DNA of 44,595 nucleotides from a virus. This document shows positions 1 to 44,595 of this stretch, in pieces; the stretch's first letter is position 1; the number at the start of each line of letters is the position of its first letter. The position numbers and the translations under genes are program-made. The notes under the pieces are model-generated. The model made no database searches. It saw only the letters and a list, made by a program, of their open reading frames with translations, and was not told the origin of the DNA. The stretch is taken from the IMG/VR virus record IMGVR_UViG_3300042321_000894, positions 1 to 44,595 of that record; one strand, given 5' to 3'.

Positions 1-41
1 ACAACGTATCGGTCGCTCGTTCTGCTTGTCCAGTAAGTCAT
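1..41 (-). CDS. Start of a leftward gene, cut by the window edge
   Basis: On the minus strand an ATG at 41-39 is followed by 13 open codons to the window edge (MTYWTSRTSDRYV). A GAGGGA ribosome site lies 5 bases upstream, and the promoter at 66-93 would give a leader of under 20 bases. An in-frame ATG at 59-57 is possible but would be almost leaderless. The product is unknown and too little is visible to name it. Its position suggests that the left side of the phage map, probably early genes, is transcribed away from the late cluster. Confidence 0.4.
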   Translation of the reverse strand, partial: MTYWTSRTSDRYV

Positions 42-65
42 TTGTCCCTCATTTCTCATATCGAC

Positions 66-93
66 ATTATACCAAAGATTCTTGAGTCGTCAA
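66..93 (-). promoter_or_regulatory. Strong leftward sigma70-type promoter
   Basis: Read on the minus strand, TTGACG (93-88) is followed by a 16-base spacer and a perfect TATAAT (71-66). The spacer ends in TGG, giving an extended -10 (TGnTATAAT). Transcription would start near 59-60 and run off the left edge into the gene start at 41. This is host-type consensus, unlike the TTGTGTA motif found at the rightward late genes. It would suit an early promoter read by unmodified host RNA polymerase. Confidence 0.7.
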
Positions 94-287
94 CACTGAA
101 CAAACGTTTTTTTGAGAATTTTTCTTGAATGACATAAGTCCTTACCACATATAGACTTAGGATAAAAATGGGGGGCCATAGGGGGTTTTCTGTTCAAATA
201 GGTAAGTCTGGTAATCTAGGTAAAACACCGGGGTGGTTCACTCGCAATACAACATGATATCAAATATGTCTAACCTAATAGTTTCAG

Positions 288-314
288 ATTGTGCCAATGA
301 TACGAATATTGTGC
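288..314 (+). repeat. ATTGTGC direct repeat, 20-base period
   Basis: ATTGTGC occurs at 288-294 and again at 308-314, so the copies are spaced 20 bases, close to two helical turns. Each differs from the intergenic TTGTGTA motif seen elsewhere in the window only at the last positions (TTGTGCC and TTGTGCA). They may be degenerate members of that motif, or operator or activator sites for the cluster that starts at 361. Confidence 0.4.
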
Positions 315-334
315 ATCTATTGAACCACGCTGCA

Positions 335-351
335 TATAATAGCTACGGAGG
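335..351 (+). promoter_or_regulatory. TATAAT box abutting SD GGAGG of the first rightward gene
   Basis: TATAAT at 335-340 lies 6 bases upstream of GGAGG (347-351), with ATG at 361. No -35 box stands at the normal spacing. The segment just before the start (CTACGGAGG) is identical to that at 18759-18767, downstream of an exact TTGTGTA motif. This suggests a related promoter-plus-ribosome-site cassette. Confidence 0.4.
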
Positions 352-360
352 AAACCAAAA

Positions 361-591
361 ATGCCAAAGAAAAAAACACAGAATATAGAGGCCCAACTTA
401 AAACTAAAAGTATGGCCCAGCTAGATAGGGAAATTCGTGAGATATTAAGTAAGCCCGTTCCAGATGTAGATATGTCTGATTTATTCGCCAGTGGGAACTA
501 TACATCATACTCGCCACCACACACTATTCATGGAATTCCATACGAACAAGCCCTAGAGGAAAAATTAAGGCTTGAAGATGAAAATTCCTAA
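361..591 (+). CDS. Small hypothetical protein, first gene of the late cluster
   Basis: A 76-residue protein I do not recognise. It is lysine-rich at the N-terminus (MPKKKTQ), acidic at the C-terminus, and has no membrane segment. The start is supported by GGAGG nine bases upstream. The last codons overlap the start of the sigma-like gene, so the two are probably translationally coupled. Its place immediately ahead of a sigma-like factor and the terminase genes makes a regulatory or packaging role possible, but nothing in the sequence shows one. Confidence 0.6.
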   Translation: MPKKKTQNIEAQLKTKSMAQLDREIREILSKPVPDVDMSDLFASGNYTSYSPPHTIHGIPYEQALEEKLRLEDENS

Positions 592-1099
592 AAATCTCAC
601 AGAACAAGAAGTCATAGATACTATAACTAAGATCGCCCGACAACTGGCCCCCAAATTTGTTTTTGCATCATATGAGGTTGACGATATATTCCAAGAGGCC
701 GTAATTATAGGAATAGACGGAATGGAAAAGTATGATGAATCTCGCCCATTGTCAAATTTCTTATTTACCCATATCTCAAATAGATTAAAGAATTTTAAAC
801 GCGATAATTACTATAGATTAGATATTGGTAGCGCCCAACAAATACAAGATCGCAAAAAACACCTTCTTGAACCTATTGGTATAGATAATATATATGCTGT
901 ATCTTCTAAAGAAGACGCCCCAAATAATATTCACATAACTGAGATCTTAAAATATATCGATGAGAAACTTCCCGCCAAATATCGCCGCGACTATCTTAAA
1001 CTAAAGACAAACTCTCCTTTGCCTAAAAGCCGTAAGGCTATAATTCTTAACATCATCAAAGAAATATTAAACGAAGGTGAAGATAATGAAAAAGGGTAG
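578..1099 (+). CDS. Sigma-factor-like protein, candidate late sigma
   Basis: A 173-residue protein. Residues 22-80 look like sigma70 region 2: an acidic SYEVDDIFQEA stretch, then a conserved-type helix and a basic/aromatic end (ISNRLKNFKRDNYYR, 66-80) as in the core-binding and -10-recognition helices. Residues 125-165 could be a region-4 remnant or clamp-binding tail. The length is close to T4 gp55 (185 residues), which directs late transcription, but I see no diagnostic motif proving that relationship. An upstream TTG at 572 is in frame; I prefer ATG 578 because AAGG (567-570) is well spaced. It overlaps the next gene. It is the obvious candidate to recognise the TTGTGTA motif found before the structural operons. 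Confidence 0.6.
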   Translation: MKIPKNLTEQEVIDTITKIARQLAPKFVFASYEVDDIFQEAVIIGIDGMEKYDESRPLSNFLFTHISNRLKNFKRDNYYRLDIGSAQQIQDRKKHLLEPIGIDNIYAVSSKEDAPNNIHITEILKYIDEKLPAKYRRDYLKLKTNSPLPKSRKAIILNIIKEILNEGEDNEKG

Positions 1100-1877
1100 A
1101 TTTACTACTGATGAAATGAAATTTATCGAGGCGAATGCCGAGGTTCTTTCGAGTATTGAAATAGCCAAAGCATTAGATAGAGATCCAGAATCTATTCGTA
1201 ATTGGATCGGTCTGAAGATCGGATTTTCTACTAAGCAAAAAAAAGAAGCTGAAGTTGCAAATGAATTAAAAACTAAGCCTTACTATAAAGAGCTATTTTC
1301 ACAATTCTCTCCAGAAGAATTAGAAATGTTTGAGTTTCATTTTAAGAAAATGTGGAGTCAGTTTAAAGACGATGTGTTCCATACTGAAGAAATGCAAATA
1401 GTGGATACTATTAAATTAGAAATATTGATGAATAGAATTCTAAGGGGCCAACAAGATACCCAACGGGAAATTGTTCTCAATGAGCGTCTAATACAAGATG
1501 AAAAAGCAAAAGATAAAGATATGCGCGACGTAGATCTAATAGTCAATTTAGAGCGTCAGGTGGCAATGTTACGCGCATCACAAGAAACATTATCTAGAGA
1601 CTATAAAGATCTACAGTCACGTAAAGCAACAATGTTAAAGGATCTTAAAGGAACACGCGAACAAAGAATTAAAGCGATTGAAGATTCTAAGCAAACATTT
1701 GCTTCACTAGTAAAAAAAATAGCTACTGATCCACAATATAGAACTACGATAGGAATAGAAATGGAAAAAATGCGATTGGCAATGGAATACGAAAAAGAAC
1801 GCTTATCAGAATATCACACCTATGAGGACGGACAAGTAGACCAGCCATTTTTAACATCGGACACCATACAAGAATAA
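1086..1877 (+). CDS. Terminase small subunit (TerS)
   Basis: 263 residues. The N-terminus carries a helix-turn-helix (about 8-45, with SSIEIAKALDRDPESIRNWI at 22-41) suited to binding the packaging site. A long charged, coiled-coil-like segment (about 105-235, rich in E, K, R, Q) would drive oligomerisation. This DNA-binding-plus-coil layout, with large terminase about 2.3 kb downstream, fits a small terminase subunit that marks phage DNA for cutting. GTG at 1077 is in frame, but ATG 1086 has AAGGTG seven bases upstream and is preferred. The start overlaps the end of the sigma-like gene by 14 bases. Identification rests on architecture and position, not a unique motif. Confidence 0.6.
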   Translation: MKKGRFTTDEMKFIEANAEVLSSIEIAKALDRDPESIRNWIGLKIGFSTKQKKEAEVANELKTKPYYKELFSQFSPEELEMFEFHFKKMWSQFKDDVFHTEEMQIVDTIKLEILMNRILRGQQDTQREIVLNERLIQDEKAKDKDMRDVDLIVNLERQVAMLRASQETLSRDYKDLQSRKATMLKDLKGTREQRIKAIEDSKQTFASLVKKIATDPQYRTTIGIEMEKMRLAMEYEKERLSEYHTYEDGQVDQPFLTSDTIQE

Positions 1878-1889
1878 GGAACATAGGTT

Positions 1890-2888
1890 ATGAAAAGAGC
1901 TTTAGTATTTGGGATTACTGGACAAGATGGAAGTTATTTAGCTGAGTTTTTATTAAAACAGAACTATCATGTTACAGGCGTGGCAAGAAGAGTGTCGGTA
2001 GATACAACACAGAGATTAAAGCATATTGATAACAATAGGCTAGATATTATTGAGGGCGATATTAGTGATCAATTCTGTGTCTCAAATATTATAAAGTCAA
2101 ATACTCCAGATGAAATCTATAATCTGGCGGCTCAATCGCATGTTGGTACTTCTTTTAAACAGCCATCTTTAACTTGGGAAATAACCGCTGGTGGATGTCT
2201 AAATATTCTAGAATCAATACGATGTTTAAATCTTACCCAGCATGTAAAATACTATCAAGCATCTTCTAGCGAAATGTTTGGTAGAAATTATGATACTAAC
2301 AATGGTCTTAAATATCAAGATGAAAATACCAAGTTTCAACCACAAAGTCCATACGCTATTGCTAAACTTGCTGCACACCATCTAGTAGATAATTATCGTA
2401 ATTCTTATGGGCTTTATGCGTGTAGTGGCATATTATTCAATCATGAATCTGAAAGACGCGGAGAACAATTCGTAACACGTAAGATTACTAAGTGGATTGG
2501 CAGGTGGTATAATTCTAATAATAAGCCGACTTTTCCAGCATTGAGATTGGGCAATTTAGAGGCGCATAGGGATTGGGGTCATGCTGAAGATTACGTAAGG
2601 GCGATGTGGCTTATGTTACAACAGCCAAATGCTTCAGACTATGTTATTGCTACAAATGAGACACATAGTATTAGGGACTTTTTAAATGAGGCATTTAATT
2701 ATATAGGAATTAATGATTGGAATAATCTTGTCGTACAAGATCCAGAGTTTTATAGACCATCCGAGGTTGATTATCTTTTAGGAAAAGCTACTAAAGCAAA
2801 TACAATGCTTGGCTGGATTCCAAATATCAGCTTCAAAAAACTCGTTCAAAGAATGGTAAATAACGATATAAATGAAGCGAAATTATAA
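1890..2888 (+). CDS. gmd: GDP-mannose 4,6-dehydratase
   Basis: 332 residues, near full family length. It converts GDP-D-mannose to GDP-4-keto-6-deoxy-mannose, the first step towards GDP-fucose, rhamnose or perosamine sugars, in the cytoplasm. The Rossmann NAD(P) site is GITGQDG (8-14). The catalytic set is S126/E128 in SSSEMFG (Ser where E. coli has Thr) and Y155-x3-K159 in SPYAIAKL. NHESERRG (184-191) and GNLEAHRDWGHAEDYV are hallmarks of GMD rather than other sugar-nucleotide epimerases. The reading frame is intact. It is an auxiliary gene set inside the packaging genes, between small terminase and HNH nuclease, and its last codons overlap the HNH start. No partner reductase is in the window. 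Confidence 0.93.
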   Translation: MKRALVFGITGQDGSYLAEFLLKQNYHVTGVARRVSVDTTQRLKHIDNNRLDIIEGDISDQFCVSNIIKSNTPDEIYNLAAQSHVGTSFKQPSLTWEITAGGCLNILESIRCLNLTQHVKYYQASSSEMFGRNYDTNNGLKYQDENTKFQPQSPYAIAKLAAHHLVDNYRNSYGLYACSGILFNHESERRGEQFVTRKITKWIGRWYNSNNKPTFPALRLGNLEAHRDWGHAEDYVRAMWLMLQQPNASDYVIATNETHSIRDFLNEAFNYIGINDWNNLVVQDPEFYRPSEVDYLLGKATKANTMLGWIPNISFKKLVQRMVNNDINEAKL

Positions 2889-3135
2889 AGACCCAGCATA
2901 TGAAGCATTTAGAAAAGAGGTACTGAAGAGAGATAAATCTACATGTCAAATGTGTAGACAAAAGAAGAAGCTTCATGTCCATCATATTATAAAGTGGTCA
3001 TCTGCTTCTTCACTACGATTCGATGTCTCTAATGGAATTACATTATGCAAAAACTGTCATGAGGAGATAAGTGGCAAAGAATCGTGTTATATCTCTTATT
3101 TCAACGAAATTATAAGGAGAAACGCAGATGGATAA
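2872..3135 (+). CDS. HNH endonuclease
   Basis: 87 residues with a complete zinc-stabilised HNH module: CxxC at C25/C28, HVHH at 35-38 with the catalytic-type His, Asn at N54, and CKNCH at 59-63. HNH proteins beside terminases often take part in DNA packaging in HK97-like phages, where they help terminase cut concatemers; free-standing homing nucleases are the alternative. The ATG overlaps the gmd stop region and the end overlaps the next start. That continuous coupling argues for a resident gene rather than a recent homing insertion. Confidence 0.85.
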   Translation: MKRNYKDPAYEAFRKEVLKRDKSTCQMCRQKKKLHVHHIIKWSSASSLRFDVSNGITLCKNCHEEISGKESCYISYFNEIIRRNADG

Positions 3136-3406
3136 CAAATTAGATACAAACATTAAAAAAGTCGAATTTCCTATAGATGTTTCAGTTTCGCCAAAGCCTG
3201 TTGTAAAACAACTAACCACACAAGAGCAAATTCAAAATCTTAAAGCTGGTGGATTGCTTACAGTATCGATGGATGGAGCGACCTATAATCAGTTATATGA
3301 TCAATTCAAGCCGCAGAGAAGGTCTGGTGTTTTATCATTTGCATTTGACTCAGATAAAAATTTAGCAACAATAAGAAACCTCAAAAGTAATGCCACCGAG
3401 CTATAA
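3128..3406 (+). CDS. Hypothetical protein (92 aa)
   Basis: A 92-residue protein of unknown function. It has no cysteines, membrane segment or motif I recognise. The middle (LLTVSMDGATYNQLYDQF) and end look like a small mixed alpha/beta domain. The start is set by AAGGAG at 3114-3119, eight bases upstream, inside the end of the HNH gene. The end overlaps the ERCC4-type nuclease start. Placed between two nucleases, it may belong to the same DNA-processing set, but that is only context. Confidence 0.6.
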   Translation: MDNKLDTNIKKVEFPIDVSVSPKPVVKQLTTQEQIQNLKAGGLLTVSMDGATYNQLYDQFKPQRRSGVLSFAFDSDKNLATIRNLKSNATEL

Positions 3407-3893
3407 AGTAATTAAAGATACTAGAGAGCAGGATGGATGGTTTTTTTCTCCATACGATGCTTGTATAGGTATGGAGATTAAAACATTACATACAGGAGAT
3501 TATACATTAGAAGGTTTTGAAGATGTAGTTTGCGTGGAGCGTAAAGCTTGTGTTTCAGAAATAGCAATGAATCTAGGCAGAAAAAAGGGCGCATTTAATG
3601 CAGAAATAGAGCGTATGAAAGATTATGCATTTTCTTTCATAATTTGTGAATTCAATGTTGATGATATATTAAAATATCCAGAAGGATCACGGGTGCCAAG
3701 AACTTCTAGAAGTCAAGTTAAAGTTACTGGTAAATATCTTCTTAAATGCTTACTAGAATTTCAAATATGGTATAATACAAAAATTATTTTTTGTGGAAAT
3801 AAAAACAATGCATTTTTAGTCTGTAATAGTTTATTTAAAAGGCTCAATGAACTTTTTCATAAGGAAAATAATAATGCACATGGAACTACCTAG
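3390..3893 (+). CDS. ERCC4/XPF-type nuclease
   Basis: 167 residues. It shows the ERCC4 nuclease core in order: DTRE (10-13), GDY (36-38) and VERK (49-52), followed by a helix where the family's extra Asp is replaced by Ser-Glu (ERKACVSE). Proteins of this fold cut branched or flapped DNA with Mg2+. In a phage the substrate is probably recombination or replication junctions that must be cleared before packaging. No helicase or HhH domain is attached, as in other small phage versions. The start is weakly supported by an SD site and relies on coupling to the preceding gene. Confidence 0.75.
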   Translation: MPPSYKVIKDTREQDGWFFSPYDACIGMEIKTLHTGDYTLEGFEDVVCVERKACVSEIAMNLGRKKGAFNAEIERMKDYAFSFIICEFNVDDILKYPEGSRVPRTSRSQVKVTGKYLLKCLLEFQIWYNTKIIFCGNKNNAFLVCNSLFKRLNELFHKENNNAHGTT

Positions 3894-4215
3894 CAGGGTA
3901 TTTATTATGGGGCATGAGTTTGTTATTGAACCTCTTCCAAAAGAATTATTTGATTATACTGACACATATGGAGATTGTTGCACTGATAAAAGAGTAATAA
4001 GAGTATATTGTGAGACGCATTTATCAGTAATGAGGGATACTTTATTGCATGAAATATTACATGGGGTTTGGTCACTACTGGGGCTGGAAAAAAGGGAAGA
4101 AGAGGAAAAGGCTGTAAACTCTATGGCTACTTTACTTATTGGATGTATTGATGATCCACGAAATAAAGAAGTTATAGATTTTCTAATAAATAATGCAACA
4201 ACAACAGATAATTAA
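3874..4215 (+). CDS. Small HExxH metallopeptidase-like protein
   Basis: 113 residues with HEILH at 59-63 (zinc-peptidase HExxH) and a glutamate run at 75-78 that could give the third ligand, as in small ImmA/IrrE- or SprT-like phage proteins. The N-terminal half is beta-rich with paired cysteines at 35-36. I chose ATG 3874, which has AAGGA eight bases upstream, over ATG 3847, which lacks a good site. It overlaps the nuclease gene before it and large terminase after it. The function is unknown: it could cleave a host regulator or act in virion maturation. The motif itself is clear. Confidence 0.6.
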   Translation: MHMELPSRVFIMGHEFVIEPLPKELFDYTDTYGDCCTDKRVIRVYCETHLSVMRDTLLHEILHGVWSLLGLEKREEEEKAVNSMATLLIGCIDDPRNKEVIDFLINNATTTDN

Positions 4216-6172
4216 TGATGCTTGGCTTGGTATTCATGTAAATGAATCTAAGTTATTTAATCCTATGGATTTTGTTGTAGATGTCTCTGACAGCGACAAT
4301 CTATTAGAAAGAATAGCTTGGCTAATGATGCGGCCAGAGTATTTTTCATTTGTCTGTAAATATATACTGAATATTGAAATCTCTCCATTTCAAGCTCTTT
4401 TCTTGCATGAATTATGGCATAGAAAATTTCCAATGCTTATTGGAAGTCGTGGCATGGGTAAATCTTTCTTATTATCTATATACCCACTTTTAAGAGCCAT
4501 GTTTATGCCAGCAAGAAAAATAGTAGTAGTTGGTGCTGCATTTAGACAGTCTAAAGTTCTTTTTGAATACATGGATACAATCTGGAAGAATGCTCCTATA
4601 TTGCGCGACTTATGTGACAATAATAGTGGTCCACGTAGAGATGTGGATAGATGTGTTATGCATATTAATCAAAGTACTATTACGTGCTTACCACTTGGGG
4701 ATGGCAGTAAAATTAGAGGCCAAAGAGCAAATGATATTATTGCTGATGAGTTTGCTAGTATTCCTAGAGATATATTTGAAAATGTTGTTGCTGGTTTCGC
4801 TGCCGTATCCGCATCTCCAATAGATAAAGTAAAAAGTAAAGCAAGGGCTAAAAAGGCTCAAGAGTTAGGAATTAATATTGATGTAGATGTAAATAATTCA
4901 ATAGAAAAATCTAATCAAATTGTTTTATCTGGAACTGCTTATTATGATTTTAATCATTTTTCAGATTATTGGAAAAGATATAAATCAATTATACAAAGCA
5001 AAGGCGATCCACATGCGTTAAAGGAAATTTTTGGCGATGAAATACCAAGTGAATTTGATTGGAAAGAATATTCTATTATACGTATGCCAGTAACTAAACT
5101 ACCAGATGGATTTATGGATGAAGGCCAAATAGCAAGAGCTAAAGCCACAATACACTCTGGTATATATAATATGGAATATGGTGCATGTTTTACTACTGAT
5201 AGTCAAGGTTTCTTTAAAAGAAGCTTGCTAGAATCATGTACTGCATCAATGACCAATCCAATTACTTTACCATCTGGTGAAATACATTTTGGTGCAATGC
5301 TAAAAGGCGATCCAAATAAAAAGTATATATTTGGTGTAGACCCAGCTTCTGAAGTGGATAATTTTAGTATTATTGTAGTTGAATTAAATGCCGACCATAG
5401 AAGAATAGTATATTCTTGGACCACGACTAGACAGCAACATAAAAATCAGATTAAATCTAAAATTACAGATGAAGACGATTTTTATGCCTATTGTGCTAAA
5501 AAAATTCGCTCTCTAATGCGTACATTTCCATGTGTTGAAATAGCCATTGATGCGCAGGGCGGTGGTATTGCCGTAATGGAGGCGTTGCACGATAGAGATA
5601 AAATGCAATCAGACGAAGTGGCTATTTGGCCGACAATTGAAGAAGATAAACCAAAAGATACTGATGATAATAATGGATTACATATATTGCGTATATGTCA
5701 GTTTGCTAGGGCTGATTGGCTAGCAGAAGCTAATCACGGCATGAGAAAAGACTTTGAAGATAAAGTATTATTATTCCCATTTTTTGATTCAGCTAGTATT
5801 GGATTATCTATAGAAGAAGATAAAATTGCTAATAGATTATATGATACATTGGAAGACTGCGTAATGGAAATTGAAGAATTAAAAGATGAATTATCTATGA
5901 TTGTTATGACACAAACTACAAATGGCAGAGAAAGATGGGACACACCAGAGGTAAAATTAGCAGCAGGAAAAAAAAGCAGACTTAGAAAAGATAGATATTC
6001 AGCATTATTAATGGCTAATATGTCTGCAAGATCTTATGTCATATATAAGCAAAATATTGAGTATGGTGCTATAGGCGGTTTTGCTATGACTGATAAAGCA
6101 TCAAAATTTAACAATGAAAAATTATTTTATGGACCAAATTGGTTTACTGAAAAAACGCAAAATCTATATTGA
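4193..6172 (+). CDS. Terminase large subunit (TerL)
   Basis: 659 residues: the ATP-driven packaging motor and headful or site nuclease. ATPase signs are Walker A SRGMGKS (85-91) and Walker B DIIADE (181-186). RNase H-like nuclease signs are the three acidic positions D383 (GVDPAS), D453 (AIDAQGG) and D600 (KDRYS). Length is normal for the family. There is no good SD site; the ATG lies 23 bases inside the preceding gene, so translation is probably coupled. The stop codon TGA is followed immediately by the TTGTGTA motif that leads to portal. Confidence 0.93.
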   Translation: MQQQQIINDAWLGIHVNESKLFNPMDFVVDVSDSDNLLERIAWLMMRPEYFSFVCKYILNIEISPFQALFLHELWHRKFPMLIGSRGMGKSFLLSIYPLLRAMFMPARKIVVVGAAFRQSKVLFEYMDTIWKNAPILRDLCDNNSGPRRDVDRCVMHINQSTITCLPLGDGSKIRGQRANDIIADEFASIPRDIFENVVAGFAAVSASPIDKVKSKARAKKAQELGINIDVDVNNSIEKSNQIVLSGTAYYDFNHFSDYWKRYKSIIQSKGDPHALKEIFGDEIPSEFDWKEYSIIRMPVTKLPDGFMDEGQIARAKATIHSGIYNMEYGACFTTDSQGFFKRSLLESCTASMTNPITLPSGEIHFGAMLKGDPNKKYIFGVDPASEVDNFSIIVVELNADHRRIVYSWTTTRQQHKNQIKSKITDEDDFYAYCAKKIRSLMRTFPCVEIAIDAQGGGIAVMEALHDRDKMQSDEVAIWPTIEEDKPKDTDDNNGLHILRICQFARADWLAEANHGMRKDFEDKVLLFPFFDSASIGLSIEEDKIANRLYDTLEDCVMEIEELKDELSMIVMTQTTNGRERWDTPEVKLAAGKKSRLRKDRYSALLMANMSARSYVIYKQNIEYGAIGGFAMTDKASKFNNEKLFYGPNWFTEKTQNLY

Positions 6173-6179
6173 TTGTGTA
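6173..6179 (+). promoter_or_regulatory. TTGTGTA motif upstream of portal
   Basis: An exact TTGTGTA directly abuts the large-terminase stop codon, followed by A/T-only DNA (AAAATATAATATAATA). The portal SD GGAG is at 6216-6219 and its ATG at 6230. It is one of five exact intergenic copies, proposed as a late promoter core. Confidence 0.5.
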
Positions 6180-6229
6180 AAATATAATATAATACAATTG
6201 ACAATACCATTAATCGGAGATCAATACTA

Positions 6230-8332
6230 ATGTCAAAAGAACCATTATACAAGACATGGGAAAGTGAAACTCAAAAACAAGCAGCGTATGACCAAACCCA
6301 TGACAATATTGAAGCGTATGATGGTATACAAAAAGCTGTAGCCTATGGCAGGCGTACTAGTTATTTAGACATTGAGCCAAATCGATCTGTTAGAACTTCT
6401 TTTCTTAGAGAAGACTATGATAATTTTAGGCCCGGTGAACATGTTTCAAATTATCAAAAACGCATCATTAAGATGTGTATGCAGGCTTATGATAAAGTTG
6501 GCATCGTTAGAAATGTTATTGATTTAATGAGCGATTTTGCGGCTCAAGGATTAACAATTGTTCATCCTAATAAAAATGTTGAAAGATTTTATAGAAAATG
6601 GTTTGTTCAAATAGGTGGTGTTGATCGATCTGAAAGGTTTTTGAATTATCTTTATAGATGTGGTAACGTAGTTGTAAAAAGAAGAACAGCTAAATTAAAT
6701 AGAGAAAATGAACAAGAGATACTAAAGACCAGTGGTGCAGATATAGATTTGTCTATAACGAAGGTAAAAAGAAGAGAGATACCTTGGGTATATGACTTTC
6801 TCAATCCGATTGCTATTGATGTTGTAAATTATGGTGGATACATAGTTGGTAAACCAGAATATGTATTAAATATTTCAAAGTATACATATGAGTCTTTGAC
6901 TAAAAGTACAGAAGGCAATAAAGCAATTTTCAAGACTTTGCCAAATGATCTACAAAAAAGAATAGAAGGTGGCGACAGAAGAATACCACTTAATTTAGAT
7001 GAAGTATCGTTTTATCATTATAAAAAAGATGATTGGTTATTATGGGCCAATCCTATGATATATGCAATATTAGACGATATTATCATGTTAGAAAAAATGA
7101 AACTTGCAGATCTAGCCGCTTTAGATGGCGCAATTTCTAATGTCAGATTATGGACTATTGGAGATTTAGATAATAAAATTATACCAACTAAAGCCGCTAT
7201 TAATAAATTAAGAGATATTTTAGCAAGCAACGTTGGTGGCGGAACTATGGATTTAGTATGGGGTCCAGAATTAAAGTTTACAGAAAGTCAATCGCAAGTT
7301 TATAGATTTTTAGGATCAGAAAAATATCAACCAGTATTAACTAGCATATATGCGGGATTGGGTATCCCACCAACATTAACTGGGGCAACTAGTAATGGCG
7401 GATATACTAATAATTATGTTTCTTTAAAAACATTGATTGAAAGACTAGAATATGGTAGAGAAATACTTGCGCAATTTTGGCGTAAAGAAATTGAAATAGT
7501 TCGTAAGGCTATGAATTTTAGATTTCCAGCAGAAATTCATTTTGATTCAATAGTTCTATCTGACGAAGCTGCACAAAAACAATTACTTATTCAGTTAGCT
7601 GATAGAGACATAATTTCTCAAGAAACATTATTAGAGAGATTTAGAGAACTGCCATCAATAGAAAGAGTAAGAGTGAGGCGAGAAGAGCGAGATAGAAAAG
7701 CAGATATTATTCCAGAAAAAGCTAGTCCTTTTCATAATCCTCAACATAAAAACGAGATTGAAAAAATCGCTCTTAATAAAGATATGTTGTCTGATGAATA
7801 TTTTGAAGAAATTGATTTACCAATTAAAGATGCTGTTGTAGTTACCGAAAATTCAATACCTAATGTTCCACAACAAAAGCAAAATACAGAAGTAAAAACC
7901 CCCGGTAGACCACCATTTACTAGGGATACCCAAAAACGTAAACAAAAGCGTGTCTTGCCAAAAACTGGTGAAGCATCTACAGCATTATTATGGGGTATTG
8001 ACGCCCAAAACCAAATTGCTGATATTTTAAATCCAGTAGCTTTAAAACATTTTAATAAACCAAATATACGTAGTTTAAATAAAGACGAACTTAATCAATT
8101 GGATCATTTAAAACTACGAGTATTTTCTAATATGCAAATATTTGAATCAGTTACCGAAGATGGTATTAAGACTATACTTGATAGTAAGCAAAATATACCA
8201 ACACAATGTATGAATGAGATTAATTTACAAATTAAGGCATTCAATACCCACAATAATAGACATGCAACAACTAATGAATTGAAATTTATTTATGCTTCTG
8301 CATTGTGTGAATATGATAAAAATAATGAATAA
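6230..8332 (+). CDS. Portal protein
   Basis: 700 residues. It forms the dodecameric DNA channel at the capsid vertex, docking terminase and later the connectors. The assignment rests on position after large terminase and before the protease, on size, and on typical portal features: a long helical stem segment around 280-330 (LLWANPMIYAILDDIIMLEK), then a PPTLTG loop and NNYVSLKTLIERLEYGR near 380-415. Residues beyond about 480 form an extended charged tail with a basic GRPP linker (559-562) and a helical end of unknown role. SD GGAG is ten bases upstream. Confidence 0.85.
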   Translation: MSKEPLYKTWESETQKQAAYDQTHDNIEAYDGIQKAVAYGRRTSYLDIEPNRSVRTSFLREDYDNFRPGEHVSNYQKRIIKMCMQAYDKVGIVRNVIDLMSDFAAQGLTIVHPNKNVERFYRKWFVQIGGVDRSERFLNYLYRCGNVVVKRRTAKLNRENEQEILKTSGADIDLSITKVKRREIPWVYDFLNPIAIDVVNYGGYIVGKPEYVLNISKYTYESLTKSTEGNKAIFKTLPNDLQKRIEGGDRRIPLNLDEVSFYHYKKDDWLLWANPMIYAILDDIIMLEKMKLADLAALDGAISNVRLWTIGDLDNKIIPTKAAINKLRDILASNVGGGTMDLVWGPELKFTESQSQVYRFLGSEKYQPVLTSIYAGLGIPPTLTGATSNGGYTNNYVSLKTLIERLEYGREILAQFWRKEIEIVRKAMNFRFPAEIHFDSIVLSDEAAQKQLLIQLADRDIISQETLLERFRELPSIERVRVRREERDRKADIIPEKASPFHNPQHKNEIEKIALNKDMLSDEYFEEIDLPIKDAVVVTENSIPNVPQQKQNTEVKTPGRPPFTRDTQKRKQKRVLPKTGEASTALLWGIDAQNQIADILNPVALKHFNKPNIRSLNKDELNQLDHLKLRVFSNMQIFESVTEDGIKTILDSKQNIPTQCMNEINLQIKAFNTHNNRHATTNELKFIYASALCEYDKNNE

Positions 8333-8351
8333 ACTCCACTAATGGTTTTTT

Positions 8352-8358
8352 TTGTGTA
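8352..8358 (+). promoter_or_regulatory. TTGTGTA motif upstream of protease/scaffold/capsid unit
   Basis: An exact TTGTGTA followed by GTATT, at the end of a run of eight T. GGAGG follows at 8369-8373 and the protease ATG at 8384. Together with the terminator at 11425-11460 it brackets the protease, scaffold, decoration and capsid genes as one unit. Confidence 0.5.
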
Positions 8359-8383
8359 GTATTTTTTTGGAGGTACTTACTGA

Positions 8384-9859
8384 ATGAAAATATATAAACA
8401 AGAAATATTAGATGGTTTAGAGCAAGCTCTATCATCGAGTAATACAATTGCATATTGTTCATTGGCAGAAAAGTATACACCAAACGCACAACAAAAAACA
8501 GATACTATAGATAAGCTTAACTCAACACAAGCCTTAGAAGCCGGTAATAAAGATCAAATAGATCTTTTCTATTTAAAATCAATTCTGGTAAGTACTGGCT
8601 GGAATAAAAATGATGATGTATTCGATCCACAAGAACTGTGGAATGCTAGAAATACACCAGAAGACAAGCCATTTAATTTTATGCATAATGAAAAGGATAT
8701 TATTGGTCATATTACTGGAAATGCTGTAGTTGATTTTGAAGGCAATCCAATAAATGAAAACAATGTTCAAGTTCCAAGTCAGTTTAATATTCTTACAACT
8801 TCTGTAATTTATACATCGTGGACAGACGCAGAGCAAAAAGAACGCATGGATAAAATCGTTGCCGAAATAGAAGAAGGCAAATGGTTTGTATCTATGGAAT
8901 GTTTATTTCCAGCTTTTGACTATGCTGTTATAGATAGCAATCGAAAAGCAAGCGTTATACCACGAAATGAAAGTTCAGCATTTTTAACAAAACACCTTAA
9001 AGCTTATGGAGGAACTGGAACATATCAAAACTACCAAGTTGGCAGGCTTTTAAGAAACTTATCGTTCTCTGGTAAAGGCTTAGTTTCAAAGCCAGCTAAT
9101 CCTCGTAGCATAATATTGGAAGGAAATCAATTTTTCGATGAATCCAAGGCTTGTGCCTTAGAAATACACGTAATCAAGGAGAATGAAATGCCCGATAATA
9201 TGACCCAGCAAATTATTGATTTGCAAAAGGAATTAGCCGAGGTCAAGTCTGCTAATGAAGCTCTAAAGGCTGAATTAACAACAAGCAAGACCACAGAATA
9301 CGAAGAAACAATCAAAGAATTACAATCTTCTTTAGCTTCAAAAGTCGAGGAAGTTAATATACTCACAGAAGCTAAAGAGCATTATTCTACAGATATGAAG
9401 AAAAAAGAAGAAGAAATGACAGCTATGGAAAAAAAGATGAAAGAAATGAAAGAAGAAATGGCTGTTATGAAAAAGAAAGAGGCAATGATGAAGCGTAAGG
9501 CTGAACTAGAGGAAGTTGGTCTTGATGCAGAAGAAGCTTCAGCGACAGTTTCTGATTTTGAAAATTCAGATGATGAAACTTTTGCCAAGGTTGTAGCTTT
9601 AATGAAGAAGAAGGCAAAGTATATGACTGAAGAAAAGTCAGTCAAGAAAGATAAGAAGGATACAACTATGGCTCAATCAGAAGACGAAGAAGTTGATGCT
9701 TCTCAGGCTTCAGAAAAAGATCTAGATTCAGTAGAAGAATCAGTAGAAGTTTCTATTGCTGAAGCTGCTGAAGAAAATGAATCTGAATCACTTCGCGCCG
9801 TTGCAAGCGAGTGGCTTGGTTCTATTTTAAGATCGACACCAAAAACCAAAGACAACTGA
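8384..9859 (+). CDS. Prohead protease fused in frame to scaffold domain
   Basis: 491 residues in two parts. Residues 55-265 match a herpes-assemblin-type prohead serine protease: FMHNEKDIIGHITG with H101, and EGKWFVSMEC with S170, as in the nHd...G and vS motifs of the family. It would cleave scaffold and capsid delta segments during maturation. From about 269 to the end the protein is highly charged, coiled-coil (MKKKEEEMTAMEKKMK type) and finally acidic, as expected of a scaffold. An internal start at 9188 probably makes the scaffold alone. SD GGAGG lies ten bases before ATG 8384. Confidence 0.85.
   Translation: MKIYKQEILDGLEQALSSSNTIAYCSLAEKYTPNAQQKTDTIDKLNSTQALEAGNKDQIDLFYLKSILVSTGWNKNDDVFDPQELWNARNTPEDKPFNFMHNEKDIIGHITGNAVVDFEGNPINENNVQVPSQFNILTTSVIYTSWTDAEQKERMDKIVAEIEEGKWFVSMECLFPAFDYAVIDSNRKASVIPRNESSAFLTKHLKAYGGTGTYQNYQVGRLLRNLSFSGKGLVSKPANPRSIILEGNQFFDESKACALEIHVIKENEMPDNMTQQIIDLQKELAEVKSANEALKAELTTSKTTEYEETIKELQSSLASKVEEVNILTEAKEHYSTDMKKKEEEMTAMEKKMKEMKEEMAVMKKKEAMMKRKAELEEVGLDAEEASATVSDFENSDDETFAKVVALMKKKAKYMTEEKSVKKDKKDTTMAQSEDEEVDASQASEKDLDSVEESVEVSIAEAAEENESESLRAVASEWLGSILRSTPKTKDN
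9188..9859 (+). CDS. Nested in-frame scaffold protein (internal start)
   Basis: ATG 9188 is codon 269 of the protease gene and in the same frame. It is preceded by a perfect AAGGAG (9176-9181) six bases upstream. The context AAGGAGAATGAA is repeated almost exactly before the next gene's ATG (9874-9890), so it looks like this phage's normal strong ribosome site. The product would be 223 residues: coiled coil at about 10-130, then an acidic region. Lambda gene C/Nu3 uses the same nested arrangement to make excess scaffold over protease. Seen: the site and the frame. Inferred: that it is used. Confidence 0.65.
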   Translation: MPDNMTQQIIDLQKELAEVKSANEALKAELTTSKTTEYEETIKELQSSLASKVEEVNILTEAKEHYSTDMKKKEEEMTAMEKKMKEMKEEMAVMKKKEAMMKRKAELEEVGLDAEEASATVSDFENSDDETFAKVVALMKKKAKYMTEEKSVKKDKKDTTMAQSEDEEVDASQASEKDLDSVEESVEVSIAEAAEENESESLRAVASEWLGSILRSTPKTKDN

Positions 9860-9887
9860 GAATTACTTTTACTAAGGAGAATGAATA

Positions 9888-10376
9888 ATGGCTCTAAAAA
9901 CTGATAGAAGTGTCTTGCAGACAGATATTTCGTTTTTCATGAACGAATCTGCTACTCGCGGTGGCGTTGTTTCTCTTAGCACTGGCGCATCTGGTGCCGC
10001 TATGGATAACGGTGCTGCTCTAGTAACATACGCAGCTAATCCATCGGGTAAAATTCCTGTTGGTCTTCTTATAAATGACATGGTAGATATTGATCTAACA
10101 AGACAGCATCTTAACCAGCATAAGGACGAGGTACAAAAGGGTGGCAAGGTAACACTACTCCAAAAGGGTTATGTTGTTACAAACAATCTATTGGGTACAG
10201 TAACAGCAGGCGCTCCTGCTTATCTTGCCCATAGTGGTAGACTTGCTACTACAAATGTTTCGACAGATAATACTGATGCAGACGGTTCAACAAGACTTGT
10301 TGGTCGTTTTCTATCAGCCGCTGATGAAGATGGCTATGCTAAAGTCTATATCGACCTTCCAAATACAAATACCTGA
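9888..10376 (+). CDS. Capsid decoration / head-stabilising protein
   Basis: 162 residues, beta-rich and Gly/Ala/Thr-rich, with no membrane segment. It lies directly between scaffold and major capsid, the usual place of a decoration protein, and has the composition of DUF2190-like head proteins (repeated short strands, AGAPAYLAHSGRL motif). It would bind the outside of the capsid lattice after expansion. A strong SD AAGGAG is present. Codon choice is noticeably less AT-biased than in the surrounding genes, as in the capsid gene, which fits high expression. Identification is by context and composition. Confidence 0.6.
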   Translation: MALKTDRSVLQTDISFFMNESATRGGVVSLSTGASGAAMDNGAALVTYAANPSGKIPVGLLINDMVDIDLTRQHLNQHKDEVQKGGKVTLLQKGYVVTNNLLGTVTAGAPAYLAHSGRLATTNVSTDNTDADGSTRLVGRFLSAADEDGYAKVYIDLPNTNT

Positions 10377-10401
10377 GTTAATTAAAAAGGAGATGTAAAA
10401 G

Positions 10402-11400
10402 ATGAAAACAAGACCAACACCTGAGTTTATCGAATTGCTAAAGCGTTCGGGAAGCTCTGATAAGGTAGTCGCAATGGCCGCTCAAAGGGAAATCGCCAAA
10501 GCCCTTGAAACACCAATTCGTAAGGGTGTTTTATTTGGTGATGTTGTAACTTCGATTTTCGAAGCTATGCCACTAGAGCCGGGTGCTACACCTGAGTTCC
10601 CATTGGATCTACTTGCCCCCGGTACTGAGGCAGATCATGTTGCCTATACCAATCCCGGCAATGGTAGAATTCCAGAAAGACATGTCGAAGGTGATTATGT
10701 CATGGTAAATACTTATGGCATTAGTAGCTCAATCGACTTTCTTTTAAAGTATGCCCGTGAAGCTAACTGGAACGTAGTAGCTCGCGCTATGCAGGTTCTA
10801 GAAGCATCATTTGTTAAGAAGATCAATGATGACGGTTGGCACACACTACTCGCTGCTGCTGTTGACCGTAATATTTTAGTGTTCGACAATGATGCAGCTG
10901 GTGGTCAATTTACAAAGCGTCTTGTCAGCTTAATGAAGACAGTTATGAGAAGGAATGGTGGTGGTAACAGTGTTACTGCTCCCGGCCGTCTTACAGATCT
11001 ATACTGCTCTCCAGAAGCTGTCGAAGATATTCGTAACTGGGGTGTTGATCAGCTAGATGAAGTTTCTCGTAGAGAAATTTATGTAGCCGCCGACAATGGC
11101 CCAGCTATAACACGCATCTTCGGTGTAAATCTACACGATGTGTTTGAGTTTGGTGATGGTCAAGAATATCAAACATATTTCACAAGCGATCTCGGTGGCT
11201 CACTTGAGTCCAGCGACGTTGAACTTGTGATTGGTCTTGATCAGAATCAAAACGATAGCTTTGTAATGCCTGTTAAGAAAGAAGTTGAAGTCTATGAAGA
11301 TGAAAGTCTTCATCGTCATCAGCGTCAGGGTTACTATGGCTGGGCTGAAATTGGTTTTGGTGTGCTAGATAACAGACGAGTTCTCGCTGGCTCGTTCTGA
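10402..11400 (+). CDS. Major capsid protein (HK97 fold)
   Basis: 332 residues, a normal size for a small HK97-fold shell protein. Position (protease, scaffold, decoration, capsid, terminator) is the main evidence. Supporting it are an N-terminal helical segment (1-50) that could be the cleaved or scaffold-binding part, an extended segment at 60-110 like an E-loop, and a C-terminal beta region with YGWAEIGFGVLDNRRV. Codons such as CGT, GGT and AAC are favoured more than elsewhere in the window. SD AAGGAG is upstream. A strong hairpin follows the stop. Confidence 0.85.
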   Translation: MKTRPTPEFIELLKRSGSSDKVVAMAAQREIAKALETPIRKGVLFGDVVTSIFEAMPLEPGATPEFPLDLLAPGTEADHVAYTNPGNGRIPERHVEGDYVMVNTYGISSSIDFLLKYAREANWNVVARAMQVLEASFVKKINDDGWHTLLAAAVDRNILVFDNDAAGGQFTKRLVSLMKTVMRRNGGGNSVTAPGRLTDLYCSPEAVEDIRNWGVDQLDEVSRREIYVAADNGPAITRIFGVNLHDVFEFGDGQEYQTYFTSDLGGSLESSDVELVIGLDQNQNDSFVMPVKKEVEVYEDESLHRHQRQGYYGWAEIGFGVLDNRRVLAGSF

Positions 11401-11424
11401 TGTCTTATAACATCTAAAGAGAAT

Positions 11425-11460
11425 AAGGCTACCTCGTTATTCGGGGTAGCCTTCTCTTAT
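11425..11460 (+). terminator. Hairpin terminator after the capsid gene
   Basis: AAGGCTACC (11425-11433) pairs perfectly with GGTAGCCTT (11445-11453) around an 11-base loop, followed by the T-rich tail CTCTTATTTAT. It lies 25 bases after the capsid stop and 10 bases before a TTGTGTA-like motif, so it separates two transcription units. Confidence 0.8.
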
Positions 11461-11462
11461 TT

Positions 11463-11469
11463 ATGTGTA
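11463..11469 (+). promoter_or_regulatory. ATGTGTA variant motif upstream of the fibre genes
   Basis: ATGTGTA differs from the exact motif at the first base only. It follows the capsid terminator and lies ten bases before GGAGG (11479-11483) of the next gene. ATGTGTA also occurs inside genes (about 12365 and 38893), so this copy is weaker evidence than the five exact ones. Position is its main support. Confidence 0.4.
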
Positions 11470-11488
11470 TGAGATATTGGAGGACAAC

Positions 11489-11833
11489 ATGTTCAGCGCA
11501 AACTCTATGTCAAGCTTGCCAATATCTGATGATGGGAAAAAACCAAGAACATTTTTTGGTTCTGTAAAACTATTTTTAAATAAAGCTACATTAACATTTC
11601 CACTTTATTTCAATAGAATACAGAATTTTTCTTTGAGTATGAATTTAGTAAACTCGCTCTCATTAAGTAGAAATATCCTACACGAATTTATAGTTGCTAT
11701 GAATGCTACAATATACAAGAATTTAAATGTGAATAAAATTTTATCCTTCACATTAAGTAAATCAAATATAAATAAACAAATTAATTTTACATTGCAGATT
11801 AATAAGTTAATAGATTTTTCACAGAGAAGATAA
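11489..11833 (+). CDS. Small fibre-region structural protein
   Basis: 114 residues. I start at ATG 11489, five bases after GGAGG, not at the in-frame GTG 11465, which overlaps the regulatory motif. The N-terminus (MFSANSMSSLPISDDG) resembles short anchoring segments seen at the start of many phage tail-associated proteins. The rest is a run of alternating hydrophobic strands (SLSMNLVNSLSLSRN, then NFTLQINKLIDF) with Asn/Ser/Lys turns, a beta-repeat look. Probably a fibre adaptor or short beta-structure protein. Function not established. Confidence 0.5.
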   Translation: MFSANSMSSLPISDDGKKPRTFFGSVKLFLNKATLTFPLYFNRIQNFSLSMNLVNSLSLSRNILHEFIVAMNATIYKNLNVNKILSFTLSKSNINKQINFTLQINKLIDFSQRR

Positions 11834-11835
11834 CT

Positions 11836-12555
11836 ATGCCATTAAAATTATCAGATAGAGTAAGAGAAAATACTACTACTGTTGGTTCTGGTATTTTATC
11901 ATTAGTCGGTAATACAGATGGATTTAGAAGGTTTGATAATGTATTGGCTAGCGGAGATATAACCTATTATTGTATAGAAGAAAATGATAAATTTGAGATT
12001 GGTATTGGCACTTATCAAAACAATAGCATATCTAGAGATTATATACTACAAAGCACTCAGTCTGGATCAAAAATTAATCTTGGTGGTAGTGGCGTAGTAT
12101 TTTTAACATATCCAGCAGATAAAGCTGTATATAAAAATCAAGAAGATCAAACATTAATTGGGCCGTCTGGTATTAGATTCAATGATGGATCTATACAGAC
12201 TTCGGCTTTGTCATCGTCTGTTACTCAAGATATATCATATATATCTGGAATTGCCATTTATAGTTCTGGAGAAATCAATAATAATTATGTTAATATAAAT
12301 TCTGACTATACTGTGTCTAAATCTAATAACAAAATTTTTGTTGATTGTTCATCATCAAATATAAATGTGTATATACCTACAGCATCTGGATTAGGTGGCA
12401 AAGGTTTTACTATCAAAAAAATTACTGGCAATAATGACTTATATATTAGGGCCACTGGTATGGAAACTGTAGATGGTCAGAATCCATATACAGTATTTCA
12501 CGCATATGAAAGTATAAATATTACTTCTAATAATAATAACTGGTTTATCACTTAA
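11836..12555 (+). CDS. Tail-fibre or virion appendage protein
   Basis: 239 residues. Residues 1-100 have the form of a common phage appendage N-domain (KLSDRVRENTTTVGSG, then GFRRFDNVLASGD, FEIGIGTY and VVFLTYPADKA). Residues 155-239 form a second domain that ends IYIPTASG-type strands, then GMETVDGQNPYTVFHAYESI and NNNWFIT. The same C-terminal domain, diverged, closes the next gene, so the two are paralogous there. Likely role: host-facing fibre or baseplate appendage. It starts two bases after the previous stop, with no strong SD. Confidence 0.6.
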   Translation: MPLKLSDRVRENTTTVGSGILSLVGNTDGFRRFDNVLASGDITYYCIEENDKFEIGIGTYQNNSISRDYILQSTQSGSKINLGGSGVVFLTYPADKAVYKNQEDQTLIGPSGIRFNDGSIQTSALSSSVTQDISYISGIAIYSSGEINNNYVNINSDYTVSKSNNKIFVDCSSSNINVYIPTASGLGGKGFTIKKITGNNDLYIRATGMETVDGQNPYTVFHAYESINITSNNNNWFIT

Positions 12556-12575
12556 TATCATATAAAGGAAGCATT

Positions 12576-13715
12576 ATGTCATTTCAGCCTTATTCTAGAA
12601 TACCAAGCGGCATAGTTTATTTTGGAACGCCGTCATCAGATTCTTTATATGAATCAGATTCCAGTTTTACCATTGGTGGCGGTTATTTGTCAGCATCAAA
12701 TATTAAATTACAAAATAATGGTACATTGGGCAGTAATGGAACCCCCAATGCTATTACTATTGCTTCAGACGGTGATGTTAGTATATATGGAAATTTAACT
12801 GTCAATGGCACAACAACTACGGTAAATTCCACTACTGTTCTTGTTGAAGATCCTATTATATTGTTAGGTAGTGGTTCACCATCTACTGATGACAATAAAG
12901 ATCGTGGTATATCTTTTAATTATTATGATGGAACTGCCAAAAAGGGATTTTTTGGTTACGATGATAGTATTAGTAAATTCATTTTCGTAACTGGGGCATC
13001 GATTGTTAATGAGATTGTATCTGGCACAAAGGGTATAATTGTAGCAGATATAGATGGGAGTGCCGCATCATTAACTAATGGTAGATATATACAAGTTTCA
13101 AATCAGATTTCTGGATCTGGTATGTTTGATGGTTCTTCGGATCTCAACATATCTGTCGCATTAACAGCAGATGCTATTACAGATCAAACTGAAGCAACTG
13201 TAGCATATGACGATCACTATTTCTTAGTTGCTAGTGGAACATCGCTCAGAAAGATAAGTAAATCTAATTTTGCTAATTTGGCTATGAGTAATTTCACTAT
13301 TACCGATGGCACCACATCTCAACAAATCGATAATGGTGAAGGTATCTATTTTATAGATAGCGATACAATAGATTTCACTGTTGCTGCAACTAATTTTGTA
13401 AGTGGCGTTGTAAAAAATAATAGCATTACCGAATCTAAACGAAGTAGAACAGTTGAAACAGTAACATCAAGCAAAACTATAGATAAAGATATTACTTTGG
13501 CTGACTGCACTTCTGGTAATTTAACACTATCTTTACCAGAAAATGATACAGCTGGTAAAATTGTAGTAGTAAAAAGAATCGATAGTTCTGCTAATAATGT
13601 TATCATTTCAAGAACTGGATCTGATACAATTGATGGATCTACAGAATTTAGACTATATCATATATATGAAACATTAACAGTCGTAAGTAACGGAGCCAAC
13701 TGGTATATAATATAA
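12576..13715 (+). CDS. Tail-fibre protein with shared C-terminal domain
   Basis: 379 residues. A central segment (about 55-150) matches tail-fibre repeats in which an identity tag (TVNGTTTTVNSTTVLVEDPI) is followed by SPSTDDNKDRGISFNY. The C-terminal 85 residues (SSKTIDKDITLADCTSGNLT onwards, ending GANWYII) are homologous to the end of the preceding gene. Such repeated small beta domains act as receptor-binding or trimer tips. SD AAGGA is nine bases upstream. No chaperone or enzymatic domain seen. Confidence 0.65.
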   Translation: MSFQPYSRIPSGIVYFGTPSSDSLYESDSSFTIGGGYLSASNIKLQNNGTLGSNGTPNAITIASDGDVSIYGNLTVNGTTTTVNSTTVLVEDPIILLGSGSPSTDDNKDRGISFNYYDGTAKKGFFGYDDSISKFIFVTGASIVNEIVSGTKGIIVADIDGSAASLTNGRYIQVSNQISGSGMFDGSSDLNISVALTADAITDQTEATVAYDDHYFLVASGTSLRKISKSNFANLAMSNFTITDGTTSQQIDNGEGIYFIDSDTIDFTVAATNFVSGVVKNNSITESKRSRTVETVTSSKTIDKDITLADCTSGNLTLSLPENDTAGKIVVVKRIDSSANNVIISRTGSDTIDGSTEFRLYHIYETLTVVSNGANWYII

Positions 13716-13716
13716 C

Positions 13717-16700
13717 ATGTATAGCTTAACATTACAAAATGCTGCTGGTGATAGTATAATTACTAGTGGAGATATTATAGGAAGAGTAAATTTTGCTGTT
13801 CCAGCAGAATCTGATGGATATTCAGCAACTTATATTTCTTCATTTATTAACTCTGAAGCAGAGGGTCCATTTAGTAGTGGCTCAAATCCAGCTGGATTAG
13901 TTTTTGGCGTATCATCAGCTGATCCATATCCCGCTACTGGTGTATTAAAAATATCTTCCGATGGTCATTTCTTGCCACTAATGAGTGGAGTCTATGATAT
14001 AGGTGCTTCTAATTTAAAGTTTAGAAATTGCTATATTGAAAATGGTAATTTTGATAATTTAAATATTAGTGGCGTCAGCGTAAGTTTTAGTGGTCATATG
14101 CATATGTCTTCTGATATTATTGATTTTTCTGAAGCCGTAGATGATAGAGTTAATAATTTATTAATAGAAGGAACCGGCGTTCAATTATCATATAATGATA
14201 GCGGAAATGCTTTGATAATAAATAATCTTCATACTGAGATTAACGAATTAAGTCTTGAGCCTCAAGGATTTGTTAATAGACTTGATAGTATTTTAAGTTT
14301 TAATGACTCTACTAGAACTTTTACCATTCAACCAAGTGGTTCTAGTTATGATGTTTATATCGAGGGAGTAAAATTTACTAAGACAGCACCTGAGACAGTT
14401 GTCATTGGTAGTGGTACAGCATTAAATTATTTACATTTTGATGTAGCAACTAAGCAACTACACAATAAAACTACAGAATTTAATTTTGATACAGATGTAC
14501 CAATTGCCTATATTCATTGGAATGCTAATATTAACCAAAGTACGTTTTTTGGAGAAGAACGTCATGGTATAAGAATGGATAGTTCCACTCATAAGTGGAT
14601 TCACAATACTTTTGGTATGCAATATATCAACGGCCTCAGTATTGGTAATTATGTTTTATTAGGCAATGGTAGTTCAAATAGTCATGCGCAAATAAGTGTT
14701 AGCGATGGTACTCTATACCAAGAAGATATAGTTATTAATATAATGGACGGCGACAACGGTGTTGAATTTACCCAACAATTATATCCAACTGGATACTTTC
14801 CAGTATATTATCATAGTGGTGTTACTGGTCAGTGGGTAAGAGATTCTTCAACACCATATCCAGTTAAATACGATGCTACAAGGGCATTATATAATTTATA
14901 TTCTGGTGGAACTTGGTCAGTTATTAATGTTCCAAATAATAGATATTTTGCAATGTGGCTTGTTGCCACAAATGATATTAATGATCCTATATTGTCAATT
15001 ATGGGACAAAGAGAAGATAGCAGCTTGGGTAGTGCGGAAAATCATAATAACTGGACCGACATTGATTTAACAAATATTCCAACAAATGAGCTACGACCAT
15101 TATACAGATTAATTTTCTTAACAAATAATACTTTTACCAATACTCCAAAAAGTAGTTTACAAAGCATATTAGACTTAAGACGAAGCGTTCTTACAACTAC
15201 TTATGGTGTACCACAAAATGATCACGGTAATTTATTCGGCTTGGGTGACGATGATCATGCTCAATATGTTCATATAAATGAAGCCAGAACTATTAGTGCT
15301 AATCATACATTTACAAATGGATTAACCATTAATAATGGACTATTATCTGCTACTAGTGGTAACTTTACATCATTAAGCGTTAACAATACTGGAGTAAGTT
15401 TATCTGGTCATACTCATTTAAATACCGATATTACTAATTGGAATGAAGCTGTTGATGACAGAGTAAACAATTTATTAGTTGGAACTAGTGGTATTAATAT
15501 TAGTTATGATGATAATGCTAATACTTTAACAATAGCACATACCGGCGTTAGTGGTGGAACCGTTATTTCAAATTATGGTGATAATAGATTATTAACTAGC
15601 GATGGAACAACTACTGGTATTAATGCTGAAAGTGATCTATCTTTTAATAACACTAGTGGTATTTTATTAGTTGGGTCAACATCATTTAGTTCATCAGATG
15701 GATTGCAAGTTTCTAGATCAGCCACTCCCGGTATCGCCATAGGAATAACATCAACGCCATCTAGCGGTAATTCTATTGCTGGCATAGGGGCTTATGGATA
15801 TGACGGTTCATTAAATTTTGCTGGAAGCACAATTAATTTTAGAGCAGCAGAAAACTGGTCATCTACAAATCACGGAACAGATATACAGATTAGAACAACA
15901 CCAACTGGTACTGGCGGTTCTTTAACGGAAGTGGCTAGAATAACCTCTGCTGGGAATGTTGGAATAGGAACCAGTACTCCATCTGCCAAATTGCATGTTG
16001 TTGGCAATGGACTATTTACTGCTGCATTGAATCTAAGTGGTCAAACGGCTAGTACCATAGCAAGTTTTGATAGTAATAAAAATATTATATCTTTAAGTAC
16101 AGCAACTTATCCTAGTCTTACAGAATTAACTTATGTAAAAGGCGTAACAAGTGCAATCCAAACTCAGATTGATGGTAAAAGTTCTTCTAGTCATGTTCAC
16201 GGTAATATAACAAATGCTGGAGCCATAGGTTCTACGGCTAATTTGCCTTTGATAACAACCACAGGGGGCGCTATTACTGTTGGTTCATTCGGCACTACTG
16301 CCAATACTTTTTGTCAAGGAAATGATAGTAGACTAAGTGATTCTCGCGCTCCAACAGGAGCTGCTGGCGGTGATTTAACTGGAACATATCCTAATCCTAC
16401 ACTAACCAATACTACGGTAGTTGCTGGAACATATAGAAGTGTTACAGTAGATGCGAAGGGTAGAATTACTGGTGGAACTAATCCTACAACAATATCTGGT
16501 TATGGAATTACAGATGTTGGTAATGGAACACTCACTTTGAATGTTTCTGGAACCGGTTTGAGTGGATCAGCTTCTTTTACCGCTAATCAAAGTGGAAATA
16601 CTACTTTTACAGTAACTTCTAATGCTACGAGCGCAAATACCGGTTCAACAATTGTGGCGCGTGATGCTTCTGGTAATTTTAGCGCCGGAACAATTACTGC

Positions 16701-17643
16701 TACATTGAGTGGAAACTGTTCTGGAACAGCAGGTGGAGAAACTTTAGGAACCGTTACAGGAAGAGGAACAACAACAGCTAGTATTGTACAATCTAATGCT
16801 AGTGTTAGAGCGCCAATATTTTATGATAGTAATAATACGGGATATTATTTAGATCCAGATAGTACTTCTAATCTCAATAGAGTAAATGCTATTGGTTGGG
16901 ATACAACTGGTAGAAATTATAGTAGAGAATGGATAGAATTTACGAATTATAGTGGATTGTATTCTGCATTAAATGGGGCGCATTTTTATCCTAATAATGC
17001 TAGTTATGGGCCTTGGAGAATAGCAGGAACAAGAAATGGCTGGGCTGGTTTAGAATTTGATTCATATTCTGGAAGTCCATATAATGCTAGTTTAATGATT
17101 AATTCTAATAATACAGGCATCCATATTAATGGAGTTGGTTGGCAGTGGTATTGGGCCGGTGGAGCATTCTACATTAGTAAACAAACCTACGGTGGTGGTA
17201 CAATAGCCACTGTACTTGATAGCAGTAACTATAATAGTTATGCTCCTACTCTTACAGGAGGCAATGCTAGTGGAACATGGGGAATCAGCATTACTGGTAG
17301 TTGTGCAAGTGCTACAAGACTTTCCGCAGATGTAGGCAAAACTACACCCGGAGTTTCTGTTAAAGCCTATGTATCTTTTGCTGGTGATTCAGCAACAGAC
17401 CCAATTAATAATCCAGCAAATAGTTATAATATTGTAACAGTGGATCGTATAGGTACTGGACAATATATAATTTATATAGATCAAGATGCGCCACACGCTC
17501 AATACGCTGTGGCATCAACTGGTTTTAGAACAGTATATATAGATGGAACACAAAAATATACATGGGGATTTTACTGTTATGCCATAAATTCAGCAGGAAG
17601 TCCTATTAATGGCAATATAATAGATTTAATATTAGCATGGTAA
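13717..17643 (+). CDS. Large tail-fibre / receptor-binding protein
   Basis: 1308 residues, Ser/Thr/Gly/Asn-rich. A repeated unit occurs at about 109-170 and 542-607 (SGH-H-x-D-I, then NEAVDDRVNNLL, then a strand NALII or NTLTI). Residues 749-761 carry the fibre motif GIGTSTPSAKLHV, and about 880-930 the AGGDLTGTYPNP and SVTVDAKGRITGG segments found in many fibres. The C-terminal 200 residues change composition, with many Trp/Tyr (WQWYWAGGAFYI), and end in a compact domain likely to be the receptor-binding tip. No S74 self-cleaving chaperone is evident; the next gene may supply assembly help. Translation is coupled (ATG one base after the preceding stop). Confidence 0.75.
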   Translation: MYSLTLQNAAGDSIITSGDIIGRVNFAVPAESDGYSATYISSFINSEAEGPFSSGSNPAGLVFGVSSADPYPATGVLKISSDGHFLPLMSGVYDIGASNLKFRNCYIENGNFDNLNISGVSVSFSGHMHMSSDIIDFSEAVDDRVNNLLIEGTGVQLSYNDSGNALIINNLHTEINELSLEPQGFVNRLDSILSFNDSTRTFTIQPSGSSYDVYIEGVKFTKTAPETVVIGSGTALNYLHFDVATKQLHNKTTEFNFDTDVPIAYIHWNANINQSTFFGEERHGIRMDSSTHKWIHNTFGMQYINGLSIGNYVLLGNGSSNSHAQISVSDGTLYQEDIVINIMDGDNGVEFTQQLYPTGYFPVYYHSGVTGQWVRDSSTPYPVKYDATRALYNLYSGGTWSVINVPNNRYFAMWLVATNDINDPILSIMGQREDSSLGSAENHNNWTDIDLTNIPTNELRPLYRLIFLTNNTFTNTPKSSLQSILDLRRSVLTTTYGVPQNDHGNLFGLGDDDHAQYVHINEARTISANHTFTNGLTINNGLLSATSGNFTSLSVNNTGVSLSGHTHLNTDITNWNEAVDDRVNNLLVGTSGINISYDDNANTLTIAHTGVSGGTVISNYGDNRLLTSDGTTTGINAESDLSFNNTSGILLVGSTSFSSSDGLQVSRSATPGIAIGITSTPSSGNSIAGIGAYGYDGSLNFAGSTINFRAAENWSSTNHGTDIQIRTTPTGTGGSLTEVARITSAGNVGIGTSTPSAKLHVVGNGLFTAALNLSGQTASTIASFDSNKNIISLSTATYPSLTELTYVKGVTSAIQTQIDGKSSSSHVHGNITNAGAIGSTANLPLITTTGGAITVGSFGTTANTFCQGNDSRLSDSRAPTGAAGGDLTGTYPNPTLTNTTVVAGTYRSVTVDAKGRITGGTNPTTISGYGITDVGNGTLTLNVSGTGLSGSASFTANQSGNTTFTVTSNATSANTGSTIVARDASGNFSAGTITATLSGNCSGTAGGETLGTVTGRGTTTASIVQSNASVRAPIFYDSNNTGYYLDPDSTSNLNRVNAIGWDTTGRNYSREWIEFTNYSGLYSALNGAHFYPNNASYGPWRIAGTRNGWAGLEFDSYSGSPYNASLMINSNNTGIHINGVGWQWYWAGGAFYISKQTYGGGTIATVLDSSNYNSYAPTLTGGNASGTWGISITGSCASATRLSADVGKTTPGVSVKAYVSFAGDSATDPINNPANSYNIVTVDRIGTGQYIIYIDQDAPHAQYAVASTGFRTVYIDGTQKYTWGFYCYAINSAGSPINGNIIDLILAW

Positions 17644-17657
17644 ATTAGGAGATTATT

Positions 17658-18230
17658 ATGTCAAAATTTTTTATATATCCATATGAAAATCATATAGCAC
17701 AAAAATTTATTGTACCAATAGAAAATATAGATCCTATAATTTTTGGAATGTATAGAATAGAAAAAAATATTCCATTTTTTTATATAGATACTAATTTAGA
17801 TGATATTAGTTTTTTTAATAAAGAATTTGATTTTTTTGAATCTTGGAGTTGTGACTTTAATAATCCAGATGGATACGGATCAGATAAAACATTAGAAGAA
17901 TTAATAGAAGAAAAAAATAATAATACAACTTTTTATAGAGATGCTCTCATACAATTCGAAAAACCTAAGATAAAAAAAATATCTATAAATATAGATATAG
18001 CTAAAAATATTTGGAAAAATAAACTAAGAGAACAAAGAAAACCACTACTAGAAACTCTTGATGTTCAGTATATTAGAGCGCTAGAGCGAGGACAAACAGA
18101 AACTATACAAAAAATTGTTAAGAAAAAAGAATTTCTAAGAGATATTATACAAGACCCGCGAATAGAAAACGCAGAAAATACAGATGATTTAAAAGAAGTA
18201 ACTATTCCACCAAATTTTATAGAGGAGTAA
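17658..18230 (+). CDS. Tail-fibre assembly-like protein
   Basis: 190 residues. The N-terminal 90 are aromatic and beta-like. Residues 110-185 are helical, and the segment IAKNIWKNKLREQRKPLLE followed by LDVQYIRALERG resembles the C-terminal part of small fibre-assembly or DUF4376-type phage proteins, which sit directly downstream of the fibre they help trimerise. It has no signal or membrane segment. Strong SD AGGAG. The distal-fibre/assembly-protein order supports the call. A short structural fibre component is the alternative. Confidence 0.5.
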   Translation: MSKFFIYPYENHIAQKFIVPIENIDPIIFGMYRIEKNIPFFYIDTNLDDISFFNKEFDFFESWSCDFNNPDGYGSDKTLEELIEEKNNNTTFYRDALIQFEKPKIKKISINIDIAKNIWKNKLREQRKPLLETLDVQYIRALERGQTETIQKIVKKKEFLRDIIQDPRIENAENTDDLKEVTIPPNFIEE

Positions 18231-18234
18231 TTTT

Positions 18235-18567
18235 ATGAGTTTACCAGTATTAGCACCAGTAGAGCCAAGCGTAATTCCAGCAAAAACCTACGATAAATTG
18301 TGGATTCAAGATGTGATGATTAGTGCGCCTCATCCGGCCCAAGATGCCACATGCTCTGTTAGAATGGTCAAATTTGGTGTTTTTGATGGTGTTCCAGAGT
18401 TAGAACCGGGCAATAATGGTATATGGATGAATATTGAGGGCATCCTTGCAAAAAGCGTAGAAGATAATGATCTTGCAAATATCATTCAATCGTTACTATT
18501 ATATATACAGAAGGTTGGTATCGAAAAGGGTATTGTAGCCGAATCGCCAACACCTTCAGAAGATTAA
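18235..18567 (+). CDS. Conserved-type small virion protein
   Basis: 110 residues, acidic and Pro-rich at the N-terminus (LAPVEPSVIPAKTYDKLWI). A beta region (SVRMVKFGVFDGVPELEPG) is followed by a helix at 68-95. I do not recognise a family function; the ordering suggests a minor structural protein linked to fibres. SD GAGGAG is upstream and it lies four bases after the preceding stop. Confidence 0.5.
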   Translation: MSLPVLAPVEPSVIPAKTYDKLWIQDVMISAPHPAQDATCSVRMVKFGVFDGVPELEPGNNGIWMNIEGILAKSVEDNDLANIIQSLLLYIQKVGIEKGIVAESPTPSED

Positions 18568-18581
18568 ATTAGGAGAAAATT

Positions 18582-18746
18582 ATGGAATTGAATCAAACAG
18601 ATATTACTAATCTATTAGCCATAATAGATATGGCAACACAAAGAGGTGTCTTTAAAGGTGCTGATTTAGCTCCAGTTGGTCAACTTTATGAGAAATTAAA
18701 ATCTTTAGTAGATACTGCTAATACAAATAAAGAAGTTGAAAAATAA
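18582..18746 (+). CDS. 54-residue small helical protein
   Basis: A 54-residue ORF starting at ATG 18582 with AGGAG nine bases upstream and tightly spaced between two structural genes. The protein begins MELNQTDITNLLAIIDMATQ and continues with RGVFKGADLAPVGQLYEKLK, so it is two predicted helices joined by a Gly turn. No cysteines or membrane segment. Small proteins of this type occur in phage structural clusters, but I cannot name a function. The stop TAA abuts the next TTGTGTA motif. Confidence 0.65.
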   Translation: MELNQTDITNLLAIIDMATQRGVFKGADLAPVGQLYEKLKSLVDTANTNKEVEK

Positions 18747-18753
18747 TTGTGTA
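18747..18753 (+). promoter_or_regulatory. TTGTGTA motif upstream of connector genes
   Basis: An exact TTGTGTA immediately after the TAA of the 54-residue gene, followed by GTATTCTAC and GGAGG (18763-18767), with ATG at 18776. The nine bases downstream of the motif are close to those of the copy at 8352. Confidence 0.5.
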
Positions 18754-18775
18754 GTATTCTACGGAGGCAAAAAAA

Positions 18776-19102
18776 ATGGCATTTGTAGAAGAAGCACATA
18801 TTAATGATATCGGTACAATTTTTCGTGTGACCGTTTACGATACTACGTCAACTGGTACTACTGAAATTGCTGATATTAGTGCTGCAACTTCTTTGACCTT
18901 TACATTTAAAAGACCAGATGGTACTACTTATACCAAAAATGCAAATTTCACCAATACTGGAACAGATGGTCAAATTCAATATGTTACTGTAAATGGAGAT
19001 CTAAATGTTGCTGGTACATGGTCTATACAGGCTTATGTAGTAACACCAAATGGATCACATAAAACAAATACTGGAACTTTTAGAGTGTTCGAAAATTTAT
19101 AA
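18776..19102 (+). CDS. Ig-like / BppU-N-type baseplate protein
   Basis: 108 residues made almost wholly of one beta-sandwich: DIGTIFRVTVYD, then a DISAATSLTFTFKRPDG segment, then LNVAGTWSIQAYVVTPNG and TGTFRVFENL. This matches the N-terminal domain of BppU-like baseplate proteins, here without the receptor-binding tail. Such single-domain forms could decorate the tail or act as an adaptor that attaches a fibre. SD GGAGG is eight bases upstream. Confidence 0.6.
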   Translation: MAFVEEAHINDIGTIFRVTVYDTTSTGTTEIADISAATSLTFTFKRPDGTTYTKNANFTNTGTDGQIQYVTVNGDLNVAGTWSIQAYVVTPNGSHKTNTGTFRVFENL

Positions 19103-19113
19103 GGGGTCAATAA

Positions 19114-19614
19114 ATGTCATGGAAACTAGATTTAGTTTTAATGTTAAGATCTATTATAGGAGATCTTGACGCCGCAAAATTTACTGACGAAAGATTAAAA
19201 CAGATTCTAGTCATCGGAGCTTTTAATGTATTAAATGATGCTGATTTTGTAAATGAATATACCATAGATATAGGATCGGTTTCAATAAGTCCAGATCCGA
19301 TAGAGATTAATGATTATGATTTCTCTATAATGACAGTATATAAATCTGCATGTATATTAGTTGGTAGTGAAGTTAAAACAGAATCAGCCAATTCTATATC
19401 TATTAAAGATGGGCCATCGGCTATTGATTTAAGAGGCGTTACACAGAGCTTAATAGTTTTGTATAACGATCTTTGCAAAAAATATGAAGATATGTTAACC
19501 GATTATCGATACAACAATACACTTGTTGGTCAAGCTATTCTTGGTCCATATAGTCCCGGCAGTATGATACTTGGCGCAAATCAATTCGATTATAGAGGTA
19601 ATGTTTTTCAATAG
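19114..19614 (+). CDS. Head-tail connector (adaptor) protein
   Basis: 166 residues, mostly helical, starting SWKLDLVLMLRSIIGD. The segment FTDERLKQILVIGAFNV is typical of gp6/gp15-type adaptors, which ring the portal underside. Residues 80-140 are a second helical bundle and the C-terminus is a Gly/Pro-rich tail. Downstream genes have the right order for stopper and completion proteins. Confidence is moderate because the family is divergent and I rely on fold pattern and order. Confidence 0.5.
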   Translation: MSWKLDLVLMLRSIIGDLDAAKFTDERLKQILVIGAFNVLNDADFVNEYTIDIGSVSISPDPIEINDYDFSIMTVYKSACILVGSEVKTESANSISIKDGPSAIDLRGVTQSLIVLYNDLCKKYEDMLTDYRYNNTLVGQAILGPYSPGSMILGANQFDYRGNVFQ

Positions 19615-19623
19615 GAGATTATT

Positions 19624-19881
19624 ATGGCAATATGTCAGAAAATTGTTTCTGCTAACTCTCAACCATCTGGTGGAAAGGGTGTAGTTAGTATAGCTGGCGC
19701 AAAAGGTTTATACTCTAGCAATAATCCCATTTCAGATATTGCTAATAAAAATATAGTATCACCATTTCCACCATACGAAGCAAGCCAACTAGATCAAACA
19801 GTTAGTGTAATAAATAATAAACTAGATACTAGATTCGATGATGTTGCATATTACTTTGGTGTAGATGGAGGGGTAGGATGA
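19624..19881 (+). CDS. Hypothetical structural-cluster protein (85 aa)
   Basis: 85 residues. The first half is Gly/Ser-rich with short strands (GGKGVVSIAGAKGLYSS). The second half is a helix (SQLDQTVSVINNKLDTRFDD) that could form a short coiled coil. Function unknown. SD AGGAG is upstream. Its stop overlaps the next start in an ATGA junction, so the pair is co-translated, perhaps as partners. Confidence 0.5.
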   Translation: MAICQKIVSANSQPSGGKGVVSIAGAKGLYSSNNPISDIANKNIVSPFPPYEASQLDQTVSVINNKLDTRFDDVAYYFGVDGGVG

Positions 19882-20159
19882 GTCGCCCACCAAAGATTAG
19901 ATTAAGAAGAGACACTAGTACTAATTTAGTAGCCAATAATCCTATATTGGCAAGTGGTGAACCAATATTTGCTATGGATACTAAGATGCTCAAAATTGGA
20001 GATAATTCCACAGCATGGACTGCTTTGCCAGCAATAATTAAATCAGATACTACTGGTATCACTGGAGCAAGCGGAATATACAACATTGTATCTATTTCTT
20101 CTGGTAATTATAGCGCGTTAGGATCATATGATCCTAATACCATATATTTTGTTTATTGA
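19878..20159 (+). CDS. Small fibre N-domain-like protein
   Basis: 93 residues. The first 50 form a well-known appendage N-domain pattern: IRLRRDTSTNLVANNPILAS, then GEPIFAMDTKMLKIGD and TAWTALP, as at the start of many phage fibre and tropism proteins. Here the chain stops after a short beta extension, so it is either a stand-alone adaptor or the remnant of a longer fibre. The ATGA overlap with the gene before suggests coupling. Confidence 0.6.
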   Translation: MSRPPKIRLRRDTSTNLVANNPILASGEPIFAMDTKMLKIGDNSTAWTALPAIIKSDTTGITGASGIYNIVSISSGNYSALGSYDPNTIYFVY

Positions 20160-20160
20160 A

Positions 20161-20183
20161 ATGGTGATATATGGTGATATATG
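20161..20183 (+). repeat. Tandem ATGGTGATAT repeat at a gene start
   Basis: ATGGTGATAT occurs twice in direct tandem (20161-20170 and 20171-20180) and is followed by a third ATG at 20181, the start of the next small ORF. Each unit offers a GGTGAT stretch that could act as a weak ribosome site. The ATGs in the two repeat units are in other frames. Confidence 0.6.
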
Positions 20184-20315
20184 ACATTTATACCAGAATC
20201 TACAATATATATTGGTCCACAGCCAGTTGTCTCTATTGCGTTTGGAGAAGTTTTACTCAAAATTATCAAAGTAGGTGAAACAGAAATAGCCGATTTAACA
20301 AATGAAAACGGGTAA
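20181..20315 (+). CDS. 44-residue small ORF
   Basis: ATG 20181 opens 44 codons (MTFIPESTIYIGPQPVVSIA to LTNENG) ending at TAA 20313-20315, two bases before the next ATG. Composition resembles the neighbouring structural proteins: one predicted strand-rich core (VVSIAFGEVLLKIIKVG). The ribosome site is weak (GGTGAT in the tandem repeat). Without it there would be a 158-base gap in an otherwise packed cluster, so I accept it with caution. Confidence 0.45.
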   Translation: MTFIPESTIYIGPQPVVSIAFGEVLLKIIKVGETEIADLTNENG

Positions 20316-20317
20316 TT

Positions 20318-20830
20318 ATGGCAATAAATATACCAAGTTCAGTATTTGATACATATAATGAAGCTGTATTATTATTTACTAGAACAGCCACATTGGTATA
20401 TCCAGAAAAAAAAGAAGATTGTCCAAATTGCCGTTCTGATACATTAGGAACTAAAACACGATCAGTTAGCGTATATGTTCCTAATGGGCCATATCCATTT
20501 GAGCGTGGTATGCCATGCCCATACTGCAATGGACAAGGCTTTAAAGCTGTGGAATCAACAGACGAAATTGTACTAAGAATATATTGGGATAAAAGATTTT
20601 GGGTTAATGTTGGATTTCCTTTAGACGTACCAGATGGATCTATTCAGACTATTGCTTATATGATAGATTTACCAAAGATAGAAAAATGTAAATACCTTAT
20701 ACCAAATTATGATGGAATAGAAAAGTACGATAAATCTAAATATCAAAGAACTGGGCCATCTTTTCCACAGGGCTTCAAACAAAATAATACTAAATATGTA
20801 GTAACTTTTTGGAAGCGAATCAATGGTTAG
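20318..20830 (+). CDS. Zinc-ribbon head-completion or neck protein
   Basis: 170 residues with two CxxC knuckles, C35/C38 (CPNC) and C67/C70 (CPYCNGQG, a DnaJ-like turn), which would bind one zinc ion. The rest is a beta-barrel-like chain (IVLRIYWDKRFWVNVGFPLD). Position between adaptor and completion genes suggests a stopper or neck component in which zinc stabilises a small protein. It overlaps the next gene by eight bases. Confidence 0.5.
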   Translation: MAINIPSSVFDTYNEAVLLFTRTATLVYPEKKEDCPNCRSDTLGTKTRSVSVYVPNGPYPFERGMPCPYCNGQGFKAVESTDEIVLRIYWDKRFWVNVGFPLDVPDGSIQTIAYMIDLPKIEKCKYLIPNYDGIEKYDKSKYQRTGPSFPQGFKQNNTKYVVTFWKRING

Positions 20831-21431
20831 AATTAACATTGTTGAAACAGATACACAGATTGCAAAAAGAATACATGCCGCATATGGGGCAGCAGTTCAA
20901 AAATATCTAAATGATGCTAGTAGCAAAGTATTGAATTCGTTAAAACCAACCATTGTTTCTGCTATAACATCTAGTCCAGAAATGCAATCTGTAGAGGGTG
21001 GCTTATTGAAAGCAGATTTTGGATTAACATCTAGTCCAGTTAGTGTTATAGTTGATAGTATTGTATCAACATTAAATCTTAAAACTCAAAAAGTTATTAC
21101 TAATTCAAATAAAATGACGGGTGGTTTTTTGATCACCATGCAACCAAATAACTATAGTAATTTATTTAATTTGCCACAAGCTAATCAAAAAATTATTAAT
21201 GGATCATTACCTTGGCTGGAGTGGTTATTAACATTTGGGGATACTGTTATTATTGTTAATTCAAAAGTAGAATATGGCCCATATGGAAGAACCGGTTTAG
21301 CAAAAATGACTAGAGGTGGGCCATTTAAAGTAAATAGCGCTTTTTCTGGAACTGTTGATGATAATTTTATTACTAGAGCTTTAAAGCGAAATGAACAGGC
21401 TATTTTACAAAGTATTAAGAGGGTATTATAA
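20823..21431 (+). CDS. Putative tail-completion / HK97 gp10-like protein
   Basis: 202 residues. The N-terminal half is helical and may be extended. The C-terminal part has the pattern of gp10-type completion proteins: a core with KVEYGPYGRTG, then GGPFKVNSAFSG and an amphipathic end helix FITRALKRNEQAILQS. These proteins join the neck to the tail tube. No strong SD; it starts inside the preceding gene, and its stop shares one base with the next ATG (TAATG). Confidence 0.45.
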   Translation: MVRINIVETDTQIAKRIHAAYGAAVQKYLNDASSKVLNSLKPTIVSAITSSPEMQSVEGGLLKADFGLTSSPVSVIVDSIVSTLNLKTQKVITNSNKMTGGFLITMQPNNYSNLFNLPQANQKIINGSLPWLEWLLTFGDTVIIVNSKVEYGPYGRTGLAKMTRGGPFKVNSAFSGTVDDNFITRALKRNEQAILQSIKRVL

Positions 21432-22390
21432 TGGCTGGTGGTCCTCATACCAAATTAGCTAATTTAAACAATGCGCAAGACTCCACACTATCTAATATCT
21501 TATTAGATAACTTTGTTTATTTTTATGATTGGGGATTTTTAGATCGTGGCTCATTTTTTAATATTAAGATCCCACATTCTGGCATATATGGTGGCAATAG
21601 GCATAAATTAAGACCGGTTGATGATCCCAACTACAGTGATGGCAAAGTGTGGGAGGCATATAGAAAAAATTGGGTTTGGGAAAGTGGAATATCTGCCACC
21701 ACACAGCAACCAATTTCAATTTCTGGTTTATTTATTAATAACACCTTTTATGCTACTGGTAATGTATCTAAGCCATATTATATAGATTATACAAATGGTA
21801 AAATAATATTTAATACAGCTATTTCTACTACAAGTAATGTACAGTTAGAATATTCACATAAGTGGGTAGAGGTGGTTCCAGCGCAAGGTATACCATTTTT
21901 TAGAGAAATTCAACTTGGCTCATTTAGAAACGACGATGGCTTTCAAGTCAGTAATTCTGGTGGATGGGCGCAGTTGGGGGAAACTAGAGTACAATTACCA
22001 ACAATAGCTGTAGAAGTATTAACTCCACAATCGCTGCAAGGCTATCAATTGGGTGGTGGTCAATGGGTTAATAATGACATAGTATTTTATGTACTCACAG
22101 AAAATCATTGGGAGTGTATGAATATTATGGATAGTATTTTATATCAAAATGATAGAACTATACATTTATTTAACCCCACATCTGTTGCTATATCTGGAAC
22201 ATTTCCATTTAATTATAGAAATGAATTAAATGCGAACGCAGTGCCAAGCGGAATGTATCCTAATTTAATAGATAATTTTTTCTATAGACAATGTTATATT
22301 TATGACTCTAAAGGTAGCGCGATCACGCAACTTTCTCCGGGTCTATATATGGGTACTAGTCGCTGTAGAACTCAAGTTAAAGCAATATAA
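21431..22390 (+). CDS. Virion structural protein (319 aa), unknown role
   Basis: 319 residues, rich in aromatics and Asn, mostly beta (FVYFYDWGFLDRGSFFNIKI near the start; TNGKIIFNTAISTTSNVQLE in the middle), with no membrane segment or enzyme motif. It sits between the completion protein and the major tail protein, where a tail terminator or neck protein is expected, but its size is larger than those. I do not recognise it. It ends eight bases before a TTGTGTA motif. Confidence 0.55.
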   Translation: MAGGPHTKLANLNNAQDSTLSNILLDNFVYFYDWGFLDRGSFFNIKIPHSGIYGGNRHKLRPVDDPNYSDGKVWEAYRKNWVWESGISATTQQPISISGLFINNTFYATGNVSKPYYIDYTNGKIIFNTAISTTSNVQLEYSHKWVEVVPAQGIPFFREIQLGSFRNDDGFQVSNSGGWAQLGETRVQLPTIAVEVLTPQSLQGYQLGGGQWVNNDIVFYVLTENHWECMNIMDSILYQNDRTIHLFNPTSVAISGTFPFNYRNELNANAVPSGMYPNLIDNFFYRQCYIYDSKGSAITQLSPGLYMGTSRCRTQVKAI

Positions 22391-22398
22391 AGAAATTT

Positions 22399-22405
22399 TT
22401 GTGTA
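22399..22405 (+). promoter_or_regulatory. TTGTGTA motif upstream of major tail protein
   Basis: An exact TTGTGTA followed by TATACATATG. It lies eight bases after the preceding stop; the AGGAG ribosome site of the tail protein follows about 40 bases on. It stands at the start of a high-output unit (tail tube). Confidence 0.5.
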
Positions 22406-22455
22406 TATACATATGACCTTTACCAGAGGAATAATACAAAAATAGGAGAGATATA

Positions 22456-23469
22456 ATGGCTTTTAATCAACGCATTTTCTATGCCTGTCAGGCAGTGGCA
22501 GTAGCCCCAAGAGGTACTGGTGCAATTACTTCTTCGTATATTGTACACGGTCTACAAAGCGTGGGTATGACATCGACATTTACTCTTGAGCAAATTTTTG
22601 AAATGGGTCAATTAGCAATTTATGAAAACGTAGAAGAAGTTGCTGATATTGAGGTTACTTTGGAAAAAGTAATCGATGGTTACAAGCTTATATTTGATCT
22701 TGCTACTAGCGGCGCTTGTAAAACTGACTTAGTAGCAGCATCTAAGGCGAGATCAGACGTATATGTTGCTGTATTTGATGATGGTTTATCTAATGCAACT
22801 GGTGTTCCTAGAAATGTATGTATGAACTCTGGTATGTTCGTTAGCTCTGTAAGCTATAGTTATTCAGTAGATGGAAATGCCACAGAGTCTGTTACACTAG
22901 TTGGTAATGATAGATTCTGGAATAATACAACTGCTGGTGTTATTGGTTCTACACCAAATACTCTTTGGACCACTAGTAATCCAACTTCCAATTTTGATGG
23001 TGAAGATGTGCCAAAATCCGGCGTTGTTCGTAGAGTCGATGTTGATCTAGCAGGCTCTACTTTACCAGACGAAGTTAAGTCACAAATGAATAATGATGCA
23101 GTTGGCCTTGGTGGTGGTTATCACGTTCAAAGTATTACAGTTAGTACTGACTTTGGGCAAGAGAATATTCAAGAACTAGGTCGATTTGGACCATATACAA
23201 GATATGCCACATTCCCAATCGAAGTTACATCTGAATTTGAAGTTATTGCCACTTCTGGTGATTTAATAAATGTTTCTGGCAATGCTCCAAACTTAATAGA
23301 TAGAGCAATTACAATCAAAGATACCGCTGGTACAGTTTTAAACCTTGGCACAAAGAATAAACTAACCTCTGTATCATATTCTGGTGGGGATACTGGTGGT
23401 GGTAATGCTACTATTACCTATAGTTATTCTAACTACAATGTATTAACAGTACAGGGTGGCGCCACTTAA
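22456..23469 (+). CDS. Major tail (tube) protein
   Basis: 337 residues, beta-rich, beginning MAFNQRIFYACQAVAVAP. The sequence alternates strands and has a tube-protein-like core (FTLEQIFEMGQLAIYENVEE, then a helix) with an Ig-like end (LTSVSYSGGDTGGGNATITY) as in other tube subunits with surface domains. It is placed before chaperone-like genes and the tape measure. Less AT-biased codons, like the capsid gene, fit very high expression. SD AGGAG. No adjacent gene looks like a contractile sheath. Confidence 0.75.
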   Translation: MAFNQRIFYACQAVAVAPRGTGAITSSYIVHGLQSVGMTSTFTLEQIFEMGQLAIYENVEEVADIEVTLEKVIDGYKLIFDLATSGACKTDLVAASKARSDVYVAVFDDGLSNATGVPRNVCMNSGMFVSSVSYSYSVDGNATESVTLVGNDRFWNNTTAGVIGSTPNTLWTTSNPTSNFDGEDVPKSGVVRRVDVDLAGSTLPDEVKSQMNNDAVGLGGGYHVQSITVSTDFGQENIQELGRFGPYTRYATFPIEVTSEFEVIATSGDLINVSGNAPNLIDRAITIKDTAGTVLNLGTKNKLTSVSYSGGDTGGGNATITYSYSNYNVLTVQGGAT

Positions 23470-23490
23470 TTTTGTTAGTTCGGATAATGG

Positions 23491-24546
23491 ATGGATAGTA
23501 TAATACTAGAACAAATATTATATAGAATAATACAAGGTCGCTTACGTATCAGACTAGGCGACCTTGTTCTATATATACATGAGCCATGTAGAGAATTACT
23601 AGAGGAATCAGTAGATATTTATACTGACGCTTATAATAAAGCATATTTTGATAATATCCCATTAAAAAGTGAATTGTTGCCAATATTAGTAGAAAATAAT
23701 CTTTGGACACCATTTGATGACAAAGAAGCAGATAAAATTGAAAATCAAATTGAAGAACTAAAAATACAAGCATTTAAAAATTTCTTTAGCTCAAAAACAT
23801 TGAACAGTATCAAAAGAAATATTCAATTTAATGAAAAAAGAATGCTTAAATATCGTTCAAAAAAATCCTGTCTAGACTATACTTCCTGTGAAGGGGTTGC
23901 TAATTTTGCTAGATCGGTATGGCTTATTTCTAAAACTACATATGATGGATCTGGCAATTTATATGATTGGAATAAATATGGTATATCATATATTATGGAT
24001 AAATATAATGAGTCAACAATTACTGTAGAACAATTTAGAAAAATAGCTAGAAGCGAACCTTGGAGATCTATGTGGGCCGCTTCTAAAAAACATGGTAATT
24101 TGTTTAATAAGCCATCCATAGAATATACTAAAGAGCAATTATATTTGTGTTCTTATTCCTGTATGTATGATAATATCTATGAGAGTAGTGAATGCCCAAA
24201 TGAAAAAGTCATAGATGATGATGATTGTTTAGATGGTTGGATGATAATAAGAAGAAGAGAGCATGATAAGCACAGAAAAGAACAAGAAGTAAATTCGATG
24301 TTGAAAAACCCCAAAATAGCCAACGCACAAGAGGTATTTTTAGTTGCTAGAGATCAAGAAGCCGCCCAAGAAATATATGGTTTAAATAATCCAATAGCGA
24401 GAAATGTGGTTAAATCTAGAGCAGAAAAAATAGTTAACGCTAATGGTCAAATTAAGTTTACAGAGTTTGATGATATTAAACAAGACATTGCTATACAGCG
24501 TAATCAACAGGCAATCAATAGCATAAAAGGAAAGGGTAGTAGATAA
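23491..24546 (+). CDS. Tail-assembly region protein (351 aa)
   Basis: 351 residues, helical and charged, unknown family. A cysteine group lies in the middle (YLCSYSCMYDNIYESSECPN) followed by an acidic DDDDCLDGW turn. The N-terminus (ILYRIIQGRLRIRLGDLVLY) is encoded across a strong RNA hairpin (23532-23567). Genes between tube and tape measure normally encode tail-assembly chaperones, so I infer that role. The SD is weak, which agrees with lower output than the tube gene just upstream. Its stop shares one base with the next ATG. Confidence 0.5.
   Translation: MDSIILEQILYRIIQGRLRIRLGDLVLYIHEPCRELLEESVDIYTDAYNKAYFDNIPLKSELLPILVENNLWTPFDDKEADKIENQIEELKIQAFKNFFSSKTLNSIKRNIQFNEKRMLKYRSKKSCLDYTSCEGVANFARSVWLISKTTYDGSGNLYDWNKYGISYIMDKYNESTITVEQFRKIARSEPWRSMWAASKKHGNLFNKPSIEYTKEQLYLCSYSCMYDNIYESSECPNEKVIDDDDCLDGWMIIRRREHDKHRKEQEVNSMLKNPKIANAQEVFLVARDQEAAQEIYGLNNPIARNVVKSRAEKIVNANGQIKFTEFDDIKQDIAIQRNQQAINSIKGKGSR
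23532..23567 (+). terminator. Strong hairpin just after the tail-tube gene, inside next ORF
   Basis: ACAAGGTCGC (23532-23541) pairs perfectly with GCGACCTTGT (23558-23567) around a 16-base loop, and the flanks ATAGA and TCTAT could extend the stem past a small bulge. It lies about 60 bases after the tube stop and within the first codons of the next gene. The downstream DNA (TCTATATATAC) is A/T-rich but not a clean T run, so it may be a partial terminator, an attenuator or a translation brake. Confidence 0.55.
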
Positions 24547-24932
24547 TGGATGACTATAACAATTTTCTAAAAAAATCACTAGACTTAAAAGCTGCTAGAG
24601 AATCTCGCAATAAAGAAGTGTCTAGAGATAAATTATTCAAAATGTCTAAAAAGAAAATACAAACTACTATGATCGGCGCTCTATCTACCATAGAGGAAAA
24701 TTTTGGATTTCTATGGGGCTTATCTATTTCAGAGGGTGAACGTAGCGAGGAACAAAAAAAGATACAAGAATTATATGAAGACGCTCGCGCCAAAATATTG
24801 GATCGTGGAAATACTCAGATTAGAAACTTAGAATCTGAGTTCATAAATTATGATATTACAAGGAAAAAATACTTGATCAATCTACCAGTATCGCAATTAA
24901 AACAAGAAGGAGACGATAAAAATGAAGGATAA
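24546..24932 (+). CDS. Putative tail-assembly chaperone (small)
   Basis: 128 residues, highly charged and almost wholly helical (KKSLDLKAARESRNKEVSRD start; a GFLWGLSISEGERSEEQKK turn). Size and place two genes before the tape measure fit a lambda gpG-type chaperone that coats the tape measure. It overlaps the following gene by 11 bases. I looked for a -1 slippery sequence that would fuse it to the next ORF and saw no classical heptamer; the next gene has its own SD. The call is by position. Confidence 0.45.
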   Translation: MDDYNNFLKKSLDLKAARESRNKEVSRDKLFKMSKKKIQTTMIGALSTIEENFGFLWGLSISEGERSEEQKKIQELYEDARAKILDRGNTQIRNLESEFINYDITRKKYLINLPVSQLKQEGDDKNEG

Positions 24933-25887
24933 GATTCAAGACAAAGAAAGACTAGTCGAAAGTGTGGATGATAATAATCAACCCGTCAAGGTACTAGTTA
25001 GAAGGCCAACACCAGAGGACTATAGAGATTCTCAAATTGCCTATAATAAAGCCTTTAGAAAGGCACTAGATTCTGGTGGTTTGCTTAAACAAAAGCTCAA
25101 TGACTATATGACAGAACAGGGCATATGGAGTGAGAGCAAGCAAAAACAATATGATGACTATATTGATAATATTAGAAATAAAGAAGATCTATTAAAGGGT
25201 GGTGGTATTAAATTATCAGAAGCAAAACAAATTGCTTTAGAGTTACGCTCTTTAAGAGGAGACTTTCAAATATTTCTTGCAGAAAAAAATGCATTAGAAA
25301 CTAATTCTGTTGAAGGTCAAGCAGACAATGCTAGATTTGCTGAACTAGTAAGACTGTGTTTGTTAAATCCAGACACAAAACAGAAATACTTTCCAGATCA
25401 AGAATCTTATGATGCTAATGCTACACAGCCTTGGGTTATAGAAGCTTCTTCTGCTTTAGCGAATATGCTTTACAATCTTGATCCTAATTATGTAAATAAT
25501 CTTGAAGAAAATAAATTCTTAAAGGAATTTAAGTTTGTAAATGATGATCTAAAATTGATCGACAAAGATGGTAACTTAGTTGACATTGATGGAAGATTAA
25601 TTAATGAAGATGGTCGCTTTATTGCCTATAGAACAGAAGAGGGCAAGAAAAATAAAGATCAATCTCAGGTGTATTTCGTAAATCGTGATGGCAAAGAAGT
25701 TGTTGCTGTTACTAATGCTGATGGCGAAGAAGAATGGGTCAGAATAGATCTTAAAGAGCGTAAACCATTCCTAGACGATGATGGAAGCCCGATTGCCACA
25801 TCAGATTCTAGCGAAGAAGATGACGATAATAATGTTCAAAATAAGAGGAAAAAAAGGTCGGTAAAAACAGAAGCCGAACCGGCTTGA
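24922..25887 (+). CDS. Putative tail-assembly chaperone (large)
   Basis: 321 residues, strongly charged, helical for the first 200. A run of short imperfect repeats near 205-225 (DKDGNLVDIDGRLINEDGRF) reads as a beta-hairpin repeat of the form x-DG-x. The acidic/basic tail (SSEEDDDNNVQNKRKKRS) is probably disordered. It stands where a GT-type chaperone would be and is separately initiated: AAGGAG lies before ATG 24922. It is much larger than lambda T, so this role is inferred only from position. The stop TGA abuts a TTGTGTA motif. Confidence 0.45.
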   Translation: MKDKIQDKERLVESVDDNNQPVKVLVRRPTPEDYRDSQIAYNKAFRKALDSGGLLKQKLNDYMTEQGIWSESKQKQYDDYIDNIRNKEDLLKGGGIKLSEAKQIALELRSLRGDFQIFLAEKNALETNSVEGQADNARFAELVRLCLLNPDTKQKYFPDQESYDANATQPWVIEASSALANMLYNLDPNYVNNLEENKFLKEFKFVNDDLKLIDKDGNLVDIDGRLINEDGRFIAYRTEEGKKNKDQSQVYFVNRDGKEVVAVTNADGEEEWVRIDLKERKPFLDDDGSPIATSDSSEEDDDNNVQNKRKKRSVKTEAEPA

Positions 25888-25894
25888 TTGTGTA
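25888..25894 (+). promoter_or_regulatory. TTGTGTA motif upstream of tape measure
   Basis: An exact TTGTGTA directly after the preceding stop codon, followed by TTAAATAC. Unlike the other copies it has a hairpin (25922-25946) between it and the next gene. Confidence 0.45.
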
Positions 25895-25921
25895 TTAAAT
25901 ACAAAGGACTAAACCGACTAA

Positions 25922-25955
25922 GGGGGGAAATTCACACCTTCCCCCTCCTTTTATT
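25922..25955 (+). terminator. G/C hairpin with T-rich tail before the tape measure gene
   Basis: GGGGGAA (25923-25929) pairs with TTCCCCC (25939-25945) around a 9-base loop, with one possible G-T pair extending it. CCTTTTATTAT follows. It looks like a rho-independent terminator between the chaperone genes and the tape measure. Full termination would cut off the tape measure, so it more likely reduces read-through and keeps tape measure output low. Confidence 0.6.
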
Positions 25956-25966
25956 ATGGAGCAAAG

Positions 25967-28900
25967 ATGGGAGAAAGGTTTAATCTTACAGCACAGCTAC
26001 AGCTACAAGCACCAACCAATACTCGCCAAGTAATATCACAAATTCGTAGTCAGTTGCAGGGTGTGACTGTAGATGTTCGCGTAGAAGCTAATACTAGAAC
26101 CCTATCTCAAGTTAATAGATCATTATCTGATATAAATGGTAGCGCTAGAAATGCTGCTACTAGTTTTGGCTTTTTAAATAGAAACCTTTCTGAAGCCGCC
26201 CGTAGATTTGGTGTGATTACATTAGCTACTGGCACAATGCTTTCATTTGCACAATCCGTTAAACGTGCTGTTGGTGATGCCATCGCATTTGAAAGACAAA
26301 TGGTCACATTGTCTCAGGTTACTGGAAATACTGTAAAACAACTTGAGGGTGTCAGTCAAGAAGTTACCAGACTCTCTACATCCTTGGGCGCATCTTCTAA
26401 AGAATTATTAAATGTTGCTATTACATTAGCACAGGCAGGTTTCTCTGCCGAGGAAACAAGAAAGTCTTTAGATATTCTTGCTAAAACAACACTAGGTCCA
26501 TCATTTGAAGATGTCACAGAAACAGTAGAAGGCGCAATTGCTGTCATTAGACAGTTTGGTGATGAGGCTATTGCTGCTGGTGGCAATGTTAAATTTCTTG
26601 AATCCACATTAGATGCTATTAACTCTGTATCAAAAGCGTTTGCTGTAGAATCATCCGACTTAATTACAGTTATTCGTCGTACAGGTGGCGTGTTTGCTGC
26701 TGCTGGCGGTAGTGTAAACGAATTAATTGCTCTATTTACATCAGTACGTGCTACAACGAGAGAATCGGCAGAAACAATTGCTACTGGTTTAAGAACTATT
26801 TTTACAAGAATTCAAAGAACAGAAACAGTACAACAACTTGAATCATTGGGGATCTCGCTTAGAGATGCCGAAGGAAGATTCGTTGGCGCTTTTGAGGCTG
26901 TAAAAAGATTATCTGCTGGACTTTCAGCACTAGATCCAAGAGATATTAGATTCTCATCTATTGTTGAAGAACTTGGTGGATTTAGACAAATTGGTAAGGT
27001 TATTCCACTTATCCAACAATTTACCGTTGCACAAGATGCTTTAAATGTCGCGCAAGGCGCTTCTGGTTCAGTTGCGGAAGATGCTATTACAGCACAACAA
27101 GCACTAGCTGTTCAAGCACAAAAAGTACGTGAAGAATTTTCTGCATTGATTCGTCAATTAGCAAATAGTTCAACTTTTAGAGAAATAGCTACTGGTGCCT
27201 TGGATCTGGCTAGCGCATTAATTAAAATAGGATCTGCATTAGAGCCAGTATTACCATTATTGACAAGCCTGTTAGCACTTAAAGTTGGTCAGGGGCTAGC
27301 ACCCGGCCTAACCGCATTACTTGGTTTTAGTGGTGGTGTTCGTCGTCGTGCTAGTGGTGGTGTGATAAGACAGTTTGCTCGCGGTGGTTTTGTTCCGGGT
27401 ACTGGAAATAGGGATACCGTTCCAGCAATGTTACAACCGGGCGAATTTGTAATCAGAAAAAGTAGTGTTAATAAAATTGGAGCAAGTAATCTTGCTGCTA
27501 TGAATGAGAATGGATATAATTTAGGTGGAGAAGTTAACATAGGTGCGGCTGTTCCAGAATTTTTTAATAATGGACAACCAATTCAAGGCAACATTACTGT
27601 GTCAACAGTACCTTCTGCTAGAAAGAAAGGCGCTGAAGCCGTTGGCATTTCTGATACAGTTATAGGTGCAAAAACAGGGTTTGGTCCTACTACTGTTAGT
27701 ATGTATGATCAATTTGCGCTCAAATCTCAAAACCAAGTTACTGAAAACACACCAAAAGGTAAAATACCTCAAGCATCTTTATTTAATATCGCTAATAGTA
27801 TTCTTGGACCTACTAAATCTTATGCTACTGTGACTGCTGGTATAACAGACAAGCAACAAAAAGAATTCAAAAGAATTACCGATTCTGAAATTAAAAACGC
27901 CATAACGAATGGCGCTTCAAAATGGGCTAGCTCTTTTGGTGTAAATGTAGCTCCAAATAGCCTGTCGTTTGCACAAGATTTTCAATTGCCATCTGGTTTA
28001 GTTGGAAGTTATTTTGAATCTATAATCGATGCATTCGATGGAAGACCAATTGGTGCAGAGGCATCTGAATCTAGAAGACCATTTGATTTTGTTAATGGCT
28101 TAACTGGTGAAGCAAATAAAAAATTATTTTCCGCATTATCAAATATTAAATATATAGATGCAAAACTAAGTCAGTCATCTATTGATCAATCAGAATATAC
28201 TAAAAAAGCTAAGAATCAATTAGCTCTTGAGAGTTATCAAAATATAGCTGGTGCTGTTGCTGGCGAATATCAAAAATTATTATCATCATCTAAAAATAAA
28301 AAAGAAGCTAAATCTAAACAACAAACCACACAAAAAGCAAATCTTGGTGGACTTATAAGGCGTTTTGCAAAAGGTGGTTTAGCTGACGCACCAATGGTTG
28401 ATGATATATTACAGGCCACTGGTTCTATATTACCAAAACCAAGTTCAGCTATTCAAGCATTAATAAAATCTGGTGGTGGAGCGGTAGATATTGATCGCAC
28501 TTTAAAACGAACAGTTGGTGACATAGCTTATGCTAAAGCTAAAACTCCAGAAGCCCAACAATCAGTTCTTCAAACATATTTTAGGGATGAAGCAAAAAGA
28601 TTACAAGACTTAAAATCTGCTTCATTAACTCAATTTGGTCAAGAGCTACAAAACGCCATCAAAAGTGGACAAATTGATCCACGCAAAATCAGTATTATCA
28701 GCAAATCTAGAAGAGTAAAGGGTGCTGAAGATTATCTTAGTAATCTATTTGGTATACCAAGAGCAAATATGATATTTACTCAAGGTGGTAGTAAGCAACC
28801 GGCGCTAGATGCCATGAGAAGTAAAGGTCCAAGGGCAGACAGGGTGCAAAGATTTGCTTTAGGTGGCGGGGTTGGGACTGATACAGTTCCAGCTTTATTG

Positions 28901-31900
28901 ACACCCGGCGAATTTGTTATCAACAAAAAATCAGCACAATCAATAGGATATGGCAATCTTGGCCGAATGAATAAAGTTGGTAAATATGCAAACGGTGGCA
29001 TAGTTCAAAGATTTGCGAATGGTGGTAAAAGTGAAGATACTATCTTCTCTTCTTTCGTGCCATTGGGTGGAAGTAGTAATAAGTTTATGGCTGCTTTGGA
29101 TAAGGCTACTTTTGGTTTATTAGATTTTGGTGGAGTAGCCCTTAGACAATTGGTTACTGGTGTAACTTCTTTGAGTAATGCCATGAATATTAATCGTAGC
29201 ATAGTGGATATGCTTGGAGATGCTGGTGAACAATTGAAAGTATCAATTGATCAGAATGACGCCGCAAATAAAAGATCTGATAGACAGCAAGAATTATTAG
29301 CAGGAGCTTATGCGGAACGTATTAAAAAACTTCAAGAATCTGGCGCCACAGACGATCAAATAAAGAGTAAGGTTGACGAATATATTGACGCCCTTGAAAA
29401 AGACACAGCAGCAAAAATTAAAAGTGCGACAGCCACAAATCAATCCAGCGCCACTACCGCAACTCCTACTGCTCCAGCCGCTACTGGAAGTAGTCAGCAA
29501 GATCAAACCTTGAGCAAACTGAAACAATATATAACGGCTAAATATCAAGCACAATTAAATGTTCTCGCAAGCCAAGAAGCCCTACAAAGAAGAGGATTTA
29601 AAACTGATGCAGATATTAATCAAGAAAAACAAAGAATAAGACAAGCACTTGCTCAACAGGCCACAGCCGAATATCAAGTTGCTAAACAGTCTGTTTTGGC
29701 AGCAAATGCTAATCGTGGCGGTAGTGGTGGTGGCGGTGGTGGTGGTGCGACTAATAGGGGCAATGGCGGTAGAGGTGGTGGTGGCCGTTCCACTGTTGAG
29801 AAATTAGACGCTGGTTTTGGCGCGGCACAACAGTTCGTATTTCTTGGTGCGGCGGCAGCTGCTTTAGCTGCCCAGATGTCTGGATTAAGCGATGTACAAA
29901 AACAAGCCATTACAGAAACTGCTGGATTTGTTACTGGTATTGTTGGTATTGTTGGCACTATTGGTCAATTAATTACTTCTATGTTTGCTCAAGCTGCGGC
30001 TTCGACTGCTAGTTCTGCTGCTGATGCAATTGAAACTACTGCTTCGGGTTTAAGTGCCGCTGCTGATACTACTGAAAGTGTTGCCAGTGTTGGTGCTGGG
30101 ATAGCTGATGGTGCTGAGACTGTTCTTTCTGGTACTGCCGCTGTAGCAGATGGTATAGAAGCCACAGGATCTACTGTAGCAGCCGCCGCAGATACTGCTC
30201 AAGCTGGAGCATCTGGAGTAGCTAGTGCGGCATTAATAGGATTCGCTGCCGCCATATTTATTGCTCTAGCTGCCGTAGTCGCCATTGCGGCTGTTTTTAA
30301 ATATCAAGCAGCACTAGCTCGCGCTCAAGCGGAAGAACTTAAAAAAGCATCAGATGCACAATTAAATGCAATAGCAAATCTTACAGGATCAACAGAAGAA
30401 TTTGCTAGATTACAAAAAGAACAAGTAGCTAAACAAAATACAGCATCAGCAAAAGATGCTGGTAGTATTGGAGCATTAATAGGTGGTGCAATAGGCTCTG
30501 CCCTATTCCTTATACTTGTACCAATAATTGGACCATTTGCAATTGTTCTTGGCGCAGCATTAGGTGCGTGGCTTGGCGCAGCAACAGCAGAAGCAAAAGA
30601 ACGAGAACGCTTGGCTGAAATATCTAGAAAATATGGTGGCGAATTAGAATTAAGTAGCAAATTACTAGCAGAATCTACAGAGGCGCAAGCAAAATTTAAA
30701 CAATCATTGCAAGATATTGATATAGAAAAAAATCTCACACCAGAAACTAGAATACAAAGAAGAATTACTGCCCAAACAGGTGTAAGCACATTACCATCTC
30801 TAGCTATTTCTGAATCTAATAGACAGTTACAGAGATTAGCAGGAGAAAAAGGAAAAAGCATTGGAGAATTACAAGAGTCAGATTTTGAAAAAGATCCAGA
30901 ATTAAAGCAAATCTTTAATAATGCACAACAAACTTTAGCCAAAAATTTAGAGTTTTTATCACAAAGCGTAGCAGAATCCAGAAAGACATTGGAAGAAGCA
31001 GCTAAAGTAGAAATCACTGGTGATGAATCATTAGATGATCTCTTAAAAAATGGTGGACAATTAGCACAAGCATTTACTCTTTCACAATCTGCAATTAGGG
31101 CAGAATCAGAGGCTAGAATTGCAGTATTAAAGGCTCAAAAAGATAGCGCGACCACAGATAAAACAAGAGAATCACTGCAAAAAGCAATCAATAGCGAGCA
31201 ACAAAGATTACAACAGCGTTTATCTGATCAAAAGGCTGGTCTAGAATCATTAATAGACGAGCAAAAAAGATTTAAAGAAGAATTGGCCCTTACTACGGCG
31301 GCTAATGCAGAATTTAGAAGAAAACTACTTGAGATAAATGCTGTAGCTAATTCTTTAACAAATGTAGATAATGCTCTCAATAAACTAGCCAAATCAGCAT
31401 CTAATTTAGATTCTTTATTATCTGGTGCAAATTTTGACTTTTCTCTTGATGCTCCAGAAGGATTAACAAGTTTAGAAAATGTTGGTGATTCCGCTGCCTT
31501 CGGTGCTGCTGTAGATAATATAGCGGCTGGACTTGGTGCAGAGGGCGCGAGACTAGCTGAAAACGTAAAAACGGCAGCAGAGATTATCAAAAAGACAGCA
31601 CAGTCAGAATTAGTTGGTGTAAAATTTACAGCAAAAGACAAACAACCAACACCAGAGCAATTTTTAGAAGATATTGGCTTGCAACCAAACTTTTTAGGAT
31701 CTGCATTAGAAAAATTTAGAGAGGATTTTAATAAAAATCTTGAGGATGGTATATTAGATGCTGACGAAGCTCAATCACTCATACAGCCATTAGTAGAACA
31801 GGGTAAAGCGTCAGCCGAACAACTAAATAGATTTAATGAACAGCAAAATAAAGCTATTTCTATATATCAAAATTTTGTTCAACAACTAAAAGATCAAACA

Positions 31901-33664
31901 GATAAAGAAATTGAGGCTCGACAAAAATTAGTTAGTTTAGTTGCTAAGACTGAAGAATTAAGAGCAAAGGCAAGAGGCACAGAATTAACTTCTGCTCAAA
32001 AAGAGTCATTTAGAGTACAAGAGGCACAAGTTGGATTACGTGGATTAAAAGATGTTCGTGGCAATCAATTACAAGCTGGAAATGTTCAGCAATTATCCGC
32101 TACAAGAGCCGCAGCTTTTGAAGAAAGAGCTTCAATAGAGGCGGATATCAAGGCTGGTAAAGTTACAGCTGATAGAGCTAAACGAGAAATAGAACTAAAT
32201 AATATAATAGAGAAAACTACAGCAGAATTAAATCGTCTTACTGATCAAAGCGATAAAGCTGCTGATATATTAGGTGAAATAGATAAAGAAAGACAAAAAA
32301 GAGAAACAGGTAAGGGTTTAGTAGAAGAGTTTGTTGTTGGTGGTGCTGATCAACGTAAAGCTATTAATCAAGCATTTGCTGGTGTGCAAGCAGCAATTAA
32401 AACTGGCACTATACAAAATCAAACACCAGAACAAAGAAAGTCTACTTTTGATCTTCTAGATAGGCTGAAAGACTTTGATTTTAATATTGGTGGAGGTCGT
32501 ACACTTAAAGGCGCTCAAGTAAAAGAAGAAATCATTCAACGCGATGCAGTAAGATTAGGACTAGATCCTAAAGTATTAAGAGCGTTATATGGTCAGACAG
32601 ATAAAGAAAAAGAATTAATAAATGCACTAGATAATTTAACAAATACAATTCGTGAAGCCGGTGGAGCTAATGTTGCATTTGAAGAACAAAAAACTAGGGC
32701 AGCACAACAAAGAGTGAATGCAGGAGCTAGAGAATTAGGTGCCACTGGAACAGCAAGACCCGGTGCGCCATTGCCAGCGGTCCCACCCGGTCAGCCAGCC
32801 GCCGGTATCGCTCAAGCGGTGGCAGGACAAGCAGCTGTAGCGGCTGGAGCAGCAGCAGTTCAAGCAGTAAATATACCACAAAAACCAGCTACAGAACAAG
32901 CCCCTGCTGCTCCACAAACAAGAGAAGAAATGATTGCCGCGAATAAAAAACGATTTGAAGAAGATAAAGCTAGGAAAAAACAAGCAGCACAAGATAGGGC
33001 CAAAGAAATAGCTGAATATCAAGTGCAACAATCTCTTCAAAGACAAGGACTAAGTGATAAAACAATAGGAGCGAGAGCAGCTGGAGCAGCGAAAAGATTT
33101 AAAGGAACCAAAGAAGAAAAAAACAAAGAAGAAGAAAGAGTTTTTAACCAATTAAAACAACAACAACTACAAACACAAGAAGAATTACGTCGTAAAAAGG
33201 GAATTGAAGTTGCTGCCGCACCAGCGCAGCCACCTCAAGTTGGTATTGGGCAACAGCAGATAGCAGCATTAGGACCACAGCCAGCCGCTGCCCTTAGTCC
33301 AGTTGCGCCAGCTGCGGTTGCTGCTACTCCTACAGCACCTACATCGCCAACAGCAGCAATGGGGCCAATACCCATTGATACTAGCGGATTAAGTAACGTA
33401 TTTAATGCGTTTGTGGGAAATTTCAGTAGTTCTCTTGATAATATTGTACAGAAGTTTAGTGGCATCGAAACTGCATTTGGCTCATTAGCACAATCGCTAA
33501 CTGGAATAACTATGGAACATACTGTCACTGTTGAGGGATTAATATCTGTAGGTGGCTTGAATTTAGAATCAATTAAACAGGAATTGTCTTCTTCTATTGG
33601 GCAAATGGTTGCTCAAGAGATTACAAATCAGATGGATGCTGAAAGCAGAAGGTTCAGAATATAA
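25967..33664 (+). CDS. Tape measure protein with embedded enzyme-like domains
   Basis: 2565 residues; sets tail length and is ejected ahead of the DNA. Residues about 85-330 fit the TP901-type tape-measure core. Linker motifs of the form GG...DTVPA-L-PGEFVI-K occur near 467-515 and 960-1005, and an IRRFAKGG copy near 797. Between them lie a segment with E684, D707 and D731-A-K733 (PD-(D/E)XK-like) and a segment with DIDRT (841-845) and IISKS (910-914) (HAD-like). Hydrophobic, probably membrane-spanning stretches are near 1284-1345, 1413-1445 and 1500-1541. A Gly-rich linker is near 1250-1275. The rest is helical, with an Ala/Pro/Gln-rich part around 2265-2480. SD GGAG is six bases upstream. 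Confidence 0.9.
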   Translation: MGERFNLTAQLQLQAPTNTRQVISQIRSQLQGVTVDVRVEANTRTLSQVNRSLSDINGSARNAATSFGFLNRNLSEAARRFGVITLATGTMLSFAQSVKRAVGDAIAFERQMVTLSQVTGNTVKQLEGVSQEVTRLSTSLGASSKELLNVAITLAQAGFSAEETRKSLDILAKTTLGPSFEDVTETVEGAIAVIRQFGDEAIAAGGNVKFLESTLDAINSVSKAFAVESSDLITVIRRTGGVFAAAGGSVNELIALFTSVRATTRESAETIATGLRTIFTRIQRTETVQQLESLGISLRDAEGRFVGAFEAVKRLSAGLSALDPRDIRFSSIVEELGGFRQIGKVIPLIQQFTVAQDALNVAQGASGSVAEDAITAQQALAVQAQKVREEFSALIRQLANSSTFREIATGALDLASALIKIGSALEPVLPLLTSLLALKVGQGLAPGLTALLGFSGGVRRRASGGVIRQFARGGFVPGTGNRDTVPAMLQPGEFVIRKSSVNKIGASNLAAMNENGYNLGGEVNIGAAVPEFFNNGQPIQGNITVSTVPSARKKGAEAVGISDTVIGAKTGFGPTTVSMYDQFALKSQNQVTENTPKGKIPQASLFNIANSILGPTKSYATVTAGITDKQQKEFKRITDSEIKNAITNGASKWASSFGVNVAPNSLSFAQDFQLPSGLVGSYFESIIDAFDGRPIGAEASESRRPFDFVNGLTGEANKKLFSALSNIKYIDAKLSQSSIDQSEYTKKAKNQLALESYQNIAGAVAGEYQKLLSSSKNKKEAKSKQQTTQKANLGGLIRRFAKGGLADAPMVDDILQATGSILPKPSSAIQALIKSGGGAVDIDRTLKRTVGDIAYAKAKTPEAQQSVLQTYFRDEAKRLQDLKSASLTQFGQELQNAIKSGQIDPRKISIISKSRRVKGAEDYLSNLFGIPRANMIFTQGGSKQPALDAMRSKGPRADRVQRFALGGGVGTDTVPALLTPGEFVINKKSAQSIGYGNLGRMNKVGKYANGGIVQRFANGGKSEDTIFSSFVPLGGSSNKFMAALDKATFGLLDFGGVALRQLVTGVTSLSNAMNINRSIVDMLGDAGEQLKVSIDQNDAANKRSDRQQELLAGAYAERIKKLQESGATDDQIKSKVDEYIDALEKDTAAKIKSATATNQSSATTATPTAPAATGSSQQDQTLSKLKQYITAKYQAQLNVLASQEALQRRGFKTDADINQEKQRIRQALAQQATAEYQVAKQSVLAANANRGGSGGGGGGGATNRGNGGRGGGGRSTVEKLDAGFGAAQQFVFLGAAAAALAAQMSGLSDVQKQAITETAGFVTGIVGIVGTIGQLITSMFAQAAASTASSAADAIETTASGLSAAADTTESVASVGAGIADGAETVLSGTAAVADGIEATGSTVAAAADTAQAGASGVASAALIGFAAAIFIALAAVVAIAAVFKYQAALARAQAEELKKASDAQLNAIANLTGSTEEFARLQKEQVAKQNTASAKDAGSIGALIGGAIGSALFLILVPIIGPFAIVLGAALGAWLGAATAEAKERERLAEISRKYGGELELSSKLLAESTEAQAKFKQSLQDIDIEKNLTPETRIQRRITAQTGVSTLPSLAISESNRQLQRLAGEKGKSIGELQESDFEKDPELKQIFNNAQQTLAKNLEFLSQSVAESRKTLEEAAKVEITGDESLDDLLKNGGQLAQAFTLSQSAIRAESEARIAVLKAQKDSATTDKTRESLQKAINSEQQRLQQRLSDQKAGLESLIDEQKRFKEELALTTAANAEFRRKLLEINAVANSLTNVDNALNKLAKSASNLDSLLSGANFDFSLDAPEGLTSLENVGDSAAFGAAVDNIAAGLGAEGARLAENVKTAAEIIKKTAQSELVGVKFTAKDKQPTPEQFLEDIGLQPNFLGSALEKFREDFNKNLEDGILDADEAQSLIQPLVEQGKASAEQLNRFNEQQNKAISIYQNFVQQLKDQTDKEIEARQKLVSLVAKTEELRAKARGTELTSAQKESFRVQEAQVGLRGLKDVRGNQLQAGNVQQLSATRAAAFEERASIEADIKAGKVTADRAKREIELNNIIEKTTAELNRLTDQSDKAADILGEIDKERQKRETGKGLVEEFVVGGADQRKAINQAFAGVQAAIKTGTIQNQTPEQRKSTFDLLDRLKDFDFNIGGGRTLKGAQVKEEIIQRDAVRLGLDPKVLRALYGQTDKEKELINALDNLTNTIREAGGANVAFEEQKTRAAQQRVNAGARELGATGTARPGAPLPAVPPGQPAAGIAQAVAGQAAVAAGAAAVQAVNIPQKPATEQAPAAPQTREEMIAANKKRFEEDKARKKQAAQDRAKEIAEYQVQQSLQRQGLSDKTIGARAAGAAKRFKGTKEEKNKEEERVFNQLKQQQLQTQEELRRKKGIEVAAAPAQPPQVGIGQQQIAALGPQPAAALSPVAPAAVAATPTAPTSPTAAMGPIPIDTSGLSNVFNAFVGNFSSSLDNIVQKFSGIETAFGSLAQSLTGITMEHTVTVEGLISVGGLNLESIKQELSSSIGQMVAQEITNQMDAESRRFRI

Positions 33665-36600
33665 TGCAAGATTATTTCAAGTATGATAAAATTCAGACCG
33701 GTACTTCTCTTTTTATGAAGTCCGATTCTGATGGAAATACTGATAAGGAAAAAAGAGCTTTACCACTAGGCATTAAAACTATTGGCGAAGGCATTAAACA
33801 AATCACAAACTGGAATCATATTTCTAATTCTATAGATAGTAATAAAGGAATTAGATTTGAAGATAGTCAACCAAACACTCTTTTGTATTCTGTAAAAAAT
33901 AGAATAGCTACTAGCTACGAATATACTAACAGAATTAATCTTGGTGTAAATGATGGTATAATTAGTCCAGACATTAAAATACCGCTAGCTCAATCTATTA
34001 CTAATGACAAACAAAATAAAGTATCATTTATTGATAGTTGGTCAGTAAGTGATATTAATATAGTAGACGATATAGCTTTTGTTTCTTATGAAGATTATTC
34101 TGATTTAAATCGAGAAGATTTAGAACTTGGTCAAATAACACTATATCAACCATATAGATATCAATCGAGTTTAGGTTATGATACAATTACCACTAATTAT
34201 TTTAGAGACTATGATGCATCTTTGGTTTTTCAGAATAATCAATTACCATTGATGCATAAAGTAAAATCTATTTATGGTCCAACTGAGTCTTTAGATATAA
34301 GCTATAGATTATCTAATAGATTTGCCACATATGATAACACAATACTAAAAGTAGAGTTTAATGATCCGTCATTACCTAAAAAGACACTATATTTTACATA
34401 TGGTGGCTGTCTTAGGAATACAATGACTTTTGCTGATTATCCTACCGCGAATACTATTCGCTACTGCAACAACTATGATTTGTCCACTGGTGAGAGATTT
34501 GATAATACCTTTTGTCCAGTAAATTATTTAAATTTTGCTGATGGAGATTATGCTGGAGAATTTTTTGTTGTAACATATTCTACAAGAAAAAACATATTAT
34601 ATAGTAATGGCGGCGCGTTTGGAGAAGCTTCAAATATTAATGAATCAGATTTTGTTGAAGTTGACGACAATGCTATAACTACAATTCAATTATCTGTAAA
34701 TGCTTTACTAAATTATTTTCAATTAAACACACAGGGTTCTGGAACTTCATTGCCCGATCTAGATCCACAAACTATTTCACAAATTTTTACAAATATTGGA
34801 TTAATAGAGGGCATTGTATATACATCGCATTCAGCAAAAGTGACTCTAATTAAGTTACAACCAGCAAGAAAATGTGGCAAAGTAGATATATATGTGAGAA
34901 AGAGTGGAATAGTATCTGGATTTACTGGTAATAGATTTACCTCACCAGCACATTCATTAAAAAATCATGATATAATTAAAATTGATTCTGCTTTATTTGA
35001 TGGTGAACAAACTGGAGCAATAGATATTCATCCACTTAATGGAGAAAAATTTGTAAAGTATATAGATGATAATACATTTGAATTATACGACGATCAGTTT
35101 TTAGAAAGTCCATCTAGTGCTAACAATCTTAAATCTGTAGATGGTATTCAGTGGTGCTGTATTGGAAACGTAAATGGCACATTTGGTCAAGGATGGTCTT
35201 ATTATAAAACACTATTTTCGCCAACTGGCAGAAATGGTTATATGTCTTTTACTAATAGAGATTACTCTTTTAGATTTGCTTCTAATCTTGATTTAAATAT
35301 TGGTCCTTCTTCGTTTATAACCGATAAGCGTATTTCAGACGCCTCACTGAATAGCGATCTAACATCTTGGGATCGTGAAAACTCTATAAAGTCTATAGTA
35401 TTAGATTTGTCTGAGGATATAGATATTTATGAAGAAATTGTTAGTGAGTTTTTTACAACTGGAAGCAACTGGTTCATACCTACATTGACATCTAATAAAA
35501 CTGTATTTGGAAAATTAATTTCAGAGTTTATTACCAGCATCCCAAATAAAATTTTTGGTAAATCCGCTTTTGGCGTTCCACACAAGGGATCTCAAGAGCT
35601 ATATCCATATCATTCACAGACAGAACTTGGAAAATATAATACAGATAGTGATTCTTTTGAACTTAATAGTGGGCCATATTTAAGTGCATACGATCTATCT
35701 GGACCATATCTTGGTAACAAGTTTGGATGCTCTTTAGATGTTAAGTTCTCTCATAATATTGGCGACAGTAAAATATATAATATTGTTGTTGGAGAAAAGG
35801 GTTCTGATGTTTCTATTGATTTATTTGGATGTCAAGCCAACGAAATCAAGATAGATGGTGGCGTTATACCATACTCTCAAGAAAGTACCAACGCCGACAT
35901 ATTCAGTATTTTTAAACAGCGTATTGTGCCATATTTTGCTCCACATGGTAAAGTTCATGTATTAACTATGACGGTTGATAAATATAACCGAATTACCGAC
36001 ATATCACATAAAAATACTATATTTGGAGATGGATATAGTTTACTATCATATAATGGTAGTTTTCCATTTAAGTCTCATTATCCATTAATATATATGATGG
36101 ATCAGTTTATGGGTCCATATATAGATTTTCATGCAGGAATAGCAAACACTATAACATATAAAGCTAATGGAATCGATGGCAAGATTATTACTGTTAATGA
36201 AATTGGCACAGTTCCATCAACCACACTTTATTGGTATAGAGCGGCAATAGCCAATTGGTTTGGTCCCAATATATACGACTATTATAGCAATAGTACTATT
36301 AATGAAAATTTATCTACTTTATATCGTGATTATCTTATACCAGATTTAAACAGAAACTATATTTCTACCGAACCAATTTTTAATAAAAATAGAAGTTATT
36401 TCGGTGAAAGCACAATATCTTCAACATATACAGCTTATCCAATAATAGATAGATTTGGACTTGGTACTAACTCTAAATCACAATTACATATTGTGCCTTG
36501 GGTTGATAGTTTTGGTAAAAGCGTATGTATCGGAGAAAAAACAACCAACGGTAATCTACCAATTTTTTCATCGTCTACAGTAAGATCTAATATTAATGTT

Positions 36601-39600
36601 ACACAAGGATATAGCTATAATATTGGATTTACTTTAACTAGTGCTGATACAAAAAGCGAAATTGGTCAAATATCATGTATTATACTTGGTTCAGATTATC
36701 GTACAGTAAAACTTTTAGAAATTAACAGCAGTGGTAGCGTTGATTCATATAATGTAGACAATGATCCAACTCAAAGAATACCAGACGCACAGCACTATAA
36801 ATTACGCACCGGTTCATATGCCGGTGATGGGATTAATGAAGTAAAGTCTAGTATGTTTTTATCTGCTCAAAAAATTCTATTCAAAGATGGAACACTTATT
36901 TGGGGTGATCAGATACTATCAGAAAGCAAGTCTAAGATTAATATTTTGAGATACAACTACAATAATAATTCATTAACTCCTATTGGACAAATAACAAAAC
37001 AATTTACTACACCGCGTAGATCAGATGCAAAATTTGTTGGAGATGGGTTTGGATGGAATATTAGATACAATGATGGTATTCTTGTAACTAACTCAATGGT
37101 TACACAAAATGAATTTGGTCAAGATATAGCAACACTTCTTGATGGTTCTGCAATTGGCTCATATAGAGTTGATTCTTTATCCGTATTCAAGATTACAAAT
37201 CAAAACAATGCTGAGTTTCTACAAAATATTTTTCCATCTTTTAATGCCGGTGATGTTAGTGAAAAGTATACAGACAAATTTTTGATTGATTATCAAGATA
37301 GTCTATTAAATATTGGAAATATACATTATGATAATTTTACTTTACAGTCTAGAACTTGGAATGTTAGACTTGTAAACAGTTATGACGCTATAGATAGCAG
37401 AGTTATCTTAAGGGATCCAGTAGGATACTCTTTATTTGCTATAGATTATTCTTATAGTTCTAGATTTGGTTTTTCTACTTTAAATAGTAGTGCTTCATAT
37501 GATATATCACCATACTTATATTTTTCTGAAATATTTAAGGCTGGAGAAATATATTACGATTATTCAGATCATGGTTCTTTCTTGATTAGAGATACATCTA
37601 TCTTCAATCAAACCAGTAGTAATACTTTATCATTACAAAATAATTTAACTGTAACTCCAGTATTTTTCTTTAATATTCCAGAATCTAATATTGATGTATA
37701 TGGCAATTTAAATATTACATTAGTTTTTGATAATTTATCACGTAGATTTTTTGAAACAATTAATGTAAATAATTTTAGTAATAGAGAAACTATAATCGAT
37801 AGTTTTGCATTTGATAATTTATTACCACGTATTGTTCTGTATAAAAAAGACCCTAGACAAACAATAATACCAAATGGTGTAATTGGTAATACCACCACAA
37901 CTCCAACAACTGGCTTTGTCACTTTGCAAGATGGCAAGTTTGTATATAGCTCAACACACAGAAGAATAACTAATCCAAATGATGACTCAATTACTTGGAA
38001 ACAATCCGTGACACGTCCACCAATGTTTAGGGGTGGTGCGCATGATTTGCATTTTTATGGTGATCTTAGTGCATCATCTATAAAAGAATATAAAGCTACA
38101 TTATTAGGCGCTTTTCCAAACTTGATAGAAGCAATACCAACAGAATTACTTAATCATTATTATGGTGGTTTAATTACTCTTGGACAGCTATATGACGCAA
38201 CATATGACGTAAATACTAAACAAGGTTTAATATCGTATGTTTCTAATGATGTGATAAACTTATTACGAGACGATGGACAAGATGTTGCTAATGTGTCGAT
38301 GTATGGTACAATTATTGCCAATACTAATATAGCTCCAACAGATGATAATACTATTACATTCACTATACCATATAGTATATGGTCACAGTATATATATCAA
38401 GGTAATTTTCTTAAGTCAAGCAAAGACAATAGGCCATTTATTAATGATTTTACAAATATTAATCATGGTACAATATCTTCTACTACACCAAGTAGTAATT
38501 TATCAAATCCAATATCTGGTACATGGTCGCAAGGTTATATCAATGATATTAATCATGAGACTTATGATGTAGACAATATCTCATCTAATAAAACTCTTGC
38601 ATTGGGTATACTACTAGGCACAGTAGATAATGTTAATTATGCTGCTTCTAGTCCAATAGGTTCACAGTCGGCAGACGGTCCATTATTCAACTTTTTTAGA
38701 TCTGTTCCAGATAAACGCTTAAATATATATGATTATAAGTATTCATATAATACTGTTTTGGCAACTACATCTATAGAACAAAAATCAATTTATCCAGTAT
38801 TAAATAATTTGATCAATTTTGATTTTTCTGCTACCATATTAGATATTAGTGCAAATATAGAGTCTCGTAATATTGATAAAAGAAAAATGCAATGTGTATT
38901 CAATAAAATTGCATATTTTAAATATAATAACGCGGTTTATGATGACGCACAAAGAAATATACTAAACAATAATTTACGAATTGATAGATATTCTTTTGGC
39001 AAATATGAATTTGTGCCATTACCAGTTGGTATAACTAGAGATCGTAAATTACTTCTCACTGAGTACAACCAACCGGGCATTAGTAATCATCTATTTGGAC
39101 AAAGTAAAAATCCAATAATTAGAGTGGCTAAATCAAACACAGGATTTAGTTCTAACGATAAAGGAACCTTTAATAAATCAGTACAGATTATATCATCTGA
39201 TAGTATAGCTGGTATTGGCGAAAATATTAATACGTCAACTTATATTGATTTAAATGAAGACAAAGTACAAACTTATAATAGCATCAGCGGTGTTCTTGGA
39301 TCTGCTTATATTGGTGCAAATAATTTACTTGGGTCTATGGATATTCTTGACTTGGATTATTTACCATTATATATTGGCGCATTAAAACAAGAGATTTCTG
39401 CGACAACTCTGTTTATCAAAGATAAATCAAAGCGATTAGAAACCACATTATATGTAAATGGTTTGCAAAAAATTAATACACCAACAGCCTTTTCATTATT
39501 TATTGGTCAACCATTTATACAAACTGGCATTACTCTTAATATTGAGGCACCAAATTTTGAGTTTATGTCATTATTTACATATGAAGTTGCTCCATCGGCT

Positions 39601-42600
39601 ATTATGCCATTATCAATTACTACTCCAGACATTGATAATAGTCTCACGCTTACTTTTCAACCATTAGGCACTGGACAAATTCCATTAGTGGTTCTTGGAC
39701 CAGTTTTAGCACCATCAAGTATACCTTTAAATACTCGCGGTTTGGCATATAGCAACAATACATTTAGACTTGTGACTCGTGGTTTAGATTATGATTTTGG
39801 TGTTGCGAATTTAATTGTTAATGGTGTTACATCACAAAATAATGCTACAACTTTGGTTATGAATAGACCAGTAACAGATATTCATACATTAAATGTTGAG
39901 GGCGCGCAATTTGTTAATCAATCATTTACTTTATCATTTACTCCAACAATCGAGGTTATAACTACAGACGCACCACTGTTTATAGGTACACAGTTTGAAG
40001 CAGAATCTAAACACACTACATTAGCAATTATAGATACTGAAAGACCCATTAATCATCAAACCACATTATATATTGATGGTTTTATAGACTCTGCAAATAA
40101 TCTTAATAATGGAGAAAACAATTTTAATCTACAAAGAAATGAATCTATTGTAGACATTTCTCATTTACCAGAAACCTATGCCACAACCTTAACATATAAT
40201 AATAGCTCTACAACTACAAACTCATTAACCAGAGTTTCTTTAACTAGTAGTAATCAATTTTTACAAAAAACAAAATCGATTTCTGCGACAAATGTATATC
40301 TCGGTTCACAAAATAAGTTACTAGAAAGTAATAATGCGGCATACATTACACAGATCAGCGATGTTGACAATAATGCAACAAGAGCATTTTATCGTGACGA
40401 ATCTATAACAAATTTTGGGCAGTTGAATCACTTATTAAAACGCGATATATATGATTCTAATGGTAGATATTTTGTTCTTGGAAGTAAAAATGAAGATATT
40501 GCAGATATAGATATCTATGAAATAGTAGATAACAAGAATGTACAATTTATATCTAAAATTAGCATGGGCTTGGCAAAAGCTGTTCCCGGCACATCGGAAG
40601 CATCAGATTTATTATATGGTAAAAATGGTATAACTGATTTACCATTTGGTGATTCATTTGTCACTATTAGAAGACAATTAAAGTCATATTTCTCTGGCGT
40701 GTTTTCTAATTCTAACATTAATGATTCTTTATCTTCTATAGTTGTTAACGATTTGAAGATTTCTGATTTTAATACTTGTGCAATTTCTTTACGAGTAAGA
40801 CTGTATTATAGTGTTGGAACCACGAATGAAACAAAAACGTTCAATGTAATTATATTATTCAAACTGTCTGATTTACAGACAGGAACATCTAATGTTACAT
40901 CATTTGTAGGTCAAACAACTTATTATGTAGATCATTATCATTATTATATTCTACAAGAAAGTGGAAACGATCAAAGCAAATATTCCGCAGCATACAATCT
41001 TGCATTCTGTCAAGATGATTTATATTTCGAAAGACATAATGGACAATGGGGGCAAATTTGTAGATTGTTAGCTAGCGAAAATTATAGTTCATTACAAGTA
41101 GTTATAGATTATGCAGAACATCCAGATGTTCAATATTATACAAATACAAATAATTCACCATATATTTCTGATTCTAGAAAGAAAGCTGGTTTTGGTATTC
41201 CATTAAAGATATATAATGAATATCGTTCTGACAGTCATATTATGTTGATTGGCGCACAATTATTTGACCCATTTGTATTTAATACATTAACACAACCACA
41301 TAATCCAAATGCGATTGGTGCAGTTTATATATATCGTCTTCCAACTGGATCTTCTACTTGGAATTATGTTGGTGCCATGTATGGTAAAGGCAATACATCT
41401 TCCAATGTGATAGCAAATCTAAATAACTATACTAGTTCGGGAATCGAAGATAAAGAATATTGCTTATTTGGTTTTGATTTTGATTACATGGATGGTAATG
41501 CCGCGATATCTGAACCCGGTGGCTCTGGCTCTAATGAGATTAATGGTGGAAAAGTTTATTTATTTAATATTGAAGGCTCTAATATCGCTCTATTAGATCA
41601 GTATTCTATTAATGATATTTCTTTGCCGCTTGGTTATACATTAAATAGTCAAAATAATTTTGGCTCATATATAGTACTTATAGATAAAAATACACCGATA
41701 ACTTTTTCCAATTCTTCTGCTGGAAATGGATTGATACATAATTTGTCAAATGGCTCAACATTAGTTGCTAGTTTAGCTTATACTCAATCAGAATATACTA
41801 CTCTTAATGAAGCTAGAGCCAACATAGAAAACGAAACTAAACCATATGATCCAGTATTGGTCAACCCATCAATAACAACCAGATCTCAGTATGTATTATC
41901 TATGAAGAGGCTAAATTTTGGTAATTCAACTAGAAAGCTGGGCCTAGTAAGAGAATTTAGAACACGTAGCGATAATTCTAATTTCACATTTGATTTACAA
42001 AAAGTATTTATAATGGATGTTCAGCCAATTGGATTTACATTATTTATTGGCGGTCCACCGGCAAAAAACAATACTCTAACATTACAAACACTACCACATG
42101 AGATACTAAATGATACTTTATTAACCAGCATTTATGGTAAAGAAATTATATCTAGTGGATTAAGTTTAGTAGCTGCTAGTAATTTTGGCTTGGGCGATAT
42201 GCCGTTACATATAGAATATGTCAACGACAACGCAACTACTCTATATATTAGTTCGCAAATACAAATTAATTCTGATGAATTTACAACCAATATTACTGGT
42301 AAAGATATATATAACATCAATACTACACTATGGACATCATCAGCAATTAATAGCGCGTCTGGTATTAATTTAAATACTTATGGACAAAACATACGCACTA
42401 ATACAGCTAAATTGTATACTAGAGGATATACTAATGCAACCATAAATACAACACTAACAACTAGTGGAATATTTATGGACAATAATTCAGCTAGTTTAAT
42501 TGTAACAGGGCATATCAATAGAGCCACTGGTATAAATACAGTTATTGTTGGATATGATATAATTAATAATAGCGGCATGTTCTTTAGTACTAGCGGCGCT

Positions 42601-43227
42601 ATACTTGGCGACATATATAGAACAACACCACTATTTATTGGCAAAGACGCATACGCCAATAATGCAACATCAATATTTATTGACAGTTTTGTAGTTTCCT
42701 CTGGATCTGAATATAAGGCAGTAGGCAATACTCTGCACATCAACGCTAGACCATCGTCTGTTTATGACACATTTGATTCTCATTCGTTATATATAAACGG
42801 TCCAGATCGTGAATACTTAAACACAGATGCCACTATATTTATTTCTGCACCAATTCCAGAAATCTCAGAAGATGGCGCATACATACATTCTGGATATTTA
42901 ATAACAACAATTACTGGTAACAATGATGCAGGCTCATTTTTTGTCTCTGAAAAATATCAAACACTAAATGTTGTTGGCAGTATTGCGAATGCTAGTGGTA
43001 TGTCGCTTTATATGGAAAGACCAACTGCTAATGCGCTAGGACTATTTATTAAGGATTTAAATCCAACTTCTACAATTACTACAGCAATTAGTGGAGCATT
43101 TTATGGTAGTGGATCTACTGATTTGTGTGTATTAGGACCAACACCATCTACTGGAACTTTTTCGTTATACATTGAACAACCACAAAGCAATCTGACCACA
43201 CTAACTACTAGAGGTTATTTAGAGTAA
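33664..43227 (+). CDS. Giant tail-tip / adhesin-like structural protein
   Basis: 3187 residues, beta-rich, Asn/Ser/Tyr-rich, no enzyme motif seen. Short strand-turn repeats of the form T-x-L-[YF]-I-x-G fill about 1900-2140 and again 2789-3187. Between them (about 2200-2780), and also near 121-170 and 1129-1175, are FG-GAP-like blades: FGFDFDYMDGNAAIS followed by GGKVYLFNI, as in integrin-alpha propellers. A segment near 420-470 (SPAHSLKNHDIIKI) resembles a domain common in tail proteins. The ATG shares one base with the tape measure stop, so it is translated with it. Position after the tape measure suggests a distal tail or tip protein that contacts the host. Confidence 0.6.
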   Translation: MQDYFKYDKIQTGTSLFMKSDSDGNTDKEKRALPLGIKTIGEGIKQITNWNHISNSIDSNKGIRFEDSQPNTLLYSVKNRIATSYEYTNRINLGVNDGIISPDIKIPLAQSITNDKQNKVSFIDSWSVSDINIVDDIAFVSYEDYSDLNREDLELGQITLYQPYRYQSSLGYDTITTNYFRDYDASLVFQNNQLPLMHKVKSIYGPTESLDISYRLSNRFATYDNTILKVEFNDPSLPKKTLYFTYGGCLRNTMTFADYPTANTIRYCNNYDLSTGERFDNTFCPVNYLNFADGDYAGEFFVVTYSTRKNILYSNGGAFGEASNINESDFVEVDDNAITTIQLSVNALLNYFQLNTQGSGTSLPDLDPQTISQIFTNIGLIEGIVYTSHSAKVTLIKLQPARKCGKVDIYVRKSGIVSGFTGNRFTSPAHSLKNHDIIKIDSALFDGEQTGAIDIHPLNGEKFVKYIDDNTFELYDDQFLESPSSANNLKSVDGIQWCCIGNVNGTFGQGWSYYKTLFSPTGRNGYMSFTNRDYSFRFASNLDLNIGPSSFITDKRISDASLNSDLTSWDRENSIKSIVLDLSEDIDIYEEIVSEFFTTGSNWFIPTLTSNKTVFGKLISEFITSIPNKIFGKSAFGVPHKGSQELYPYHSQTELGKYNTDSDSFELNSGPYLSAYDLSGPYLGNKFGCSLDVKFSHNIGDSKIYNIVVGEKGSDVSIDLFGCQANEIKIDGGVIPYSQESTNADIFSIFKQRIVPYFAPHGKVHVLTMTVDKYNRITDISHKNTIFGDGYSLLSYNGSFPFKSHYPLIYMMDQFMGPYIDFHAGIANTITYKANGIDGKIITVNEIGTVPSTTLYWYRAAIANWFGPNIYDYYSNSTINENLSTLYRDYLIPDLNRNYISTEPIFNKNRSYFGESTISSTYTAYPIIDRFGLGTNSKSQLHIVPWVDSFGKSVCIGEKTTNGNLPIFSSSTVRSNINVTQGYSYNIGFTLTSADTKSEIGQISCIILGSDYRTVKLLEINSSGSVDSYNVDNDPTQRIPDAQHYKLRTGSYAGDGINEVKSSMFLSAQKILFKDGTLIWGDQILSESKSKINILRYNYNNNSLTPIGQITKQFTTPRRSDAKFVGDGFGWNIRYNDGILVTNSMVTQNEFGQDIATLLDGSAIGSYRVDSLSVFKITNQNNAEFLQNIFPSFNAGDVSEKYTDKFLIDYQDSLLNIGNIHYDNFTLQSRTWNVRLVNSYDAIDSRVILRDPVGYSLFAIDYSYSSRFGFSTLNSSASYDISPYLYFSEIFKAGEIYYDYSDHGSFLIRDTSIFNQTSSNTLSLQNNLTVTPVFFFNIPESNIDVYGNLNITLVFDNLSRRFFETINVNNFSNRETIIDSFAFDNLLPRIVLYKKDPRQTIIPNGVIGNTTTTPTTGFVTLQDGKFVYSSTHRRITNPNDDSITWKQSVTRPPMFRGGAHDLHFYGDLSASSIKEYKATLLGAFPNLIEAIPTELLNHYYGGLITLGQLYDATYDVNTKQGLISYVSNDVINLLRDDGQDVANVSMYGTIIANTNIAPTDDNTITFTIPYSIWSQYIYQGNFLKSSKDNRPFINDFTNINHGTISSTTPSSNLSNPISGTWSQGYINDINHETYDVDNISSNKTLALGILLGTVDNVNYAASSPIGSQSADGPLFNFFRSVPDKRLNIYDYKYSYNTVLATTSIEQKSIYPVLNNLINFDFSATILDISANIESRNIDKRKMQCVFNKIAYFKYNNAVYDDAQRNILNNNLRIDRYSFGKYEFVPLPVGITRDRKLLLTEYNQPGISNHLFGQSKNPIIRVAKSNTGFSSNDKGTFNKSVQIISSDSIAGIGENINTSTYIDLNEDKVQTYNSISGVLGSAYIGANNLLGSMDILDLDYLPLYIGALKQEISATTLFIKDKSKRLETTLYVNGLQKINTPTAFSLFIGQPFIQTGITLNIEAPNFEFMSLFTYEVAPSAIMPLSITTPDIDNSLTLTFQPLGTGQIPLVVLGPVLAPSSIPLNTRGLAYSNNTFRLVTRGLDYDFGVANLIVNGVTSQNNATTLVMNRPVTDIHTLNVEGAQFVNQSFTLSFTPTIEVITTDAPLFIGTQFEAESKHTTLAIIDTERPINHQTTLYIDGFIDSANNLNNGENNFNLQRNESIVDISHLPETYATTLTYNNSSTTTNSLTRVSLTSSNQFLQKTKSISATNVYLGSQNKLLESNNAAYITQISDVDNNATRAFYRDESITNFGQLNHLLKRDIYDSNGRYFVLGSKNEDIADIDIYEIVDNKNVQFISKISMGLAKAVPGTSEASDLLYGKNGITDLPFGDSFVTIRRQLKSYFSGVFSNSNINDSLSSIVVNDLKISDFNTCAISLRVRLYYSVGTTNETKTFNVIILFKLSDLQTGTSNVTSFVGQTTYYVDHYHYYILQESGNDQSKYSAAYNLAFCQDDLYFERHNGQWGQICRLLASENYSSLQVVIDYAEHPDVQYYTNTNNSPYISDSRKKAGFGIPLKIYNEYRSDSHIMLIGAQLFDPFVFNTLTQPHNPNAIGAVYIYRLPTGSSTWNYVGAMYGKGNTSSNVIANLNNYTSSGIEDKEYCLFGFDFDYMDGNAAISEPGGSGSNEINGGKVYLFNIEGSNIALLDQYSINDISLPLGYTLNSQNNFGSYIVLIDKNTPITFSNSSAGNGLIHNLSNGSTLVASLAYTQSEYTTLNEARANIENETKPYDPVLVNPSITTRSQYVLSMKRLNFGNSTRKLGLVREFRTRSDNSNFTFDLQKVFIMDVQPIGFTLFIGGPPAKNNTLTLQTLPHEILNDTLLTSIYGKEIISSGLSLVAASNFGLGDMPLHIEYVNDNATTLYISSQIQINSDEFTTNITGKDIYNINTTLWTSSAINSASGINLNTYGQNIRTNTAKLYTRGYTNATINTTLTTSGIFMDNNSASLIVTGHINRATGINTVIVGYDIINNSGMFFSTSGAILGDIYRTTPLFIGKDAYANNATSIFIDSFVVSSGSEYKAVGNTLHINARPSSVYDTFDSHSLYINGPDREYLNTDATIFISAPIPEISEDGAYIHSGYLITTITGNNDAGSFFVSEKYQTLNVVGSIANASGMSLYMERPTANALGLFIKDLNPTSTITTAISGAFYGSGSTDLCVLGPTPSTGTFSLYIEQPQSNLTTLTTRGYLE

Positions 43228-43230
43228 TAT

Positions 43231-44595
43231 ATGATTACATTTATATCGCATGATACAAATCAAACAATATTGATAGGTGGACAATCCGCTTTAGGTGGTG
43301 CATCAACTGGTGTAATTGGCCCAATGCCACAATATTCCATATCCCGTGAAGATTTATTCACTGGTGATGGAACATATATGAATACAAAATTCAATATCAA
43401 TATTACCGGAACAGCCACATTAGCATCTTATAGCAAGTCAGATTTACAAACCAAAGGATCGCGTCAAGCTAGTTTAGCTGGTGAAGCGGTAAAATTGTTA
43501 TTGTCAAATAAGAATTCACCAATGATGGGATATGGCAAACTACAAATTACTCCATATGGTGGTTTATCTGGTGGTCTAATTTTTAATGATGCCAAAATAA
43601 TTTCAATAGAATTACCAGTTCAAAATGAGGAAAGTGCTGGCACACAATATCTAGAATATAATTTTGTTTTTGAAGCATATGAAGATGCTAGTCAATCAAG
43701 TACTTCTAATGCACCGATATCGCCAGCTAAATCAGAATACTGTTTAACATCGGCAGAAGAAACTTGGGAATTATCTCCAAATAGTAGTGAAGTAGCATTT
43801 TTTGGTAGAAATTTTATTGGAGATGACCAGCATACAACTTACACGCTAACTCATACTTTGAGCGCTGTTGGTGTTACAAAATATGATGGTAATGATCTAG
43901 ATAAAAATAATGGATATGCTTGGCGTCAAGCTGTGTTATGGGTAAAAGAAAGACTAGATAGAACATTAACCGAGGATCTAGATCCAAACAAAACAATTAC
44001 TAGAGATATATTTGATAATGATAAATCAGATGCAATAATAAATCAATTTAATGCATTCTATATGAATGAAAATAATAATACATCCTTTTTTAATTTAAGC
44101 GGATATAAAGCTAGAAATCATATCAGATCTGTTAGTAGTGATATAGGTGCTGGTTCTTATTCTGTTACTGATACTTGGTTAGTATCCTTAGATAATATTA
44201 AAGCTATTTCTGACATTAGTGTCAGTATAGATAATTCTATTGATGATATTAATGTAACCGTTAATGCCAATGGAACTATTGTTGGTCTTAGTGAGGTTGC
44301 CAGCACTGCTATACAAAATAGTGATAAGTATGGTAATGCACTATCAGAATATAATTCTATACTTGTAGATCAAATTGGAGATATTCTTGAAAGCAAGGTT
44401 GGTAAATTTCTAAAAGAAAAATATGAGGATTTTAATGCAGCTGGCACTCAAACAGGCATATTACAAACTAAGCCAATATCTTTTCAAGTTACTCATGATA
44501 AAGTTAATGGAGTAATTAGTTGGAATTTATCATTTAGTGATGCTGAAACAATTGCTGGTGCAATTTCTAAAAATGTACAATTTACGTTTCAAAAT
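43231..44595 (+). CDS. Tail protein downstream of the giant protein, cut at window end
   Basis: An open frame of 455 codons from ATG 43231 to the last base, with no stop, so the 3' end is missing. It starts MITFISHDTNQTILIGGQSA. The first 150 residues are a compact beta domain that ends in ELPVQNEESAGTQYLEYNFV. The rest mixes strands with an amphipathic helix (AWRQAVLWVKERLDRTLTED). No enzyme motif. It begins three bases after the giant gene with only a weak SD, so coupling is likely. Role: tail or baseplate-like structural protein, not further identified. Confidence 0.7.
   Translation, partial: MITFISHDTNQTILIGGQSALGGASTGVIGPMPQYSISREDLFTGDGTYMNTKFNINITGTATLASYSKSDLQTKGSRQASLAGEAVKLLLSNKNSPMMGYGKLQITPYGGLSGGLIFNDAKIISIELPVQNEESAGTQYLEYNFVFEAYEDASQSSTSNAPISPAKSEYCLTSAEETWELSPNSSEVAFFGRNFIGDDQHTTYTLTHTLSAVGVTKYDGNDLDKNNGYAWRQAVLWVKERLDRTLTEDLDPNKTITRDIFDNDKSDAIINQFNAFYMNENNNTSFFNLSGYKARNHIRSVSSDIGAGSYSVTDTWLVSLDNIKAISDISVSIDNSIDDINVTVNANGTIVGLSEVASTAIQNSDKYGNALSEYNSILVDQIGDILESKVGKFLKEKYEDFNAAGTQTGILQTKPISFQVTHDKVNGVISWNLSFSDAETIAGAISKNVQFTFQN

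What the first reader, a model, noticed from the sequence alone, without database searches (positions are those of the whole stretch)
6173..25894. A recurring intergenic TTGTGTA element marks nearly every late transcription unit
Exact TTGTGTA lies at 6173, 8352, 18747, 22399 and 25888, and ATGTGTA at 11463. Each is between genes, on the coding strand, and at the start of a sensible unit: portal; protease/scaffold/capsid; fibres; connectors; tail tube; tape measure. Gaps outside the 5' leader total only a few hundred bases, and reading through the genes I noticed TTGTGTT and TTGTGTG but no plus-strand TTGTGTA; at least two reverse-strand copies occur inside the giant gene (about 36600 and 37099). 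No conserved -35 box accompanies it. Three copies start immediately after a stop codon. Most likely this is a phage-specific late promoter core, in the way TATAAATA is for T4. An RNA-processing or reinitiation site is the alternative.
Basis: partly seen in the sequence, partly recalled or inferred. Interest (0 to 1): 0.8.

Follow-up and report, generated by a model that had tools for sequence, protein, structure and literature searches.

The report
Late-gene promoter of uncultured phages
A short DNA signal repeated in front of the structural gene blocks of a large family of uncultured phages is most likely the switch that turns on their late genes, probably read by the host's RNA polymerase carrying a phage-encoded sigma factor.

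Summary
TTGTGTA has exactly five plus-strand copies in the window, all intergenic and where reported. The total is not unusual (8 against 9.75 expected); the placement is. The window is the first 44,595 bases of a 103,630-base phage contig. In uncultured relatives TTGTGTA ranks first among 7-mers for excess in gaps over the reverse strand and over coding sequence (185 forward, 2 reverse, 1.7 expected). It recurs before the same orthologous late genes (portal-position gene 59 of 86, protease-position gene 71 of 89, 22456 gene 23 of 26, tape measure 16 of 26) but before no terminase (0 of 69) or capsid gene (0 of 74).

Early-strand gaps carry sigma70-type promoters instead (96 of 311, against 10 of 183 late-strand gaps). 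The phages encode a two-domain sigma factor on the early strand and a second sigma-like protein heading the late strand.

Verdict: a phage late promoter, working like phiEco32's tAATGTAtA/gp36 system. No transcript or binding data exist. New lineage and consensus, known kind.

The parts
6173..6189 (+). late promoter element TTGTGTAAAAT before the portal-position gene 6230-8332; predicted start 6189 (TA step)
   Evidence: TTGTGTA in 59 of 86, TGTGTA in 75; matrix score 16.0; G, not A, at -24
8352..8368 (+). late promoter element TTGTGTAGTAT before 8384-9859, then cement and capsid genes; no purine at the predicted start (TT)
   Evidence: 71 of 89; 16.3
11463..11479 (+). weaker late promoter candidate ATGTGTATGAG; TG step at the predicted start; the next gene more likely starts at ATG 11489 (in frame, after GGAGG) than at GTG 11465
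   Evidence: 16 of 21 have TTGTGTA here; score only 9.1
18747..18763 (+). late promoter element TTGTGTAGTAT before 18776-22390; CG step at the predicted start
   Evidence: TTGTGTA 5 of 26, TGTGTA 15 of 26; 13.2
22399..22415 (+). late promoter element TTGTGTATATA before 22456-25887; predicted start 22415 (TG step)
   Evidence: 23 of 26; TGTGTA 26 of 26; 19.8, best in the contig
25888..25904 (+). late promoter element TTGTGTATTAA before the tape measure gene; AA, not T-purine, at the predicted start
   Evidence: 16 of 26; TGTGTA 24 of 26; 18.8
578..1099 (+). second phage sigma-like protein (s2, 173 aa), sigma region 2 only by Pfam
   Evidence: Sigma70_r2 2e-6; phrog_351, phrog_1740 7e-7
1..360 (+). 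leader upstream of the s2-terminase unit; no TTGTGTA in this genome, but GTGTATA upstream of s2 in 47 of 55 relatives' loci
4193..6172 (+). terminase large subunit
6230..8332 (+). gene in the portal position (700 aa); portal not confirmed by family search
   Evidence: no family
8384..9859 (+). gene in the protease/scaffold position (491 aa); function not confirmed
   Evidence: no family
9888..10376 (+). structural cement protein
   Evidence: PF22758 2.1e-7
10402..11400 (+). major capsid protein
   Evidence: phrog_2522 1.1e-6
11425..11453 (+). intrinsic-terminator-like hairpin after the capsid gene, just before 11463
25967..33664 (+). tape measure protein (2565 aa)
   Evidence: phrog_28 1.2e-20

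Best explanation
TTGTGTA is the core of a phage late promoter, TTTTGTGTATAAT, in the -10 position. Transcription is predicted to start 16 bases after the first T of TTGTGTA, at a T-purine step where present, and an A-rich block about 24 bases upstream of the core acts like a -35 or UP element. Host RNA polymerase is most likely directed there by a small phage sigma factor (s1, 153 aa, sigma regions 2 and 4) encoded on the early strand, outside the window. Early genes are read from sigma70-type promoters; s1 then builds up and switches on each structural unit, and in many relatives also the unit that carries s2 and terminase. Shown: placement, conservation, strand bias, two promoter classes, sigma genes. 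Inferred: promoter activity, start site, timing, and that s1 is the factor.
For: (1) Five of five plus copies intergenic. (2) 196 redundant loci: 279 intergenic plus copies, 1 intergenic minus. (3) Word count in 830 distinct gaps: TTGTGTA 185 forward, 2 reverse, 1.7 expected; first among 7-mers by my score, ahead of Shine-Dalgarno words. (4) Same orthologous sites; terminase 0 of 69, capsid 0 of 74; the reverse word occurs at most twice at any gene; same picture in 13 large contigs. (5) A matrix from 105 representatives not of this genome ranks 22399, 52787, 25888, 8352, 6173, 18747 as the top six plus-strand places of 103,630 bases and 91773 as the top minus place; training sequences all hold TGTGTA, so the telling part is that these 7 outrank the 11 other TTGTGTA copies of the contig. 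(6) T-purine at +15/+16 in 54% of 111 representatives, 5-26% at 24 other offsets. (7) A at -24 in 76-93% at five sites. (8) 13 large contigs: sigma70-type sites in 96 of 311 early-strand gaps (reverse control 13) and 10 of 183 late-strand gaps (control 20); TTGTGTA in 45 of 183 late and 15 of 311 early gaps. (9) s1 has Sigma70 regions 2 and 4; in 38 members 18 of 25 invariant columns lie in K56-Q63 and N129-R138, the presumed DNA-reading parts. (11) phiEco32's measured sigma promoters, tAATGTAtA with starts 6-8 bp downstream, share TGTATA and the spacing (PMC8948821 passages).
Against: No transcript, binding or genetic data. Related sequences inflate the significance. In the window T-purine stands at only 3 of 6 sites (pyrimidine-purine at 4; not at 8352 and 25888), A at -24 at 5 of 6. 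Among representatives the T-purine step is weak at the tape measure (6 of 18) and absent at 11465 (0 of 2); A at -24 is absent at 18776 (0 of 5) and 11465 (0 of 2). s1 was found in 15 of 20 records, but 10 of the 20 were chosen by s1; of the other 10, 5 have it, some misses being fragments. Upstream of s1, no sigma70-type site or TGTGTA element was found within about 8 kb in 4 of 9 contigs (G002, G003, G004, G015). One s2 gap (G002) also has a sigma70-like site. s2 is also strongly conserved in its region 2. 15 of 311 early-strand gaps have TTGTGTA. This genome's s2-terminase unit has none. Profiles of s1 against gp36, 7-11 gp47 and T4 gp55 were not significant.
Confidence: 0.73

Rival explanations
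1. A late promoter as above, but read by s2 (sigma region 2 only), with s1 serving another class. A sigma cascade like SPO1's (recalled).
For: s2 is conserved (102 relatives found, 80 kept), heads the late strand, and has a sigma region 2 with many invariant residues. phiEco32 gp36, which reads a single-element promoter, also lacks region 4 (PMC8948821 passages).
Against: s2 itself lies downstream of [TAG]TGTGTAT in 6 of 8 large contigs and of GTGTATA in 47 of 55 loci (in a 51-locus count 44 forward, 7 reverse). The conserved A-block suggests a region 4 contact (inference).
Confidence: 0.14
2. The motif is an extended -10 used by the host's own sigma factor with a phage activator bound to the A-rich block.
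For: TGTGTATAAT resembles an extended -10 (TG before TATAAT); bases after TTGTGTA lean to T, A.
Against: The bases after TTGTGTAT are only weakly conserved while TTGTG is strong, and the TG spacing is one base off the usual TGnTATAAT (recalled). Early-strand genes use a different TTGACA/TATAAT class.
Confidence: 0.08
3. RNA-processing or translation-reinitiation site between cistrons of one long late transcript.
For: Sense-strand, intergenic, three of five window copies right after a stop. At four of the five sites folded there is no hairpin bias in the 65 bases upstream, so the units are not clearly ended by terminators.
Against: A fixed-distance A-block upstream and T-purine step downstream are not expected of a cleavage site. 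Distance to the next start varies (5th-95th percentile 18-77). Not seen before terminase or capsid genes. At the site after the capsid gene a strong hairpin precedes it (4 of 4 representatives).
Confidence: 0.04
4. Chance placement of a 7-mer in one genome.
For: Total count equals chance.
Against: Conservation in relatives.
Confidence: 0.005

Closest known systems
phiEco32 gp36 (phage sigma) and its middle/late promoters tAATGTAtA
   Same: Phage sigma; one dominant -10-like element sharing TGTATA; start 6-8 bp downstream; sites before structural genes; sigma70 early promoters (PMC8948821 abstract and passages). phiEco32's AATGTATA has 7 copies, 5 of them intergenic by my ORF calls. gp36, s1 and, more weakly, s2 match phrog_1740.
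   Different: TTG instead of tAA at the 5' end; an A-rich upstream block; s1 has region 4 while gp36 is reported to lack it; a second sigma-like gene; no significant direct profile match of s1 or s2 to gp36.
Salmonella phage 7-11 gp47 and its late promoters GTAAtg-(16)-aCTA
   Same: Phage sigma with region 4 and bipartite late promoters (PMC8948821 abstract and passages).
   Different: Different consensus; no significant profile match.
T4 gp55/gp33/gp45 late transcription
   Same: Phage sigma-like factor and one short -10 element for late genes (PMC2988020 passages on gp55; the TATAAATA consensus is recalled or from the finding, that word was not found in the text).
   Different: Different consensus; s1 carries region 4; clamp dependence untested; s1 and s2 profiles do not match gp55 significantly.
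Two-domain (ECF-like) sigma70-family factors, e.g. E. coli SigE
   Same: s1 has regions 2 and 4 only by Pfam and its model matches sigma factors, SigE among them.
   Different: Best sequence match among solved structures is WhiG; promoter motif unlike the ECF GGAAC type (recalled).

Membership tests
Phage late-promoter regulon read by a phage sigma factor (phiEco32/T4 kind) | One consensus repeated upstream of late structural units on the coding strand | tested here: met
Phage late-promoter regulon read by a phage sigma factor (phiEco32/T4 kind) | Genome encodes a sigma-family protein | tested here: met
   s1 missing from some contigs, several of them fragments
Phage late-promoter regulon read by a phage sigma factor (phiEco32/T4 kind) | Distinct host-type promoters on early genes | tested here: met
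   (96 of 311 early-strand gaps, 10 of 183 late-strand gaps)
Phage late-promoter regulon read by a phage sigma factor (phiEco32/T4 kind) | Transcription starts mapped downstream of the element | not testable with these tools
   only the T-purine signature at +15/+16 was seen
Phage late-promoter regulon read by a phage sigma factor (phiEco32/T4 kind) | The sigma factor directs transcription from the element in vitro | not testable with these tools
   no wet-lab data
phiEco32 gp36 sigma family (by sequence) | Significant profile similarity to gp36 | tested here: inconclusive
   shared phrog_1740, but direct profile comparison not significant
phiEco32 gp36 promoters | Single element without upstream box | tested here: not met
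   A-rich block at -24
T4 gp55 late sigma | Significant similarity to gp55 | tested here: not met
   7d7c (gp55) ranks 29th, E 1.1, for the s2 model
T4 late system | Sliding-clamp activation | not tested
   no clamp gene was searched for
sigma70-family factor (s1) | Region 2 and region 4 domains | tested here: met
   (5.2e-9 and 2.1e-10)
sigma70-family factor (s2) | Region 2 and region 4 domains | tested here: inconclusive
   region 2 only by Pfam; C-terminal helices in the model after a low-confidence stretch
Phage single-subunit or multisubunit RNA polymerase promoters | Phage RNA polymerase gene | tested here: inconclusive
   regular-expression search in five contigs gave no convincing motif; no Pfam hit for the giant protein; not every protein was scanned

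The most novel reading that the evidence does not exclude
An uncultured lineage of roughly 100-155 kb phages runs a two-step sigma programme: host sigma70 reads the early strand, an early two-domain phage sigma (s1) opens bipartite A-block/TTGTGTATAAT late promoters, and one of the first products is a second phage sigma (s2) that takes over a later or boosted class. The promoter language stays nearly fixed while the s1 proteins diverge to about 40% identity.
Probability: 0.3. Interest if true: 0.62.

Novelty: new member of a known kind. Interest (0 to 1): 0.5.

Why it matters
It gives a readable late-gene switch, with a predicted start base, for a phage lineage for which no close cultured relative was found in the phage collection searched. 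It lets late transcription units be called in many metagenomic contigs without RNA. It also adds a likely sigma-promoter pair for studying how phage sigma factors choose DNA.

Tried and rejected
Overall enrichment of TTGTGTA in the window: rejected, count equals chance. Depletion inside genes: not supported (138 sense, 137 antisense). Sigma70-type sites in window 6050-26040: 97 found, 97.1 expected. Hits upstream of g92235 and g86614 are mostly ATGTGTA inside upstream genes and were dropped, though three g92235 rows (L287, L290, L293) look real; also dropped were CTGTGTA hits and hits over 92 bases from the start except at g91014, which took 137 representatives to 111. Of the 111, 88 have exact TTGTGTA. 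Smaller hits at g19114 (3 of 29) and g11836 (3 of 55) were not pursued. A free-position search for an upstream hexamer gave a diffuse A-rich word. Phage RNA polymerase: none found by patterns in five contigs. Close homology of s1 or s2 to gp36, gp47 or gp55: not significant. Rfam: no match at gathering scores. Host: four metagenome-bin contigs carry a related capsid gene (two Flavobacteriales, one Alphaproteobacteria, one Chitinophagia); sigma70-type early promoters and strong Shine-Dalgarno words make Bacteroidota doubtful (that contrast is recalled); undecided. Literature: searches with TTGTGTA/phage/promoter, late promoter/phage-encoded sigma factor/marine/motif, phiEco32/sigma factor/promoter, phage sigma factor/late promoter consensus/metagenome-assembled/phage, and TGTGTATA/phage listed no title or abstract start describing this motif; the listed papers were not all opened, and that library lacks most subscription journals.

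Full report
What was checked. Gene calls put all five TTGTGTA copies in the 1192 non-gene bases of the window. Both strands together hold 8 copies against 9.75 expected, so the signal lies in the placement, not the number. ATGTGTA has four further plus-strand copies inside genes, so 11463 needs other support, which relatives give.

Where the window comes from. It is an IMG/VR record without found end repeats. It equals the first 44,595 bases of a 103,630-base contig, G001, but for one base at 14665. That contig has a plus block (about 0.6-53.8 kb: terminase, capsid, tape measure) and a minus block (about 54-103.6 kb: split PolIII alpha, Toprim primase, RecA, PhoH, class II ribonucleotide reductase, dUTPase). 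The phage collection gives only distant hits: terminase 26% to Bacillus phage Stills, capsid 22% to phage G, none for the 6230 and 22456 genes.

Relatives. In 196 loci (redundant, overlapping) TTGTGTA has 279 intergenic plus copies and 1 intergenic minus copy, against 138 sense and 137 antisense copies in about 2.1 Mb of genes. With exact duplicates removed, 830 same-strand gaps (52,442 bases) hold 185 forward and 2 reverse copies; coding sequence predicts 1.7. Among 7-mers seen 25 times or more it ranks first by excess over the larger of the reverse count and the expectation; some Shine-Dalgarno words have no reverse copies but smaller excess. By site, among distinct 150-base upstream stretches: 6230 gene 59 of 86; 8384 gene 71 of 89; 11465 gene 16 of 21; 18776 gene 5 of 26 (15 with TGTGTA); 22456 gene 23 of 26; tape measure 16 of 26 (24 with TGTGTA); 52834 gene 2 of 4 (4 with TGTGTA); the gene after s1 33 of 46. 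Terminase 0 of 69, capsid 0 of 74; the replication genes sampled 0, with 1 to 13 stretches each. The reverse word occurs at most twice at any gene. Thirteen large contigs show the same sites.

Anatomy. The aligned element is T-rich, then TTGTGTA, then T (80%), A/T, and weak A/T preference. A T-purine step at +15/+16 stands out: 54% of 111 representatives against 5-26% at the other 24 offsets tested. With the purine as start, TTGTGTATA ends 8 bases before it. In the window itself T-purine is found at 3 of 6 sites and pyrimidine-purine at 4 of 6. A is found at -24 in 81, 93, 76, 83 and 92% at the five best-sampled sites and at 5 of 6 window sites, but in 0 of 5 representatives at 18776 and 0 of 2 at 11465. 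Representatives are related, so the p-values overstate the surprise. A matrix trained on 105 representatives not from this genome puts the six plus-strand intergenic TTGTGTA sites at the head of all plus-strand places in 103,630 bases, and the one after s1 at the head of the minus strand. All training sequences contain TGTGTA, so high scores for TTGTGTA copies are partly built in; the useful result is that these 7 outrank the contig's 11 other copies. 11463 scores at background.

Two promoter classes. In 13 large contigs (not independent: G001/G014 and G016/G022 look near-identical or overlapping) gaps on the early strand carry a TTGACA/TATAAT site (10 of 12 or better) in 96 of 311, reverse control 13; late-strand gaps in 10 of 183, control 20. 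TTGTGTA: 45 of 183 late, 15 of 311 early. Upstream of s2 (51 loci) such sites point into the late strand in 12 and into the early strand in 25.

The likely reader. G001 91781-92242 (minus) encodes s1, 153 aa, Pfam Sigma70 region 2 (5.2e-9) and region 4 (2.1e-10). 71 loci encode it. It is in 15 of 20 records tested, but 10 of these were chosen because they have it; of the other 10, 5 do. Across 38 members, 40-71% identical to the first, 18 of 25 invariant columns lie at K56-Q63 and N129-R138, which I take for regions 2.3/2.4 and 4.2 (region names recalled). The window itself encodes s2 at 578-1099, Sigma70 region 2 only (2e-6); it is in 9 of 20 records, four of the 20 chosen by it, plus one weak match that is a third sigma-like protein. 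s2 is also well conserved in region 2. Contigs G001, G002, G003, G015 and G018 have both s1 and s2.

Order of events (inferred). s2 lies downstream of GTGTATA in 47 of 55 loci; in a 51-locus count 44 have it forward and 7 reverse. The nearest element upstream of s2 is [TAG]TGTGTAT in 6 of 8 large contigs, in G002 beside a sigma70-like site; not in G001, whose contig begins there, nor in G018. s1 lies on the early strand. Upstream of it within about 8 kb, sigma70-type sites were found in 4 of 9 contigs (a perfect TTGACA-16-TATAAT about 1.07 kb upstream in G018; 10 of 12 matches in G001, G014, G022) and GTGTGTA-type elements in 4 of 9 (G001, G014, G020, G022); 4 of 9 had neither.

Closest known. 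PMC8948821 (abstract and passages) reports phiEco32 sigma gp36 promoters tAATGTAtA with starts 6-8 bp downstream, gp36 lacking region 4, and 7-11 sigma gp47 with region 4 and bipartite GTAAtg-(16)-aCTA. PMC4331800 (passages) discusses phage-sigma promoters upstream of the sigma gene. TTGTGTATA and tAATGTAtA agree at seven of nine places. As a control, phiEco32's AATGTATA has 7 copies, 5 of them intergenic by my ORF calls. s1 and gp36 share phrog_1740, as does s2 more weakly, but direct profile comparison is not significant, so this is a likeness in working, not a proven kinship. T4 gp55 (PMC2988020 passages) is a looser parallel.

What is not shown. No 5' end, no binding, no expression timing; 'late' and 'early' are read from gene content. 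The functions 'portal' and 'protease' are positional only.

Noticed in passing
window 25920-25950 (5' leader of the tape measure gene): A G-rich hairpin followed by T-rich sequence lies between the TTGTGTA element and the tape measure start. Hairpins of differing sequence are predicted there in most of 19 relatives (mean z -1.9 against mononucleotide shuffles), although the window's own leader folds no better than dinucleotide shuffles (z -0.5). Possible attenuator or 5' stabiliser.
   Followed up: partly
window 11425-11453: Strong intrinsic-terminator-like hairpin after the capsid gene, directly before the next promoter; 4 of 4 representatives fold strongly there, the four other sites tested show no such bias.
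   Followed up: partly
upstream of s2 in relatives, e.g. L313, L318, L322, L328: A variant TTTGGTGTATAATA preceded about 20 bases upstream by a TTTGTGTGCATAT-like word, perhaps a separate promoter subclass.
   Followed up: partly
G016 85233-85712, G022 33779-34258, G020 49445-49924, G017 18505-18984 (pieces L376-L419): A third 159-aa sigma-like protein in some relatives, found as a weak match to the s2 profile.
   Followed up: partly
window 33664-43227: Giant 3187-aa protein after the tape measure with no Pfam or PHROGs match.
   Followed up: no
G001 71607-75658 (L200): PolIII alpha domains lie on two ORFs with other ORFs between them.
   Followed up: no
window 1890-2888; G001 56188-56871 (L199) and 75651-76559 (L200): Sugar-related genes: a GDP-mannose 4,6-dehydratase-like protein, a glucosyltransferase-like ORF (phrog_2835) and an exostosin/GT47-like ORF.
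   Followed up: no
window 18582-18746 and 20181-20315: Two short ORFs (54 and 44 codons) below the listing threshold that fill gaps; the first follows an AGGAG.
   Followed up: partly
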